Of a stretch of DNA of 48,865 nucleotides, positions 1-48,865 are shown in pieces. Origin of the DNA: a virus. Each line of letters starts with the position of its first letter. The stretch's first letter is position 1. Made by a program: the position numbers and the translations under genes. The DNA lies in the IMG/VR virus record IMGVR_UViG_3300017960_000507, positions 1-48,865 of that record; one strand, written 5' to 3'. The notes beneath the pieces are model-generated. The model saw only the letters and a program-made list of their open reading frames with translations. It was not told the origin of the DNA and made no database searches.

Positions 1-1
1 A

Positions 2-307
2 GCTTATCCAAGCGATGAAGACAAAGAAGCATTGCCTGATGGATTTTATGTTCAAGCCGAAACAGATGAAAAAGGCGTCTGGTTTTATTCAGAAGAAAGT
101 GGCGACTTAGAAGCAGTGTTTTACACTGCGCAATTGTTGTTGAAAGAGTTTGATATCAAAGAACCTTTTGTTGTTTCGTGGGCCTATACTTGTAGCAAAC
201 CGCGCATTAGTGAATTTGGCGGTGGCGCTGCTGCAATTTATCAAGACAACATTATTTCCATTGACGCAAGGGAACACATTGAAAAACTTGTCAATAGTAA
301 AAAATGA
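2..307 (+). CDS. Unknown protein, 5' end outside the window
   Basis: The reading frame is open from the first bases of the window, so the true start lies upstream. Only the last 101 residues are visible. The C-terminal half holds a short Gly-rich stretch (F-G-G-G-A-A-A-I) after C-S-K-P-R, a pattern I associate with uncharacterised phage proteins. The next gene's TTG start lies inside its last 30 bases, so the two are translationally coupled. No function is assigned. Confidence 0.75.
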   Translation, partial: AYPSDEDKEALPDGFYVQAETDEKGVWFYSEESGDLEAVFYTAQLLLKEFDIKEPFVVSWAYTCSKPRISEFGGGAAAIYQDNIISIDAREHIEKLVNSKK

Positions 308-728
308 AAACGTCGCAAAAGAATTTCTGCGCAAGGTAGGAAATCATCTCAAGCGATTAAGAAAAGAAAAAGGAATGACACAGGTACAGATTGCAAAGAT
401 GTTCGGAATATCGAGTAGCACAATCAGTCGTTGGGAAAACCAATGTAACATTCCTATTGCTGAGATGGATAAATGGTTAGCCGTGTTTGGAGACAAACTT
501 GTTGTGTCGTTTGAAAAAGAAGGATCATTGAAGGCTGATCGGAAGATTTGTACCAAGTGTGAAAATTCTTATTGTCCAATAAAGCCAGAGGAAAAAACAG
601 TAGGGTTGGTCATCCAGCACACTGAAGTTCCAGAGCAATGCCCATATGAACTCGAACATTTGATGAGTACGCAGAAACATAATCCGAGCGTTGACAAAGG
701 GATACAAGAGAACAAGAAAAAAGTTTGA
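279..728 (+). CDS. XRE-type helix-turn-helix protein fused to an LEH module
   Basis: This 149-residue protein has a Cro/CI (HTH_3) domain at about residues 19-70; T-Q-V-Q-I-A-K-M-F-G-I-S then S-T-I-S-R-W-E-N is the classic turn and recognition helix. A C-terminal LEH module follows: Cys91 and Cys94 (CTKC), Cys99, then C-P-Y-E-L-E-H at 121-127. The TTG start at 279 is chosen because AAGGGA ends 5 bases before it; the ATG at 150 would bury half of the upstream gene. It probably binds DNA as a phage repressor or regulator. It is the only member joined to a recognised DNA-binding domain, so it hints that the module may serve sensing or partner binding. Confidence 0.82.
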   Translation: MKNLSIVKNENVAKEFLRKVGNHLKRLRKEKGMTQVQIAKMFGISSSTISRWENQCNIPIAEMDKWLAVFGDKLVVSFEKEGSLKADRKICTKCENSYCPIKPEEKTVGLVIQHTEVPEQCPYELEHLMSTQKHNPSVDKGIQENKKKV

Positions 729-794
729 TACTTGACCATATAATAGGACAGGTGACTTATTTCATACAAACGTAAAAAGAAACAGAAAAAGTCC

Positions 795-1418
795 ATGAAG
801 TTTCCCGATACGCAAAGGACTGCGGAACACGAGATGGTACGATTGCGCATGAATTCTATTTCTTTGCGCAAAAATGTAGGACTGTTTCCAAACCCAGAAG
901 AGGCAACCAAAGAACCAACGCGGAAGCAAAAAATGAAGTTGATGTTGCTCGACCGCGAAATCGACCGTTTCTGTAAACGTCTCTTTGCTCATCCTTATTT
1001 TTCTTACCGGATGATTTCTTGCGTTATCGATGTTTGTGGAAATGTTAAGTCTTGTGAAAGTTGCGTCACCGAGACCGAAGAAATAATTGAGAAGGTTGAG
1101 ACGTTTGAAGAAATGGACGAACTGATTTCACGTTATGGGTCTTTGCCTGTTGAGGTGAGCAAGACAATCAGGAGAGCAGGTTACTCAATTACAGAAAGTG
1201 GAGTGGGGAGTTGTGGCTGGCATCTTGGAATCCCTTGCTCCGAACCGCAAGGACATCATTTGTGTGATTTGCTTCATTGGCGTTTCAATCAGGCGATCAA
1301 AGCTGGAATGGTGGAAGTGTTGCGGCATTCTTGTCGTCCTCAATTTCCGCACCTTTGGACGGATGATCATGTGTTGGAATGGATAAAGGAAAACGGATTG
1401 CCCGATGACCGGCGATGA
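795..1418 (+). CDS. Unknown protein with a central Cys cluster
   Basis: This is a 207-residue protein with no family I recognise. It has a charged N-terminal half, four cysteines at 76, 81, 87 and 90 that could bind a metal, a helical stretch at about 93-130, and a His/Cys-rich part at 140-180. No strong ribosome-binding site precedes the ATG at 795; an in-frame ATG at 834 is an alternative start. Its TGA overlaps the next ATG (ATGA), so it is co-translated with the CxxCxxCC protein. Confidence 0.75.
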   Translation: MKFPDTQRTAEHEMVRLRMNSISLRKNVGLFPNPEEATKEPTRKQKMKLMLLDREIDRFCKRLFAHPYFSYRMISCVIDVCGNVKSCESCVTETEEIIEKVETFEEMDELISRYGSLPVEVSKTIRRAGYSITESGVGSCGWHLGIPCSEPQGHHLCDLLHWRFNQAIKAGMVEVLRHSCRPQFPHLWTDDHVLEWIKENGLPDDRR

Positions 1419-1762
1419 AAACTAAGAAACGAAAACGTAAGAGGGGTTCAAAAACAGAGTGCAAAAAATGCGGACGTTGCTGTTACTTCAAAACGACAGT
1501 AAATGGCGTTCGAGTATTCACAAACAAATCATGCCTCTATCTTAATCGCGATACAAACCTTTGCACAGTGTATCCAAACCGATTCCGCGCTGGAGTTGGC
1601 TGTTTACCGATAAAGGAAGCAATTGAGAATTTTGGCGTGCCGAAGGATTGTGCGTTTGTTTCTCATTTGCCCCATTACAAAGGAGTAATTACGGCAAAGG
1701 AAGCTTTTGAAAAAGGCTTGATTGATGAAAGTGATTATCGCAGGCTCGCGGAATTGCCTTGA
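1415..1762 (+). CDS. CxxCxxCC metal-cluster protein (YkgJ-like)
   Basis: This is a 115-residue protein. Cys16, Cys19, Cys22 and Cys23 form the C-x2-C-x2-CC motif of the YkgJ/UPF0153 group, annotated as putative zinc- or iron-chelating proteins. Further cysteines at 40, 50 and 63 fit the family pattern (L-Y-L-N-R-D-T-N-L-C-T-V-Y). The first 13 residues are very basic. A second copy lies at 15423-15710. The biochemical role of the family is not established; the family call is fairly sure. Confidence 0.82.
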   Translation: MKTKKRKRKRGSKTECKKCGRCCYFKTTVNGVRVFTNKSCLYLNRDTNLCTVYPNRFRAGVGCLPIKEAIENFGVPKDCAFVSHLPHYKGVITAKEAFEKGLIDESDYRRLAELP

Positions 1763-2075
1763 TTATGAATTGCTCTGTGAAGCGATCAAAGAGTCAAAGT
1801 TTGAAATTACAGAAGTGGTTAGTGGTTGTGCCGCTGGAGCGGATACAATGGGGATTCGGTGGGCTGTGGAAAACAAGATTCCAGTTAAGAAATTTCCCGC
1901 TGAATGGTCGAAGTATGGAAAGCAAGCAGGTATGATACGTAATCGAGAAATGGCGTGGTATGGAGATGCCTTGATTGCGATTCATCTTTCGGGTTCTCGT
2001 GGAACTGCTGATATGATAAGGGTTGCGAAAAAGCAAGGGTTGAAACGGTATGTGAAAGAAATGAAGATTTCATGA
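1725..2075 (+). CDS. SLOG-fold nucleotide-binding protein (YspA/DUF2493-like)
   Basis: This is a 116-residue Rossmann-like protein. It shows I-I-A-G-S-R-N at the N-terminus, V-S-G-C-A-A-G-A-D at about 34-42, P-A-E-W then G-M-I-R-N-R-E-M, and G-S-R-G-T-A-D-M near the end. This order is typical of YspA-like members of the SLOG superfamily, which bind nucleotides or nucleotide-derived ligands. ATG 1725 is preferred over TTG 1722, and it overlaps the upstream gene by 38 bases. SLOG proteins occur in NAD-linked and nucleotide-signalling defence conflicts, but the ligand here is unknown. Confidence 0.85.
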   Translation: MKVIIAGSRNCLDYELLCEAIKESKFEITEVVSGCAAGADTMGIRWAVENKIPVKKFPAEWSKYGKQAGMIRNREMAWYGDALIAIHLSGSRGTADMIRVAKKQGLKRYVKEMKIS

Positions 2076-2103
2076 AATTCATTTCGGAGATTCATCAATT
2101 TTA

Positions 2104-2133
2104 TCAAAAATCTTTGTTGTTCAGTTGTATAAT
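2104..2133 (+). promoter_or_regulatory. Phage promoter copy 1 (TCAAAA-18-TATAAT)
   Basis: TTGTATAAT ends at 2133, with the TATAAT part at 2128-2133. TCAAAA at 2104-2109 sits at the -35 position with an 18-base spacer. The next ATG (2139) is only 6 bases after the hexamer, which predicts a leaderless message. Confidence 0.65.
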
Positions 2134-2138
2134 TATAC

Positions 2139-2552
2139 ATGAGAATATGGCCCCCGAATTACCAGAATGTTAAACCGACGATGCGTCCAGCGGATTTGAT
2201 CCGAGATATTAAGGAGCGACGAAAGATTCCGTTATCTGCTCGGATTTGCACCAAATGTCAGCATCAAATAACTGGCGACAGGTGGGGCGACGAAGGGCAT
2301 TCTTTTTATTGTACCGTTGGCGATATTGATGATGAGTTGGGATTTCAAAGAGTAATTGGGGAAGTCGACCCCGTAACAATGAAGGTTACAATCAACGCTT
2401 GCGGCATCCCGCAAAATTGTCCTTTTCAGTTGGAACATTTTATGCATTTTGAAAGTAGGAAACAGAGAAGGAAGAAAATGACGTTTTGGCAGCGTATTTT
2501 AGAAACGTTGAAAAACAGGCGTGACAAAGATTACACGCCGGAGAAAGAATGA
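2139..2552 (+). CDS. LEH-family protein with basic C-terminal tail
   Basis: 137 residues: a 30-residue basic leader, CTKC at Cys37/Cys40, middle cysteines 58 and 88, and C-P-F-Q-L-E-H at 94-100. A further 37 basic residues after the motif could form an amphipathic helix. It is the first gene after promoter copy 1. The ATG lies where transcription should begin and no ribosome-binding site precedes it; an in-frame ATG at 2181 also lacks one. The long leader and tail make it an atypical member. Confidence 0.82.
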   Translation: MRIWPPNYQNVKPTMRPADLIRDIKERRKIPLSARICTKCQHQITGDRWGDEGHSFYCTVGDIDDELGFQRVIGEVDPVTMKVTINACGIPQNCPFQLEHFMHFESRKQRRKKMTFWQRILETLKNRRDKDYTPEKE

Positions 2553-2845
2553 ATCCATTGCCGCCCAGAACAGTAAAGCTTTCAAAGGTGGTTTGCAAAA
2601 GCTGCATCAATCATTGTAGGTGTGGTGTTTTGGAAAAAGCAAACGAAGGAACTTATCTTCATAAAGAACCATGGAGCAAAAGAGATGATAAACTTTGGGA
2701 TGATCCAAACTTGCGGGTAGTTTATTGTCCTATAACAACTATAGAAACAAGTTTGTATATGGAACCGCCAGTGAATTGCCGATTTCGTTTAGAACATTTG
2801 ATGGAGACTCAAAATGTTCAAGACCGTGTTGGTCAACGCAAGTAA
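2549..2845 (+). CDS. LEH-family Cys-rich protein
   Basis: 98 residues. The knuckle is Cys16/Cys19 with an extra C-x-C at 23/25. Cys60 is followed by Pro, and N-C-R-F-R-L-E-H covers 76-83 (Arg replaces the usual Pro after the last Cys). The start is set by the ATGA overlap with the upstream stop and by GGAG 5 bases before it. The tail M-E-T-Q is followed by 9 charged residues that overlap the next gene. Confidence 0.87.
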   Translation: MNPLPPRTVKLSKVVCKSCINHCRCGVLEKANEGTYLHKEPWSKRDDKLWDDPNLRVVYCPITTIETSLYMEPPVNCRFRLEHLMETQNVQDRVGQRK

Positions 2846-3020
2846 CGCTTATTGCCGCCTTTGCGACCCTTACAATCGGACGGAAAAAAGTGCGTTGAAA
2901 AGAGGAACTCGTGCGGTACAAATTGAAATGCTGCATTCTGGTGGCCTTGCAAGTTCAATGATTTGTTTTAAGTGCGCAAGCGCAGTGCATGGCGAATTGA
3001 ACGAAGTGGTTGGCGATTAA
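2814..3020 (+). CDS. Small double-CxxC protein, not LEH family
   Basis: 68 residues with two knuckles, CRLC at 14-17 and CFKC at 51-54, spaced as in a zinc ribbon or treble-clef protein. It lacks the C-terminal LEH motif. It starts inside the last 32 bases of the upstream LEH gene, directly after the codons for M-E-T-Q-N, so it uses the same junction signal as the family. No function is recognised. Confidence 0.72.
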   Translation: MFKTVLVNASNAYCRLCDPYNRTEKSALKRGTRAVQIEMLHSGGLASSMICFKCASAVHGELNEVVGD

Positions 3021-3021
3021 A

Positions 3022-3237
3022 ATGACATTGGTCAAACGGATTTGTCAAAGATGTACGATGAATGTCCTCGGTAATGAATGGTCTGAGGCTGACCACGAGT
3101 TTTTTGATGAAAACAAAGAAGCTTGGTGCGATGTATGTGAGTTTTGGGTATCAACGAAAGAGGCTCCTCCGCAGAAATGTCCTTTTACCCTTGAGCACTT
3201 GATGGAGTCGCAAAAATGCAAGCCAAAGAGAAAATAA
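3022..3237 (+). CDS. LEH-family Cys-rich protein
   Basis: 71 residues: Cys8/Cys11, a second knuckle CDVC at 36-39, and C-P-F-T-L-E-H at 53-59. The acidic middle (D-E-F-F-D-E-N-K type) contrasts with a basic tail, K-P-K-R-K. ATG 3022 is preferred because it gives the family spacing to the knuckle; TTG 3010 is an alternative start. Confidence 0.87.
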   Translation: MTLVKRICQRCTMNVLGNEWSEADHEFFDENKEAWCDVCEFWVSTKEAPPQKCPFTLEHLMESQKCKPKRK

Positions 3238-3419
3238 AGATTTGCAAGAAGTGTAAGCATGTTCGCAGGTTATTTCGGGGCGATAAGCCGTTGGATTTGA
3301 TTTGCAAGGTTGCATTTTTGGACGATGATGAATATCGCATCAAGGAAGAGAATTTTGTTCCCCCGAAAGAATGCCCCTACAGGCTTGAGTTTGTTATCAA
3401 AGAAGCATCGGTGGTTTGA
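3216..3419 (+). CDS. LEH-family protein with LEF variant
   Basis: 67 residues: Cys10/Cys13, Cys30, then C-P-Y-R-L-E-F at 53-59. The terminal His is replaced by Phe, so that His is not universally needed if it is a ligand. The ATG lies just after the M-E-S-Q codons of the gene above (22-base overlap). Confidence 0.85.
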   Translation: MQAKEKIKICKKCKHVRRLFRGDKPLDLICKVAFLDDDEYRIKEENFVPPKECPYRLEFVIKEASVV

Positions 3420-3423
3420 GCCA

Positions 3424-3591
3424 ATGACAAAGCGAGACATATGCAAAAAATGCAGGGCTTGGGATTTTTGGTTTACAGGCGACAATGGAGAGAGTAAAAA
3501 GGAATGTATTTTTGAATTGGGCATGGAAGTAGGCGGTAAGAAGAAATGCTTTTATGAGCTTGAGATTTTGATGGTAGAACAGAATGCTTGA
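3424..3591 (+). CDS. Short LEH-family protein with LEI variant
   Basis: 55 residues, among the shortest: Cys7/Cys10, Cys28, and C-F-Y-E-L-E-I at 42-48. The final tail M-V-E-Q-N-A still provides the junction for the next gene. An ATG 114 bases upstream in frame would overlap the previous gene and is not used here, because ATG 3424 restores the family M-x-K-x-x-I-C start. Confidence 0.82.
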   Translation: MTKRDICKKCRAWDFWFTGDNGESKKECIFELGMEVGGKKKCFYELEILMVEQNA

Positions 3592-3787
3592 CAAGGATGT
3601 TTGCAAAGCGTGTTTTAAGGAAGAAAGTCAACCAATGTTTCCACAAGAGGAATGGTTTGCTGGGTTGTTTTCTTGTCCACCGGGAATCAGGATTGGAATG
3701 GCTATTGTTGAAAAAGAACCACCTGAAAATTGTCCTCGTAAAAATCAACATCGGCTTGAAGGGGCTGATGACAGTCATAAATCGTAA
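3584..3787 (+). CDS. LEH-family protein with disrupted C-terminal motif
   Basis: 67 residues. The N-terminal half is canonical (M-L-D-K-D-V-C-K-A-C, Cys31 followed by Pro). At the C-terminus N-C-P is followed by R-K-N-Q-H before R-L-E-G, so five residues are inserted and the His is lost. The normal junction with the next gene is also gone. This is either a decaying copy or a divergent one. Confidence 0.75.
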   Translation: MLDKDVCKACFKEESQPMFPQEEWFAGLFSCPPGIRIGMAIVEKEPPENCPRKNQHRLEGADDSHKS

Positions 3788-3811
3788 GGGGATTGTAGGA
3801 AGGGGAACGTA

Positions 3812-3979
3812 ATGAAATTTGACGCAACTGTTGAGTGGGTAATGGCTGTTCGGCTTAAAGTCGAAGCGGAAAGCGAAGACGAAGCCAGAGAACAGCTTTC
3901 AGTAGAGAGCGGTTTGCCAAAAAATGGAGAGTACATCCCCGGTAGTTTTAGAGTGACATTTATAGAGCCGGAGGGTTAA
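3812..3979 (+). CDS. Small acidic unknown protein
   Basis: 55 residues without Cys. The start is supported by AAGGGG about 7 bases upstream. The N-terminal part (V-E-W-V-M-A-V-R-L-K-V-E-A-E) looks like a beta strand pair, followed by an acidic helix and a strand near the end. This shape is common in small phage proteins, but I do not recognise the family. It ends 2 bases before the next ATG. Confidence 0.75.
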   Translation: MKFDATVEWVMAVRLKVEAESEDEAREQLSVESGLPKNGEYIPGSFRVTFIEPEG

Positions 3980-3981
3980 TC

Positions 3982-4824
3982 ATGTCTACAATAGCTCAAA
4001 AAATCAAAAAGGGAAGTTATTCAAGGACACGGGCGTTAAAGCAACATGGGTTTCATATTACTATGGAAGGATACAAAGAATTAGCAATAACAAAGGACAT
4101 CATAAGTAGAGCATTGAAGGTTGAGAAGAGATGGAAAAAAACTGAACATACATTCAAAGATGAAGACAAACTATTTTCTTTTATCATTGGCGAAGCCTTC
4201 TTGGAAGTTTACAAAAGCGCAAGACGCGTCGGGTTGGTGAAACAAGTGTTTGACAAAACGACAAAAGAAGGCACAAAACGTTTTAAGCTAATGTCGAAAA
4301 GACGTGAAATAAAGCCAAGACCGGAGCACTTGGGAAGCATTGCTGTAAAATATGCAAACAACGATGCTGACTACTATATTTTTGCAAGCGCGATTGTTGA
4401 CAAGACGCGAGACAGAGAAGACCCTAAAGCATATCAAGCTTGGCTTTGTGGGCACCTCCCGAAGCAAGAGTTTCATCGACTACAAAAGTTCTTTCCAAAA
4501 GATTCATATGATTCATCAAATGGTTATCGCACAAGGACGGACTGTTATTCAGTCTCATATGAGAATATGGAAAATTGGAAGCGGAAACATCTCATAACGT
4601 TGAGCGATGAAGAACTGATTTTACAAGCAGCTACAGACGCAACAGAAAACGAGCAAGTCACTATTGATGAAATTTCTGAAATGACCGGAATTCAAAAGAT
4701 GAAGGTGTTGAAAATATGTAGAAGTATGAGTTGGGCGCTTCAAATCAACAACAAAACTTTTGAAGTTACCGCGACAGATCAGGGAATTTCAGCTGCGTAT
4801 GATCCCAATTGTTGGGAAGGTTAA
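3982..4824 (+). CDS. Unknown 280-residue protein with possible C-terminal winged helix
   Basis: The N-terminal 200 residues are basic and mostly helical. The C-terminal part at about 208-265 (E-E-L-I-L-Q-A-A then T-I-D-E-I-S-E-M-T-G-I and M-K-V-L-K-I-C-R-S-M) fits a winged helix-turn-helix such as those of replication or transcription proteins. It sits directly before a PD-(D/E)XK nuclease (stop and start share one base), so a shared DNA role is plausible but unproven. Confidence 0.72.
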   Translation: MSTIAQKIKKGSYSRTRALKQHGFHITMEGYKELAITKDIISRALKVEKRWKKTEHTFKDEDKLFSFIIGEAFLEVYKSARRVGLVKQVFDKTTKEGTKRFKLMSKRREIKPRPEHLGSIAVKYANNDADYYIFASAIVDKTRDREDPKAYQAWLCGHLPKQEFHRLQKFFPKDSYDSSNGYRTRTDCYSVSYENMENWKRKHLITLSDEELILQAATDATENEQVTIDEISEMTGIQKMKVLKICRSMSWALQINNKTFEVTATDQGISAAYDPNCWEG

Positions 4825-5522
4825 TGAGCAAGCTTCAGTTTGATGAAAAGACACATACGTACAAAGTTGATGGCGTCAAATATGCTTCCGTTACGACTGT
4901 CGTGAAAAAATGGTTCCAGCCGTTCAATGCTCCAGTTCAGGCAGCAAGATACGCGGCCAAACATGGTAAGACGGCAAAGCATTGGATGAAAGAATGGCAA
5001 AAGACAGCCGTGTTCGGAACGCGCATTCATTCTTTTGCAGAGAAGTTTTTGAAGGAGAGGGTTTTTCCAAAAACATCTGATCAACGGGAAAGACGCTTCC
5101 AAGAGCATATCGGTCGGTTTGTCGAAAAAGAAATATGGGGAGGATTTGAAGTTGTTTTCATTGAGCATAAGACGTTCAGTGAAAAACACCATTTGGCTGG
5201 AACCGTTGACCTTGTCCTGAGAGATACAGAATCCAATGGTTTGCTTTTGGCAGACTGGAAAACGAACAAGCAGATCAGACAATGCAATACTTGGGCTGCT
5301 GGTTTCAAAGAACTGTCTCACTTGGACGATTGCAATTATGTTCACTATTCGTTGCAGTTGAATTTGTATAGGGCGTTGCTCAATATAGAATTTCCAAACT
5401 CAGGGTACGATACTGCTACGATGGCATTGCTTCATCTTACGGAATTGAAAGGGGTAAATATATATAAAGTGTTTCCAATGGAAACGGAAGTTGCCTCAAT
5501 TTTGAAAGAGTTGGAATGTTAA
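4824..5522 (+). CDS. PD-(D/E)XK superfamily nuclease
   Basis: 232 residues. The active-site pattern is visible in order: an early Glu (E114 in V-F-I-E-H-K), G-T-V-D-L (D129), L-L-A-D-W-K-T (D144, K146), then Q-L-N-L-Y (Q178, Y182). This is the Cas4/RecB-type exonuclease arrangement. The N-terminal part contains G-V-K-Y-A-S-V-T-T-V, seen in phage exonucleases of this group. No iron-sulfur cysteine cluster of Cas4 type is seen. Likely roles are recombination, DNA end processing or host DNA degradation. The start is fixed by the TAATG overlap. Confidence 0.85.
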   Translation: MSKLQFDEKTHTYKVDGVKYASVTTVVKKWFQPFNAPVQAARYAAKHGKTAKHWMKEWQKTAVFGTRIHSFAEKFLKERVFPKTSDQRERRFQEHIGRFVEKEIWGGFEVVFIEHKTFSEKHHLAGTVDLVLRDTESNGLLLADWKTNKQIRQCNTWAAGFKELSHLDDCNYVHYSLQLNLYRALLNIEFPNSGYDTATMALLHLTELKGVNIYKVFPMETEVASILKELEC

Positions 5523-5980
5523 GTAAATTGGTTTGTGAGAAATGCGCAGAACGGAAAAAGCTGTATAAAGAGGAAGCAGATGAATATTCCTACGGCGGCT
5601 CAAAAGTTCCCTCTTTTGATGGCGCTTGGAAAACGATGAATATAGTTGTTTGTCCGGTTGTAGAAAAGCTTGAGGTTTCTAAAGGGCCAAATTGGGTAAG
5701 ATATCAATTGCCCATAACGTCTGCTTGTCCGCCAGATTGTTTCTATCAGCTTGAGCAATTCATTGATAATACGCCAGAAGAGGAAACGTTAAGAAGTCGT
5801 ATTCACGTTGCTTCGCTTGGAGAAGTTCTTTCAGAAAAATGCGAAGAGTGCAAAGGGACGTTCCATTTGCAAAGGACGCGAAGAAAACATTATTTGTGTT
5901 ACAAGTGTAATCAGTGCGGGAAAATGTTAGCAGTTGATCAAAGGACCGGAGAGTTAATAAAAAGGAGAATTCGTGGGTAA
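5516..5980 (+). CDS. LEH module fused to a C-terminal zinc ribbon
   Basis: 154 residues. The N-terminal LEH module has Cys7/Cys10, Cys46 (followed by Pro) and C-F-Y-Q-L-E-Q at 75-81. After a linker, a zinc-ribbon-like part has Cys109/Cys112, Cys128/Cys131 and Cys134 (C-Y-K-C-N-Q-C-G-K). It starts in the last 7 bases of the nuclease gene. The fusion shows the module followed by a recognised metal-binding fold. Confidence 0.84.
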   Translation: MLSKLVCEKCAERKKLYKEEADEYSYGGSKVPSFDGAWKTMNIVVCPVVEKLEVSKGPNWVRYQLPITSACPPDCFYQLEQFIDNTPEEETLRSRIHVASLGEVLSEKCEECKGTFHLQRTRRKHYLCYKCNQCGKMLAVDQRTGELIKRRIRG

Positions 5981-6341
5981 TTTCATTTTCAAAGTCGTAG
6001 GAGAATATCACGATAGTAAAGGAGCGTTCATCCGAGAGAATGAAATCATAAGCGGGAAAAAACCAGATGATTTCCCGCGTTTCACAGGACAAATTCAAGT
6101 GATGTTTGGAACGCCAGCAGGAAATATCCCCCATACAGTGAACTTCCCAATTTCAGCGGGGAATATAGAAGAGGCGTTCCGGAAGTTTGAAAAAGAGTCT
6201 AAAGAGGCGATAGCGGACGCGGCAAAGAACTTTGAGGCTCAGCTTAGAGAGAGAATGGCAAGCCGACCTAAAGTTCAAGCTCCGCCACCCGGTTTGAACC
6301 TCAAGGACTTGCCGCCACACAAAGGAAGAATAAAGCAATGA
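5973..6341 (+). CDS. Unknown 122-residue protein
   Basis: The GTG start at 5973 has a strong AAAGGAGA site 6 bases upstream. The N-terminal half looks like beta strands, the middle (about 60-95) is a charged helix (E-E-A-F-R-K-F-E-K-E-S-K-E-A), and the C-terminus has a Pro-rich patch, Q-A-P-P-P-G. There is no Cys and no recognised family. Confidence 0.8.
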   Translation: MGNFIFKVVGEYHDSKGAFIRENEIISGKKPDDFPRFTGQIQVMFGTPAGNIPHTVNFPISAGNIEEAFRKFEKESKEAIADAAKNFEAQLRERMASRPKVQAPPPGLNLKDLPPHKGRIKQ

Positions 6342-6490
6342 AGAAAAGTAAGTTCGCACAGTCAACCGAAAACAAAAAACGGTATGTTTACAAAGCAAAC
6401 AATTGGGAGTATGAAATTTTTTGCGAGGACATTGCGAAGTTTTGTAGAGAAAACAAGCTTGATATCAAGAATGCAAAGTTGCTCAAATGA
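6338..6490 (+). CDS. Small basic unknown protein
   Basis: 50 residues, with ATGA overlaps at both ends that fix its limits. GGAAG lies 9 bases upstream. Two Cys at 29 and 36 flank a short helix; the N-terminus is basic with aromatic residues (Y-V-Y). No family is recognised. Confidence 0.72.
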   Translation: MKKSKFAQSTENKKRYVYKANNWEYEIFCEDIAKFCRENKLDIKNAKLLK

Positions 6491-6729
6491 AGAAAAAAGC
6501 GTTGATTGTTTGTAAGTATTGTTTCGCGAAAAGGGTGCTTGAAAAGCCGCCCAAGAATGGACTTGAAGCAGCATTTACTGAGCAAATGTTAACATGGGAA
6601 CCAAAAGAGAAATCTTTTATGGCACCTTGTTATTGTAAGTTGAAACCGACTGAAGGTTTTAATGAGAAAAAAGCGTTGCCGAAAAAGTGCCCTTACTCAA
6701 CCGAGCATGTAGTGGAATTGAAATGTTGA
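6487..6729 (+). CDS. LEH-family protein with TEH variant
   Basis: 80 residues: Cys9/Cys12 (CKYC), C-Y-C at 48-50, and C-P-Y-S-T-E-H at 68-74, with Thr in place of Leu. The tail V-V-E-L-K-C overlaps the next start by 7 bases. The middle is longer and more Lys-rich than average. Confidence 0.84.
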   Translation: MKKKALIVCKYCFAKRVLEKPPKNGLEAAFTEQMLTWEPKEKSFMAPCYCKLKPTEGFNEKKALPKKCPYSTEHVVELKC

Positions 6730-6923
6730 GTAAATTGGTTTGCAAAAAATGTCAGGAGAAGTTTTTCAGGACTGTTTACGTTGGGTTTTTTGATCACAGC
6801 GTTGTTCAATGCCCGCATCCTGCTCTTGGAAAGTTGGGGATTTGTGTTGGGAGAGCAATTAAGGCGAAACCACCGCCTAAGTGGTGCGGGTATAGTTTGG
6901 AGCATTTGCTATGCCGAAAATAA
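6723..6923 (+). CDS. LEH-family Cys-rich protein
   Basis: 66 residues: Cys7/Cys10, Cys30 (followed by Pro), an additional Cys41, and K-W-C-G-Y-S-L-E-H at 53-61. Its ten-residue start M-L-S-K-L-V-C-K-K-C closely matches that of the gene at 5516, so the two may share a recent origin. It overlaps the next gene by 13 bases. Confidence 0.87.
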   Translation: MLSKLVCKKCQEKFFRTVYVGFFDHSVVQCPHPALGKLGICVGRAIKAKPPPKWCGYSLEHLLCRK

Positions 6924-7240
6924 CATTAGAGTTTTTGAAAAAGGAAATCAGAAGGCTTGATTCTAACGTTGAGGAAGGTTCCGATGATTTCAAAACCGCA
7001 TTAGTATTGCTGGCGTCATTGGTAGTCGGTCCAAATATTAAGAAAATAGCTCACTTTGTAAAGTTGCCAAGGAGTTATGTCGGAAAGATTTCAAAACGTA
7101 TGAGGGAAAACAAGATTTGGAAAGGTACGGAAACCTATTGTGATAACTGGTTCAAAAAGAAAGAAGGCGTTGTTGCTTTCTGGCTTGATGTATGCGTTGC
7201 TCTTGGCCATATGAAACGTGAGAAAAGAGCGGTAAAATAA
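6911..7240 (+). CDS. Small putative helix-turn-helix protein
   Basis: 109 basic residues. The segment at about 44-75 (P-N-I-K-K-I-A-H-F-V-K-L-P-R-S-Y-V-G-K-I then S-K-R-M-R-E-N-K-I-W) fits a helix-turn-helix that recognises DNA, with the next Trp-Lys-Gly as a wing start. The rest is unremarkable. The start lies in the tail of the upstream LEH gene. A role as transcription regulator is an inference from this segment only. Confidence 0.7.
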   Translation: MPKITLEFLKKEIRRLDSNVEEGSDDFKTALVLLASLVVGPNIKKIAHFVKLPRSYVGKISKRMRENKIWKGTETYCDNWFKKKEGVVAFWLDVCVALGHMKREKRAVK

Positions 7241-7266
7241 TCACTTTTGCAAGGAGGGTTTGAGTA

Positions 7267-7623
7267 ATGAGCGACTTGACGGAGAAGTTTGATGCGATCA
7301 AAAACGAAGTCGAGGACATGATCAAGAAGTGGGCAGAGATTAAGCCTGAAGGAATCAAAGGATTTTTTGAGTTTCTGTATGCAATCACCAGTGACTTGAT
7401 CGAATTGGTCGAAGTGTCTACGGAAGTTGTCAAGACAAACAAGAAGGAAACAGTGGTCGCGGCATTCAAATATGCCTATGATCAGATCAACCCCGACATC
7501 CCGTGGGTGCCGGAATTTCTCGAAACCAAGATTGAAGCTTGGCTTTTTGACGCTGCTCTTCCAACATTCATTGATTGGCTTGTTTCCAAGTACAATGAAA
7601 AGGGAATTTTCAAGCATGCGTAA
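7267..7623 (+). CDS. Unknown 118-residue helical protein
   Basis: It is preceded by AAGGAGG, one of the strongest ribosome-binding sites in the window, which suggests high expression. The protein is acidic and helical, with no Cys and no clear membrane segment. The second half is rich in Pro-Trp and Phe (D-I-P-W-V-P-E-F-L). It is followed by a hairpin and an 84-base gap, so it may end a transcript. Confidence 0.78.
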   Translation: MSDLTEKFDAIKNEVEDMIKKWAEIKPEGIKGFFEFLYAITSDLIELVEVSTEVVKTNKKETVVAAFKYAYDQINPDIPWVPEFLETKIEAWLFDAALPTFIDWLVSKYNEKGIFKHA

Positions 7624-7635
7624 TTGAGTCCCACC

Positions 7636-7687
7636 GGGCGTAGTGGTCTTGTCCCTCTCCTTCTCTTTTTTACAGGCCACTACGCCC
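7636..7687 (+). terminator. Strong hairpin with pyrimidine-rich loop
   Basis: A perfect 11-base inverted repeat, GGGCGTAGTGG at 7636-7646 and its complement at 7677-7687, encloses a 30-base pyrimidine-rich loop containing a run of six T. No T-run follows the second arm, so it is not a textbook intrinsic terminator. It could stabilise the 3' end of the highly translated gene above, or stop transcription. It lies in the only sizeable gap of this block. Confidence 0.5.
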
Positions 7688-7707
7688 AATTATTTTCAAG
7701 GTGAAGA

Positions 7708-8262
7708 ATGGAAAAGGCAGAAGTTTGTCCTCATTGTAAATATTCGAAGCTTATTGTTCACGACAGTGATACAAAGATAACTTGTCAGCTTGAGCAAGGC
7801 CGAGAATGCCCATACCATTTGGAGCATACAGTTGTCGGTAACAAGGACAAACGATTGTACATTTACAACATTGGATACGGTACATGTGAAGAGTCAGCAG
7901 ATTGGCAGTATATGCATGAAGAAAAATTCACCGACGAGCAATTGTTTGATATCATGGAAGATTGCTTGTTCATTGCTTTGAAAAACACAAGAAAACCCAA
8001 TTCAGAATATGAGCATTCACAACACCCTTCTTTTCAAGACTTGATGAGCAGTTGGAAGGATGATGGGATTTTTCATAAAGAACTTAAAAAAAGAGGCTTT
8101 CAACATATTGAGTTTACAGGGGGTTTTGATATATTTGGTTGGGCGAAATCAGACGTGCCAGATGATTGGGACGGTCATACAGGGCCAGAAACCAAAAAGC
8201 TTCAAAAGAATTTGAAACGACGTTTGGAAGAGCAGGATGCCGCTGAGCAAAAAAGTTTGTAG
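7708..8262 (+). CDS. Minimal LEH module fused to a larger unknown domain
   Basis: 184 residues. The first 40 contain the most compact module in the window: CPHC at 7-10, Cys26, then C-P-Y-H-L-E-H at 34-40. The remaining 144 residues (acidic, with W-Q-Y-M-H-E-E and F-I-A-L-K-N motifs and a basic last helix) match nothing I recognise. The compact form suggests that the long middle of other members is a variable insertion in a minimal Cys fold. Confidence 0.82.
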   Translation: MEKAEVCPHCKYSKLIVHDSDTKITCQLEQGRECPYHLEHTVVGNKDKRLYIYNIGYGTCEESADWQYMHEEKFTDEQLFDIMEDCLFIALKNTRKPNSEYEHSQHPSFQDLMSSWKDDGIFHKELKKRGFQHIEFTGGFDIFGWAKSDVPDDWDGHTGPETKKLQKNLKRRLEEQDAAEQKSL

Positions 8263-8509
8263 TTGTTGCGAACATTGTGATGCGCCGTTTGATACGTTGC
8301 CATCTGATTTGATTCCATGTTCTTTAATTCGGACCGTTCAACTTGGAGTTACTATGGATGGTGGCAAGCCCGTTTATTTAGATTCAACAACAGGCTATGT
8401 AAGATATGATGAAAAACGTTTGAGCATTGACGATGATGTTCCAGAAGAATGTCCTTTTCATCTTGAACATTTAATGGAAACACAAAATGAAGACAAAGGA
8501 ACTAATTGA
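8237..8509 (+). CDS. LEH-family Cys-rich protein
   Basis: 90 residues: C-S-C-C-E-H-C at 8-14 gives an enlarged knuckle, Cys28 sits in the middle, and E-C-P-F-H-L-E-H covers 71-78. The middle has strand-like Gly/Tyr-rich sequence. It overlaps the neighbours by 26 and 23 bases. The tail M-E-T-Q-N-E-D precedes the next gene. Confidence 0.86.
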   Translation: MPLSKKVCSCCEHCDAPFDTLPSDLIPCSLIRTVQLGVTMDGGKPVYLDSTTGYVRYDEKRLSIDDDVPEECPFHLEHLMETQNEDKGTN

Positions 8510-9188
8510 GCAGTTAAAAGAAAACGACCCTTCAGGCGAACTTGAAGTTTGCGTTGACAACCTTCCCATTTACTTTGTCGACGTTTTGCCTGCTTATTGG
8601 GATGGTCGCCTTCAGTGTTTAATTCAAGACCACTCCAAAGACCCTTATTACAACATCGTGGGTTACAGAATTACTTCTAATGGCGATAAGCTGAATTTGA
8701 GGACGATGGATTTGGGGACTGTGTTGTTGGACAATCCAGAAGCAGTTGTTGAGCTTGATTTGGACAGTATGCCGTCTGAAAAACCTCGTTGGGAAAAGAT
8801 AGTTGAAAAAGAAAGGAAAGAAGCAAGAACTATTTTGAGAGATGTCTGTTTGGAGAGTATCAAAGAAGACAGTGGCAACAGGTGGGAAGAATTCAAAAAG
8901 AATCGTGACTTGTATCAGAATGATATGAAGGTCAAAATTGCATCATTCCCTACTGATGATCATCCTGCATATCAGCGCATCATAAAAATGAAAGCGCATG
9001 CTATTCCATTCTTGCTTTACGAGTTGAAGGAAGGTTTGAAACGGCCAGAAGGTCCAAATCATTGGTTCACTGCGTTGAGTGTTATTATGGGGAAGGATAG
9101 GCCAGAAATCCCAGAGGAAGCACGCGGACGCATTGTTAAGATGGCCGAAATTTGGATCAAATGGGGTGAAGAAAAAGGCTATGCATAG
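8487..9188 (+). CDS. Unknown two-domain protein
   Basis: 233 residues. The first 70 residues (K-E-L-I-E-Q-L-K-E-N-D-P-S-G then V-C-V-D-N and Y-F-V-D-V-L-P-A-Y-W-D-G) resemble a short domain common in phage and bacterial unknown proteins. The last 70 residues (H-W-F-T-A-L-S-V-I-M-G to I-W-I-K-W-G-E-E-K-G-Y) look like a small helical repeat unit often found in uncharacterised proteins. No enzyme motif is seen. It ends this transcription block. Confidence 0.78.
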   Translation: MKTKELIEQLKENDPSGELEVCVDNLPIYFVDVLPAYWDGRLQCLIQDHSKDPYYNIVGYRITSNGDKLNLRTMDLGTVLLDNPEAVVELDLDSMPSEKPRWEKIVEKERKEARTILRDVCLESIKEDSGNRWEEFKKNRDLYQNDMKVKIASFPTDDHPAYQRIIKMKAHAIPFLLYELKEGLKRPEGPNHWFTALSVIMGKDRPEIPEEARGRIVKMAEIWIKWGEEKGYA

Positions 9189-9199
9189 TAATTTTCGCC

Positions 9200-9228
9200 C
9201 CAAAAGATGTCTTGGAAAATTGTATAAT
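9200..9228 (+). promoter_or_regulatory. Phage promoter copy 2 (CCAAAA-17-TATAAT)
   Basis: CCAAAA at 9200-9205, a 17-base spacer ending in TTG, then TATAAT at 9223-9228. It lies in a 52-base gap. The next start (ATG 9241) has AGAGGA between it and the hexamer, so the transcript may begin inside or just after that site. Confidence 0.7.
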
Positions 9229-9240
9229 TAAGAGGAAAAA

Positions 9241-9624
9241 ATGGATCAACCGAAGTGTTTCAAGTGTGAAAAGCCGATTGAAGCCGCCGTAAGAGAACCT
9301 ACACAAGAGGACTATTGGAGCATGCCTTGTGGGGTTCATTTTCGCGGTGGTAGCAATTTTGGCTCTACTGTTTATGATACGCTGATAGATAAAAAGCAAG
9401 TTGAATTGATTGTTTGCGATGACTGTTTGAAAAAACACCAACCGCTTTTGAGAGTTGTTGAAGCTTGTAAAACGTGCAGCCTCTATGAACAAAAGCCAAA
9501 GGAATGTGGCAAGTGTTGGTTGAAAGAAACTGAACTCCAGAAAAAGATCAAGGAAGGAAGGATTGAAGGAAAATCATTCCGGCAAATACTTGATGAACAC
9601 AAAAAGGAAGAACAGGGAGATTGA
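9241..9624 (+). CDS. Zinc-ribbon-like Cys-rich protein
   Basis: 127 residues with two pairs of knuckles: Cys6/Cys9 with Cys59/Cys62, and Cys76/Cys79 with Cys89/Cys92. The segment G-V-H-F-R-G-G-S-N-F-G-S at about 31-42 recurs in small phage proteins of unknown role. The last 35 residues form a charged helix. It is the first gene after promoter copy 2. It lacks the LEH motif. Confidence 0.8.
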   Translation: MDQPKCFKCEKPIEAAVREPTQEDYWSMPCGVHFRGGSNFGSTVYDTLIDKKQVELIVCDDCLKKHQPLLRVVEACKTCSLYEQKPKECGKCWLKETELQKKIKEGRIEGKSFRQILDEHKKEEQGD

Positions 9625-9626
9625 GA

Positions 9627-9857
9627 ATGGCAACATGTATTTGGATAAACGCGAATGCAGAGCAGTGTCAATCTGATGCTCAAGAAGGAAGCTTCTTTTG
9701 CGGCGATCACGACGGCGTTGTCTGCTATGATTGCGGCGTTCAAGCAACCCATGAGTGCGGCGTGACGACGAATGGTTTGCTTTGTAGCGTCAATCTTTGC
9801 GGTGGTTGTCAAATTGATCACGTTGAAAAATGCCACGCAGAAGGGCCGGAAGAATGA
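9627..9857 (+). CDS. Small Cys/His-rich protein (B-box-like spacing)
   Basis: 76 residues with eleven Cys and several His: C-Y-D-C, C-G-V, C-G-G-C and H-V-E-K-C-H. The spacing recalls a B-box or UBP-type zinc finger but is too short for a sure call. GGGAGA about 8 bases upstream supports ATG 9627. Binding of two metals is plausible. Confidence 0.75.
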   Translation: MATCIWINANAEQCQSDAQEGSFFCGDHDGVVCYDCGVQATHECGVTTNGLLCSVNLCGGCQIDHVEKCHAEGPEE

Positions 9858-10153
9858 AGCTCGATGTTACGCCAAGGAAAAAAATGATGGCTTGGGGCGG
9901 TTACATTGAAGTCAGCGATTATCCGCTACGCGTAGCCGACGTCAAAAAGGTTCGCATCCCGAATAATCTTGTCAAAGCAATGTGCGGAGGCAAATGGCCC
10001 GACGACAGGGGCAAGTGGTTTCAAGGGTTCAACTTTGATGCTGTTGATTGTTGGGCTATTGAAGGTGATGAGCTGATTCCTTGCGATGGCAGTAGTGATT
10101 CGGCTTCGCCTTGTCCGGGGCCAAACCTGAAGATTGTTGCATTGGAGTATTGA
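9854..10153 (+). CDS. Unknown 99-residue protein
   Basis: ATGA overlap sets the start. The protein has a basic N-terminus, a G-G-Y-I-E-V strand, and a middle rich in Trp/Gly (K-W-F-Q-G-F-N-F). It ends in a Cys/Ser/Pro-rich piece with two Cys. No motif points to a function. Confidence 0.75.
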   Translation: MKLDVTPRKKMMAWGGYIEVSDYPLRVADVKKVRIPNNLVKAMCGGKWPDDRGKWFQGFNFDAVDCWAIEGDELIPCDGSSDSASPCPGPNLKIVALEY

Positions 10154-10154
10154 G

Positions 10155-10646
10155 ATGGAAAAGATTTTTGGGAAATATAAAACATTAGTCATAGCCCTTA
10201 TGTTTGTTGGTATTGGAATAGGAATAGGAGAAAAGTGGCAAGAGCATTCTGCAAAAAAGAGCGCCCCCAAAGGTCTTTCCAGAAGTCTTTCCGGCGAAGC
10301 GTATAGCTGTAAATACAGAGCGTTGATCGTCAGCGTCTATGACGGCGACACAGTGACGGCCAATTTTGACCTTGGGCTGGACGTTCATATTGACAAGCAG
10401 AAGGTGCGCTTGTATGGAATCAATACGCCAGAGTTACGCGGGGAAGAAAAAGAACAAGGCATTGTATCACGCGACAAGTTGCGGGAACTGATTTTGAATC
10501 ATTGGGTGATCATTCACGTTCCAAATAATAAACGCGGAAAGTACGGAAGGTGGCTTGGAATCATTTACAAAGACGAAGCGGGAACGTTGGTAAACATCAA
10601 CGATTACCTTTTGGAAAATGGTTATGCGAAGGTGTATGAAGAATGA
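10155..10646 (+). CDS. Membrane-anchored SNase-like nuclease
   Basis: 163 residues. A hydrophobic segment at about 10-25 follows a basic start and suggests a signal anchor or signal peptide. The staphylococcal-nuclease domain follows: D-G-D-T at 63-66, V-R-L-Y-G-I with Arg85, T-P-E with Glu93, and G-R-W-L-G with Arg132. These match the Asp, Arg35, Glu43 and Arg87 set of the family, so the active site appears complete. It is likely exported or membrane-bound and cuts DNA or RNA with calcium; such enzymes may act in superinfection exclusion. Confidence 0.88.
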   Translation: MEKIFGKYKTLVIALMFVGIGIGIGEKWQEHSAKKSAPKGLSRSLSGEAYSCKYRALIVSVYDGDTVTANFDLGLDVHIDKQKVRLYGINTPELRGEEKEQGIVSRDKLRELILNHWVIIHVPNNKRGKYGRWLGIIYKDEAGTLVNINDYLLENGYAKVYEE

Positions 10647-11089
10647 ATTTCCGAGGGGAGTATGAATTCTTGAGCAACTTTTCTTCATCACCCATCGCTT
10701 ACGATGGGTGTTTGTTTCCTACTGTGGAACATGCTTTTCAATATGCAAAAGTTGAAGGGCCAGTTTGGAAAAAGATGATAAAGGAAGCAGAGACTCCCGG
10801 TAGGGCAAAAAAAATTGGCCGCAGAGGTAAGATGATTGCCGATTGGGATAGCAAGAAATTTGGCGTCATGTTGACGCTTTTGAACTTGAAGTTCGCCGAT
10901 GATGAACTCAAAGAGCAACTTTTGGAGACGGAACTTCAAAATCTTGTTGAAACCAATACGTGGCATGATCGCACGTGGGGTGTATGTTGTTGTGATAAAT
11001 GTGGCGGGAAAGGGGAGAATATGCTCGGAAAATTGTTGATGCAAGTCCGAGATAGGTTGAGAAGGGAGAGAAGTGGAGCCGTCGAATGA
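10643..11089 (+). CDS. NADAR-domain protein (YbiA-like)
   Basis: 148 residues, the full length of the domain. Diagnostic pieces are F-R-G-E-Y-E-F-L-S-N-F at the start, F-P-T-V-E-H-A-F-Q-Y, W-D-S-K-K-F-G-V-M, L-V-E-T-N-T-W-H-D then W-G-V, and G-E-N-M-L-G-K-L-L-M. Known NADAR proteins act on ADP-ribosylated nucleobases or related N-glycosides, and they occur in NAD-linked phage-host conflicts. It overlaps the next gene by ATGA. Confidence 0.9.
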   Translation: MNFRGEYEFLSNFSSSPIAYDGCLFPTVEHAFQYAKVEGPVWKKMIKEAETPGRAKKIGRRGKMIADWDSKKFGVMLTLLNLKFADDELKEQLLETELQNLVETNTWHDRTWGVCCCDKCGGKGENMLGKLLMQVRDRLRRERSGAVE

Positions 11090-11325
11090 ACAAGGAAGAA
11101 TTTGTAGAGAAGCACGGAGAAGAAGCTTTGTCTTTTGTTAATCCGAACATGAATGCGTTTATGCAAAAGCATTTTAGCGCAGTGGTAGCAGATGCAACAG
11201 AATATGACATCATTGATCATGACGTTATTGGACGCGTCCTTGGGCTGATTGGGTTCAAGAATAGCAGTTTGCTGGAGGCAAAAAAGTTTATTCAGAAACA
11301 CGTTCCAAAAGAGTTTTTGAAATGA
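11086..11325 (+). CDS. Unknown 79-residue helical protein
   Basis: Coupled to NADAR and to the next gene by four-base overlaps on both sides, so the three genes are probably made together. The protein is helical without Cys and has a mildly hydrophobic stretch, V-L-G-L-I-G-F. I recognise nothing further. Confidence 0.75.
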   Translation: MNKEEFVEKHGEEALSFVNPNMNAFMQKHFSAVVADATEYDIIDHDVIGRVLGLIGFKNSSLLEAKKFIQKHVPKEFLK

Positions 11326-11810
11326 AGCGGTTGCATTACACAAACAAGCGGTTTGAGCGGCTTATTAACCGAAGAAAGACCAATTTGCGGCCAGACGACA
11401 AGCCGCAAGGTCTTTGGTATAGCGTTGGTAACGCTTGGGTCGATTGGTGCGTTGGAGAAACATTTGATGGCCTTGGGCGTTGGCAATATGAACTTGAAGT
11501 TGACTTTTCCAAAATGCTTGTTCTGAGTACAATAAAAGCTATTCGGGATTTCACGAAAGAGTATGGCGTCAAAGAGCGTTATGAAGCGGGTTTCAAAAGC
11601 GGTCCGTTTAAGCTTGATTGGCCCAAGATCAAAAAGTTGTATTCAGGCGTTGAGATCAATCCGTATCAATGGAAACTTCGGCATGATAAACGTTTCCGGT
11701 GGTACTACAGCTGGGACGTGGCGTCAGATTGTATTTGGAAGTCAAACGCATTGATCGGTTGGAAAGAAAGCGAATATGTTGAACAAAAGCATTTGTATAA
11801 AGTGTCGTAA
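11322..11810 (+). CDS. Unknown protein, possibly ADP-ribosyltransferase-like
   Basis: 162 residues. The layout L-H-Y-T near the start, then P-Q-G-L-W-Y-S, W-V-D-W-C and Y-E-L-E-V-D-F, followed by V-L-S-T-I, recalls uncharacterised phage proteins that might have an ADP-ribosyltransferase-type fold with an H-Y and Y-S pair. This is a weak similarity seen by eye. The location two genes after NADAR, whose substrates carry ADP-ribose, is the main reason to test it. Confidence 0.72.
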   Translation: MKRLHYTNKRFERLINRRKTNLRPDDKPQGLWYSVGNAWVDWCVGETFDGLGRWQYELEVDFSKMLVLSTIKAIRDFTKEYGVKERYEAGFKSGPFKLDWPKIKKLYSGVEINPYQWKLRHDKRFRWYYSWDVASDCIWKSNALIGWKESEYVEQKHLYKVS

Positions 11811-12045
11811 TAGTCCAGACATGTTTCACAGATGGGATGACAGTATCTCGACGAACAAGGATAAGTTTGCAGATTTGATCGCCAGAGATGATAGCTGGCA
11901 TGATGATGAAGCGATTTGGGAAATAAGGAAACGGGTTTGGTGTCCTTATAAGCCACCGACAATAAATGAACCTCATTTGTCTATATATTCTGAACCGCCA
12001 AAGAATTGTCCTTTCGTTTTGGAACACTTGGTGAGCAAATGTTGA
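11776..12045 (+). CDS. LEH-family protein with long acidic middle
   Basis: 89 residues: Cys7/Cys10, a 45-residue Asp/Trp-rich insert, Cys56 (followed by Pro), then N-C-P-F-V-L-E-H at 77-84. It begins within the last 35 bases of the previous gene; the canonical start M-L-N-K-S-I-C fixes the ATG. Confidence 0.88.
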   Translation: MLNKSICIKCRNSPDMFHRWDDSISTNKDKFADLIARDDSWHDDEAIWEIRKRVWCPYKPPTINEPHLSIYSEPPKNCPFVLEHLVSKC

Positions 12046-12269
12046 ATAAAGCCGTTTGCAAAAGATGTTATAAGAAATATGGCGTCAATTGGACCGGCAA
12101 AGAAGGAAGTGCTTTTTGGGCGAACGAAGCTTGGGAAAAGGGGTTTGTACGTTGTCCTAAAAGGGCTGTCGAAGGCGTCTCGCGGCTTGTTACTGTCAGC
12201 AAGCATTTTATCGACGCGACGCCCAACCATTGTCCCTTTATACTTGAGCATACTGTGAGCAAGAAATGA
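12039..12269 (+). CDS. LEH-family Cys-rich protein
   Basis: 76 residues: Cys7/Cys10, Cys39 followed by Pro, and H-C-P-F-I-L-E-H at 64-71, ending T-V-S-K-K. The middle contains the recurrent N-W-T and A-W-E-K-G-F-V-R-C pattern (Trp before the third Cys) shared by many members. Confidence 0.88.
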   Translation: MLNKAVCKRCYKKYGVNWTGKEGSAFWANEAWEKGFVRCPKRAVEGVSRLVTVSKHFIDATPNHCPFILEHTVSKK

Positions 12270-12658
12270 AAGCTGTATCTGAAATCTTTTTGGAAGCTTG
12301 CGAAGGAACTTCACATTCAGGCTCAACAGTCATTGATTGTGAATTGTGCGGCAGAACTCATTTCAACTCGTCGGACACAGGATGTTTCGAAGAGGGTGAA
12401 TTGGAACAACTGCAAAAAGAGGCTGATAAAGACCCAGAGAAGTATGTAGAAACTGATTACACAATTCCGTGGCTCTACGTGGATGATAAACAAGCGGTGA
12501 TTGGATGTCCATGTAACAAGCTTGCTTACTATGAACATTTGTTTTGGCAGCATCGTAAACTGATTGCAAATTATTTCACGGCGCGTGCGAAAAGGATGAC
12601 TGAGTATGCACAGGAAGCTGAAATCGCGGCTGGTAAAGTAAGAGGAGCGGCACGATGA
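12266..12658 (+). CDS. Unknown 130-residue protein with Cys pairs
   Basis: Residues 25-40 hold C-E-L-C-G-R then D-T-G-C, and a later C-P-C at about 81-83 could complete a metal site. The last 40 residues are a basic-acidic helix. It is joined to both neighbours by ATGA overlaps. No family is recognised. Confidence 0.75.
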   Translation: MKAVSEIFLEACEGTSHSGSTVIDCELCGRTHFNSSDTGCFEEGELEQLQKEADKDPEKYVETDYTIPWLYVDDKQAVIGCPCNKLAYYEHLFWQHRKLIANYFTARAKRMTEYAQEAEIAAGKVRGAAR

Positions 12659-13062
12659 GAAGAAGATACCCCATTGGCCTTAAAATGAATGCTTGGATTG
12701 GCCGTCATATTTTCAATCATCCTATTGAGTGGGCGACAGAGAAAGTTTTTCCAGTAGACAAAAACAAAAAGAAGGATTGGGCGAAAATTCCATTGTTTGC
12801 CGACACAGGCAAAGACCATCCGCATATGGAACGTTGTCCTGATTACAACGGTGATATCAAAGCAGCAATAGAATTGGCTTTCCATATGGGGATGACGTTG
12901 GAAAGCATGGGATACAAAGACGGCCATCACGAGTGGCAAGTTGGATTTTCTGATTATCATGTGTTGGATTATTGTCATTATGTAAATGCGGCAAAGAACG
13001 AAACTTTGTCCCGTGCGATTTGCAAAAGTGCATATGATAAAACGTTAAAGAGAAACCGATGA
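12655..13062 (+). CDS. Phage ABA-sandwich domain protein
   Basis: 135 residues. The segment C-P-D-Y-N-G-D-I-K-A-A-I-E-L-A near residue 61 and the late L-S-R-A-I-C-K-S-A-Y match the pattern of Phage_ABA_S-type proteins, where a Y-S-x-D-x-x-A-A start leads to a late A-I-C-x-A-A helix. These small proteins are widespread in phages and their role is not known. The match is by motif memory only. Confidence 0.72.
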   Translation: MRRRYPIGLKMNAWIGRHIFNHPIEWATEKVFPVDKNKKKDWAKIPLFADTGKDHPHMERCPDYNGDIKAAIELAFHMGMTLESMGYKDGHHEWQVGFSDYHVLDYCHYVNAAKNETLSRAICKSAYDKTLKRNR

Positions 13063-13343
13063 TAAAGCAATTTGAAGCGCCAGATGATAGTTGGGAGTTT
13101 TGGCTTGTTGGTAATAAGGGAGTAAGACAACTTGTTGATCTCAAATCAACATTGATTTGTACGAAGGAAGATAAAAGTTGGTATTGGTATGGCGGAGAAA
13201 ATCCACCGCATTGGGGTGCTCATTCTGGAAATTCTGTGTGCGGGGGAGGTTACGAAGAAGTGAATGTTATTTCAAGAGACAATGCGCTCAAGCTTTTGAA
13301 AGAGCAAGAGTCACGGAGAACAAATGCTTTGTCCAGTGTGTAA
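13059..13343 (+). CDS. Unknown 94-residue protein
   Basis: A Trp/Tyr-rich, Gly-containing protein (W-Y-W-Y-G-G-E-N-P-P) with a helical C-terminus. It starts in an ATGA overlap and its end overlaps the next gene by 20 bases. Two Cys are too few for a clear metal site. No family is recognised. Confidence 0.72.
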   Translation: MIKQFEAPDDSWEFWLVGNKGVRQLVDLKSTLICTKEDKSWYWYGGENPPHWGAHSGNSVCGGGYEEVNVISRDNALKLLKEQESRRTNALSSV

Positions 13344-14139
13344 AACTAAATTGACTTGTACGGGTCAAGCAAAATTGGAAACGCTTGATGAGCATATCTT
13401 TTGCGAAACGCCGTCGCTAAAGGACAAGTTTGAATGCTTGAACGCAAATTGCTCAACTTACAACCATGTATACTGGAATAAAATGGGCGAGTATTACAAC
13501 AGCGACAATGATTACAAAAAAGAGTTTGGCTTCATTGGTGGAAATTCCGCGCCACTTGGAACGTTTCAGCGTCAACTAAATGTTGAGATCGAGAAAAAGG
13601 ATGAAAATTATACGCTGTTTGAAACCAAGAAGTGGCGATTCAGAATTGTATTCAAATACAAAGCGGACCGGAATGGAAAGGTTTTGAAGCGCTGGAGGAA
13701 GCTTGAGATTTGGAAGCGCAAATGCGGTGAGGAACTTTGGACGTTGCATATTCCCGGCATCAAGATGTTGATATACAAAATTGGGGAGATAAACAGACTG
13801 TTCAGAAATTTCAACGCGAGTCATCATCCCGGAACGCGAGAGAAATTGATATTGGCGGGTGTTTCAGAAAAGGGCGAAGAGTGGTGGCGCAGGTTGGGTG
13901 CGAAATATGCCCGATGGAGGATTGTTTTTGGGATGCGACAGGTGTTGAGCGAGAGAGTATGTAAGCAATGCAAACATTGTAAAGACACTTATGATTCCGG
14001 GCGATTTTGGAGTGTGAATTGTAACGTGAGCAGCGTATTTCAACCAACACAGTATGACTGTCATGTAATGCCGCATGATTGTCCTTTCCGTTTGGAACAC
14101 TTGATGGATTTGCAAGATGTCAAAACCGTTAAAGCGTGA
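13324..14139 (+). CDS. Zinc-knuckle protein with C-terminal LEH module
   Basis: 271 residues. The N-terminal part has C-P-V-C at 3-6 and Cys38/Cys43. A basic central domain of about 150 residues follows (R-W-R-K-L-E-I-W-K-R-K). The end is an LEH module with Cys213, Cys216, Cys219, Cys233 and C-P-F-R-L-E-H at 253-259. The module begins V-L-S-E-R-V-C, as if an independent GTG- or TTG-started gene had been joined in frame to the one above. Confidence 0.82.
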   Translation: MLCPVCKTKLTCTGQAKLETLDEHIFCETPSLKDKFECLNANCSTYNHVYWNKMGEYYNSDNDYKKEFGFIGGNSAPLGTFQRQLNVEIEKKDENYTLFETKKWRFRIVFKYKADRNGKVLKRWRKLEIWKRKCGEELWTLHIPGIKMLIYKIGEINRLFRNFNASHHPGTREKLILAGVSEKGEEWWRRLGAKYARWRIVFGMRQVLSERVCKQCKHCKDTYDSGRFWSVNCNVSSVFQPTQYDCHVMPHDCPFRLEHLMDLQDVKTVKA

Positions 14140-14332
14140 CATAGAAATCTGCAATCATTGCAGAAGCTTTGAGAGAAGATCACTTTGCAATTTCTCGGAA
14201 GAGTTGGAGAGAAAAATCATTGTGAACGCTTGTGAAATCGAAGTGGATTCTATTGCGGTGATGACGCATAGAATAAAAGTTCCAGACAGCTGCCCTTTTC
14301 TCTTGGAGCATGTAGTGAAAAATGCTGAATAA
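14117..14332 (+). CDS. LEH-family Cys-rich protein
   Basis: 71 residues: CNHC at 12-15, Cys24 and Cys39, then S-C-P-F-L-L-E-H at 58-65. The leader is six residues longer than usual. The middle has an I-I-V-N-A-C-E-I-E-V-D strand pair. Its tail V-V-K-N-A-E forms the 11-base overlap with the next gene. Confidence 0.87.
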   Translation: MSKPLKRDIEICNHCRSFERRSLCNFSEELERKIIVNACEIEVDSIAVMTHRIKVPDSCPFLLEHVVKNAE

Positions 14333-14645
14333 AGAAGTTTGCAAAAAATGTTGGAAGGGTGAATGGGACGCGGCCCAAGATAACCTTTGGAAGCTTGGAG
14401 AAGTTGAATGCAGATCATACAGAAATTTTGTGTTCATAAAGAATCGATATTCTCACGACAAGATTCCTGAAGATTGTGAGTATGCTACAGAACACATCGT
14501 GAAAGCAGGGAGGCCGGTAGAGTTTCAAACAGCAGAAGACATTAGATACACGATGGGTGTCGACACAGCGTCTGCAAATTCTAAAAGCTGGACTTATTTT
14601 TGCATACGCAATGAAAACGGTACTTGGAGAGTTATATGCTCGTAA
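14322..14645 (+). CDS. LEH module with 49-residue C-terminal extension
   Basis: 107 residues: Cys7/Cys10, Cys30, then D-C-E-Y-A-T-E-H at 51-58 (Glu and Thr variants). After the motif the frame continues through a Ser/Thr-rich stretch ending in W-T-Y-F-C-I-R-N and W-R-V-I-C-S. The extension may be a separate small fold or read-through into sequence left by a lost gene. Confidence 0.8.
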   Translation: MLNKEVCKKCWKGEWDAAQDNLWKLGEVECRSYRNFVFIKNRYSHDKIPEDCEYATEHIVKAGRPVEFQTAEDIRYTMGVDTASANSKSWTYFCIRNENGTWRVICS

Positions 14646-14669
14646 AGAAATTATGAAAAGGAGATGAAC

Positions 14670-15206
14670 ATGAGCGAACAGAGGGAATTCAATCCAGTTG
14701 ATGCAAAAGATGTGGATGTTGACGCTGTATGGGATCAAGTCCCTGCAAGGGTTCCCGTCATTGATAGGAGAAATGGAGAAGAGATTGGCTATGTGGACAA
14801 AACAGATGTAAAAGAGAAACTCAAAAATCAACGGTTCTGGAGTCTTGTTCTTGAATCATCGAATAAATTCGTGCTGGTTTACAATACCCTTTATGATAGC
14901 AAAACGTTCGAACATACCGCAGGAAGTGTTTCCGAACTTCTTGCTATCACTCGTGCAAATATTAAAACAGCGTTGGGAGCAGATGATCCTTACAACAGAA
15001 TGTTGGGCGTTTCATATACGAATGAAGGAAGAAATCATCATGTCAACTTACATATAACAACGCTCAAAAAAGATTTATGGATGCTCCCAGAAAAGTTGAA
15101 AGAGAAGTTATGCGCAAAAAGTGATGATGTGATGGGTAATGGCCCGTCTGAAAAGATAGTCAATTTCGTGAGAGAACAAATACTTCAGGAACAAAATGCT
15201 AAGTAA
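14670..15206 (+). CDS. Unknown 178-residue protein
   Basis: ATG 14670 is chosen over 14664 because AAAGGAG lies 7 bases before it. The protein has an acidic N-terminus, a strand-rich middle (F-W-S-L-V-L-E-S-S and F-V-L-V-Y-N-T-L-Y) and a helical end. One Cys. Its tail E-Q-N-A-K makes the same 11-base junction as the LEH genes. No function is recognised. Confidence 0.78.
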   Translation: MSEQREFNPVDAKDVDVDAVWDQVPARVPVIDRRNGEEIGYVDKTDVKEKLKNQRFWSLVLESSNKFVLVYNTLYDSKTFEHTAGSVSELLAITRANIKTALGADDPYNRMLGVSYTNEGRNHHVNLHITTLKKDLWMLPEKLKEKLCAKSDDVMGNGPSEKIVNFVREQILQEQNAK

Positions 15207-15486
15207 AGAAGTGTGCTGGAAATGCTTTTGTAGACACTATGGCCTTCATGAGCAACATTCGAAGGGCACCGCGCACGTGACGTTTGATGACCATTTTAAT
15301 AAGGATGGAGGATGGTCTTTTCGTTACACTTATTGTCCAATTGGAAATATCTGGTTGCACATTCATGAACCGTCAGAGTATTGTGAATACACTTTGGAAC
15401 ATATTATGACGTGGGAGAAGACGTGCCAGAATGCAGAAAGTGCGGCAAGTGTTGTTACTTCAAAGCAAGAATCGGTGGACAAGTAG
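15196..15486 (+). CDS. LEH-family protein with tail overlapping the next gene
   Basis: 96 residues: Cys7/Cys10 (plus Cys12), a His-rich middle (H-E-Q-H, D-D-H), Cys47 followed by Pro, and Y-C-E-Y-T-L-E-H at 62-69. The last 21 residues lie over the start of the CxxCxxCC gene in another frame and are low-complexity, so they are probably just carried along to the first available stop. Confidence 0.84.
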   Translation: MLSKEVCWKCFCRHYGLHEQHSKGTAHVTFDDHFNKDGGWSFRYTYCPIGNIWLHIHEPSEYCEYTLEHIMTWEKTCQNAESAASVVTSKQESVDK

Positions 15487-15710
15487 TCCTTACCAAAACG
15501 GCTTGTCCCTTTTTAGACGAGAAAACGAATCTGTGCAAAGTGTTTGATAAGCGTTTTGAAGTTGTTGAAGGATGTTTGCCTGCTGAAACAGCAGCGCAAC
15601 GCGGGATGCTTCCTGAAGATTGCCCGTTTGTTCAGGACATTCCAAACTACAAAGGCCCAAGGCCGATTGAAGAGTTGTTTGATGGTATGGCCGGAAACTC
15701 AACTCAATAA
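15423..15710 (+). CDS. CxxCxxCC metal-cluster protein (YkgJ-like), second copy
   Basis: 95 residues. Cys4, Cys7, Cys10 and Cys11 form C-x2-C-x2-CC; Cys28 and Cys38 follow in T-A-C-P-F-L-D-E-K-T-N-L-C. The pattern parallels the protein at 1415-1762. GTG 15423 is preferred because GGGAGAAG precedes it; GTG 15411 is an alternative. It lacks the long basic leader of the first copy. Confidence 0.82.
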   Translation: MPECRKCGKCCYFKARIGGQVVLTKTACPFLDEKTNLCKVFDKRFEVVEGCLPAETAAQRGMLPEDCPFVQDIPNYKGPRPIEELFDGMAGNSTQ

Positions 15711-15909
15711 GAAAGTTTGCCAACGATGTAAAGGCGAATGGGAACATCGTGATGAGCACCACTGGGATGAACTTGGGGACGTTTATTGTCCAAAAAAAGG
15801 TGGCGCAATTTGTTCAACTGTAACGTGTTCTCCGCCGCCAAGTTGGTGTGTTTACAAATTGGAGCATTTGGTTCATCGGAAAGAGCCGTTCAAAAATGAT
15901 TTTGAGTAA
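15682..15909 (+). CDS. LEH-family protein with six Cys
   Basis: 75 residues: Cys13/Cys16, Cys36 followed by Pro, extra Cys44 and Cys49, and W-C-V-Y-K-L-E-H at 55-62. The middle W-E-H-R-D-E-H-H-W-D-E is unusually His-rich. The start lies 29 bases inside the previous gene, and the L-N-K-K-V-C core is where most members begin. Confidence 0.84.
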   Translation: MVWPETQLNKKVCQRCKGEWEHRDEHHWDELGDVYCPKKGGAICSTVTCSPPPSWCVYKLEHLVHRKEPFKNDFE

Positions 15910-16105
15910 AAAGATTTGCATAAGCTGTTACAAAAAGCAAAACTGGAAATGGGCGAGATACTACGAATTTCATTGGAAGGGGAATGATGGACGCCTTTGG
16001 TGCGTGATAAATTATGAATTTCGCAGGGCCAAATTTAATCCACCAGACAACTGCCCTTTTTACTTGGAACACTTTATGGAATTTCAGAATGATTGTCAAG
16101 TGTAA
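15896..16105 (+). CDS. LEH-family Cys-rich protein
   Basis: 69 residues: Cys8/Cys11, Cys36, N-C-P-F-Y-L-E-H at 52-59 and tail F-M-E-F-Q. The segment N-W-K-W-A-R-Y-Y is strongly aromatic. It overlaps the previous gene by 14 bases and the next by 17. Confidence 0.87.
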   Translation: MILSKKICISCYKKQNWKWARYYEFHWKGNDGRLWCVINYEFRRAKFNPPDNCPFYLEHFMEFQNDCQV

Positions 16106-16448
16106 AAATTGTTCTCGCAATATTGAAACAGAAAAGATGGATCATTATTACACTTCTGGCTACTATTGTTCAAACAAATGTTGGGAAACATTGCTCAGAG
16201 TTTGTGTCAATTGTGGAAAACAAGATTTGGAAGTTAGGAGCAATGATAACTGTTGTGACGCGCCCGTATGTCGCGAGTGCTTTTTCAAATTGATTTGTAA
16301 CAAATTGCCGCCTATAAAAGATTGGGATAGATTCAGAAACAAATACGATTGGAGCGTCTATCCATACTATTTTGAATATTTCATTGACAAGGAGAACAAA
16401 TACCGTGGACGTGACTTTCAGGCGGTTACAGATTCCAGACGTGATTGA
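16089..16448 (+). CDS. Multi-knuckle zinc-binding protein
   Basis: 119 residues with eleven Cys: Cys5/Cys8, Cys27/Cys31, Cys39/Cys42, C-C at 55-56, Cys61/Cys64 and Cys70. This fits two or three tandem zinc knuckles. The C-terminal half is Tyr-rich (Y-P-Y-Y-F-E-Y-F) and overlaps the start of rfbC by 44 bases. It is not an LEH member. Nucleic-acid or protein binding is possible but not shown. Confidence 0.78.
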   Translation: MIVKCKNCSRNIETEKMDHYYTSGYYCSNKCWETLLRVCVNCGKQDLEVRSNDNCCDAPVCRECFFKLICNKLPPIKDWDRFRNKYDWSVYPYYFEYFIDKENKYRGRDFQAVTDSRRD

Positions 16449-16959
16449 AGTCGAGCCAAGTGTTCATCTGGATACAAGAGGGCACTTTCAAGAGTTTTAT
16501 CATAAGGAAAAATATTTTGATGGCGGAATCACTTGCGAGTTTGTTCAAGACAATACATCTGTTACAGCGCAATATGTTTTGAGAGGAATGCATTACCAAT
16601 TGAACAATCCGCAAGCAAAATTGGTTTCAGTGCTTCATGGAAAAGTGTTTGATGTAGCATTGGACATCCGCAGAGCATCGCCAACGTTTGGGCAAGCCGT
16701 TGGCGCGACGCTTTCTGCTTCTGGCGCGAAGCAATTGTTCATTCCAGAAGGGTTTGCGCACGGTTTTTACGTTATATCAAAATGGGCGTTGTTCTTTTAC
16801 AAATGTTCTGCATTGTATGATCCAGCTGATGATCGTGGTGTTCATTGGGCCAGTGTGAACATTTGGGATTTTCAAAAGGAAGGCGACCCGTTGCTTTCTG
16901 AAAAAGACAACGGACTACCATTGTTGAATCAAACGCCAATGATTGATCTTCCAGAATGA
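16405..16959 (+). CDS. rfbC: dTDP-4-dehydrorhamnose 3,5-epimerase
   Basis: 184 residues, the family's usual size. The cupin motifs are clear: L-D-T-R-G-H-F-Q-E at about 24-32, V-L-R-G-M-H-Y-Q with the catalytic His, V-F-D-V-A-L-D-I-R with S-P-T-F-G, and F-I-P-E-G-F-A-H-G-F. The enzyme (RmlC) epimerises C3 and C5 of dTDP-4-keto-6-deoxyglucose in the dTDP-rhamnose pathway. GTG 16405 has AGGAG 10 bases upstream. rfbA is 7 kb downstream; rfbB and rfbD are not in the window. It may serve host-surface mimicry or sugar-nucleotide supply. Confidence 0.93.
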   Translation: MDVTFRRLQIPDVIEVEPSVHLDTRGHFQEFYHKEKYFDGGITCEFVQDNTSVTAQYVLRGMHYQLNNPQAKLVSVLHGKVFDVALDIRRASPTFGQAVGATLSASGAKQLFIPEGFAHGFYVISKWALFFYKCSALYDPADDRGVHWASVNIWDFQKEGDPLLSEKDNGLPLLNQTPMIDLPE

Positions 16960-16969
16960 GAGGGGAAAT

Positions 16970-18400
16970 ATGAATGGATTGTTAGTTGGTGGATCAGTTG
17001 CCGCTATCGCTGTTTCAGTTTGGAGCTACATCAAAGGATTTTTCTCCAAGGTGCGTAGCTTATTCATTGTGAAGGTGACGATCAACGGGCAATTGTCGTC
17101 CGCTGTTTCATTCTATTGTTGGAAAAACATGAAACGGGTGCGAATTGGCGATAGAAAATATGAGAGCTATAACACGTTTGTCCGGCCAAAGGACAGATAC
17201 CAGCATGTAGCTTATGAACTCATTGGGCGTAGCGGTTTGATCTTTTGGAAGGGTTGGAGGTTTTTGCTTGTTGGCGAGGCTTCAACAAGTCGAGATCAAA
17301 CCCCAGCTACCGAAGATACGGGTGATTTGAAGATTTCCTTCATCCGTGGTACGTGGAATGTTGACACGTTGATTGAGGACGCCGTTGCGCTTTATAACAA
17401 ATATATTATCAGTGGATTTCAAAAACGACGCTTTCGCGTGCGGCGTGCTTACGGAACGTTTGGGTTAGCAAGAGGTCAAGATGGAAAAGTTTCACTCACG
17501 CCGCGCACAGAAGACGAAAAATCTGAAGCGGATCATTTCCTTTGGGACAAGCGATTACTCACTTGGAAAGTAGACGACCTTGGGCAAAGGATTCATGATT
17601 CTGGAAAACCGTTTGAATCATTAGCGTTTCCTGATATGATTTGGACAGCAATACGCGATATTGAGCGGTGGAAAAAATCAGTGGATTGGTACAAGGAGAA
17701 AGGCATTCCTTGGAAGCGAGGATGGTTGCTTTACGGTGTTCCCGGTACTGGCAAGACTTCATTGGTCAGAGCAATTGGAGAACATCTTGACGTGCCTGTT
17801 ATTTCTTTTACGCTTTCCAGTTTCACTGATCGTGAATTTCAAGAGGAATGGGGTGACTTGCGACGCTTCACGCCTTGTATCGCATTGATTGAAGACATCG
17901 ATACAGTTTTTCACGGTAGAACAAACATCACTAAAGGAGGCAATTACGACAAACCGTTGAACTTCGATGTGTTGCTCAATACCATTGATGGGATTCAAAC
18001 ATCAGATGGAGTGTTCACAATTGTAACGTCAAATTGCATCGAACATCTTGACCCTGCGATTGGCAGACCTTCTGGAAAAGGGGTTACAACGCGTCCCGGA
18101 CGCATTGACCGCGCTATTGAGTTGAAAGAACTTGGCAAAGAGGAACGCCGTATGGTTGCCAAGCGTATTCTTGTAGATTGCCCCGAATTCATTGAAGAAC
18201 AAGTACGGCTTGGCGATGGCGAAACTGGCGCTCAATTTACTGATCGTTGCGCGAAGTTGGCACTGGCTCAGTATTGGGGCGACAACGTGGATGAATTTAT
18301 TTGTAATCACAGAGTCGCAAAGCGGGAAATAGAAGAGACGACGCATTATGAATACGCTGAACCGCCAGAAGCGCAGAATACGCCGATGAGCGCTGAATAA
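16970..18400 (+). CDS. BCS1-like AAA ATPase with N-terminal membrane anchor
   Basis: 476 residues. A single hydrophobic segment at about 5-22 is followed by a BCS1-type N-terminal domain of about 200 residues and then an AAA module: Walker A G-V-P-G-T-G-K-T with Lys262, Walker B A-L-I-E-D at about 305-309, sensor 1 T-I-V-T-S-N, and an R-P-G-R-I-D arginine-finger region. These features define the mitochondrial BCS1-like AAA group, also present in bacteria and large phages. It probably remodels or translocates a protein near the membrane. GAGGGG lies 5 bases before ATG 16970. It ends the block before promoter copy 3. Confidence 0.92.
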   Translation: MNGLLVGGSVAAIAVSVWSYIKGFFSKVRSLFIVKVTINGQLSSAVSFYCWKNMKRVRIGDRKYESYNTFVRPKDRYQHVAYELIGRSGLIFWKGWRFLLVGEASTSRDQTPATEDTGDLKISFIRGTWNVDTLIEDAVALYNKYIISGFQKRRFRVRRAYGTFGLARGQDGKVSLTPRTEDEKSEADHFLWDKRLLTWKVDDLGQRIHDSGKPFESLAFPDMIWTAIRDIERWKKSVDWYKEKGIPWKRGWLLYGVPGTGKTSLVRAIGEHLDVPVISFTLSSFTDREFQEEWGDLRRFTPCIALIEDIDTVFHGRTNITKGGNYDKPLNFDVLLNTIDGIQTSDGVFTIVTSNCIEHLDPAIGRPSGKGVTTRPGRIDRAIELKELGKEERRMVAKRILVDCPEFIEEQVRLGDGETGAQFTDRCAKLALAQYWGDNVDEFICNHRVAKREIEETTHYEYAEPPEAQNTPMSAE

Positions 18401-18563
18401 TGTTTGCGACGCTAAAATACTCCATCTCCCGCCGAAAACGGTGGCTTTTATGCTGGCGGGGCGGGCATCGGAATCCTTTCTTCTTTGCGTCTGGTACGTT
18501 GGCTCTTCCGTAGGCGAAAAGGCTCTATTGCATTAGCAAATCCACACCTTTTATAAAAATCAA

Positions 18564-18592
18564 GCAAAAAGGGGCGTGTCAAATTGTATAAT
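18564..18592 (+). promoter_or_regulatory. Phage promoter copy 3 (GCAAAA-17-TATAAT)
   Basis: GCAAAA at 18564-18569, a 17-base spacer ending TTG, and TATAAT at 18587-18592. It lies in a 197-base non-coding gap (18401-18597), the longest in the window, which otherwise shows only a weak GC-rich inverted repeat at 18428-18460. ATG 18598 is 6 bases after the hexamer, so the message should be leaderless. Confidence 0.75.
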
Positions 18593-18597
18593 ATTAT

Positions 18598-18849
18598 ATG
18601 AAAGTGTTTGCCAATATCATCGTTTGCCAGCGCTGTCAAAAAAAGCCTATTGATACTACGGCAGTTCATTACTACGTAGGCGGCACGTCTGATTGTCCAA
18701 AAGAAATACACAGAGAATGGCCTTGTAGGAAGCTGTGGGCGATTGTGGGCGATCATGTTTTGCTCGAACAAGACGTAAATGGTTGCCCTTATTTTTTAGA
18801 CCATATGATGATTCAGGATCATGAACAAGCTAAGCAAAAACATATGTAA
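18598..18849 (+). CDS. LEH-family protein with LDH variant
   Basis: 83 residues: Cys10/Cys13, Cys33 followed by Pro, Cys43, and C-P-Y-F-L-D-H at 63-69 (Asp for Glu), then M-M-I-Q-D. It is first in its block and starts at the predicted transcription start, with no ribosome-binding site. The divergent motif parallels the other promoter-proximal member at 2139. Confidence 0.82.
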   Translation: MKVFANIIVCQRCQKKPIDTTAVHYYVGGTSDCPKEIHREWPCRKLWAIVGDHVLLEQDVNGCPYFLDHMMIQDHEQAKQKHM

Positions 18850-19108
18850 AAGATGCCTGAATGAAGCGGGAGAAAAAGGCCATTACCGTCGGTCTGCGGG
18901 AAGTTTTGAAAAAATGAAGACACGTTGGGATAGTTGGGATGGAAGATTGTGGAATGCGTTTCAAATTGATTGTCCTTACCAACCAAAAGATGTCTTTCCC
19001 GTTTCAACAGTCAAGGAACCACCAGAATGGTGTAAATATACTCTTGAACATTTGATGGAGCGGCAAAATGGGCGATTGGGAAGTGGCGGGAGAATTGCGC
19101 GAACTTGA
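18821..19108 (+). CDS. LEH-family Cys-rich protein
   Basis: 95 residues: Cys9/Cys12, a 38-residue basic and Trp-rich middle, Cys51 followed by Pro, and W-C-K-Y-T-L-E-H at 70-77. The tail L-M-E-R-Q-N-G runs 18 residues further over the next gene. Confidence 0.87.
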   Translation: MNKLSKNICKRCLNEAGEKGHYRRSAGSFEKMKTRWDSWDGRLWNAFQIDCPYQPKDVFPVSTVKEPPEWCKYTLEHLMERQNGRLGSGGRIART

Positions 19109-19265
19109 TTCCAAGATCAAAAGACTGCGCGAGAGCAAACGAACAATGAAACGCGATTGTCAAGATGTTTTCAAGCTGGTAAACAAAGCGAAACGTACCA
19201 GTAATGGAAAACATCTTGATGAAGCATTGTTGATTCTGTGCAAGTACGCTCCAAAGAGGAAATGA
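19068..19265 (+). CDS. Small basic coiled-coil-like protein
   Basis: 65 residues, mostly helix with alternating Lys/Arg and Glu (E-L-D-S-K-I-K-R-L-R-E-S-K). The start is placed by the M-E-R-Q junction of the upstream LEH gene, giving a 41-base overlap. It has two Cys and no recognised family. Confidence 0.7.
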   Translation: MGDWEVAGELRELDSKIKRLRESKRTMKRDCQDVFKLVNKAKRTSNGKHLDEALLILCKYAPKRK

Positions 19266-19266
19266 A

Positions 19267-19473
19267 ATGTTGAGTATATTAGTTTGTCAAAGATGTCGCA
19301 ACCAACGGGGTATTGGCTGGTGCGCTTGGGACAGTATCAATTGGGAAGTATATGGTTGCGTCTCATGCGATATTGGAAAAGATTTTGCTCCAATCAGTAT
19401 CAAAAAAGAACCACCAAAGAATTGCCTTTTTGAATTGGAGCATATAGTCGATTCGCAGGAGCCAACAGTATGA
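19267..19473 (+). CDS. LEH-family Cys-rich protein
   Basis: 68 residues: Cys7/Cys10, Cys19, a second knuckle C-V-S-C at 31-34, and N-C-L-F-E-L-E-H at 52-59 (Leu in place of Pro after the last Cys). The Pro-Pro before the motif is conserved. Its stop overlaps the next ATG. Confidence 0.87.
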   Translation: MLSILVCQRCRNQRGIGWCAWDSINWEVYGCVSCDIGKDFAPISIKKEPPKNCLFELEHIVDSQEPTV

Positions 19474-19964
19474 ACCTTTGGGAATTGTTTTTCCAGCATT
19501 TCAAAATCAAAGATGATCTTGTCTTGATCGACGATGACGACCAAATGCACGTAGGGAAGCTGGTAGACCTAAAGCTTGAAGGGTGCGCGCTTCAACTTTT
19601 TGGTAGCAACGCAAAGCCGAAATTCTTCAATTGGAAAGACATCCGTTTCATTTCACATGACGGCTTTCCTGTCGAGCGGCTTCAAGGAGCAGACGGGAGC
19701 AAGCTGATCGAACAGTTAGACGGAAAACCGATTCATGAGTTGATTCACAAAGCATTGAAGTCGCCAAAAAGGGAAAAGCCAAAACAGATTGTGTTTGGCG
19801 ACCCTTACCTCATTGAGAATGTTGATTGCAGATTGATCAACGGGAAGAATTGCGGACCGGAATGGCGTGACGGCCTGTTTGAAGAATGTATTTGCATGAG
19901 AGCGCCGGACGGGGCTTGTGCCGAGTTATACGATTTCAGAACCATTTATCATTTTGCGGGCTGA
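19470..19964 (+). CDS. Unknown 164-residue protein
   Basis: The first half looks like a small beta-barrel (L-V-L-I-D-D-D-D-Q-M-H-V-G-K-L-V-D then F-F-N-W-K-D-I-R-F-I), reminiscent of Sm-like or SH3-like folds that bind RNA. The second half is Cys-containing (C-R-L-I-N-G-K-N-C-G, C-I-C). The barrel similarity is an inference from strand pattern only. Confidence 0.74.
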   Translation: MNLWELFFQHFKIKDDLVLIDDDDQMHVGKLVDLKLEGCALQLFGSNAKPKFFNWKDIRFISHDGFPVERLQGADGSKLIEQLDGKPIHELIHKALKSPKREKPKQIVFGDPYLIENVDCRLINGKNCGPEWRDGLFEECICMRAPDGACAELYDFRTIYHFAG

Positions 19965-20290
19965 TGAAAATTCGATATTGTATTCATTGCAGAGCAGCGA
20001 TGTCTTTCAGAGCGCCAAAAGATGCTTTGCATTGTAGGTTATGTGAACGCCGGAAAAAGAAATCGGAAGAAGAAAAGCTTAGCAAAAAAGTTTGCAAGTC
20101 TTGTAGAATTGGGCGTGGCTTGAATTGGGATTGGAATAGCGAAAAGCTTTGGGAGATCAACACTTCACGGTGTATGATTTCTACTGAAAAAGGAACGGTA
20201 TTTGGCGGTGCTTTTGTGAATGAACCAGCGCCAGAATATTGTCCTTTTGTTTTGGAGCACCTGCTGGATGCTGAACAAAAAAATATGTAA
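19964..20290 (+). CDS. Zinc-ribbon leader fused to an LEH module
   Basis: 108 residues. The first 30 hold CIHC at 6-9 and CRLC at 24-27. A Lys/Glu linker leads to L-S-K-K-V-C-K-S-C (Cys44/Cys47), Cys70, and Y-C-P-F-V-L-E-H at 92-99. The LEH part begins exactly where a stand-alone member would. The start shares one base with the upstream stop (TGATG). Confidence 0.85.
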   Translation: MKIRYCIHCRAAMSFRAPKDALHCRLCERRKKKSEEEKLSKKVCKSCRIGRGLNWDWNSEKLWEINTSRCMISTEKGTVFGGAFVNEPAPEYCPFVLEHLLDAEQKNM

Positions 20291-20486
20291 GAAATGTTGC
20301 ATGGAAGACAATTCATATCGGATTTCATGGGTTGTGCTTGGAAGAAGGTTTGGTCAGAATTGGAAAAGAGGAGTTGCTTTTCCGTGCAGAACGAGATTTC
20401 CCAAATGGATGAATAGCTTGGACGGAATTCCTGAAAAATGTCCTTATCGTTTGGAGCAGTTGCTTGCTCAGCAAAAGAATATGTAG
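20268..20486 (+). CDS. LEH-family protein, first of a tandem LEQ triplet
   Basis: 72 residues: Cys7/Cys10, Cys40 after F-P, and C-P-Y-R-L-E-Q at 58-64. It shares with the next two genes the Gln in place of His, the F-x-C middle and a 23-base overlap. This points to recent tandem duplication. It starts inside the tail D-A-E-Q-K-N-M of the gene above. Confidence 0.87.
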   Translation: MLNKKICKKCCMEDNSYRISWVVLGRRFGQNWKRGVAFPCRTRFPKWMNSLDGIPEKCPYRLEQLLAQQKNM

Positions 20487-20685
20487 ACAGTGCAATAAGA
20501 GGTATCATGCATTTTGGTCAGCGTGGATAGCGCACGAAATTGAAAACGACCCTTGGAATCAAGGAATCGTGTTTCCGTGTAAAGCAAAAACTTTCCAATC
20601 TGGATGGTGGGATAGTAAAAAAGAAATTCCTGAAGAATGCCCTTTCATTTTGGAGCAGACGCTTGCTCAGCAAAAGTATTTGTAA
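20464..20685 (+). CDS. LEH-family protein with TTG start, second of triplet
   Basis: 73 residues: Cys7/Cys10, Cys39 after F-P, and C-P-F-I-L-E-Q at 59-65. No ATG is available before the knuckle; TTG 20464 gives the canonical M-L-S-K-R-I-C-R-Q-C, and GGAG lies 5 bases upstream, in the codons for L-E-Q. The previous gene's tail L-L-A-Q-Q-K-N-M is encoded in the same bases in another frame. Confidence 0.85.
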   Translation: MLSKRICRQCNKRYHAFWSAWIAHEIENDPWNQGIVFPCKAKTFQSGWWDSKKEIPEECPFILEQTLAQQKYL

Positions 20686-20881
20686 GCGTTGCCATGAATA
20701 TGACTTTGGCGGGCGCATGGATGATCATCTGTTTGAAAACGAATGGGAACAAGGAAGCTTTTATTGTGGCCGCAACAGGCACACTGGTGGAATGTTTACA
20801 AGAGTCACTGATGAACCACCGCCAAACTGTCCTTTTTATTTGGAGCAGTTTTTGAAAGATGCTGAATCCGAAGGAGAGTGA
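20663..20881 (+). CDS. LEH-family protein with TTG start, third of triplet
   Basis: 72 residues: Cys7/Cys10, Cys35, N-C-P-F-Y-L-E-Q at 55-62. TTG 20663 again yields M-L-S-K-S-I-C-K-R-C. The middle differs fully from the two preceding copies (basic, Gly- and Met-rich), so divergence after duplication was fastest between the knuckle and the last Cys. Confidence 0.85.
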   Translation: MLSKSICKRCHEYDFGGRMDDHLFENEWEQGSFYCGRNRHTGGMFTRVTDEPPPNCPFYLEQFLKDAESEGE

Positions 20882-20883
20882 GA

Positions 20884-21225
20884 ATGGCATATCTTCATTG
20901 CCACAAATGTGATTGGGGTCAAGACGATTTCTGGTCCAAAGATGGTTACAATCCGTTTCGTCAAGACTTTATTGAGGACATGAAACATCATTTGTTTGAG
21001 GACAAAGTTTATGGCGACAAGTTTATGTTTGTAGAAATGAATTTGGTTCCTAAACGAGATACAAAAGGCTGGTATTGTGATTCGCGTAAATTTGTCGCGG
21101 CTCAATTGGAAAGAAAAGCAGCACAGATTTGCAACATGGCCGTGAAGACATATGAAGAATGGGAAAAGGTAAAAGATAATTTCGTTTGTCCTGAATGCGG
21201 ACACGCTTGTTGGGACATCGACTGA
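20884..21225 (+). CDS. Zinc-ribbon protein
   Basis: 113 residues with CHKC at 6-9 near the N-terminus and C-P-E-C-G-H near the C-terminus, which could form one zinc ribbon closed around a helical insert (E-D-M-K-H-H-L-F-E-D). GGAG precedes ATG 20884 by about 8 bases. It is not of the LEH type; no function is recognised. Confidence 0.77.
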   Translation: MAYLHCHKCDWGQDDFWSKDGYNPFRQDFIEDMKHHLFEDKVYGDKFMFVEMNLVPKRDTKGWYCDSRKFVAAQLERKAAQICNMAVKTYEEWEKVKDNFVCPECGHACWDID

Positions 21226-21241
21226 TAATGGAGAACTGCAA

Positions 21242-21463
21242 ATGACCATCCGTGAATTCTTGAGGAAATACAAACCGGAAGAACGGACTGAAGAGTATGA
21301 AAAACTCAGAGCGGAGTTAGAGAAGTTGAGGAATCAATTCAAAACAGCGCGAAAATATTTCAAGTACTTTATTGATCCAGATAAGGTCATGAGTAACAAA
21401 ATTGAAATTGAAATGCCAACTTTGATTTGGAAACGGAAACGTGCTAAGCAAAAAGATTTGTGA
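21242..21463 (+). CDS. Small coiled-coil protein
   Basis: 73 residues. Residues 14-40 form a heptad-like charged helix (E-Y-E-K-L-R-A-E-L-E-K-L-R-N-Q), followed by an aromatic piece, K-Y-F-K-Y-F. No Cys. Its basic tail overlaps the next LEH gene by 23 bases. Confidence 0.75.
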   Translation: MTIREFLRKYKPEERTEEYEKLRAELEKLRNQFKTARKYFKYFIDPDKVMSNKIEIEMPTLIWKRKRAKQKDL

Positions 21464-21665
21464 AAAATGTCATGGGTACAAGTTTAAGAATAACGTGGGT
21501 GCTGGTCGTCAATGGTTTGAGGATGGGGGTGTTGCTTGCCCAAACTATCTTAGGAAACCGGGACCGAACGACCATCAAAGAACGAACCCACTTTGGAGCG
21601 TGGACATCAACGGCGAGCCGCCAATTGAATGTCCTTTTTACCTTGAACACTTGTTGGAGCAGTAG
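21441..21665 (+). CDS. LEH-family protein with GTG start
   Basis: 74 residues: Cys7/Cys10, Cys33 followed by Pro, and E-C-P-F-Y-L-E-H at 63-70. GTG 21441 is the only start giving M-L-S-K-K-I-C-E-K-C. The tail stops early at L-L-E-Q, and the next ATG follows after a single base. Confidence 0.86.
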   Translation: MLSKKICEKCHGYKFKNNVGAGRQWFEDGGVACPNYLRKPGPNDHQRTNPLWSVDINGEPPIECPFYLEHLLEQ

Positions 21666-21666
21666 A

Positions 21667-21960
21667 ATGCTCTCACAAAGAATCTGTGAAAAGAAATGTA
21701 AATTGACTCAGGAAGATTGCAAATTCAAATGGGCAATCAAATATATGAGAAGCGACCCATTTACAGAATGGGCAATAACAAACAAAAAAACAGGTAAAGT
21801 GGTAGTCGAATTGACGCCTGAAAATTTTTATGAATTTGCAGGAGCACCTAAAGAATGTCCTTATGCCTTGGAACACCTGATGGAGACAAAGATTGGAAAA
21901 TTCAATCAAAAAAGTTGGAAGAGTTGCAAAGTTAGAAAGAAGAGCAAAAGCCGTCGGTAA
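21667..21960 (+). CDS. LEH-family protein with CxxxC knuckle and basic tail
   Basis: 97 residues: Cys7/Cys11 (one residue longer than usual), Cys18, no Cys in the middle, and E-C-P-Y-A-L-E-H at 63-70. After L-M-E-T the frame continues for 24 strongly basic residues. Part of that tail overlaps the next gene, so it may be incidental. Confidence 0.84.
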   Translation: MLSQRICEKKCKLTQEDCKFKWAIKYMRSDPFTEWAITNKKTGKVVVELTPENFYEFAGAPKECPYALEHLMETKIGKFNQKSWKSCKVRKKSKSRR

Positions 21961-22120
21961 CTTTTTCAAAGTTTGCAGCATAATTTTGGCAATTGCGATA
22001 CTTATGCTTATCAGTTTTCGCATTGGGCGTGCGTCGGTTCATGTTGAAGCAAAGAAACGTGGGTTGCTCCAATATGGTCAGGCGGGAAATATAGGTTGGA
22101 AGTGTGACGGTGGCAAGTAA
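21893..22120 (+). CDS. Small single-pass membrane protein
   Basis: 75 residues: a basic amphipathic N-terminus, then a hydrophobic helix at about 26-43 (C-S-I-I-L-A-I-A-I-L-M-L-I-S-F), then a polar C-terminus. TTG 21893 follows GGAG in the codons for M-E-T of the gene above. It could be a spanin-, holin-like or exclusion protein, but size and context do not decide. Confidence 0.72.
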   Translation: MENSIKKVGRVAKLERRAKAVGNFFKVCSIILAIAILMLISFRIGRASVHVEAKKRGLLQYGQAGNIGWKCDGGK

Positions 22121-22460
22121 AGAGATTTGCAAAAGATGCTTTGAGAAATGCCCCAACAGTAACTACAGTTGGTCTGAAGAAGCTTGGCGAATCGATATGC
22201 TAAATTGTTGTTTGTGGCCTCAGCACGTATCCAAAGAATGCAAAGGAAAAGATACCAACAAGACCATTGCAGGAATCCTTGACGAATTGCGGGAAGGTTC
22301 GATTCAAGTGACCGTTGGGCCAAGTACAGAGCCAACATCATTTTGTCCTTTTGCTTTGGAACACTTGATGGAAACACGGGGCAAGAAAAAAGAAACAGAC
22401 TACAAGAAGGAATTCACAAAGCGCGTCGTGATTACGGGAAAGCAAAAATATGCTGAATAA
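22110..22460 (+). CDS. LEH-family protein with GTG start
   Basis: 116 residues: Cys7/Cys10, Cys14, C-C at 33-34, Cys44, and F-C-P-F-A-L-E-H at 78-85, then a 31-residue basic extension. GTG 22110 gives M-A-S-K-E-I-C-K-R-C and the usual 11-base overlap; GTG 22104 is possible. The 35-residue gap before the last Cys has no Cys and is strand-like. Confidence 0.84.
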   Translation: MASKEICKRCFEKCPNSNYSWSEEAWRIDMLNCCLWPQHVSKECKGKDTNKTIAGILDELREGSIQVTVGPSTEPTSFCPFALEHLMETRGKKKETDYKKEFTKRVVITGKQKYAE

Positions 22461-22791
22461 GAAAGTTTGTGAACGGTGTTATACAAAGCGTGGTTTCAAT
22501 TGGAGCAGCTTCGTGTTTGAATTTCCAGACTTGCATATATTGACTGATCTACACATCCGACATGAGCAGGGACAAACAAAAATGGAACTTGGGTTTTTCC
22601 GAAACTGTTGGGTTGCGGATGACCTTTGGGATAAAAGAAATCAAGTGCTTTGTGTAAAACACATCCAAGGGTTAGACTCTTTGGGTTTGCATAATGGGGC
22701 AATCGTTTTAGACGTTGGCGGGAAAATCCCGCCCGGTTGCGATTATTGTCTTGAACATTTGATGAAGGAACAAGAATATGAAGTGGGATGA
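22450..22791 (+). CDS. LEH-family protein with long hydrophobic middle
   Basis: 113 residues, one of the longest single-domain members: Cys7/Cys10, Cys53, Cys68, and G-C-D-Y-C-L-E-H at 96-103 with an extra Cys. The middle has His-rich D-L-H-I-L-T-D-L-H-I-R-H and a strand-rich second half. The 11-base overlap with the gene above is canonical. Confidence 0.86.
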   Translation: MLNKKVCERCYTKRGFNWSSFVFEFPDLHILTDLHIRHEQGQTKMELGFFRNCWVADDLWDKRNQVLCVKHIQGLDSLGLHNGAIVLDVGGKIPPGCDYCLEHLMKEQEYEVG

Positions 22792-23365
22792 AACGATCGC
22801 AACACAATGTCGTTACGGCGATATAGCAGGACGCATTTGGAGTGATTGGGAGATCATCTGGGAAGACAGTGAAGCCGATTATCAAGGCCATGCGTCTATC
22901 GTCGCAACCAAAGATGGAAAGTGGGCTTTATATGAATGGTGGTACGGTTCTTGTTCCGGTTGTGATGGCTGGGAGAGCGATGGTAAGGACGAAGACGAAA
23001 TTGAAGCTGAAATGCGCAAGGATGCTTTGTGGTTTGATGATTTCAAAGCATTCTGCGATTGGTTTACAGGTCTCAAAGGTGATTTCCGCAGCAACGCCGA
23101 TATGAATCGCGGCGGTGGCGGGATGGTTTTCGGTTTGGACCTTATGTCTGGCGGTTTGAAAACTCGCGTTGCTGGGATGAAAGATATTGCAATGGCCGCA
23201 GGATGTGCTTACATTTCGCGTCAGCCAAAACATGAAATTATTTGCAAGAAATGCAAAAAGTATTCTGACGTTGAGTTGCCGCATGAAATGACGCCGCAAG
23301 AAACGCCAGAGTGGTGTCCGTATCAGCTCGAACACTTAATGAAAGCGCAGGGGGAAAGCGAATGA
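22778..23365 (+). CDS. Unknown domain with C-terminal LEH module
   Basis: 195 residues. The N-terminal 145 residues (I-V-A-T-K-D-G-K-W-A-L-Y-E-W-W-Y-G then an acidic stretch and a Gly-rich loop, R-G-G-G-G-M) are of unknown type. The module is short: CKKC at 156-159, no middle Cys, and W-C-P-Y-Q-L-E-H at 179-186. With only three Cys it may not bind metal the same way. It precedes rfbA with an ATGA overlap. Confidence 0.82.
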   Translation: MKWDETIATQCRYGDIAGRIWSDWEIIWEDSEADYQGHASIVATKDGKWALYEWWYGSCSGCDGWESDGKDEDEIEAEMRKDALWFDDFKAFCDWFTGLKGDFRSNADMNRGGGGMVFGLDLMSGGLKTRVAGMKDIAMAAGCAYISRQPKHEIICKKCKKYSDVELPHEMTPQETPEWCPYQLEHLMKAQGESE

Positions 23366-24075
23366 AAGGTGTAATTTTGGCAGGAGGATCAGGTAGCCGT
23401 TTGTTTCCGCTTACCCGTGTTAGCAACAAGCATTTATTGCCTGTTGGAAAACAACCGATGATTTTCTGGTCCATCCAAAGCTTGATGGAAGCTGGTATCT
23501 TTGAAATTCTTATTGTGACCGGCAAAGGGCATATGGGCGATATGGTCGACATGCTTGGCTCAGGTGTTGAGTTTGGCGCTGAATTTACTTACAAGGTTCA
23601 AGATGAAGCTGGCGGTATTGCTCAAGCGCTGGGCTTGGCAAGGGACTTCGTCGGCGAGAATAACCGCGTGGTGGTTATTTTGGGCGATAACGTTTTTCAG
23701 GATGACATTGAACCGTATGTAGAGGCGTTCCAGAAGCAAAAAACAGGGGCAAAGGTTCTGCTCAAAGAGGTTCCTGACCCCAAACGTTATGGAGTGGCCG
23801 AGATTGTTCCAAATCGTATCATTTCGATTGAAGAGAAGCCTTCAAAACCTAAGTCAAACTACGCTGTGACGGGCATCTATTTTTACGACGAAAAGGTGTT
23901 TGATGTAGTTTCAACGCTCAAGCCTTCAGGCCGTGGGGAGTTGGAAATCACAGATGTCAACAATTGGTATATCCAACGTGGTGAAATGACTTATGATTTG
24001 TTGAAGGGCTGGTGGACAGACGCAGGAACGTTTGAGAGTTATCATCATGCAAACAAGTTGGCCATGGAAGGCTGA
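23362..24075 (+). CDS. rfbA: Glucose-1-phosphate thymidylyltransferase, short form
   Basis: 237 residues. Nucleotidyltransferase motifs are clear: M-K-G-V-I-L-A-G-G-S-G-S-R-L-F-P-L-T at the start, N-K-H-L-L-P-V-G-K-Q-P-M, V-V-I-L-G-D-N-V-F, S-I-E-E-K-P, and A-V-T-G-I-Y-F-Y. The enzyme (RmlA) makes dTDP-glucose from glucose-1-phosphate and dTTP, the first step toward dTDP-rhamnose. Bacterial RmlA is usually near 290 residues, so the C-terminal helical part with the allosteric site is missing, as in other short forms. GGGGG precedes the ATG. Confidence 0.92.
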   Translation: MKGVILAGGSGSRLFPLTRVSNKHLLPVGKQPMIFWSIQSLMEAGIFEILIVTGKGHMGDMVDMLGSGVEFGAEFTYKVQDEAGGIAQALGLARDFVGENNRVVVILGDNVFQDDIEPYVEAFQKQKTGAKVLLKEVPDPKRYGVAEIVPNRIISIEEKPSKPKSNYAVTGIYFYDEKVFDVVSTLKPSGRGELEITDVNNWYIQRGEMTYDLLKGWWTDAGTFESYHHANKLAMEG

Positions 24076-24090
24076 TCGGGAACCACACGA

Positions 24091-24678
24091 ATGCTGAGCA
24101 AAGAGATTTGCAAAAAATGTATTGAGGAAATTGCGCCACCGTGTAAAGATTTCAAAGGTTGGACGCACAGAAGAACTTTATTACCCGATGAAGAAGTTTG
24201 GAATGATTGGTGGGATAAACAATTCATGTTTCATTGTCCTATGACTAAAATGCAAGGGGTTTCAATTTTTGATGCCGCTCCGCAAGAATGCCCGTATTGC
24301 TTGGAGCAATTGATGACAAAGCAAACTATAAAGCATCGCAAGCAAACGGTGATTATGTATCTACGTTTTTGTTACGGAAGAGTCAAAAGTTTTTGGAATG
24401 AGCATTGGGGAAAATTTTCGCTTGGTTCGTTCTTGTTTCTTTTAGCTTCCCTTTTGATTTTTTTAATTGTATTGGAAGCGAAAGAGGAGGAAAGGTGCAA
24501 AGCAGAAGGATTGATATATGTCAATGAGAGCGATGAAAAAGAATTACGAGACAAAATCCATCAACTCGAAAAGCGGTTGGGAGAACTTGAGAGGAAAGAA
24601 TCTGGTAAAGTGTTGCCTGAATTGCTTGAGACAACACGTGTACGACGGGGAGGAAGAGTGGACGTGGATGGAGGATGA
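24091..24678 (+). CDS. LEH module tethered to a membrane helix and coiled coil
   Basis: 195 residues. The module holds Cys7/Cys10, Cys18, Cys49 followed by Pro, and C-P-Y-C-L-E-Q at 67-73. A hydrophobic helix at about 110-128 (L-G-S-F-L-F-L-L-A-S-L-L-I-F-L) and a charged coiled coil at about 147-170 follow. It resembles in layout the proteins at 25681 and 40621. The basic loop before the helix would place the module in the cytoplasm by the positive-inside rule. Confidence 0.85.
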   Translation: MLSKEICKKCIEEIAPPCKDFKGWTHRRTLLPDEEVWNDWWDKQFMFHCPMTKMQGVSIFDAAPQECPYCLEQLMTKQTIKHRKQTVIMYLRFCYGRVKSFWNEHWGKFSLGSFLFLLASLLIFLIVLEAKEEERCKAEGLIYVNESDEKELRDKIHQLEKRLGELERKESGKVLPELLETTRVRRGGRVDVDGG

Positions 24679-24796
24679 TATTTGGGTTGCTTATCGAGGG
24701 TTTTGTCCTCTTCAGTGGAAGAAAGAGGAGCTTCCCGAAAAGTGTTATTACTATTTGGAACGGTTGATGCTTGATGCTGAGCAAACGGGTTTGTAA
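24518..24796 (+). CDS. LEH-family protein with LER variant and uncertain start
   Basis: 92 residues if ATG 24518 is used: C-C-L-N-C at 32-36, Cys63 followed by Pro, and K-C-Y-Y-Y-L-E-R at 75-82. This start overlaps the membrane protein by 161 bases, so a later near-cognate start shortly before the knuckle (a CTG after GAGAGGAAAG) is possible. The frame beyond the knuckle is certain; the N-terminus is not. Confidence 0.74.
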   Translation: MSMRAMKKNYETKSINSKSGWENLRGKNLVKCCLNCLRQHVYDGEEEWTWMEDDIWVAYRGFCPLQWKKEELPEKCYYYLERLMLDAEQTGL

Positions 24797-25082
24797 ATCT
24801 TGTGCTGAGCGAAATCGCAAATGGTCTTCCAACGACGAAGAATATTGGAAGAAAGGTTTGGTGCGTTGTCGATTCAAAGAACCGGGAATTCAACGAACTA
24901 ATGATACCTGTTTTGGTGCTTACCATTGGGATTCAGTTGATTGTGTCGATTGTTCCAAGAAACGTAAAAATGCTTGCATCCGCTACAAGGATGGAATGCG
25001 GTTTATCAAAAGAGCGCCACCGAAATCGTGTGAATATAAGTTGGAGCATCTTGTAGATGGAAACGATCATCTGTCGCAATAG
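24774..25082 (+). CDS. LEH-family protein with extra knuckle insert
   Basis: 102 residues with eight Cys: Cys7/Cys10, Cys32, an insert with Cys46, Cys57/Cys60 and Cys68 (C-F-G then C-V-D-C then C-I-R-Y-K-D), and S-C-E-Y-K-L-E-H at 85-92. The gene at 28494 has the same insert layout, marking a distinct subfamily with a probable second metal site. Confidence 0.87.
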   Translation: MLSKRVCKSCAERNRKWSSNDEEYWKKGLVRCRFKEPGIQRTNDTCFGAYHWDSVDCVDCSKKRKNACIRYKDGMRFIKRAPPKSCEYKLEHLVDGNDHLSQ

Positions 25083-25497
25083 ACAAGTGTGTAACCTTTG
25101 CCCTGATTCTTATTCTTGCATCGGGGTGATACCGCCAAAGGATTGTAAGCTGCTTCATGTTCATACGCTGTCTGAAAACTTCATTGAAAAGCGTTCGCGT
25201 CAAACTGGAAAAACAACAGACTTGATCAGACAAGCTTTTGAATTCTACAATAAGGGTAAGAATGTCTGTATTGTGACTATAACTGAAGATATGAAATATC
25301 ATATCATAAGAAATTTTAAGCTTCACTTTGTCCAACGAGGCAGGTTCTATATTGTTCAAGCGAGAGAATTTGGACAATGGGCTGTTAGAAATTCCGGGTT
25401 TCATATCTTCGCTGATGAATTGACGCCAAAGCAATTGGAGGAGTATATTTTTCCTAACATGGACAGTCATCATTTTGAAAAAGGGTATTACAGCTGA
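25057..25497 (+). CDS. Degenerate Cys module fused to a P-loop protein
   Basis: 146 residues. The N-terminal 30 have Cys12/Cys15, Cys21 and P-P-K-D-C at 27-30, which resembles a collapsed LEH module without its LEH part. A P-loop follows (R-Q-T-G-K-T-T at 48-54) with a strand V-C-I-V-T-I-T and a possible Walker B (I-F-A-D-E-L at about 117-122). The NTPase part is only about 100 residues, so it may be a truncated helicase-type fold or a small phage NTPase. Confidence 0.78.
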   Translation: METIICRNRQVCNLCPDSYSCIGVIPPKDCKLLHVHTLSENFIEKRSRQTGKTTDLIRQAFEFYNKGKNVCIVTITEDMKYHIIRNFKLHFVQRGRFYIVQAREFGQWAVRNSGFHIFADELTPKQLEEYIFPNMDSHHFEKGYYS

Positions 25498-25703
25498 TGC
25501 TCAGCCGAAAAATTTGCTTAATCTGTTGGCACGAAGCGTTGCCACATATTGATAAAACATTGCCAGAATGGGAGGAAGGAAAACATTGGGTGATGTGTCC
25601 AAAAGGAGGGTTGCTTTCACATACAGATGATGCGCCAAAAGAATGTCCATATAAACTTGAGCATTTAATGAGGACAAGCAATGTTGAGCAAAGGCATTTG
25701 TGA
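25497..25703 (+). CDS. LEH-family Cys-rich protein
   Basis: 68 residues: Cys7/Cys10 (C-L-I-C), Cys34 followed by Pro, and E-C-P-Y-K-L-E-H at 49-56 with tail L-M-R-T-S-N-V-E. The one-base TGATG junction with the P-loop gene fixes the start. Confidence 0.88.
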   Translation: MLSRKICLICWHEALPHIDKTLPEWEEGKHWVMCPKGGLLSHTDDAPKECPYKLEHLMRTSNVEQRHL

Positions 25704-26163
25704 CCAATGTCTGAAAAAGAAGAACATTCCGCGCATCAGCCATGTTGAATGGTATTTGGATAAAGAATTGTCTTGTGCAGAGCTGGGCCTCCGATTGGGA
25801 ATTGAAAGCCTTGTTCCGAAGGAATGCCCTTTTCACTTGGAGCAGACTATTGAAGGTAAACGGTTTAAAGAACGGCTCAAACGCGGGATTGCTTATGTTG
25901 CAAGACCAGCTTTGTGGACCTTTGCTTGTATCGCAATCATCATAATTATTTTTGGTTTTGTGCGGATAGTTACCGAAGATGAAGTTACCATGAGACCATA
26001 TAGGGAAGATAAAGTTACGAAATATTATCGAGAAGAATTTCGACCAAAATTAGCACGGACTGATTCAGTTGTTTCGCGGGGCAAAATCAGTCAGCTTGAA
26101 AATGAAGTTGAAAAATTGAAAAAGGTAATTCAGGAGATGAAAGATGGAACAACCGGAAATTGA
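25681..26163 (+). CDS. LEH module with membrane helix and coiled coil
   Basis: 160 residues: Cys7/Cys10, Cys32, E-C-P-F-H-L-E-Q at 48-55, a basic linker (K-R-F-K-E-R-L-K-R), a membrane helix at about 77-96 (rich in Ile), a charged middle and a coiled coil at about 134-153. It shares its architecture with the gene at 24091, only 1.6 kb away, but the sequences outside the module are not obviously alike. Confidence 0.86.
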   Translation: MLSKGICDQCLKKKNIPRISHVEWYLDKELSCAELGLRLGIESLVPKECPFHLEQTIEGKRFKERLKRGIAYVARPALWTFACIAIIIIIFGFVRIVTEDEVTMRPYREDKVTKYYREEFRPKLARTDSVVSRGKISQLENEVEKLKKVIQEMKDGTTGN

Positions 26164-26362
26164 TTGGGCGGTTTTTGACAAATATCCAGAAAACACTTGT
26201 TATTGCCGCTGTGATGCAGTTTTCAGAAGTCATGCTAAAAGCGTTATTATGCCAGATGAAAGCCTTCAAATGATTACGCGAAGCCCTTGTCCCAATTGTG
26301 GCAAGAACGATGACTGTTGGAGAATCTCAGGTGATCCAGAAACCTTCACGGTGAACGAATGA
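26144..26362 (+). CDS. Small zinc-ribbon protein
   Basis: 72 residues with C-Y-C-R-C at 19-23 and C-P-N-C-G-K-N-D-D-C at 49-58, a compact zinc ribbon. The start overlaps the coiled-coil gene by 20 bases and its stop forms ATGA with the next gene. It lacks the LEH motif. A nucleic-acid role is possible but not shown. Confidence 0.77.
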   Translation: MEQPEIDWAVFDKYPENTCYCRCDAVFRSHAKSVIMPDESLQMITRSPCPNCGKNDDCWRISGDPETFTVNE

Positions 26363-26772
26363 TCACAGAACAAGTCAAACGGTTTTATGAGGAACAGACT
26401 GGCAAAAAAGTTAAGCATGCGAGAGTTTGTCTTCATAACATTCAGCGTGTTTTGGAAGTTTGGAAATTCAACGTTGAAGATGCTGTGATTGAGAACCACA
26501 AAGACAGCAAATGGAATCAGCGAAGCAATCGGACAAAGTTGGAAAGGCACGCGGCTTGTGTTGGTGGAAATGAAAAAGAAAAATTACGTTGGTGGGTTGT
26601 TCCGAAAAAGCTTCCGACAGAATTGCGATTAAGTAAAACGTGTCAAAGTTGTATGAAGAATAACGAGAACTCACATTGGCATTGCTTGATACGGTTGTAT
26701 TGTTATCATTCATCGTATCCAAAATTTTGTGAATACAAAATGGAAAAGATGGTTGAGTTTCAAACATGTTGA
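26359..26772 (+). CDS. Basic helical domain with degenerate LEH module
   Basis: 137 residues. The first 85 are basic and helical (V-K-R-F-Y-E-E-Q-T-G-K-K-V). The rest is an LEH module with changes: L-S-K-T-C-Q-S-C (Cys95/Cys98), Cys109, Cys115 and F-C-E-Y-K-M-E-K at 123-130, where M-E-K replaces L-E-H. The tail M-V-E-F-Q still carries the junction with the next gene. Confidence 0.8.
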   Translation: MITEQVKRFYEEQTGKKVKHARVCLHNIQRVLEVWKFNVEDAVIENHKDSKWNQRSNRTKLERHAACVGGNEKEKLRWWVVPKKLPTELRLSKTCQSCMKNNENSHWHCLIRLYCYHSSYPKFCEYKMEKMVEFQTC

Positions 26773-26969
26773 GTAGGCGCATTTGCAAAAAATGTAAGCA
26801 CTTTGAAGCACTCTGCATGCGCAGATGGGGGTGTTGGTTGAAACATCCTGAAGCGAAACATTGGACGGCTTTTATGGATTCGCGGGAAAAGAAAGACAGC
26901 CCTTTTGAATTTGATTGCCCTTATGCTATGGAGCACATGCTGGTTGAAGGCAAAAAGCTTTGGTGGTAA
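26766..26969 (+). CDS. LEH-family protein with MEH variant
   Basis: 67 residues: Cys7/Cys10, Cys17 and Cys23, then D-C-P-Y-A-M-E-H at 50-57. The usual middle C-P is missing; two early Cys may replace it. It ends with K-K-L-W-W, and the next ATG follows 3 bases later without overlap. Confidence 0.84.
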   Translation: MLSRRICKKCKHFEALCMRRWGCWLKHPEAKHWTAFMDSREKKDSPFEFDCPYAMEHMLVEGKKLWW

Positions 26970-26972
26970 TAG

Positions 26973-27185
26973 ATGCTTAATAAGAAAATATGCCAACAAT
27001 GTTTCAAACGACGCAACGTTGAATGGGATTTTGAAGACGAAAACGATTGGAACGGGGAAGAATACAACCCGCATGTCCATTGCTTTTCTGAGTGGCAAAG
27101 CAGGTTTGCGTTTGTTGAGGGCGAACCTCCAGAATGGTGTAATTATTATTTGGAACAATTTTTGTTGCAAAAGGGAGAAAAATGA
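26973..27185 (+). CDS. LEH-family protein with LEQ variant
   Basis: 70 residues: Cys7/Cys10, an acidic and Trp-rich middle (V-E-W-D-F-E-D-E-N-D-W), Cys37 and W-C-N-Y-Y-L-E-Q at 55-62. Asn replaces the Pro after the last Cys. The tail keeps an ATGA junction with the next gene. Confidence 0.87.
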   Translation: MLNKKICQQCFKRRNVEWDFEDENDWNGEEYNPHVHCFSEWQSRFAFVEGEPPEWCNYYLEQFLLQKGEK

Positions 27186-27370
27186 TTACAATAGAGACCC
27201 AGACTCAAATTGTGATTACGATCAACGCCAAGACAAAGGGTGATTTTGAAACGTTGAAGGAAGCCAAAGATGTTATATCCAAAGCTGCGGTGAATACCAA
27301 ATTGGCGGAGGCAGTAAAGAATACGCTCATTACGATCTCGGGCGGGATTGAGACAGTGGTTGGAGTGTAG
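27182..27370 (+). CDS. Unknown 62-residue protein
   Basis: A small protein with a strand-rich start (T-Q-I-V-I-T-I-N-A), a helix with many Ala/Lys, and a second strand near the end. GGGAG lies about 5 bases before its ATG. No Cys and no family recognised. Confidence 0.72.
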   Translation: MITIETQTQIVITINAKTKGDFETLKEAKDVISKAAVNTKLAEAVKNTLITISGGIETVVGV

Positions 27371-27372
27371 CA

Positions 27373-27795
27373 ATGAAGCACGATTTGCTCCCGCATATTG
27401 AAAAAGATTTGATAACTGTTTCAAAAGCATTTATAGATATTGGTTGGAAACGGGAACAGTTTGATGCGGTTTCATTGAAAACTCCTGTTGATGTTTTTCT
27501 TGTGTTTGCTCCAGAGTTGATGTATTTTTGGACAAAGGACCGGGAAAAAGCAAGGACGGTTTGGATAGCGTGTATTTATCAAAATACACTATCGGAAAGT
27601 GAACTAAGAGACGTTGGAGAATTTCTTAAATCAGAAGTTGCAAAACTCCCTTGGCGTCCGTTCAAGGATGAAGATGCTTTTTTACAGATGTTCAGAAGGA
27701 GACGGGATAGGCGTGGAAGGAAATGGAGCGACCTTGTTTTCTATTTGAACCCAGACTTTCCGAAAGGCATTTGGGTTAATCATGCATTAGGTTGA
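27373..27795 (+). CDS. Unknown 140-residue protein
   Basis: A mixed alpha/beta protein, with F-L-V-F-A-P-E-L-M-Y-F and T-V-W-I-A-C-I-Y in the middle, a helix of acidic residues, and an Arg-rich segment, R-R-R-R-D-R-R-G-R-K. The Arg cluster could contact nucleic acid. It matches no family I know. Confidence 0.74.
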   Translation: MKHDLLPHIEKDLITVSKAFIDIGWKREQFDAVSLKTPVDVFLVFAPELMYFWTKDREKARTVWIACIYQNTLSESELRDVGEFLKSEVAKLPWRPFKDEDAFLQMFRRRRDRRGRKWSDLVFYLNPDFPKGIWVNHALG

Positions 27796-27798
27796 CAA

Positions 27799-28050
27799 AT
27801 GTTGAACAAAGAAGTTTGCAAAACGTGTATCAATAAATTCGGTCCCAAAATGGGCGCAGGGACGAAGTGGCAAAGTCAAAAGATGGACGATGAGGGAGCT
27901 TGGAAAAACAATAGGGTGACGTGCCCATTTTATTTCATTCGCCGAGAAAGGCCAATTGTAAATCAGAAGCAGGATATACGCAAGTTGCCGCCAAAGCATT
28001 GTAGATACGCTCTTGAACATTTGGTGGAGATGAAAAGTGTTGAAGTGTAA
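27799..28050 (+). CDS. LEH-family protein, FGPK subtype
   Basis: 83 residues: Cys7/Cys10, F-G-P-K at 14-17, Cys42 followed by Pro, a Q-D-I-R-K-L-P-P segment and H-C-R-Y-A-L-E-H at 67-74. The gene at 46673 shares F-G-P-K, the C-P-x-Y-F middle and the R-D-I-x-K-x-P-P part, so the two are close relatives almost 19 kb apart. Confidence 0.88.
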   Translation: MLNKEVCKTCINKFGPKMGAGTKWQSQKMDDEGAWKNNRVTCPFYFIRRERPIVNQKQDIRKLPPKHCRYALEHLVEMKSVEV

Positions 28051-28255
28051 AGACTTCTGTAGAAAACGGTGCCCAGCGACAGAGCAATGGGCTTGTATCA
28101 GCACGGTAAATCTTATTCGTAGTTATTGGCGCAACAGGAAAGCCGATTACACGGCGGAGATTGAGCATTATGCGGCGCATGTTCCAGATGATTGCCCGTA
28201 TTATCTTGAACAATTTTTTGAAAATCAGGAAATTTTACAGACTGAGATTGTATAA
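28037..28255 (+). CDS. LEH-family protein with stretched knuckle and GTG start
   Basis: 72 residues: Cys4, Cys8, Cys12 and Cys20 replace the usual C-x-x-C (spacings of three), and D-C-P-Y-Y-L-E-Q covers 52-59. GTG 28037 gives M-L-K-C-K-D-F-C. The stop codon lies inside the TATAAT of promoter copy 4, so gene end and promoter share bases. Confidence 0.82.
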   Translation: MLKCKDFCRKRCPATEQWACISTVNLIRSYWRNRKADYTAEIEHYAAHVPDDCPYYLEQFFENQEILQTEIV

Positions 28256-28256
28256 T
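28228..28256 (+). promoter_or_regulatory. Phage promoter copy 4 (GGAAAT-17-TATAAT)
   Basis: TTG plus TATAAT at 28248-28256 with a weak GGAAAT in the -35 position, 17 bases upstream. It is the only copy with a poor upstream box and the only one embedded in a coding end. The next gene has its own strong ribosome-binding site. Confidence 0.55.
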
Positions 28257-28288
28257 TTAGCAATCTATTTTTCTAAAGGAGGAATGTA

Positions 28289-28450
28289 ATGGCTGACGAG
28301 CAACGGAAGATGTGTCCTATCTTGACCGCTGGTCTTGTTGCAAAACAAGGTATTCCAGAAGACAAATGGACGTCATTGCTCTGTCGGGGTGATGACTGTC
28401 AGTGTTGGAAATTGTGTTCTGGCGAAGAAGCTGAAGACGACGACGAATAA
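28289..28450 (+). CDS. Small conserved-type Cys protein (CPIL...CQCWKLC)
   Basis: 53 residues, supported by AAAGGAGGA 5 bases upstream of the ATG. Residues 9-13 are C-P-I-L-T; the later C-R-G-D-D-C-Q-C-W-K-L-C at 32-43 gives a knuckle close to the C-x-x-x-x-C-A-W-W pattern of short phage and bacterial proteins. A very acidic tail, E-E-A-E-D-D-D-E, ends it. It is not an LEH member. Function unknown. Confidence 0.78.
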   Translation: MADEQRKMCPILTAGLVAKQGIPEDKWTSLLCRGDDCQCWKLCSGEEAEDDDE

Positions 28451-28493
28451 CTTTTGAAGTTGTTTTTGCTAAACGAGCTAACAGGGATTCTCT

Positions 28494-28784
28494 GTGCTGA
28501 GCAAACGTATTTGTTATCAGTGTCATAAGGTATACCATCATTATTGGAACCATCATGATGATAAACTTTGGGGCGAAGGTCGTGTGAAATGCAAATTTAT
28601 GGGCATGCCGGAAGATGCCCCGCGTTGTTTTGGAGATTGGAAAAAAGTTAGCTACTGGTGTTCCAATTGTGAAATTTCGGTTCAATGCAGCCGTTACAAA
28701 GACAAGATAGTTTTCACGCGGTATTCACCGCCTGCGAAATGTCCTTTCCGCTTGGAGCAATTATTGGATTTGCAAAATGAATGA
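28494..28784 (+). CDS. LEH-family protein with extra knuckle insert, GTG start
   Basis: 96 residues: Cys7/Cys10, a His-rich stretch (Y-H-H-Y-W-N-H-H), Cys33, Cys45, C-S-N-C at 56-59, Cys65 (C-S-R-Y-K-D) and K-C-P-F-R-L-E-Q at 82-89. The insert mirrors that of the gene at 24774 and suggests a second metal site. The start GTG lies 43 bases after the small upstream gene. Confidence 0.87.
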   Translation: MLSKRICYQCHKVYHHYWNHHDDKLWGEGRVKCKFMGMPEDAPRCFGDWKKVSYWCSNCEISVQCSRYKDKIVFTRYSPPAKCPFRLEQLLDLQNE

Positions 28785-29010
28785 CACGACAGTTCAATGC
28801 AAAGAATGCGGCAATGAGAAAGCTGTGGTGTTTGAAGAATGTCTTGTCAACGGTTGGCCAAAGTGTTGTGGCTATACGATGATGACGAAAGAAACAAAGA
28901 CTGACATCGGGAAAGCAATCAACAACAAGGTTGGAAAACCGTTTAAGACGTTCCTTGATTCAATGGAAAAGCATTTCAAGGAGCAAGACGAAAACTCAAA
29001 AGGGAAATAG
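28777..29010 (+). CDS. Zinc-ribbon-like protein with helical tail
   Basis: 77 residues: C-K-E-C-G at 8-12, Cys22, then K-C-C-G-Y-T-M at 29-35, a layout close to FmdB-type regulatory zinc ribbons. The second half is a charged helix. It starts 8 bases inside the previous LEH gene. Role unknown. Confidence 0.76.
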   Translation: MNDTTVQCKECGNEKAVVFEECLVNGWPKCCGYTMMTKETKTDIGKAINNKVGKPFKTFLDSMEKHFKEQDENSKGK

Positions 29011-29012
29011 AA

Positions 29013-29234
29013 ATGTTAAAACATGATTTTGAATGTAAACGTTGCGGCAAGCCGGTTCAACTTGAGAGAGCCTTCCCAGAAAGTACAATCATAGAGTATT
29101 GTTCCAGTTGTATCCAACCAAAAGAGAAAATTACCGCAAAGCAAATATGCAAAAACATTCGTCCAGAAGGATATTCGCCTTATAGACAATTGGTGAAGGC
29201 GGTGATACCTGATGCTGAGCAAGAGGGTTTGTGA
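29013..29234 (+). CDS. Small zinc-ribbon protein
   Basis: 73 residues: CKRC at 8-11 and CSSC at 30-33 complete one zinc ribbon, followed by 40 polar residues with an isolated Cys. The tail D-A-E-Q-E-G-L overlaps the next gene by 23 bases, the same spacing seen in the LEQ triplet. Confidence 0.76.
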   Translation: MLKHDFECKRCGKPVQLERAFPESTIIEYCSSCIQPKEKITAKQICKNIRPEGYSPYRQLVKAVIPDAEQEGL

Positions 29235-29421
29235 ACAATGTAGGCATTGCAAGTCAGCGGTCTTTTATGGTCCAATTCATTGGCTGCTGAAATGTGATAA
29301 AAGTGCATACATGATCATCACACCACCCCAAACAAGTACAGACGATATTTGCTATACAAATCCTACCCCAGAAGGGTGTCCTTACGATTTGGAACATCTT
29401 TTGGAGATGCAAGATGGCTAA
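29212..29421 (+). CDS. LEH-family Cys-rich protein
   Basis: 69 residues: Cys7/Cys10/Cys13, Cys28, Cys47 and G-C-P-Y-D-L-E-H at 55-62. The middle W-L-L-K-C-D-K-S-A-Y and the Thr/Pro-rich P-P-Q-T-S-T-D-D before the motif are specific to it. The tail E-M-Q-D-G supplies the start of the next small gene. Confidence 0.87.
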   Translation: MLSKRVCEQCRHCKSAVFYGPIHWLLKCDKSAYMIITPPQTSTDDICYTNPTPEGCPYDLEHLLEMQDG

Positions 29422-29533
29422 TGAAATTCTTGCCATGCCTGAAGAAAGTCTTGACGAGGTCATCAAAGTCATCCGTACTGGACTGGAACATGTAGTGGTG
29501 GCTAAGAAAGTCAGAAAAAATTTGCTTAAATGA
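29414..29533 (+). CDS. Very small helical protein followed by an LEH scar
   Basis: 39 residues, helical, no Cys, with GGAG 5 bases upstream (codons of L-L-E-M). It is followed in the same frame, after a TGA, by C-D-E-E-E-Y-L-E-R-L-M-S-E and a stop (29534-29578). That is a C-terminal remnant of an LEH gene. Confidence 0.6.
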   Translation: MANEILAMPEESLDEVIKVIRTGLEHVVVAKKVRKNLLK

Positions 29534-29578
29534 TGCGATGAAGAGGAAGAGTATTTGGAACGGCTGATGAGCGAATAA
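29534..29578 (+). pseudogene. C-terminal remnant of an LEH gene
   Basis: Fourteen codons reading C-D-E-E-E-Y-L-E-R-L-M-S-E then TAA lie directly before the next ATG. Y-L-E-R-L-M is the end of the family motif (compare Y-Y-L-E-R-L-M at 24518). No start or knuckle precedes it. It probably survives because its bases carry the translation signal of the next gene. Confidence 0.5.
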
Positions 29579-29794
29579 ATGTTGAGCTTAGAGATTTGCA
29601 AACGTTGTAAAAGTTACAAGGACCGGCCTTTTGGATTTCTCACACATCCTCGTTGGGAATGTAAAGCGAATCAGGAGCTTGCTGATTTTGGTCGGGTGCG
29701 TTTGAATCGGGTTTTGTTCAAGTATTCAGAAGTCCCGCCCCATTGCCCGTTTGAGCTTGAACATGTAGTTGATACACAAAAGGAGAAAAAATGA
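29579..29794 (+). CDS. LEH-family Cys-rich protein
   Basis: 71 residues: Cys7/Cys10, Cys28 without Pro, and H-C-P-F-E-L-E-H at 55-62, then V-V-D-T-Q. The middle R-V-R-L-N-R-V-L-F-K-Y looks like paired strands. It is joined to the next gene by an ATGA overlap. Confidence 0.87.
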   Translation: MLSLEICKRCKSYKDRPFGFLTHPRWECKANQELADFGRVRLNRVLFKYSEVPPHCPFELEHVVDTQKEKK

Positions 29795-30375
29795 ATTCGG
29801 GGAAAGCCCTTCTTGTCATTATTGTCTTAATCGTTCTTATGGCGCTTGCTCAGATAGTTAATATTATTGCAGAATATGCTGCAAAACAAGAAAGAAAGAA
29901 GCTTGGGTGGAAACCAGTTGAAACAGTTTCTGCTGAAGAAGTCAAGAAAATCAAAAAGGAAGCCAAAGAGGAATTCAAAAAGTCTCGGGGGAAAATTATC
30001 GAACCGGACCTTTCCGTTTTGAGCGTTTTGGATTTCAAGACAATTACAAGCGCCAAAGGGAATAGCGCAGGCATAGTAGAGACCGCTGTTGGTAAACAAC
30101 TGGATGGAACGTTTGTTCTTTTCGACGTTGAAGATAGGAACGGGAAATACAAGCTCAACATTGATTCTGTGGAAGTGTTGCCCAACTTGAATCTGTCTGT
30201 CTGGAGCGTTTTTGTTCAGGATAAAACTGTAGCTTTGAGCCTCAAACGCGGAGACAAAGTACGCGTAAGGGGAAAAATAGCGGCTGCGAAATTTAACTTA
30301 TTGACTTATGGTACAAATTTATCCGTTGAGCTTGAAGGCGTCAAAGTTGAAAAGGTTAAGTTTGATGCTGAGTAA
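29791..30375 (+). CDS. Membrane-anchored protein with OB-like domain
   Basis: 194 residues. A hydrophobic helix at about 6-25 (L-L-V-I-I-V-L-I-V-L-M-A-L-A) is followed by a basic helix and a 110-residue strand-rich domain ending in R-G-D-K-V-R-V-R-G-K-I, which resembles the OB-fold of tRNA_anti-like proteins. The orientation and ligand are unknown. Its tail F-D-A-E gives the standard 11-base junction with the next LEH gene. Confidence 0.78.
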   Translation: MNSGKALLVIIVLIVLMALAQIVNIIAEYAAKQERKKLGWKPVETVSAEEVKKIKKEAKEEFKKSRGKIIEPDLSVLSVLDFKTITSAKGNSAGIVETAVGKQLDGTFVLFDVEDRNGKYKLNIDSVEVLPNLNLSVWSVFVQDKTVALSLKRGDKVRVRGKIAAAKFNLLTYGTNLSVELEGVKVEKVKFDAE

Positions 30376-30667
30376 ACGTGTTTGTAAATCATGTATGGAC
30401 AGAAGAAAATTCATCGTTGATTGGAATAGCGATAGCGAGAAGTGCTGGCGTAATGAAAAAGCAATTGACGCGCCCTGCGTAACGCATGACGATTATTGGT
30501 CGTACATCGTCAGAGAACAGCTGAGGCAAAAACAGTTTCCGCTTTGGTGTCAATATCGGCTTGAACACATGATGGATTTGCAAGGAGATGAAAATGAAAC
30601 TCGAAAGAAAAATCGTCGCTCATGGGATCAGAAAATTCATGAGCAAGAAGAAGCAAAAGAAGCATAG
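30365..30667 (+). CDS. LEH-family protein with charged C-terminal extension
   Basis: 100 residues: Cys7/Cys10, Cys27, Cys38, and W-C-Q-Y-R-L-E-H at 61-68, then M-M-D-L-Q and 27 highly charged residues. That extension overlaps the next gene by 74 bases and may be functionless. Gln replaces the Pro after the last Cys. Confidence 0.85.
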   Translation: MLSKRVCKSCMDRRKFIVDWNSDSEKCWRNEKAIDAPCVTHDDYWSYIVREQLRQKQFPLWCQYRLEHMMDLQGDENETRKKNRRSWDQKIHEQEEAKEA

Positions 30668-30812
30668 CAAATGTCCTGAGTGCGGAAGTAAGGATTGCGG
30701 TTTTACTGTTCACGAAGATGATATTGATTTCTTTTGTACAGAATGTAGTTGTAGATGGAACGTTTCTCCCGAAAAGACAAAGGCAAAACGATCAAGGAAG
30801 CAAAGTGCTTAG
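30594..30812 (+). CDS. Small basic zinc-ribbon protein
   Basis: 72 residues. A basic helix precedes a zinc ribbon with C-P-E-C-G at 27-31, Cys35, C-T-E-C-S-C at 48-53. ATG 30594 has AAGGAG 6 bases upstream and is preferred over ATG 30588. The layout is like that of short transcription-factor zinc ribbons, but the role is unproven. Confidence 0.78.
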   Translation: MKLERKIVAHGIRKFMSKKKQKKHSKCPECGSKDCGFTVHEDDIDFFCTECSCRWNVSPEKTKAKRSRKQSA

Positions 30813-30999
30813 CAGAAAAGTCTGTATCAAATGTAAGCATTATTGCGGGTTTTCCAAAGGCAAGGGCGTCTTGTGTCATGCCGCATTTACAAGGCTTTGG
30901 GGTTCTGCTCGGTTTTTAGACGAACCGCCAGAGGAATGTCGCTTTGGTTTGGAACATCTTATTGAAACTCAGAACAACAAGGAGTACGACCAATTTTAA
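30805..30999 (+). CDS. LEH-family protein with GTG start
   Basis: 64 residues: Cys7/Cys10, Cys14, Cys24, and E-C-R-F-G-L-E-H at 44-51 with Arg after the last Cys. GTG 30805 gives M-L-S-R-K-V-C and AAGGAAG precedes it. The tail L-I-E-T-Q runs on through N-N-K-E-Y-D-Q-F into the start of the next gene. Confidence 0.86.
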   Translation: MLSRKVCIKCKHYCGFSKGKGVLCHAAFTRLWGSARFLDEPPEECRFGLEHLIETQNNKEYDQF

Positions 31000-31229
31000 G
31001 CAAAGAAATTTGTATTCATTGCCATGGTACTTATATTCAAAGAAAGTGCAATGAAGAGCATAAAGCGTGCGGTCCGGGAACTCATGATTGGAAGGAATCA
31101 GATGAGGAAAAATGGATTGACCCCGAGTGGCATCACGTTACTTGCTGGGGCGGTTCAACAGGCGTTGAGGAACCACCGCCAGAATGGTGCCCTTTTCATC
31201 TTGAGCATTTAATGAAGGAACAACAATGA
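30993..31229 (+). CDS. LEH-family protein with apparent ATT start
   Basis: 78 residues if ATT 30993 is the start: I-L-S-K-E-I-C-I-H-C, extra Cys19 and Cys26, Cys51 and W-C-P-F-H-L-E-H at 65-72. The frame opens at 30966 and has no ATG, GTG or TTG before the knuckle. GGAG lies 8 bases before the ATT. All family features are intact, so it is probably translated from this rare codon. The overlaps are 7 bases upstream and ATGA downstream. Confidence 0.78.
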   Translation: MLSKEICIHCHGTYIQRKCNEEHKACGPGTHDWKESDEEKWIDPEWHHVTCWGGSTGVEEPPPEWCPFHLEHLMKEQQ

Positions 31230-31912
31230 GTAATATCACATCCAACAATACTGCGATCATTGCTCAGAACAAAACCAATTTGCTCATGCGGTGCCCCAAT
31301 TTGATAGAAGATAGCGCAATTGCTTTGGATGAACTTCAAACCATTCTTAAAACTGACTTGACAAAATATACATTCGTTGATTTCTGCTTGCTCGAAGATA
31401 CTGGTGAACGTTTTGTTTGGAAAACTGAGTTTCAGTCTTTTGGAATTTCAAAGCAATGGATTGATGACCATTTCCCGAGCGATAAATTCCCACCGTGGAG
31501 TTATTCAAAAATTTGGAACCCAAAAACGTTTTACGGAACACAATTCAAAGTTGAAGGAAAAGAGCACGACGGTTCTTTTGTCTGGTGGCCTTTGACCGGA
31601 GTTCACAACCCATCAGACAAAACGGAAGCGCACAACGCCGTTGCGCCAGACGGTTGGAACTTTTCGGGTTGTGTTGACTATCTAATTGAGTTGTTTCAAA
31701 ACAAGAAAAAGACGGCTGTCGCTTTTCATTGCATGTCTGGTGCTGATAGAACTGGCGCGTTACACGCTGGATATTTGATGAAGACAGAAAGTTTGAACGT
31801 AACGGATGCCGTTAAGAAGGCGACGAGTTATGTCAGAATTGGCGCGCCCAGTGTAGATTATATTAACTTGCTTACGGTTTATGAACGCTGGCTTGCTGGG
31901 AGTTCAAAATGA
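31226..31912 (+). CDS. Tyrosine/dual-specificity phosphatase-like protein
   Basis: 228 residues. The Cys-based phosphatase signature H-C-x5-R is present: H168, C169 and R175 in A-F-H-C-M-S-G-A-D-R-T-G. A possible acidic loop is harder to assign. The protein could act on phosphoproteins or phosphorylated small molecules (including phosphoinositide-like or nucleotide targets); the family does not decide. It ends in an ATGA overlap with a coiled-coil protein. Confidence 0.86.
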   Translation: MSNITSNNTAIIAQNKTNLLMRCPNLIEDSAIALDELQTILKTDLTKYTFVDFCLLEDTGERFVWKTEFQSFGISKQWIDDHFPSDKFPPWSYSKIWNPKTFYGTQFKVEGKEHDGSFVWWPLTGVHNPSDKTEAHNAVAPDGWNFSGCVDYLIELFQNKKKTAVAFHCMSGADRTGALHAGYLMKTESLNVTDAVKKATSYVRIGAPSVDYINLLTVYERWLAGSSK

Positions 31913-32232
31913 AACAGCAAGATATAATTGATGAGATTGAAGAGAAGCTTTCCGAACGGGAAAGTCGCATCAAGATGCTCCACAAAGAAATTGGAAAGCT
32001 TGTTGACGAGAATTTGAGGCTCAAACGGCGAATTAAATCTGACGTTGTCGCGTTGCATAACGCTCTTGCTGAAATCAAAAAGTTAAATGAGATGATGGGA
32101 ATTGCGGCAGGTACAACGTCGTCTGGTTGGAACAAGATTGCTGATATTGTAGCCAAGAAAGCAAACTGTCAGCCTATGACGGATATACTCAGGAGTCTTG
32201 CGAGAATTTCCGATAAGAAGGGTTCATGGTAA
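31909..32232 (+). CDS. Coiled-coil protein
   Basis: 107 residues. Residues 3-65 are a continuous heptad-like charged helix (I-E-E-K-L-S-E-R-E-S-R-I-K-M-L). The last 35 residues are Gly/Ala and basic. It is translated together with the phosphatase and the metallopeptidase-like protein. Probably dimeric; role unknown. Confidence 0.77.
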   Translation: MKQQDIIDEIEEKLSERESRIKMLHKEIGKLVDENLRLKRRIKSDVVALHNALAEIKKLNEMMGIAAGTTSSGWNKIADIVAKKANCQPMTDILRSLARISDKKGSW

Positions 32233-32783
32233 GAAAATTACCACATTGGGCTGATTTGGAATTACTAAAGACACATATCGTTGGAACCAATACGTTTTTC
32301 TACAAAAGCGACCTCAAGAAAAAGAAATCAAGATACATTCGTTGCTTTCCTGCTCTTTGGCATAAGCAAATGAGTTGGTTGACATTCCTATACCGAGGAA
32401 AGTTTCAGCTACGAAAGAAAACGCGACTGAATGGATCAGCGGAGCTTGATCCAAGAACGGGGACGATCATTATCATCACGGACGAGGCAAGGATCAAACT
32501 TCATGGAAAGCCTTGGAAGATACGTTCGCTCGTATCAACGTATTTTCATGAGCTTGCTCATCTCGTTCAGACGAATATTCGAGTTGTGACCGGACAGTAT
32601 CCAAAAAAGACGTCGTTTGAAGAAAACTTTCTTTACGAGAGAACGGCTGAACGGCTGGGATATTTTCTCGCTAAACAGCATGCTCCGAATTTGAAATTTC
32701 ACCACGGAGAATTTCGTGGCTACCTTTCGAAGTACGATAAGAATTTCATCCGCGAATGTCTTGCGGGGGAAATGTATTCATGA
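32226..32783 (+). CDS. Zincin-type metallopeptidase-like protein
   Basis: 185 residues. The metal-binding H-E-L-A-H lies at 108-112 in Y-F-H-E-L-A-H-L-V-Q, and a helix with E138, R139 and E142 (Y-E-R-T-A-E-R-L-G) could give the third ligand. This resembles small SprT- or ImmA-like zincins in size. It is the last gene of the block. An anti-repressor or protein-processing role is possible but is inference only. Confidence 0.8.
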   Translation: MVRKLPHWADLELLKTHIVGTNTFFYKSDLKKKKSRYIRCFPALWHKQMSWLTFLYRGKFQLRKKTRLNGSAELDPRTGTIIIITDEARIKLHGKPWKIRSLVSTYFHELAHLVQTNIRVVTGQYPKKTSFEENFLYERTAERLGYFLAKQHAPNLKFHHGEFRGYLSKYDKNFIRECLAGEMYS

Positions 32784-32832
32784 ACATCATGCCTTCCGGC
32801 CTAAATTAAAAGACAAAACCAATTGAATTTCA

Positions 32833-32861
32833 GCAAAATTTGGGCGTCGAAATTGTATAAT
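32833..32861 (+). promoter_or_regulatory. Phage promoter copy 5 (GCAAAA-17-TATAAT)
   Basis: GCAAAA at 32833-32838, 17 bases, TATAAT at 32856-32861, preceded by TTG. It lies in a 107-base non-coding gap. ATG 32891 follows 29 bases later behind GGGAG, so here a normal short leader is made. Confidence 0.75.
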
Positions 32862-32890
32862 TTAACAAGGAAACGTATCGGGAGAACGTG

Positions 32891-33064
32891 ATGCCTGTCT
32901 ACTCAGCAACCAATCAGTTGCGCTGGTTGGTCAAGGATGGAAAGATTGTATTGCAACAGGCTTACGCCATACAAGGAAGATTCATAAAGCAAGAAATCCA
33001 ATGGCGGGACGTTCCTATTGTGGAGGAAAACGATGAAGAGGTTTGCGATGAAAATGGAAAGTGA
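32891..33064 (+). CDS. Small unknown protein before the Nudix gene
   Basis: 57 residues, start supported by GGGAGA 6 bases upstream. The N-terminus has strand-like V-Y-S-A-T-N-Q-L-R-W-L and the C-terminus is acidic with one Cys. It overlaps the Nudix start by 32 bases. The size and position suggest a leader gene that couples translation; no family recognised. Confidence 0.72.
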   Translation: MPVYSATNQLRWLVKDGKIVLQQAYAIQGRFIKQEIQWRDVPIVEENDEEVCDENGK

Positions 33065-33602
33065 AGAAATTATTGGACAAGGCGATCATCTTGTTTTGAA
33101 GCGGTTGAAATATCACGACGGTGAAAAACAGCGGGAGTGGGAAAGCGCTGATAGAAAGAACCAAGTCAAGGCGGTGAACGTCATTTCTCAATTTCAGCCG
33201 TCTGGCCATTACCTTTTGGTACAGCAATTTCGCCCACCTGCTCTTGGAAGTGTGATTGAATTTCCTGCGGGGTTGATCGATAAGGGCGAAACGATTGAAC
33301 AAGCCGCGTTGAGAGAACTCAAAGAGGAAACAGGTTATGAAGGGGTTGTTGACCATGTTTCTCCACCTTCGTTCAGTTCTCCGGGGATGAGCGGAGAGCA
33401 GGTTTATACGACGTTGGTCACAATTGACGAAAAGTTTTATGCGAACCGGAAAGCGCCCAAACAAGACCTTGATCTTGGCGAACGCATTGAGGTTCACATC
33501 GTAATAGACGTAGAAAAGTTTTTGAAAGCAGCCAGAGAGAAAGGCTGTGTATTGAGCGGCAGAATGCTGAGTTACTTTTTGGGGAAAGGTTTCAAGGTAT
33601 GA
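33033..33602 (+). CDS. Nudix hydrolase, ADP-ribose pyrophosphatase type
   Basis: 189 residues. The Nudix box is complete: G-L-I-D-K-G-E-T-I-E-Q-A-A-L then R-E-L-K-E-E-T-G-Y. E-F-P-A-G just before it and Q-Q-F-R-P earlier are hallmarks of the NudF/ADP-ribose pyrophosphatase group. It likely hydrolyses ADP-ribose to AMP and ribose-5-phosphate. ATG 33033 has GGAGG 7 bases upstream. With NADAR elsewhere in the window it could form an ADP-ribose handling route. Confidence 0.9.
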   Translation: MKRFAMKMESEEIIGQGDHLVLKRLKYHDGEKQREWESADRKNQVKAVNVISQFQPSGHYLLVQQFRPPALGSVIEFPAGLIDKGETIEQAALRELKEETGYEGVVDHVSPPSFSSPGMSGEQVYTTLVTIDEKFYANRKAPKQDLDLGERIEVHIVIDVEKFLKAAREKGCVLSGRMLSYFLGKGFKV

Positions 33603-33841
33603 AAGTACAAAGAGAAACTATTGAAAAGGTTTTGATTTTCCTTGAGCTTTTCTGCGTGATCATTCTCGCTATCAGCGCTTTGAAGATTATTTTCTACCTA
33701 TTCATGATTCCAAACAGCCTTGATATGTTGGAAACGACCAGAGCAGAAGCTTTTGCTGAAATCAAAGTACAAGCAATGGTAATGGTTGCGTTTGCTATTG
33801 CTGCAATGTATACACATGGTTCGCGGAAGGATTTGTTGTGA
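33599..33841 (+). CDS. Small membrane protein with two helices
   Basis: 80 residues. Hydrophobic segments lie at about 11-36 (L-I-F-L-E-L-F-C-V-I-I-L-A-I) and 58-70 (M-V-M-V-A-F-A-I-A-A). The connecting loop is polar. The size fits a holin or exclusion protein, but there is no lysis gene nearby. ATGA and GTGA overlaps link it to both neighbours. Confidence 0.78.
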   Translation: MKVQRETIEKVLIFLELFCVIILAISALKIIFYLFMIPNSLDMLETTRAEAFAEIKVQAMVMVAFAIAAMYTHGSRKDLL

Positions 33842-34056
33842 GACAATTGAGCAAAAAGGTTTGCAAAGGTTGCCGCAAACAATATGGCTGGGCGTGGTAT
33901 GAAGACATTGAAAGGGCTTGGAACAAGGAAGGGAAAATAGTTTGTCCTGCGACCTTAAGGCCAGACGACCCTCATGCAAATGATATTTCTGAAGGACCGC
34001 CTGAGTTTTGTCCGTTTGTTCTCGAACACTTGTTGGAATTGCAAGATGTTAAGTAG
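33838..34056 (+). CDS. LEH-family protein with GTG start, opens the dense array
   Basis: 72 residues: Cys9/Cys12, W-A-W, Cys36 followed by Pro, and F-C-P-F-V-L-E-H at 57-64. GTG 33838 (GTGA overlap) adds two residues before L-S-K-K-V-C. From here to 36127 nearly every gene is an LEH member, coupled end to start. Confidence 0.88.
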   Translation: MRQLSKKVCKGCRKQYGWAWYEDIERAWNKEGKIVCPATLRPDDPHANDISEGPPEFCPFVLEHLLELQDVK

Positions 34057-34249
34057 AAAGATTTGCATACAATGTCAAGGGGATGATTGGTTCGACTATG
34101 ACGACATGTGTTGGAGGAAGCATGAAACGGTTCATTGTATGCCCCAAAGGAGAACGCTTGAAAATTATTTTGGAACAAATGTAAAAGGGCCAGCTCCAGA
34201 TTGGTGTCCTTTTGCTCTTGAACATTTGATGGAAGCTCAAAGATGTTAA
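34046..34249 (+). CDS. LEH-family Cys-rich protein
   Basis: 67 residues: Cys7/Cys10, an acidic D-D-W-F-D-Y-D-D stretch, Cys22, Cys31, and W-C-P-F-A-L-E-H at 53-60. The 11-base overlap with the gene above is canonical. Confidence 0.88.
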   Translation: MLSRKICIQCQGDDWFDYDDMCWRKHETVHCMPQRRTLENYFGTNVKGPAPDWCPFALEHLMEAQRC

Positions 34250-34440
34250 GCAAGGAGATTTGTAAAAAGTGCATAAATTCAGAAGACAAATGGGACAAAT
34301 ATGATGAAAAGAATTGGAAGAAATTTTGCGAAGTAATTTGTCTGATAGGCCACGAAGGACGCCCTGATAATATAAGCATAAAAGAGGAACCGCCGGAGAA
34401 TTGTCCTTTTACTTTGGAACATATTATGGAAACGCAATGA
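34243..34440 (+). CDS. LEH-family protein, near-consensus
   Basis: 65 residues: M-L-S-K-E-I-C-K-K-C start, Cys29, Cys33, P-P-E-N-C-P-F-T-L-E-H at 50-60 and I-M-E-T-Q at the very end. It has no extra tail after M-E-T-Q, and the next ATG (ATGA) is the last base step, so it shows the minimal cassette. Confidence 0.89.
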   Translation: MLSKEICKKCINSEDKWDKYDEKNWKKFCEVICLIGHEGRPDNISIKEEPPENCPFTLEHIMETQ

Positions 34441-34721
34441 AACGCTGCTGTGCAACATGTGACATGTTTCCAACTTGCGCTATTGCAAGAAACTATATAA
34501 AACATACTGACTGGACGAGGGTCGGCGGAAGTTGTCTTGAATGGTCAAACAAAGATTTTTTTGAAAGCGCTGAGCGGAATATAGAAATTTGCAAGAAGTG
34601 TGAAGAAACGAAAATGACTTACAATTGCTGGATGCATTGCTACGTTGCTGACTTGGATACTATTCCGCGTGATTGTCCGTTTTTCCTTGAGCAATTTATG
34701 AGTAAGAAAAATGCTGAGTAA
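34437..34721 (+). CDS. Cys-rich leader domain fused to an LEH module
   Basis: 94 residues. Residues 4-36 hold C-C-A-T-C, Cys14 and G-S-C-L-E-W, a C-x2-C...C...C-x-E-W pattern common in small phage and bacterial proteins. The LEH part has Cys52/Cys55, Cys64, Cys68 and D-C-P-F-F-L-E-Q at 79-86. Two separate metal sites are likely. Confidence 0.85.
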   Translation: MKRCCATCDMFPTCAIARNYIKHTDWTRVGGSCLEWSNKDFFESAERNIEICKKCEETKMTYNCWMHCYVADLDTIPRDCPFFLEQFMSKKNAE

Positions 34722-34947
34722 AAAGATATGTCAGAAGTGTTACGAATATTACGATTGGCCTTGGGAAAGCGCACAAAACAATTTGATGGTTCCAAGAGAC
34801 GATGGTCCACCGTGGCGCACAAGTCAAAGAATAATGTGTCTTTCAAGAGAAACGTTGCCACTACATATTGCGCGGACAAACGAGCCGCCACCGGAATGGT
34901 GCCCGTTTTCTTTGGAACATGTTTTGGAAATGCAAGATGGATCATGA
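34711..34947 (+). CDS. LEH-family Cys-rich protein
   Basis: 78 residues: Cys7/Cys10, an aromatic Y-E-Y-Y-D-W-P-W, Cys43, P-P-P-E-W-C-P-F-S-L-E-H at 59-70. The middle is longer than in its neighbours and contains a D-D-G-P-P-W loop. Confidence 0.88.
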   Translation: MLSKKICQKCYEYYDWPWESAQNNLMVPRDDGPPWRTSQRIMCLSRETLPLHIARTNEPPPEWCPFSLEHVLEMQDGS

Positions 34948-35113
34948 CAAAATTGATAGAAAGATTTGCGGAAGCTGTAAAAATGTGTTCAAACTTCATC
35001 GTGGAGGCATGGAAATTGCCATTTCGTGTCCGGTGTTTGAAAAGCATTGTCCATATGCTCTTGAATTGTTGATGCTGAAAGAGAAAAGAGATGCTGAGCA
35101 AAGACATCTGTAA
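34937..35113 (+). CDS. Short LEH-family protein with LEL variant
   Basis: 58 residues: Cys11/Cys14, Cys31 followed by Pro, and H-C-P-Y-A-L-E-L at 37-44. Only six residues separate the last two Cys, the shortest spacing in the array. The His of LEH is replaced by Leu. The tail D-A-E-Q-R-H-L overlaps the next gene by 23 bases. Confidence 0.84.
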   Translation: MDHDKIDRKICGSCKNVFKLHRGGMEIAISCPVFEKHCPYALELLMLKEKRDAEQRHL

Positions 35114-35402
35114 ACGCTGTTACGAACGGCAAGGTTATATTTGGGAAGTGTCGTGGATCAGGGGAGTCAGATTTCCTCGACATCATGATGCTGAAAAATA
35201 TTGGAAGAAAGAGAGTGCGGTCAAGTGTCCGTGTCGCCACAAAGATGACCCAGAAGGATACAAGCCCATTGCAGGGAAATTTAGCATTGAAGGAAATCCA
35301 CCAGAGCATTGCGTTTATGCTATGGAGCATATTATAGCTACAGGGCATTATGACCCCAAGTTGCCAATTGAGAATATACCACCAATGGAAGCAGAATGGT
35401 AA
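35091..35402 (+). CDS. LEH-family protein with MEH variant and long tail
   Basis: 103 residues: Cys7/Cys10, basic aromatic middle, C-P-C at 46-48, H-C-V-Y-A-M-E-H at 73-80. The tail of 23 residues is Pro-rich (I-P-P-M-E) and lacks M-E-T-Q, so translation of the next gene depends on a TAATG junction instead. Confidence 0.85.
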   Translation: MLSKDICKRCYERQGYIWEVSWIRGVRFPRHHDAEKYWKKESAVKCPCRHKDDPEGYKPIAGKFSIEGNPPEHCVYAMEHIIATGHYDPKLPIENIPPMEAEW

Positions 35403-35728
35403 TGTACGACCCTTGGAAACAACACGAGTGTCATTATTGCAAAGAGAAGTTTCACGACCTTCAAAAACATTATGACGAATGCGAAATCAGGCGCAAAGCC
35501 TATTGCGCGGAAGCATGTAAGAATTGTTTTGCGGAAAAGACAGTAATAAAACCGCAAACAAAAGCTACAAAGGAAAGCTTGCTCTTTATACTTATTTGGA
35601 ATCCAATGTTGCTTGGAATCCCTTACGGATGTCCGGCTTGTAATCATTTGACCAATTGGGAACCGCCAAAACATTGCGTGCTTTCAAAACGGTTTGTTCA
35701 AAAGCTTTTGGCTGAGAGAAAGAAATGA
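35402..35728 (+). CDS. Zinc-finger protein with degenerate LEH end
   Basis: 108 residues. A CHYC knuckle at 10-13 followed by H-D-L-Q-K-H and Cys27 fits a C2HC-type finger. Cys39/Cys42, C-P-A-C at 77-80 and P-P-K-H-C-V-L-S-K at 88-96 follow; the last resembles the pre-motif P-P-x-x-C of LEH proteins without the LEH. ATG 35402 is chosen for the TAATG overlap. Confidence 0.78.
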   Translation: MYDPWKQHECHYCKEKFHDLQKHYDECEIRRKAYCAEACKNCFAEKTVIKPQTKATKESLLFILIWNPMLLGIPYGCPACNHLTNWEPPKHCVLSKRFVQKLLAERKK

Positions 35729-35943
35729 CGTATCAAATACCAAAACAAGTTCATCTTGATTTGGACTTGTTGATTTGTTACAGCAAATGTAAGCGCAGTT
35801 TGAAAGTGCGGCCATTTTCAGGAGTGATTTGTGTTGAAGATTCTTCAACTTCTTATTACATGGAATATGATGAGCCGTTTACAAACCCGCCAAAGTGGTG
35901 TCCATTTGTTCTCGAACATTTGTTGAGCAAACAAAATGGATAG
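35725..35943 (+). CDS. LEH-family protein with CxxxC knuckle
   Basis: 72 residues: a 17-residue leader, C-Y-S-K-C at 18-22, Cys36, and P-P-K-W-C-P-F-V-L-E-H at 55-65. The leader has an I-P-K-Q-V-H-L-D-L-D piece instead of M-L-S-K. The tail L-L-S-K-Q-N-G overlaps the next start by 8 bases. Confidence 0.86.
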   Translation: MTYQIPKQVHLDLDLLICYSKCKRSLKVRPFSGVICVEDSSTSYYMEYDEPFTNPPKWCPFVLEHLLSKQNG

Positions 35944-36127
35944 ATGTTATTTTTGCGATTGTGAATCTGAAAAGCAAGTATGCGGTTTTTGGTTATGCCC
36001 GCATTGTGAGAAGAAATACAGCGCGTCATACTTGAGGCGTTTGTATCATGCGCTTTGGCCTTGGAGATTCGATGCTGTTAAGTGTAGCTTCCTTTTGGAA
36101 CACTTGATGGAGACTCAAAATGACTGA
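35936..36127 (+). CDS. LEH-family protein with double knuckle
   Basis: 63 residues: C-Y-F-C-D-C at 4-9, Cys16, C-P-H-C at 21-24, then a 25-residue gap and K-C-S-F-L-L-E-H at 49-56. Ser replaces Pro in the motif. The first 24 residues look like a complete small zinc ribbon. It is the last gene before the MBL-fold hydrolase. Confidence 0.85.
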   Translation: MDRCYFCDCESEKQVCGFWLCPHCEKKYSASYLRRLYHALWPWRFDAVKCSFLLEHLMETQND

Positions 36128-36998
36128 TAGAATGGACGCTACGGACATTGGCATGAAAAGGTTTCCATTGTCTAACAAAGGCGACTTGGACATCTGTTTC
36201 ATAGGCGTGGGAGCTGCTTTTGCAAAGACGATGCACCAAACCAACTTTATCATCGTCAAAGGCAACAGGCATATCCTCGTTGATTTTGGGATGACTGGCC
36301 CTCGGGCGTTGCGAGAATCTGCTTTCCTTGACCCTTCTGACATTGAATTGCTGTTGCCAACTCATTCGCACGCAGACCACGTTGGGGGTATTGAATGTCT
36401 TGCGTTGATGAATCGTTACGTTGGCCGCAGGCATCTGAAGAAGCGCAAGCTACGTATGATTGTCACTGAAGCGTATCAGAACACGCTTTGGGATCAAACG
36501 CTACGCGGTGGTCTTGAGTGGAACGAGATGGATGATAATTCCGGTCAGAAGTTGGACTTCACCGACTTCTTCGACGTCATTCGTCCAACGTGGAAGAAGA
36601 AGCAACCACGCGAGATTTTTGAGGTTGAGATGGACACGGGTCTTGGTACAAAACTCAAGATTGAGCTTTTCCGCACGAAACATATTCCAGAACAATCTGG
36701 CTCGTGGGAAGAGTCATTCATCAGCTACGGGCTGTTTATTGATGACCGCATTTTCATTTCAGGCGATACACGTTTTGACCCGGAACTCGTCGAGATGTAT
36801 GGCGACAGGTCAGAAGCGATGTTTCATGATGTGCAGTTCTTTCCGGGAGCCGTACACGCTCCGTTGGCTGATATCAAAACGTTGCCGGGAAAGTACAAGA
36901 GCAAGATGATGCTCATACATTACGCGGATAATTGGAAAGAACAAGACATCACAGACTTTGCGGGGTTTGCTCGCGAAGGACAAGCTTATAGGTTTTGA
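36120..36998 (+). CDS. MBL-fold hydrolase, RNase Z/Apyc1-like
   Basis: 292 residues. The metallo-beta-lactamase motif H-S-H-A-D-H-V-G-G lies at 82-90; before it are I-G-V-G-A-A-F and N-F-I-I-V with I-L-V-D-F-G. Later I-S-G-D-T-R-F-D and L-I-H-Y-A-D give further ligands. The L-W-D-Q-T-L-R-G-G-L piece resembles, from memory, phage MBL phosphodiesterases of the anti-Pycsar Apyc1 type, which degrade cyclic nucleotides. tRNase Z or another phosphodiesterase are alternatives. ATG 36120 overlaps the LEH gene above by 8 bases. Confidence 0.86.
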   Translation: MTDRMDATDIGMKRFPLSNKGDLDICFIGVGAAFAKTMHQTNFIIVKGNRHILVDFGMTGPRALRESAFLDPSDIELLLPTHSHADHVGGIECLALMNRYVGRRHLKKRKLRMIVTEAYQNTLWDQTLRGGLEWNEMDDNSGQKLDFTDFFDVIRPTWKKKQPREIFEVEMDTGLGTKLKIELFRTKHIPEQSGSWEESFISYGLFIDDRIFISGDTRFDPELVEMYGDRSEAMFHDVQFFPGAVHAPLADIKTLPGKYKSKMMLIHYADNWKEQDITDFAGFAREGQAYRF

Positions 36999-37000
36999 AA

Positions 37001-37225
37001 ATGCTGAGTAAAGAAGTCTGTAAAAGATGTTTCAATGCTGAAAAGGAAATATTGCGACATTGGAACGTCGAATATGACGAATTCAACTGGAAACACGGAA
37101 GCGTCAATTGCCGAGCCGCAATACACCGTTGGATAGGGGATGCAGGAGTCAGTATTCAAGGTAATCCACCGCCTGAATGCCCGTTTCCTTTGGAACATTT
37201 GTTGGATACGCAGGATGCTGAATAA
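37001..37225 (+). CDS. LEH-family Cys-rich protein
   Basis: 74 residues: Cys7/Cys10, R-H-W-N-V-E-Y-D-E-F-N-W-K-H-G middle, Cys37, P-P-P-E-C-P-F-P-L-E-H at 56-66. Pro within the motif (F-P-L) is unusual. It restarts the array two bases after the MBL gene. Confidence 0.88.
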   Translation: MLSKEVCKRCFNAEKEILRHWNVEYDEFNWKHGSVNCRAAIHRWIGDAGVSIQGNPPPECPFPLEHLLDTQDAE

Positions 37226-37421
37226 AGAGATTTGTATGCAATGTGTTGAGAAAAGCGAACATATGCTGCCTCCGGGTTGGCGCGGACTGGACGAAGAAAT
37301 CTGGCGCAAGTGGAAGTCAGTGCGGTGCGATGCTGCGGGCGGGTGGTATGAATACAAAAAGAAGCCGCCAAAGAATTGCCCTTATCTCCTTGAGCATCTG
37401 ATGAAAAGACAAAAATGCTGA
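37215..37421 (+). CDS. LEH-family Cys-rich protein
   Basis: 68 residues: Cys7/Cys10, basic W-R-K-W-K-S-V-R-C middle (Cys38), P-P-K-N-C-P-Y-L-L-E-H at 51-61 and tail M-K-R-Q-K-C. The G-W-R-G-L-D-E-E-I-W stretch is a good example of the x-W before the third Cys. Confidence 0.88.
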   Translation: MLNKEICMQCVEKSEHMLPPGWRGLDEEIWRKWKSVRCDAAGGWYEYKKKPPKNCPYLLEHLMKRQKC

Positions 37422-37741
37422 GCATGAAAGTTTGTAGAAAATGCCGAGACTGCGATGATGATTCAAGCGAGATGATTCATCGTTGGTTTCATTTTGGCCG
37501 GTCGCCCTGCGGGGACGACACATATGGGCCACCTAATGTGAAAGAGTGTGATTATCATTTGGAGCATTTGATAGCTATGCAAAACATGTTTCCAAAATTT
37601 GAACTCAACAAAACGGTTTGTAAGAAATGTGAAGTCAAAGATTGCACTGTGTTCAAATGGCCAACCAGCTTGAGGCCAGAGGTAATGCATGTGCTTTGTG
37701 ATTATCATTTGGAGCATTTGGTGAGTGGAAATGTTAAGTAA
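37415..37741 (+). CDS. Fused dimer of two LEH modules
   Basis: 108 residues with two complete modules in one frame. First: Cys7/Cys10 (plus Cys13), Cys32, C-D-Y-H-L-E-H at 45-51. Second: L-N-K-T-V-C-K-K-C (Cys69/Cys72), Cys77, C-D-Y-H-L-E-H at 95-101. The two C-terminal motifs share a 23-base identical DNA stretch. The junction reads Q-N-M-F-P-K-F-E-L-N-K, so the stop and restart of a normal pair were lost or never formed. Confidence 0.88.
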   Translation: MLSMKVCRKCRDCDDDSSEMIHRWFHFGRSPCGDDTYGPPNVKECDYHLEHLIAMQNMFPKFELNKTVCKKCEVKDCTVFKWPTSLRPEVMHVLCDYHLEHLVSGNVK

Positions 37742-37940
37742 AAAGGTTTGCATAGCTTGTATCAAAAGGGGTCTTGGTTTTGATATTTCCACAGACAGCC
37801 TTGAAAAAGACTGTTACGAAGAATGGTGGTTAAAAACGCCCAAATGGTATTGCTATATCTGCGAACGGTGGATTTTTCGGAAAGGAAAACCGCCGAAGGA
37901 ATGCGAATACATTCTGGAGCACTTAGTAGATGTTAAGTAA
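37731..37940 (+). CDS. LEH-family protein with second knuckle
   Basis: 69 residues: Cys7/Cys10 (C-I-A-C), Cys28, C-Y-I-C at 41-44, and P-P-K-E-C-E-Y-I-L-E-H at 54-64. Glu replaces Pro in the motif. It ends L-V-D-V-K rather than M-E-T-Q, yet keeps the 11-base junction. Confidence 0.87.
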   Translation: MLSKKVCIACIKRGLGFDISTDSLEKDCYEEWWLKTPKWYCYICERWIFRKGKPPKECEYILEHLVDVK

Positions 37941-38160
37941 AGAGATTTGTAAACAATGCTGCAACGAACAACAGCGACGTTCCAAAATTCGCAATTGGAA
38001 CGTGTGGAGCAACAGCGATGAAACACGATGGGCAAACGGTGAAATCTATTGTCGGTTTTTCTTTTGGAAGATTCCGCTTACGTTCCATACAACAACGTCG
38101 TCGCCTAAACACTGCCCTTATCATCTTGAGCACTTGATGGAGTCGCAAGTTGTTGAGTAA
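37930..38160 (+). CDS. LEH-family protein with basic aromatic middle
   Basis: 76 residues: C-K-Q-C-C at 7-11, basic Q-Q-R-R-S-K-I-R-N-W, Cys41, and H-C-P-Y-H-L-E-H at 61-68. T-T-T-S-S before the motif replaces the usual Pro-Pro. The last codons include the TTG start of the next gene. Confidence 0.87.
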   Translation: MLSKEICKQCCNEQQRRSKIRNWNVWSNSDETRWANGEIYCRFFFWKIPLTFHTTTSSPKHCPYHLEHLMESQVVE

Positions 38161-38410
38161 AGCGGTTTGTAAATATTGCCGCAGCAAATATAGCCCTGTT
38201 TGGAAGTGGCAGGCGTGTGATGATCTGAGTTGGCGTACTTTTGAAATGATCAGATGTCCAGAAATGAAGTTGAGGGGTGGCTTGTCAAACAACGGAACGT
38301 GGGCATGGCCAAAAACGCCCATTGACAAAATACCGGATGAGTGCCCTTATCATTTGGAGCACCTGATGGAAAACAGTCGGCCAAAGCCAAAGCGGATTGA
38401 ACGATGCTAA
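38150..38410 (+). CDS. LEH-family protein with TTG start
   Basis: 86 residues: Cys7/Cys10, Cys23, Cys36 followed by Pro, and E-C-P-Y-H-L-E-H at 64-71, then a basic tail (R-P-K-P-K-R-I-E-R-C). TTG 38150 gives M-L-S-K-A-V-C; the expected ATG has become TTG while GGAG is kept 9 bases upstream. Confidence 0.86.
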   Translation: MLSKAVCKYCRSKYSPVWKWQACDDLSWRTFEMIRCPEMKLRGGLSNNGTWAWPKTPIDKIPDECPYHLEHLMENSRPKPKRIERC

Positions 38411-38604
38411 ACAAAAAGGCTTGTAAAACTTGTCGCGGAGATTTTTGGGATAAGCACGACGAATATTGGTGGCAAACAGGCCACATGACTTGTCGGTATA
38501 TTCCCAAAGGCAATTGTAACAATTTGATTGATATTGATAAGCCTCCGCCAGAGAAGTGCGAATACTGGCTGGAGCATTTCATGGAGAATCAAGGTGCTCA
38601 GTAA
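38404..38604 (+). CDS. LEH-family Cys-rich protein
   Basis: 66 residues: Cys7/Cys10, E-Y-W-W middle, Cys30, Cys38, and P-P-P-E-K-C-E-Y-W-L-E-H at 47-58. The tail F-M-E-N-Q-G-A-Q overlaps the next GTG by 11 bases. Confidence 0.88.
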   Translation: MLNKKACKTCRGDFWDKHDEYWWQTGHMTCRYIPKGNCNNLIDIDKPPPEKCEYWLEHFMENQGAQ

Positions 38605-38800
38605 ACAAGTTTGCAAACATTGTAAGAATTCTACTGTTCATAATAAATATGGCGAAGCTTCTAACCGTATGTGGGTGTTTGATAAAATAGTTTGGTGTCC
38701 ACTTAGAAAAAAAGGCGGTGCGCGACATACAGATGTTGAAAAACCTCCTCCAGAGTGGTGTCAATATCAACTTGAGCACTTGATGAAAACACAAAGATGA
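38594..38800 (+). CDS. LEH-family protein with GTG start
   Basis: 68 residues: Cys7/Cys10, Cys35 followed by Pro, P-P-P-E-W-C-Q-Y-Q-L-E-H at 51-62 (Gln for Pro). GTG 38594 gives M-L-S-K-Q-V-C-K-H-C. It ends M-K-T-Q-R with an ATGA junction into the HNH endonuclease gene. Confidence 0.87.
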   Translation: MLSKQVCKHCKNSTVHNKYGEASNRMWVFDKIVWCPLRKKGGARHTDVEKPPPEWCQYQLEHLMKTQR

Positions 38801-39651
38801 TTCCAGAGAAAGATAGAAAACGATTCTTATCAAAAGTCAAGCCTCAAGGGGAATGTTTGATCTGGACTGGGAGGCCCAATCACTTTTTCTTTCAAAGCGA
38901 AAGAGGGAACAGCGTAATCAGAAGACCAAGGAATGTTCTTTTTGAACTTGTAACAGGTAAAAAAATCAATAACAGAAAGTTTTTCATCACGTGTAAGAAT
39001 TCAAATTGCATACGACCAGAGCATATGCGTTTTGGCAACGAAAATATTGAAAAAGATTTTTGGGAAAAGGTTGAAAAGGAAAATGATTGTTGGGTTTGGA
39101 CTGATAAGACGATGAGATTCATACGGATCGGGGGGAAAACTTCGCGCCCCAGCCGGATTGCTTGGGAAATGTTGCGCGGCCCTATTCCAAAGAATTATAT
39201 TCTGACACAGGTATGTGGGAACAAAAGATGTGTAAGGCCAGATCATTTGCTATGTTGTACACGGTCTGATTTCTTAAAGTTGTTTGTCCCTAACATTGGA
39301 GCGCCGAAGAAGCCAAGCACGAAAATGGAACGGCTGCAAAAATCAAAGTATAAACGCCTTTGTGAATCAGAAATCCGTGAAGTTTATGAGATGAGAAAAG
39401 CAGGAAAATCACAAAAGGAAATTGCTGATCATTTGAGCGTGACTGAAGCGGCTGTTAGTAGGTGGTGCAGAAAACTCGGTTTCAAAAAGCAAGATATCAA
39501 ATTGACGCCAAGAAAAATGAGGACTATTCAGAAACACTGGCAGGCTGGAAAGACTGCCCGTTGGATTGCCAAACGGGTGAACCTTTCGAATTGCACGATC
39601 TATTTTGCGCTTAAAAAATTGAAAGCAGAAGGAAAGATCAGTGTTGAGTAA
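38797..39651 (+). CDS. HNH homing-type endonuclease with two HNH motifs and HTH domains
   Basis: 284 residues. The N-terminal part carries two related zinc/HNH units (C-K-N-S-N-C-I-R-P-E-H-M and C-G-N-K-R-C-V-R-P-D-H-L), as in AP2/HNH-type phage endonucleases. The C-terminal part has helix-turn-helix pieces (S-Q-K-E-I-A-D-H-L-S-V then A-A-V-S-R-W-C, and a second one, A-R-W-I-A-K-R-V). It is a free-standing mobile endonuclease by family. It sits exactly between two LEH genes; its last codons (S-V-E-stop) recreate the family junction. Confidence 0.88.
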   Translation: MIPEKDRKRFLSKVKPQGECLIWTGRPNHFFFQSERGNSVIRRPRNVLFELVTGKKINNRKFFITCKNSNCIRPEHMRFGNENIEKDFWEKVEKENDCWVWTDKTMRFIRIGGKTSRPSRIAWEMLRGPIPKNYILTQVCGNKRCVRPDHLLCCTRSDFLKLFVPNIGAPKKPSTKMERLQKSKYKRLCESEIREVYEMRKAGKSQKEIADHLSVTEAAVSRWCRKLGFKKQDIKLTPRKMRTIQKHWQAGKTARWIAKRVNLSNCTIYFALKKLKAEGKISVE

Positions 39652-39922
39652 AAGCATCTGTATCAAATGCCCGTGGGCGCGCACCAAAGGAAGCGAGTTG
39701 ATACCAGACCATACCCCTGAGAAGTGGTTGAAAAAATTTGATCAGATGTGGGATCATTCACATTGGGAAAAATCCAATCGTTTATCAGGATATACGGGTA
39801 CCTTATGTAGCTATAGAATAAAAGAAAGCAGGCCCATTGGAACTGATTCAGAAATACCTTGTTACTGCCCTTACGTTTTGGAGCACTTGATGACTCAGAA
39901 AGGAAGTTCAAATGGCGGCTAA
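39641..39922 (+). CDS. LEH-family protein with GTG start
   Basis: 93 residues: Cys7/Cys10 followed by Pro, a long Trp/Lys-rich middle, Cys56, and C-Y-C-P-Y-V-L-E-H at 74-82. The last middle Cys lies two residues before the motif. GTG 39641 gives the canonical start after the endonuclease gene. The tail S-S-N-G-G overlaps the next gene by 11 bases. Confidence 0.86.
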   Translation: MLSKSICIKCPWARTKGSELIPDHTPEKWLKKFDQMWDHSHWEKSNRLSGYTGTLCSYRIKESRPIGTDSEIPCYCPYVLEHLMTQKGSSNGG

Positions 39923-40421
39923 GCGAAAACACTTTGTTGATTTCTTCAGTCCCGGAACGTTTGCGGCTGAAGGTAGCAGACGATCAATTCCTTCTTGGGA
40001 TACCGCAAAGGCAGTCAAGATAGCAAAAAAGATTAAAGAGCGTCATGGCGCAGTGCCATATTGCTTTTGCTTTGTAACGTATATTTGCGCTGATCCAGTT
40101 TCAGACGGTGAAGGCGGCAAAATGGAAGTGAAGCCGAAAGAAGTTGAACGAAGTGGGATGTATTATCTCACTGGTGAAATTTTGAAATACGATGACATCC
40201 CAGAAAATGAAGACAATCACATTTTGCGGTCAAATATGCGGTGTAATGATAATCCTGTTTCTGTTGTAAATACTAACTCGTACAAATGGACTGCGAATTT
40301 CAACAAGGATGATGTTATTGTGGACGACAAGGGGAAAGTCGTTCGTTGTGGTAGTGATGACGACATCAGGAAGTATCGTGAACAGAAAATCAAGGAGTTC
40401 AAAGCAAGCTATGCTGAGTAA
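39912..40421 (+). CDS. Unknown protein, conserved phage/bacterial type
   Basis: 169 residues. The pieces F-F-S-P-G-T-F-A-A-E, S-W-D-T-A-K-A-V-K-I-A, S-G-M-Y-Y-L-T-G-E-I-L and I-L-R-S-N-M-R-C-N are, from memory, recurrent in uncharacterised phage and bacterial proteins of this length. No catalytic motif is evident. It sits in the LEH array with normal 11-base junctions on both sides. Confidence 0.8.
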   Translation: MAAKRKHFVDFFSPGTFAAEGSRRSIPSWDTAKAVKIAKKIKERHGAVPYCFCFVTYICADPVSDGEGGKMEVKPKEVERSGMYYLTGEILKYDDIPENEDNHILRSNMRCNDNPVSVVNTNSYKWTANFNKDDVIVDDKGKVVRCGSDDDIRKYREQKIKEFKASYAE

Positions 40422-40599
40422 ATCAGTTTGCCAAAAGTGTGAAATGTTCAAGACCAAGTGTTTGAATTGTCAAAGGGACAACTGTTGGGCTTGTAAAGGA
40501 ACAAGTCATACTCTTCAAAGGGATTTCGATGTTCCAAAGGGCTGTCCTTATGCGCTCGAACATCTCATGAAAACGCAAGCAAGCGGTGCGACAAAGTGA
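40411..40599 (+). CDS. LEH-family protein with three knuckles
   Basis: 62 residues with seven Cys: Cys7/Cys10, C-L-N-C at 17-20, C-W-A-C at 25-28, and G-C-P-Y-A-L-E-H at 44-51. It is the most Cys-dense single-module member and could bind two metals. The ATG is fixed by M-L-S-K-S-V-C. Confidence 0.87.
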   Translation: MLSKSVCQKCEMFKTKCLNCQRDNCWACKGTSHTLQRDFDVPKGCPYALEHLMKTQASGATK

Positions 40600-40631
40600 T
40601 GAGCGAAAGGGTTTGTAAAAGTGCTGAGTAA
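40599..40631 (+). pseudogene. Ten-codon N-terminal remnant of an LEH gene
   Basis: ATG then S-E-R-V-C-K-S-A-E and TAA. The first residues match the family start S-E-R-V-C-K, and the last codons, S-A-E-stop, are a family junction. The whole middle appears to have been deleted by recombination between the knuckle region of one gene and the junction of the next. Confidence 0.55.
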
Positions 40632-40920
40632 AGAAATCTGTCAACGCTGCCAAAAAGATGACTTCAAAAAATACAATTGGTATGTGCTAAACAGCGTTGA
40701 GTGCTCAAAAATAGGGGTATCTGTTCACATTCACGCGGATGTCCCAGACCAATGTCCCTTTCAGCTTGAGCATGTTCTAAAACGTCACAAATGGAGCAAC
40801 GTGGATGCGTGGGCGGTAGAACAAGGATGTGCAATATTGTTTTATTTTTGTATTTTTGGATCGCTTATTGGGTCTGCAATTTTCGCAATTGTTGCGTTGA
40901 TAGTGAGTAAGAACAACTAA
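40621..40920 (+). CDS. LEH module with C-terminal membrane helix
   Basis: 99 residues: Cys7/Cys10, Cys28, Q-C-P-F-Q-L-E-H at 44-51, then a polar linker and a hydrophobic segment at about 69-95 (F-Y-F-C-I-F-G-S-L-I-G-S-A-I-F-A-I), long enough for one or a hairpin of two helices. GTG 40621 follows the remnant. It is the third membrane-linked LEH protein. Confidence 0.86.
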   Translation: MLSKEICQRCQKDDFKKYNWYVLNSVECSKIGVSVHIHADVPDQCPFQLEHVLKRHKWSNVDAWAVEQGCAILFYFCIFGSLIGSAIFAIVALIVSKNN

Positions 40921-40932
40921 GGAGACAACTTC

Positions 40933-41115
40933 ATGGCATTTTATGCGATTCAGATTGATGGAGAAAAGTATCTCGCTCATGACGAAAAGCTCAAGAACGC
41001 AGTTGATGATAAAGCGTGGGCCAGAACGTGGTCCACAAAAAGCGGTGCTGAAAAAGCAGTCGGGCGGTTGGCAGGAAAACTCAAAGGGAGCAAATTAAAA
41101 GCTGTGAGGGTATAA
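40933..41115 (+). CDS. Small basic unknown protein
   Basis: 60 residues, preceded by AAGGAGA with good spacing. It has an alpha/beta pattern (A-F-Y-A-I-Q-I-D-G-E-K-Y-L-A then a Lys/Ala-rich helix with W-A-R-T-W). No Cys. It shares its last base with the next ATG (TAATG). Confidence 0.74.
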   Translation: MAFYAIQIDGEKYLAHDEKLKNAVDDKAWARTWSTKSGAEKAVGRLAGKLKGSKLKAVRV

Positions 41116-41420
41116 TGCTGAGTGAAGTGATTTGTATGCAATGTTTTGTGAGCCGGGGAAATCCAATTGAGGAACGTTCAGGCTATCGTAATTACGACGG
41201 AAAGAAATGGTGGTGCGGCTGGGAACGTGCATATCAGTGGGTTGTGAAGGATGATCCTGTTCCTGACTATTGCTCTTATCGTTTGGAGCATTTGGTGGAG
41301 ACGCAAAATGAAAAATCGCCCGACGTCATTGGAAGCGGCAATATGGCAGTTGAAATTAGAAAAGCAAGCAGAAGAGTTCGCGAATCGCGTTTGGAAGAAA
41401 GTGAAAGAGATCAATGCTGA
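41115..41420 (+). CDS. LEH-family protein with overlapping extension
   Basis: 101 residues: Cys7/Cys10, Cys34, Y-C-S-Y-R-L-E-H at 52-59 (Ser for Pro), V-E-T-Q-N-E, then 36 residues that lie over the gene at 41308. The module itself ends at about residue 64; the remainder is probably read-out to the first stop in this frame. Confidence 0.84.
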   Translation: MLSEVICMQCFVSRGNPIEERSGYRNYDGKKWWCGWERAYQWVVKDDPVPDYCSYRLEHLVETQNEKSPDVIGSGNMAVEIRKASRRVRESRLEESERDQC

Positions 41421-41448
41421 GAGAAAGAATAAGCAAAAGAGTTTGTGA
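41308..41448 (+). CDS. Small helical protein overlapping an LEH tail
   Basis: 46 residues (S-L-E-A-A-I-W-Q-L-K-L-E-K-Q and a basic end). The start lies at the M-E-T-Q-type junction of the upstream module with GGAG 7 bases before it. It shares 113 bases with that gene in another frame. A single amphipathic helix is all that can be seen; either of the two frames could be the minor one. Confidence 0.58.
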   Translation: MKNRPTSLEAAIWQLKLEKQAEEFANRVWKKVKEINAERKNKQKSL

Positions 41449-41602
41449 AAGTTGTTCAAGACAAAACGTTGATGAACATTTCAAGGAGTGTTCGTATTAT
41501 CGCGCTTACTGTCCGAAAATGAACACATGGTTCAATCGGGCAATTGTCCCGACGCGATGTCCGTTCCGGCTCGAACATTTAATGGAAATGCAAAATGCTT
41601 AG
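41414..41602 (+). CDS. LEH-family protein with altered leader
   Basis: 62 residues: leader M-L-R-E-R-I-S-K-R-V, Cys11/Cys14, Cys26, Cys33 followed by Pro, R-C-P-F-R-L-E-H at 48-55. The usual I/V-S-K core is preceded by four extra residues, as if the start had moved upstream by a small insertion. Confidence 0.86.
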   Translation: MLRERISKRVCESCSRQNVDEHFKECSYYRAYCPKMNTWFNRAIVPTRCPFRLEHLMEMQNA

Positions 41603-41762
41603 CGAAGAAGTTTGCGAAAAATGTAAGCATTACAGAGAGTGGAACGATCACGATAGTTGGTACTGTGTCGCTGGGCCGTGGTATTTGGTTAGTAAAGAGG
41701 AAAAACGCATGCCAAAAAATTGCCCTTATACTTTGGAACATTTAGTGGAAACGCAGGGATGA
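41595..41762 (+). CDS. Short LEH-family protein
   Basis: 55 residues: M-L-S-E-E-V-C-E-K-C (Cys7/Cys10), Cys24, N-C-P-Y-T-L-E-H at 42-49, V-E-T-Q-G. The neighbouring motifs and its overlaps (8 and 4 bases) leave no doubt that it is coding, although it is very short. Confidence 0.86.
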   Translation: MLSEEVCEKCKHYREWNDHDSWYCVAGPWYLVSKEEKRMPKNCPYTLEHLVETQG

Positions 41763-41947
41763 TAAAAGTCAATCAGAAAGTTTGCGCGTCTTGTAAATGG
41801 TGTAGCCATCGAAAAGCTTTTGGCTTCAATCTTGATTGGGGTTGCTTTCTGCCGCGTGACGGTTATATAAGATTCATGACAGAAGGCGATCGGATTCCTA
41901 AAGATTGCCCATTTCATTTAGAACACTTGATGGAAACACAATGCTGA
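41759..41947 (+). CDS. LEH-family protein with triple Cys knuckle
   Basis: 62 residues: Cys9/Cys12/Cys15 (C-A-S-C-K-W-C), Cys29, D-C-P-F-H-L-E-H at 49-56. The middle is Phe/Gly-rich (A-F-G-F-N-L-D-W-G-C-F). The start ATGA lies in the previous stop. Confidence 0.87.
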   Translation: MIKVNQKVCASCKWCSHRKAFGFNLDWGCFLPRDGYIRFMTEGDRIPKDCPFHLEHLMETQC

Positions 41948-42168
41948 ATTATCTAAATCACAATGCTTGCAAGGCGTGCTTTCAAGGGCGAGTCGATTTG
42001 GGAATTTGGTGCGCTGTCGGAAGCGACCCAAAAAGTTTGTCGCCAGATACATGCCCTTATTATTTGGAGCAGCTATTGACGTTGCAGAAACATTCCGAAG
42101 CTTGGATAGTTCCATATGATGGCCCTGCGTATCAGATAAAGGATTTGTTGAAAAGTGTTGCGAAATAA
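41941..42168 (+). CDS. LEH-family protein with LEQ variant and tail
   Basis: 75 residues: Cys10/Cys13, Cys24, T-C-P-Y-Y-L-E-Q at 37-44, then 31 residues including W-I-V-P-Y-D-G-P-A-Y. The module is compact, close to the minimal form at 7708. The tail may be a separate short element. Confidence 0.84.
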   Translation: MLNYLNHNACKACFQGRVDLGIWCAVGSDPKSLSPDTCPYYLEQLLTLQKHSEAWIVPYDGPAYQIKDLLKSVAK

Positions 42169-42400
42169 GACCATCTGTCTAAAGCATTTCAAGCAAGCCA
42201 AGTTTCGGGGCAAATATGAGCTTGAAGATTTCAACAAGCTTTGGGACGAAGGGAAAGGTATTTGTTTCAAAGGTATTGCGTTAACCGTTGGACCAAAACA
42301 GAAGCGGAAATATAGCAATATTGAATTGTCATGGGTAACTGGCAATATTGAAGTTCCTGAAAAGTGCCCTTTCGTTCTCGAACATTTGATGGAAGCGTGA
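42155..42400 (+). CDS. LEH-family protein with CxxH knuckle, GTG start
   Basis: 81 residues: C-L-K-H at 8-11 replaces C-x-x-C, so His11 could be the second ligand. Cys37 and K-C-P-F-V-L-E-H at 70-77 follow, and the protein ends at M-E-A. GTG 42155 gives M-L-R-N-K-T-I-C. The stop shares one base with the next ATG. Confidence 0.84.
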   Translation: MLRNKTICLKHFKQAKFRGKYELEDFNKLWDEGKGICFKGIALTVGPKQKRKYSNIELSWVTGNIEVPEKCPFVLEHLMEA

Positions 42401-42621
42401 TGTCGATAAACGTTGACGAAAAAGGTCAAGAGTGGGTTGAAATACAGGTTGAAATCTGCGAGCGTTGCCAAAAGAAGTGCTTGCTGTACGTGCTGAGTCA
42501 AGGGCAAAACATCATCGAGAGCTACGCGAGTAACTATGCAGATGGTCACGTGGAAACAAGGTTGTATTTGAAGAATAAGCAATGTCCTTACGCGCTCGAA
42601 CATTTGATGAAAAGTCAGTAA
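42400..42621 (+). CDS. LEH-family protein, last of its block
   Basis: 73 residues: an acidic 19-residue leader, Cys20/Cys23, Cys27, no Cys in the middle, and Q-C-P-Y-A-L-E-H at 61-68, ending M-K-S-Q. The middle strands (Y-V-L-S-Q-G-Q-N-I-I) are unusual. It is followed by the promoter region. Confidence 0.85.
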   Translation: MSINVDEKGQEWVEIQVEICERCQKKCLLYVLSQGQNIIESYASNYADGHVETRLYLKNKQCPYALEHLMKSQ

Positions 42622-42650
42622 ATTTTTCTCACTTCTTCTCAATAAAAACC

Positions 42651-42679
42651 GCAAAAATCAAGATTTTTAGTTGTATAAT
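42651..42679 (+). promoter_or_regulatory. Phage promoter copy 6 (GCAAAA-17-TATAAT)
   Basis: GCAAAA at 42651-42656, a 17-base spacer ending TTG, and TATAAT at 42674-42679. About 60 bases around it (pyrimidine-rich T/C stretch, A-run, GCAAAAATCAAG) also recur at promoter copy 7. The next gene starts at 42709 after TGAGG. Confidence 0.78.
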
Positions 42680-42708
42680 TAACCAGTGAAAATATGTTTT
42701 GAGGTCGT

Positions 42709-42975
<267 letters not shown>

Positions 42976-42981
42976 AAGAAA

Positions 42982-43254
42982 ATGTTGAGTAAAGAAATTT
43001 GTATCAAGTGCAGTAAAATGGTTTTTCAAAACCCGTGGAAAGAAGTTGCGGTGATGTGTATCAAGTCGGGCCGGTTGTTGAAAATATTTTATGACGACCC
43101 GCCAGATGATTGCGATTTCTTGCTTGAACATCTGATGGAAAATCAAGATAAGACACCGCCAGAAGTGAAAGTAAGTTCTCAAAAAACGCATCCGTTGTTT
43201 TCTCATCCGATCTTCTCAAAACGACGGCGCAGAAGAAGGCCCAATGTTAAGTGA
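42982..43254 (+). CDS. LEH-family protein with Arg-rich tail (RRRRRR subtype)
   Basis: 90 residues: Cys7/Cys10, F-Q-N-P-W, Cys26, D-C-D-F-L-L-E-H at 43-50, M-E-N-Q, then about 35 residues that end in K-R-R-R-R-R-R. The gene at 45574 has the same layout and nearly the same middle. The basic tail could bind nucleic acid. Confidence 0.88.
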   Translation: MLSKEICIKCSKMVFQNPWKEVAVMCIKSGRLLKIFYDDPPDDCDFLLEHLMENQDKTPPEVKVSSQKTHPLFSHPIFSKRRRRRRPNVK

Positions 43255-43438
43255 AGTTGTTTGTAAACGATGCATGGACAGCGAGACAAAGCGTAGAAGG
43301 TACAAATGGCTTGCTTGCTTTCGCGTGCGGAAAGATTTTCCAGTGCTCAAGCCTTTTTACAGTTGTCCCGATCAAGAGATTCCATCGTGGTGCCCTTATG
43401 TTTTAGAGCATGTATTGGAAACCAAGAATGTTGAATAA
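43244..43438 (+). CDS. LEH-family Cys-rich protein
   Basis: 64 residues: Cys7/Cys10, basic K-R-R-R-Y-K-W, Cys25, Cys41 followed by Pro, and W-C-P-Y-V-L-E-H at 49-56. The 11-base junctions on both sides are canonical. Confidence 0.88.
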   Translation: MLSEVVCKRCMDSETKRRRYKWLACFRVRKDFPVLKPFYSCPDQEIPSWCPYVLEHVLETKNVE

Positions 43439-43619
43439 AGACATCTGTAAAAAATGCGTTGGAAAGCATTATCCAAAAGTGAGAGACATTGTGGATTCAT
43501 GGGAAAATCCTCGCATCCTTTCGCCTTGTCCGTTTGGCGGGTGGATTCATCCGTTCTTGTCTGCTCCCAAATGGTGTCCCTTTGTTTTGGAACACTTAAT
43601 GGAGTTGCAGAAACGTTGA
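43428..43619 (+). CDS. LEH-family Cys-rich protein
   Basis: 63 residues: Cys7/Cys10, Cys34 (C-P-F-G-G-W-I), W-C-P-F-V-L-E-H at 49-56, M-E-L-Q-K-R. The duplicated C-P-F (34-36 and 50-52) is notable. The following junction has lost its ATG. Confidence 0.87.
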   Translation: MLNKDICKKCVGKHYPKVRDIVDSWENPRILSPCPFGGWIHPFLSAPKWCPFVLEHLMELQKR

Positions 43620-43816
43620 GTAAAGAAATCTGCAAGCGGTGTATAAATAGAAAGTGTTTGGCTATGAAATGGTCAGACCTCGACGATTTGCTTTGGTTGG
43701 AGGGAGTTGTGATTTGCGGAATGTACCCTATGTCGCACAGTCTGTGGCCGATAAAATACAAACCGCCTGCTAACTGTAATTTTGCTCTTGAGCATTTGTT
43801 GGATGTACAGAAATGA
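43616..43816 (+). CDS. LEH-family protein with TTG (or ACG) start
   Basis: 66 residues counted from TTG 43616: Cys6/Cys9, Cys14, Cys34, P-P-A-N-C-N-F-A-L-E-H at 50-60. The family position for ATG holds ACG (43613-43615), one base from ATG, just before TTG. GGAG is 8 bases before the ACG and 11 before the TTG. A recent point mutation with fallback to TTG or ACG initiation explains this best. Confidence 0.83.
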   Translation: MSKEICKRCINRKCLAMKWSDLDDLLWLEGVVICGMYPMSHSLWPIKYKPPANCNFALEHLLDVQK

Positions 43817-44181
43817 TAATCAGCCGGCTAAAAGAAAATCATAAAGGGCGAAGAGTTGTCTATACTCCCCATCATAACCTGATAGAGTTTGGACGGATTT
43901 CCTCATGGAATGAAAAATTTGTCTTTGTATACTATGACGTTGGCCTTCATACGCAAGCGACAAGCCCAGAGGATTTGATCATGCTTGACAAAGGGATTTG
44001 CAAAAAATGTTTTGACAACAGGGTGAACAGCAAAGAGATAAAACCGCCACCTTTGGATTTCGACAAGCTTTGGGATAACGGATTAAGTTGGTGTCTCATG
44101 CTAAACGCAAGCGTGAACGCTGAAGTACCCAGACGATGCCCTTATGCTCTTGAGCATTTAATGGAAACGCAAAATGATTGA
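43813..44181 (+). CDS. Small beta-type domain fused to an LEH module
   Basis: 122 residues. The first 55 (V-V-Y-T-P-H-H then R-I-S-S-W-N-E-K-F-V-F-V-Y-Y and A-T-S-P-E-D-L) match a short conserved phage protein type. The module follows: Cys63/Cys66, Cys94, R-C-P-Y-A-L-E-H at 108-115. An internal ATG at 43981 (I-M-L-D-K-G-I-C) is exactly where a stand-alone member would begin, so both a fusion and an internal product are possible. Confidence 0.86.
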   Translation: MIISRLKENHKGRRVVYTPHHNLIEFGRISSWNEKFVFVYYDVGLHTQATSPEDLIMLDKGICKKCFDNRVNSKEIKPPPLDFDKLWDNGLSWCLMLNASVNAEVPRRCPYALEHLMETQND

Positions 44182-44371
44182 TGAATTCATATGCCGTCGA
44201 CATTGTCATCCTCATATGAATGATATGATAATGACGATTTATGAAGTTGAGATGTCTGGTTCAGATCGTGATTACAATGAATGGTTTTGTCCAAGGCTAA
44301 GAGTGCATTTGGAAAGTGATGGAAAAGCGCCGGTGGAATGTCCTTATTTTTTAGAGCACTTTGTGCAATAA
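44174..44371 (+). CDS. LEH-family protein with CxxHC knuckle
   Basis: 65 residues: Cys7, then H-C-H-P-H at 10-14 in place of the second knuckle Cys, Cys39 followed by Pro, E-C-P-Y-F-L-E-H at 55-62. Several His near the knuckle could take over as ligands. Ends F-V-Q, sharing one base with the next ATG. Confidence 0.85.
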   Translation: MIDEFICRRHCHPHMNDMIMTIYEVEMSGSDRDYNEWFCPRLRVHLESDGKAPVECPYFLEHFVQ

Positions 44372-44619
44372 TGCTAAACAAGAAAACATGCAATAGATGC
44401 TGGAAGAAAAGGATCAAACAAAAAGGTTGGACGGTAACGAGTATGATTGAGGGTATTGGCTTGTATATTCGCGGTGAACAGTATGGTGGTAAATATTTGT
44501 TCAAGCACTTTGGAATGTTGCCGTGCTGTTTGGAAGAAAAATTCAAGCCAGTAATAGAGCCGCCAAAAAAGTGCCCTTTTATTTTGGAGCACTTGATGGA
44601 AACGCAAAAGAACAAATGA
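44371..44619 (+). CDS. LEH-family protein with hydrophobic middle
   Basis: 82 residues: Cys7/Cys10, basic K-K-R-I-K-Q-K, a Gly/Ile-rich stretch (I-E-G-I-G-L-Y-I-R-G), C-C at 52-53, P-P-K-K-C-P-F-I-L-E-H at 64-74, M-E-T-Q-K-N-K. The middle resembles a beta hairpin. Confidence 0.87.
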   Translation: MLNKKTCNRCWKKRIKQKGWTVTSMIEGIGLYIRGEQYGGKYLFKHFGMLPCCLEEKFKPVIEPPKKCPFILEHLMETQKNK

Positions 44620-44795
44620 TCAGCAGAGAAGTCTGTAAACGATGTTGGATCAACAGCGGGGGCGAATGGGATTCCGATGGTCACTTCAAGTGGCATTGTG
44701 GTAAAAATTGGAATACGACAATCAGCGTGGAAGACAAAACTATTCCGTACGATTGCCCATACAGTCTCGAACACGTAGTGAAAACAAAATGCTAA
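44616..44795 (+). CDS. Short LEH-family protein
   Basis: 59 residues: Cys7/Cys10, W-D-S-D-G-H-F-K-W-H-C (Cys28), D-C-P-Y-S-L-E-H at 46-53. It starts by ATGA overlap with M-I-S-R-E-V-C-K-R-C. The tail V-V-K-T-K-C overlaps the next gene by 7 bases. Confidence 0.87.
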   Translation: MISREVCKRCWINSGGEWDSDGHFKWHCGKNWNTTISVEDKTIPYDCPYSLEHVVKTKC

Positions 44796-44986
44796 CAAAC
44801 ATGGACATCTGTAAAAAGAAATGCAAAGAGAAATGCGAGACTTACTTAGCAATTGAACATATAAGTCTCATGAGGGCGACGGGACGAATTGCGCGATATT
44901 TTGACCCATTGGCTTCTCCTTTCAGAGTCCCTGATGATTGCCCATTCAGTTTAGAGCATCTTATGAAGGTTCAAAATGCTGAGTAA
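44789..44986 (+). CDS. LEH-family protein with CxxxC knuckle
   Basis: 65 residues: C-K-K-K-C-K-E-K-C at 8-16 gives three evenly spaced Cys; no Cys in the helical middle; D-C-P-F-S-L-E-H at 50-57. Similar in knuckle type to the gene at 21667, and neither has a middle C-P. Confidence 0.86.
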   Translation: MLTNMDICKKKCKEKCETYLAIEHISLMRATGRIARYFDPLASPFRVPDDCPFSLEHLMKVQNAE

Positions 44987-45200
44987 AAGCATCTGTCAAA
45001 AATGTTGGAGGGAATATTTGAATTCAGATAATCCGCATCATGATTGTTGGAACGAAGCTGATGATTACGATTGGGAGCATGGAGCAGTTTTCTGTCCATA
45101 TTCTCCAGAAGGATTTTCAAACTTTGTAAATATTGATGTGAAAGTATCAACATGGTGCCCTTATATTCTTGAGCAACTTATGGAAACTCAAAATGCTTAG
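44976..45200 (+). CDS. LEH-family protein with LEQ variant
   Basis: 74 residues: Cys7/Cys10, N-P-H-H-D-C (Cys24), acidic D-D-Y-D-W-E-H, Cys40 followed by Pro, W-C-P-Y-I-L-E-Q at 60-67, M-E-T-Q-N-A. The middle is His- and Asp-rich. Confidence 0.88.
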   Translation: MLSKSICQKCWREYLNSDNPHHDCWNEADDYDWEHGAVFCPYSPEGFSNFVNIDVKVSTWCPYILEQLMETQNA

Positions 45201-45375
45201 CAGAAAAATCTGTGAACGATGCAAAAAGTATTCAGCCCTTTTAGCAATAGATGGTTCAGAAGAAACAAGGTTGTGGCGTTGTGGTCGATGGGGCCAAGTC
45301 AACAAGCAGGATAGAATACCTGTGTCTTGCGAGTATGAAGCTGAACATGTGGTGGAAACACAAAATGCTGAGTAA
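45193..45375 (+). CDS. LEH-family protein with AEH variant
   Basis: 60 residues: Cys7/Cys10, Cys30 after L-W-R, S-C-E-Y-E-A-E-H at 45-52. Ala replaces Leu in the motif while Glu and His are kept. Tail V-E-T-Q-N-A-E gives the 11-base junction. Confidence 0.86.
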   Translation: MLSRKICERCKKYSALLAIDGSEETRLWRCGRWGQVNKQDRIPVSCEYEAEHVVETQNAE

Positions 45376-45580
45376 AACAGTTTGTAAACAATGCATCAAT
45401 AACTCGCTGGATAGAAAGGGTAGGTGGAGGCGTTGGCATGAAACAAACTGGAAAGACGGCGTTGTGTGGTGCGGGGTTGTAAACCGGGGATCAAGTTGGT
45501 TGTTTCATGGAAAAGATGCGCCACCTTGTAAATGCCCTTATGGGCTTGAACACATTGTAGGAACGCAAAAGAAATGTTGA
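45365..45580 (+). CDS. LEH-family Cys-rich protein
   Basis: 71 residues: Cys7/Cys10, basic W-R-R-W-H-E-T-N-W-K-D-G, Cys36, Cys55, K-C-P-Y-G-L-E-H at 56-63. Cys55 replaces a residue near the usual Pro-Pro. The tail I-V-G-T-Q-K-K-C overlaps the next start by 7 bases. Confidence 0.88.
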   Translation: MLSKTVCKQCINNSLDRKGRWRRWHETNWKDGVVWCGVVNRGSSWLFHGKDAPPCKCPYGLEHIVGTQKKC

Positions 45581-45843
45581 GCGAACACATATGTTTGAAA
45601 TGCAGTCAAACGGCTTTTCAAAACCCGTGGAATAACGTCGCGGTAATATGCGTCAAGTCAGGCCGTTTGTTGAAATTGCTTTATGATGATCCACCAAACG
45701 ACTGCGATTTCTTGCTTGAACATCTTATGGAGAATCAAAACAAAGTGCCGCCAGAAGTTAAAGCTGGGACAACGAGAACGAATCCATTATACTATCGTCC
45801 AGCGCCCTCAAGACGACGCCGGAGAAGGGGACTGGATAGATGA
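45574..45843 (+). CDS. LEH-family protein with Arg-rich tail (copy 2)
   Basis: 89 residues: Cys7/Cys10, F-Q-N-P-W, Cys26, D-C-D-F-L-L-E-H at 43-50, M-E-N-Q, then a tail ending R-R-R-R-R-R-G. The match to the gene at 42982 runs through the middle (V-K-S-G-R-L-L-K) and into the tail (P-P-E-V-K), so this is a duplicate about 2.6 kb away. Confidence 0.88.
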   Translation: MLSEHICLKCSQTAFQNPWNNVAVICVKSGRLLKLLYDDPPNDCDFLLEHLMENQNKVPPEVKAGTTRTNPLYYRPAPSRRRRRRGLDR

Positions 45844-45845
45844 TA

Positions 45846-45872
45846 TATGTTGGATACTCAAAATGTTGATTG
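45846..45872 (+). pseudogene. C-terminal scar of an LEH gene
   Basis: The short frame M-L-D-T-Q-N-V-D followed by TGA equals the last residues of a family member (L-L-D-T-Q-N type). No upstream part remains. It overlaps the ATG at 45863. The scar sits where a ribosome-binding signal for the next gene is expected. Confidence 0.5.
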
Positions 45873-46039
45873 AAGATATCTGCAAGCAATGCAAATGGCG
45901 GATGACACATTTTGATGTTTGCAAGATTGAATTTTGTAGAACAGGAGCAGATCGCAAAATTTTGTCAATGCGAGAAATCAAAAAGAAAACGCCTCGTAAT
46001 TGCCCTTATTATTTGGAGCATTTACTCGTGGAGATGTAA
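45863..46039 (+). CDS. Short LEH-family protein
   Basis: 58 residues: Cys7/Cys10, Cys20, Cys25, N-C-P-Y-Y-L-E-H at 46-53, ending L-L-V-E-M. It follows the scar. The start M-L-I-E-D-I-C-K-Q-C has Ile and Glu in place of Ser-Lys. Confidence 0.86.
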   Translation: MLIEDICKQCKWRMTHFDVCKIEFCRTGADRKILSMREIKKKTPRNCPYYLEHLLVEM

Positions 46040-46041
46040 TA

Positions 46042-46242
46042 GTGCTGAACAAAACGATATGTGACAGGTGTGAGTTTCGGGTTAATGGGTTCCACTATCC
46101 AGCAAAACCGTTGGATTGGCATTGCGATAGAGCTATCAAACAAAAAGATGGGAACATGAGATGGCCCAACGGCAGAGAAGAACTGCCGCCGAATTGCCCT
46201 TATTATTTGGAGCATGTAATTTTTGGAGGGAACAATGGCTAA
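46042..46242 (+). CDS. LEH-family protein with GTG start
   Basis: 66 residues: Cys7/Cys10, P-L-D-W-H-C (Cys28), P-P-N-C-P-Y-Y-L-E-H at 49-58, then V-I-F-G-G-N-N-G. GTG 46042 gives M-L-N-K-T-I-C-D-R-C. Its last codons hold the GGAGGG site of the Nudix gene that follows. Confidence 0.86.
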   Translation: MLNKTICDRCEFRVNGFHYPAKPLDWHCDRAIKQKDGNMRWPNGREELPPNCPYYLEHVIFGGNNG

Positions 46243-46669
46243 GACGAAATTTGTTGTTGGCTTTTACTTTGATATGTTCCAAAAAAAGCCATCCGTTCTT
46301 CTTATAAAAAAGAAACGACCACAATGGCAGGCAGGACTTTACAATGGTATCGGAGGGCATATCGAAGAAGGAGAAACGCCACTTCAAGCAATGATACGCG
46401 AGTTCAAAGAAGAAACAGATGTTCATGAAGAAAACTGGATTCATAAAATAACTATCAACAGTCCTAAATGGATTTTGCATGTCTTCGCCGTCATCCAAGG
46501 TGATTCAAAAAAACCTAAAACGATGACAGATGAAGAACTCAGATTCGTTCCAGTTCAAGAACTCTATTCTATGCCGCTTGTCTATAATATAACGTGGCTT
46601 GTTCCCATAATGCTTGACGCCACCATCGTCAAACCGTTCTCCTTTGAGTGCGAATTATATGGAGAATGA
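46235..46669 (+). CDS. Nudix hydrolase, MutT-like
   Basis: 144 residues. The Nudix box is G-G-H-I-E-E-G-E-T-P-L-Q-A-M then R-E-F-K-E-E-T-D; the position usually Gly is Asp. N-G-I-G-G-H and V-G-F-Y-F before it suit a MutT/diadenosine-type member. The substrate could be a nucleoside triphosphate or another nucleoside diphosphate derivative. ATG 46235 follows GGAGGG by 4 bases. It interrupts the LEH array. Confidence 0.86.
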   Translation: MAKTKFVVGFYFDMFQKKPSVLLIKKKRPQWQAGLYNGIGGHIEEGETPLQAMIREFKEETDVHEENWIHKITINSPKWILHVFAVIQGDSKKPKTMTDEELRFVPVQELYSMPLVYNITWLVPIMLDATIVKPFSFECELYGE

Positions 46670-46672
46670 ACA

Positions 46673-46912
46673 ATGCTGAGCAAAAAAGCTTGTAAACTTT
46701 GCATGGATAGGTTTGGTCCTAAAACTACATTTGGGGTGGGCTGGCAACAAAACGGAGCAAAAGACGAACAGCGCTGGAAAGACAACATGGTAATGTGTCC
46801 ATGGTATTTTCACAAAGGTCATCCAGAGAAGCAACGGATGCGAGACATCAACAAACCACCGCCTGATTTTTGTGGTTATACTTTGGAGCATGTAGTGCAA
46901 AATGCTAAGTAA
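46673..46912 (+). CDS. LEH-family protein, FGPK subtype (copy 2)
   Basis: 79 residues: Cys7/Cys10, F-G-P-K at 14-17, W-K-D-N-M-V-M-C-P (Cys42), R-D-I-N-K-P-P-P, and F-C-G-Y-T-L-E-H at 66-73. Relative of the gene at 27799. Its last codons hold the canonical junction into the interrupted copy that follows. Confidence 0.88.
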   Translation: MLSKKACKLCMDRFGPKTTFGVGWQQNGAKDEQRWKDNMVMCPWYFHKGHPEKQRMRDINKPPPDFCGYTLEHVVQNAK

Positions 46913-47147
46913 AACTATCTGCAAAAAATGCTGAGAAAAAGAACATACGCCACTCAAATGGATCAAGCAACATCGAGACACCGGATGTCCTGAAATGTTT
47001 TGGGAACGCAAAGAAGCACCGTGTCCAATTACTCACCGATGGTTCAATTGGGGTGGATTGGCTCCTTTTCCGAGTATTGATGGTTTCGCGCCTGCTCGTT
47101 GTCCCTACAGCCTTGAGCACTTGATAGAAAGTCAAAATGTTGAGTGA
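46902..47147 (+). pseudogene. LEH gene interrupted by an in-frame TGA
   Basis: The frame starts M-L-S-K-T-I-C-K-K-C and meets TGA at 46932-46934. It then stays open for 70 codons with all family features: D-T-G-C-P, E-A-P-C-P, and R-C-P-Y-S-L-E-H-L-I-E-S-Q-N-V-E. Only the stop is wrong. A recent nonsense mutation fits best; read-through or an assembly error cannot be excluded. TGA is a regular stop elsewhere here, so a changed code is unlikely. Confidence 0.8.
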
Positions 47148-47316
47148 AACTGTTTGTTACAGATGCAAAAAACAGAAGCCAGAATGGGAAAACCGTTGGG
47201 CCGCAAAAGGATATATTTGGTGCAAAAGGTTGGGCGTGTTGATTTGCAAACAGGGCAATCTCCCTACTGGCTGTCCTTATGAACTCGAACATCTTTTGGA
47301 AAATCAAAATGTTTAA
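47137..47316 (+). CDS. Short LEH-family protein
   Basis: 59 residues: M-L-S-E-T-V-C-Y-R-C (Cys7/Cys10), Cys29, Cys37, G-C-P-Y-E-L-E-H at 45-52, L-L-E-N-Q-N-V. The start overlaps the end of the interrupted copy by 11 bases, so it still has the family junction for its own translation. Confidence 0.86.
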   Translation: MLSETVCYRCKKQKPEWENRWAAKGYIWCKRLGVLICKQGNLPTGCPYELEHLLENQNV

Positions 47317-47506
47317 TGACGATGAAATCCAAAGAAAATGTTGCTCCAGTTTTCCAAAGGTAAAACAAGAGGAACTCAAAGAAGACCTTCTCAAGTACTG
47401 GGTGGAGTGCGAGAAATGCAATCAGAAAACAGATTGCTATGAAACCAAGTTCACTGCTGTTCTGACTTGGAATAACAACATGCTTGTGAAGAAAAATGCT
47501 AAGTAA
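47309..47506 (+). CDS. Small Cys-containing protein, not LEH family
   Basis: 65 residues: C-C at 11-12, C-E-K-C at 34-37 and Cys43, a knuckle with helical leader (E-E-L-K-E-D-L-L-K-Y). The LEH motif is absent. The start is set by the E-N-Q-N-V junction of the gene above; its tail K-K-N-A-K provides the next 11-base junction. Confidence 0.75.
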   Translation: MFNDDEIQRKCCSSFPKVKQEELKEDLLKYWVECEKCNQKTDCYETKFTAVLTWNNNMLVKKNAK

Positions 47507-47678
47507 ACGAATCTGCGTATCTTGCTGGGGCGGTAAAGGGTGGATTTCAGAAGACGATAACAGCGAATGGAGATGTCGTTATTCGGAATATAGATGGGTG
47601 AAAATCAAATACAAAGTTCCTGACAGCTGCCCTTTTATTCTTGAGCAACTGATGGATACACAGCATGTTTGTGAGTAA
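47496..47678 (+). CDS. Short LEH-family protein with LEQ variant
   Basis: 60 residues: Cys7/Cys10, G-G-K-G-W, Cys27, S-C-P-F-I-L-E-Q at 44-51, M-D-T-Q-H-V-C-E. The basic middle W-R-C-R-Y-S-E-Y-R-W-V-K precedes the motif. It overlaps the next gene by 14 bases. Confidence 0.87.
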   Translation: MLSKRICVSCWGGKGWISEDDNSEWRCRYSEYRWVKIKYKVPDSCPFILEQLMDTQHVCE

Positions 47679-47835
47679 AACTATCTGTCTAAGATGCAGA
47701 AAATCATACTGCTATATCTACAAATGGTGGCGTTGGAATCGGTATGATTGCAGTATAGTTAGAGCAAACCCGATGAAATGCGGTTATGAACTTGAGCATT
47801 TGATTGAGACTCAAAACAAAATGGAGATGAAATGA
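47665..47835 (+). CDS. Short LEH-family protein
   Basis: 56 residues: M-F-V-S-K-T-I-C-L-R-C (Cys8/Cys11), Cys16, strongly aromatic K-W-W-R-W-N-R-Y, Cys29, K-C-G-Y-E-L-E-H at 38-45. Gly replaces Pro in the motif. GGAT in the M-D-T codons may act as its ribosome-binding site. The ATGA junction couples it to the next gene. Confidence 0.84.
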   Translation: MFVSKTICLRCRKSYCYIYKWWRWNRYDCSIVRANPMKCGYELEHLIETQNKMEMK

Positions 47836-48227
47836 AACCAGTTGATTGGTCCACACAATGCGAAGCCTTGATACGTGGGACGAAACAGCGCTGTCCACAC
47901 AGATGCCGTTTCCAAATTCCAAACATTCTTGCTGGTCATTTTGTTATGGATAAAGAATACTTTGAGGTTTATGGCCGACCTGTTCATCTTTGCTATGGAC
48001 ACTGGAGGCACTGGCACGCAAGACAAAAACGTCTTCTGACCGTTGCGTTGATAGACGGGGGCTATCTGTCTGCTTACAATCATCATGCTTACGGATCAAT
48101 CGTTACGGCCCATGAGCGCATTGATTTTAAGCAGCCATCGTCACAGGTGCCAAAAGAATGGGGTGTTGATGAATGGAAAGGAAACGTTCCTGATCTTGTA
48201 AGGAAGGCGTTGAAGATTACGGCTTGA
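47832..48227 (+). CDS. Cys/His zinc-finger-type protein
   Basis: 131 residues. W-S-T-Q-C-E-A-L-I-R-G-T-K-Q-R-C-P at 6-22 with a later L-C-Y-G-H-W-R-H-W-H resembles the short DUF5763-like metal fold (C-x-A...G-x-x-C...C-x-x-H). The rest is mixed, with an Arg/Lys stretch. Not of LEH type. GGAG lies 5 bases before the ATG. Confidence 0.76.
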   Translation: MKPVDWSTQCEALIRGTKQRCPHRCRFQIPNILAGHFVMDKEYFEVYGRPVHLCYGHWRHWHARQKRLLTVALIDGGYLSAYNHHAYGSIVTAHERIDFKQPSSQVPKEWGVDEWKGNVPDLVRKALKITA

Positions 48228-48238
48228 CAGGATTCAAA

Positions 48239-48475
48239 ATGCTAAACAAAAGCATCTGTAGCAAATGTTATGAGCGTCACAATATCCCTTGGGAGGATAT
48301 TTACAGCGGAGTTTATCCTGATGAGCTTTGGGAGAAAGGGAAAGTCCGATGCCCGATTCCGGAGAAAGTTTGGGATAGGCGACCTGATAATGTTCCGATT
48401 TTCATAAGCAGATTTTCAAACAAGAAAGTTCCCGACCATTGCGAGTATTCTCTGGAGCACGTCATTGCCGAATAA
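48239..48475 (+). CDS. LEH-family Cys-rich protein
   Basis: 78 residues: Cys7/Cys10, acidic I-P-W-E-D-I-Y-S-G-V-Y-P-D-E-L-W, Cys38 followed by Pro, H-C-E-Y-S-L-E-H at 67-74, V-I-A-E. Glu replaces Pro in the motif. It is the last ordinary member in the window. Confidence 0.88.
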   Translation: MLNKSICSKCYERHNIPWEDIYSGVYPDELWEKGKVRCPIPEKVWDRRPDNVPIFISRFSNKKVPDHCEYSLEHVIAE

Positions 48476-48746
48476 GAAAGTCAAAAGGATCAGAGACAAA
48501 GCGGGCATGGCAGTTTTTATTGCGTTCAATAGACTGTACGAAGAGGGCGTAACATCGCCAAAAGATGAAACGGTGGAAGCAAGGGCCAAGATGTTGATGA
48601 AAAGATCAAGCGAAGACTTGAGAAGATTGATGTATGAATATTGCCGCAAGTGCATTGAAAATCCTTTGAGGGCGACGTTCTATTGCGATTTTCGAGGGAA
48701 AGCTAAATGCCCTTATTGTCTCGAACATCTGATGCAAAATCAATGA
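48465..48746 (+). CDS. Helical leader fused to an LEH module, TTG start
   Basis: 93 residues from TTG 48465: a 57-residue basic helical leader (V-K-R-I-R-D-K-A-G then S-S-E-D-L-R-R-L-M-Y-E-Y), then Cys60/Cys63, Cys74, C-P-Y-C-L-E-H at 82-88. GGAG precedes the TTG by 8 bases in the L-E-H codons of the gene above. The leader differs from all other fusions here. Confidence 0.84.
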   Translation: MPNKKVKRIRDKAGMAVFIAFNRLYEEGVTSPKDETVEARAKMLMKRSSEDLRRLMYEYCRKCIENPLRATFYCDFRGKAKCPYCLEHLMQNQ

Positions 48747-48818
48747 AATTTTTCACTCCTCGATTATTAAAGGCAAAAATTGAGCAACATTTTTTCTCAA
48801 CCTTCCTCAAAAAAACCA

Positions 48819-48847
48819 GCAAAAATCAAGCGATTTAATTGTATAAT
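48819..48847 (+). promoter_or_regulatory. Phage promoter copy 7 (GCAAAA-17-TATAAT)
   Basis: GCAAAA at 48819-48824, 17 bases ending TTG, TATAAT at 48842-48847. The preceding 70 bases are non-coding, with T/C- and A-rich runs like those at copy 6, and a weak TTGAG/CTCAA inverted repeat. The transcript it drives would lie beyond the window. Confidence 0.78.
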
Positions 48848-48865
48848 TAACCAAGCGAGCGTGTC

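What the first reader, a model, noticed from the sequence alone, without database searches (positions are those of the whole stretch)
33838..48746. Conserved protein tail doubles as the next gene's ribosome-binding site
At most junctions the codons for L-M-E-x-Q contain GGAG (Met-Glu read ATG-GAG) about 7-9 bases before the next start, and that start is often A-T-G-C-T-G-A-G-T-A-A, in which the upstream stop is out of frame. About two dozen junctions share exactly an 11-base overlap. Part of the protein motif may thus be kept because of its RNA role, which turns each gene into a self-sufficient cassette that can be inserted or moved in tandem.
Basis: seen in the sequence. Interest (0 to 1): 0.82.

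Follow-up and report, generated by a model that had tools for sequence, protein, structure and literature searches.

The report
Gene tail encodes next gene's ribosome site
A virus (probably a bacteriophage) carries about ninety diverged copies of one small cysteine-rich gene in a row, and the conserved end of many copies also contains the weak ribosome-binding signal that starts the next gene; the trick is a known one in compact genomes, but its repeated fixed use in such a large new gene family is unusual.

Summary
The window is a 48.9-kb virus fragment with about 156 small genes, all on the + strand. About 90 belong to one unknown Cys4 family (MLSK-x-I-C-x2-C…W…C…PPxxCP[FY]xLEHLMExQ). It fills the whole window, not only 33838-48746. 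In 54 of 94 tails the next start lies 4-14 bases after the first base of the LMExQ Glu codon, and in 30 it lies at exactly +10, before unrelated genes as well as family members. The signal is TGGA rather than GGAG. Synonymous codons are chosen for Shine-Dalgarno pairing where a start follows (z=-4.3 after removing near-duplicates) and not where none follows (z=+1.7). Where the start sits 9-12 bases further upstream, the signal moves to the earlier Leu-Glu pair (7/7 TGGAG versus 20/87). Operon-terminal members lose GGA. So the tail does double as a ribosome-binding site.

Three claims are weaker. The 11-base overlap follows from spacing plus the MLSK head and shows no codon constraint of its own. 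Genes outside the family also embed their neighbour's RBS. The mobile-cassette idea is only suggested. This is a known principle (translational coupling, RBS inside the upstream gene) in a striking new family.

The parts
375..48746 (+). Array of about 90 paralogous small Cys4 genes interspersed with unrelated small genes, all on the + strand
   Evidence: Iterated HMM: 92 domain hits at E<1e-3, none on the - strand; gene list
33838..34056 (+). Family gene; tail L-L-E-L-Q, next start (34046) at +10, 11-base overlap
34046..34249 (+). Family gene; tail L-M-E-A-Q (TTGATGGAAGCTCAA), next start (34243) at +11, 7-base overlap
34243..34440 (+). Family gene; tail I-M-E-T-Q, next start (34437) at +8, 4-base overlap
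45193..45375 (+). Family gene; tail V-V-E-T-Q written GTG GTG GAA ACA CAA, next start ATGCTGAGTAA at 45365 (+10), 11-base overlap
45353..45356 (+). TGGA (RBS core) in the tail of 45193-45375, 8 bases before ATG 45365
   Evidence: synonymous test
44976..45200 (+). Family gene used for the structure model (pLDDT 89.7); tail L-M-E-T-Q, next start at +10, 8-base overlap
20452..20456 (+). TGGAG in the Leu-Glu codons of the earlier LEQ motif; serves the start at 20464, which lies 12 bases nearer to the motif than usual (RBS moved with the start)
46042..46242 (+). Family gene whose protein tail has diverged (V-I-F-G-G-N-N-G) but whose DNA still has GGAGG before the ATG at 46235
15196..15486 (+). Family gene with tail I-M-T-W-E-K; TGGGAG lies just before GTG 15411 of a CxxCxxCC-domain gene
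42400..42621 (+). Operon-terminal family gene (no gene follows closely; putative promoter at 42671): tail L-M-K-S-Q, no GGA
48465..48746 (+). Operon-terminal, weak family member (putative promoter at 48839): tail L-M-Q-N-Q, no GGA
43813..44181 (+). Family domain fused after a known small phage domain; ortholog in another virus (L012/L025 9663-10037, 59% identity) keeps the +10 start although the next gene differs
42982..43254 (+). Duplicate of 45574-45843; both keep L-M-E-N-Q with no start at that spacing (protein-level constraint)

Best explanation
The conserved C-terminal tail of this virus's Cys4 paralogues does two jobs. As protein it is the last helix of a small four-cysteine, probably metal-binding, domain. 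As mRNA its xTG-GA core, about 8 nt before the next start, is a weak Shine-Dalgarno site for the next gene of the polycistronic message. The next start lies inside the tail or the bases after it, so the upstream ribosome usually terminates within about 4-23 nt past the start it has to load. Initiation is therefore probably helped by translational coupling (termination-reinitiation or local unfolding). Shown here: position-specific synonymous selection for SD pairing, its loss where no start follows, and its shift when the start shifts. Inferred: actual ribosome binding, coupling, metal binding and protein function.
For: Codon-randomised tails with the amino acids kept: coupled tails mean dG -3.85 against -2.87±0.23, p=0.001; tails with no start near, tested at a pseudo-start at +10, -1.51 against -1.77, p=0.87; tails whose start lies at -2 to +1: -5.60 against -2.48±0.71 at the real site and no excess at +10. 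After removing near-duplicate tails: z=-4.3 (coupled), -3.7 (next gene in the family, start fixed by homology), +1.7 (no start). Sliding the start of the +10 set by -6, -9 or -12 abolishes the signal. TGGA at positions 8/9: 33/54 coupled, 6/33 uncoupled, p=1.3e-4; Val8 is GTG in 11/12 coupled versus 2/8 others, genome 23%. TGGAG at the earlier LE pair: 7/7 when the start is 9-12 nt upstream, 20/87 otherwise, p=8.7e-5; 6/6 versus 17/71 without near-duplicates. Protein-divergent tails that keep an SD: 46042 (GGAGG), 15196 (TGGGAG).
Against: SD pairing is weak (fam-to-fam mean -4.0 kcal/mol, at or below -4 in only 41%); about a quarter of coupled tails have no GGA in the SD window. Paralogues are not independent, so p-values are approximate. 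The host and its 16S tail are unknown; a canonical anti-SD was assumed. In the second virus only 3 of 6 family-to-next junctions have a well-placed GGA. No expression data.
Confidence: 0.82

Rival explanations
1. The tail is conserved for the protein alone; GGA before the next ATG is a by-product of the codons for (M/L/V)-(E/D).
For: Glu/Asp remains in 16/40 uncoupled or otherwise-spaced tails; duplicates 42982/45574 keep LMENQ without a coupled start; LEH is conserved everywhere.
Against: Synonymous choice (GTG/TTG rather than other Val/Leu codons; TTG GAG at the earlier LE pair when the start is upstream) depends on where the start is.
Confidence: 0.1
2. The family consists of mobile gene cassettes. 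Each brings out-of-frame stops in its head (for the gene before it) and an RBS in its tail (for the gene after it), so it can be dropped in front of any start codon with little damage.
For: The +10 start occurs before 10 unrelated genes in the first classification (12 after reclassifying 21667 and 41115) as well as 18 family genes; ortholog 43813/L025:9663 keeps +10 with different next genes; two otherwise dissimilar virus fragments share only family genes; three relations of upstream gene to cassette (fusion, phase 1, phase 2) occur in comparable numbers.
Against: No empty site found; no terminal repeats, integrase or target-site duplication identified; tail synonymous sites are mixed (at least eight Leu-Glu codon pairs), so no recent DNA-level exchange is visible; heads show no stop-specific codon constraint.
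Confidence: 0.25
3. Nothing special: every gene in this genome has an RBS in the end of the gene before it, and the family merely has many members.
For: Non-family to non-family junctions also show SD-driven synonymous choice (-4.90 against -3.85, p=0.01) and stronger SDs; the principle is published (PMC2784483).
Against: It does not explain the recurring exact +10 position inside a conserved protein motif nor the shift to LEQ-GGAG.
Confidence: 0.35

Closest known systems
RBS overlapping the end of the upstream coding sequence in co-directional gene pairs (Palleja et al. 2009, PMC2784483, citing Eyre-Walker; stop-codon adaptation GGTGA in fusellovirus SSV4)
   Same: SD sequence embedded in the upstream gene; codons or stops adapted to it
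   Different: Here the site sits at a fixed place in a conserved protein motif of a roughly 90-member family, and moves with the start
Translational coupling by termination-reinitiation in overlapping gene pairs (Huber et al. 2019, PMC6728339; Brown and Wade 2025, PMC12548453)
   Same: Stop just downstream of the next start, short overlaps, weak or assisted initiation
   Different: At family junctions the dominant overlaps are 11, 7, 23 and 8 nt instead of the usual 4 and 1; set by the MLSK head; coupling itself not measured
Small zinc-binding proteins of phages (general kind; no family matched)
   Same: Four conserved cysteines, mostly 55-100 residues
   Different: No Pfam, PHROG, PDB-sequence or fold match

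Membership tests
SD-in-upstream-gene arrangement | SD-like sequence inside the upstream coding region at functional distance from the next start | tested here: met
   33/54 coupled tails TGGA; GGA anywhere in the SD window in 75% of 51 coupled tails
SD-in-upstream-gene arrangement | Upstream codon choice adapted to the SD | tested here: met
   Synonymous randomisation with position controls
Translational coupling by termination-reinitiation | Stop and start overlapping or very close | tested here: met
   Overlaps of 1-41 nt at most junctions
Translational coupling by termination-reinitiation | Downstream translation depends on translation of the upstream gene | not testable with these tools
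   Needs reporters or ribosome profiling
Mobile gene cassette | Precise presence/absence at otherwise conserved sites | not tested
   No syntenic relative found; L010/L011 are identical to the window, the L012 virus shares only family genes; the one relative search with a flanking gene found nothing
Mobile gene cassette | Recombination sites or integrase linked to the unit | tested here: inconclusive
   Repeat search shows mostly coding similarity at heads and tails; one HNH endonuclease gene at 38797-39651
Known zinc-finger families in Pfam | Profile match above cut-off | tested here: not met
   No member of 36 reaches a meaningful E-value (best 0.025)

The most novel reading that the evidence does not exclude
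A self-propagating gene format: a virus family in which each small gene carries its own upstream-terminating head (stops in both other frames within 11 nt) and its own downstream-initiating tail, so that copies can be inserted before any start codon. This would have allowed expansion to about 90 diversified paralogues filling an accessory, possibly counter-defence, region.
Probability: 0.2. Interest if true: 0.8.

Novelty: new variant of a known kind. Interest (0 to 1): 0.5.

Why it matters
It is a natural replicate experiment. Roughly ninety homologous tails, some with a start at +10, some with a start 9-12 bases further upstream and some with none, separate protein constraint from RNA constraint on the same codons. 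It also uncovers an undescribed, very strongly expanded virus gene family that makes up more than half of the genes in this fragment.

Tried and rejected
GGAG as the specific motif: rejected, Glu codon GAA/GAG is close to genome usage. The 11-base overlap as a selected unit: no significant AGT/AAT excess in overlapped heads; CTG at codon 2 is in excess (21 of about 57 against 9% genome-wide) but equally where there is no overlap; Ser3 is AGY in all but one head, which may be inertia because AGY and TCN are two steps apart. Recent recombination at junctions: not supported, synonymous sites in tails are mixed. Chance relatives discarded: L009, L013-L024 and L033-L043 do not encode the family; L030 and the SP-15 and Vibrio phage hits only match the N-terminal domain fused in 43813. 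Fold search: no significant match. Three genes missed by my own gene caller (starts near 15411, 21893, 41305) were added after the first test; results before and after are both given.

Full report
What is there. The window is a virus record of 48,865 bases, 42% GC, with about 156 small genes, all read on the + strand. An iterated profile finds 92 domain hits at E<1e-3 of one family, none on the other strand. The family has four nearly invariant cysteines, a conserved Trp, a head MLSK-x-(I/V)-C and a tail PPxxCP(F/Y)xLEHLMExQ. No member tested matches Pfam, PHROGs or PDB sequences in a meaningful way. A model with good confidence (pLDDT 89.7, pTM 0.78) has no fold match in PDB or BFVD. A tblastn search of sequenced phages with one member gives nothing. 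In IMG/VR it was found in two short contigs identical to the window over their shared part, one of which (L011/L029) extends 3.9 kb upstream with more copies, and in one other virus (L012/L025) with 7 copies by the first profile search. Apart from family genes, the two viruses share nothing detectable.

The junctions. Numbering the tail C0-P1-Y2-x3-L4-E5-H6-L7-M8-E9-x10-Q11, the next start lies at E9+10 in 30 of 94 tails and at +4 to +14 in 54. The +10 start precedes unrelated genes as well as family genes (10 and 18 in the first classification). The letters are TGGA (33/54), less often GGAG. Met, Val and Leu interchange at position 8, but as ATG, GTG and TTG.

Is it selected? I kept the amino acids and drew codons from the genome's own usage, then compared the best pairing to a canonical anti-SD (ACCUCCUU) in roughly the 4-19 nt before the start. 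Coupled tails pair better than random (p=0.001). Tails without a start, tested at a pseudo-start, do not (p=0.87). Tails with the start 9-12 nt further upstream pair strongly at that place and not at +10. Removing near-duplicate tails leaves z=-4.3, and z=-3.7 with starts fixed by homology alone. Shifting the start of the +10 set by 6-12 nt removes the effect. In the tails with an upstream start all seven write Leu4-Glu5 as (T/C)TG-GAG, against 20 of 87 elsewhere, although the residues are the same. This is the clearest single sign that the RNA is read.

Members without a downstream gene. The uncoupled tails have TGGA in 6/33. Family genes at the ends of transcription units, just before a recurring TTGTATAATT promoter-like site (42671, 48839, 28248), read LMKSQ, LMQNQ and FFENQ without GGA. 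The residues beside Glu tend to stay, so the protein has its own constraint. The duplicate pair 42982/45574 keeps LMENQ without a coupled start. Conversely 46042 and 15196 have lost the protein motif but keep GGAGG or TGGGAG before the next start.

The 11-base overlap. In ATG-CTG-AGT-AAA the two other frames stop at bases 5-7 and 9-11. When AGT is AGC, the second frame runs on to TGT-A(A/G) and gives 23. Overlaps of 11, 7, 8 and 23 are thus fixed by frame and head codons. Overlapped heads do not use AGT/AAT significantly more than other heads. Published overlap-length distributions are dominated by 4 and 1 nt (PMC3887535), so the 11-nt peak is unusual, but the head explains it.

How general? 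Junctions between non-family genes in the same window also show SD-driven codon choice and on average stronger SDs. An RBS within the upstream gene and codon or stop adaptation to it are known (PMC2784483), and so is coupling across short overlaps (PMC6728339, PMC12548453). What is special is the fixed position in a conserved protein motif, repeated in about ninety diverged paralogues.

The cassette idea. It is suggested by the fixed +10 start before unrelated genes, by the ortholog pair 43813/L025:9663 with different next genes at the same spacing, and by in-frame fusions near the head codon after unrelated domains (43813, 375, 13324). The free-standing version of the 43813 N-terminal domain exists in Bacillus phage SP-15 and a Vibrio phage. 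No empty site, repeat or integrase was found, so I hold it at 0.2-0.25.

Limits. Paralogues share ancestry, so p-values are approximate. My gene caller gave a small bonus to SD-like starts for non-family genes (family starts are set by homology). The host is unknown. In the second virus only three of six junctions carry a well-placed GGA.

Noticed in passing
L029 9763-9837 (- strand), upstream extension of the same virus: A tRNA gene with anticodon CTA (ARAGORN calls it Pyl; possibly an amber suppressor); 14 of 156 window genes end in TAG.
   Followed up: partly
window 36120-36998: Strong match to anti-Pycsar protein Apyc1 (Pfam PF23023, E=3.6e-32), a phage counter-defence enzyme, inside the array.
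   Followed up: no
window 2125, 9220, 28248, 32853, 42671, 48839 (18584 with one mismatch): Recurrent + strand TTGTATAATT, mostly in gaps between genes, some with similar flanks; probably the virus's promoters and operon borders.
   Followed up: partly
window family heads, codon 2: Leu codon CTG in 21 of about 57 heads against 9% genome-wide, also where no gene overlaps; Ser3 almost always AGY. Unexplained.
   Followed up: partly
window 375-728, 13324-14139, 19964-20290, 43813-44181; L025 17540-18388: Family domain fused to other domains or extensions: an HTH domain, a small phage domain, and in L025 a protein that looks like a methyltransferase (by eye, not tested).
   Followed up: partly
window 41305-41448, 21893-22120: Probable overlapping genes read from the +10 start in another frame than a long extension of the family gene.
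   Followed up: partly
window 42925-42971: Run of AAGC repeats (SKQASKQAS) at the end of a gene.
   Followed up: no
window 16441-16959, 23362-24075: dTDP-4-dehydrorhamnose 3,5-epimerase and nucleotidyl transferase genes: possible sugar modification by the virus.
   Followed up: no
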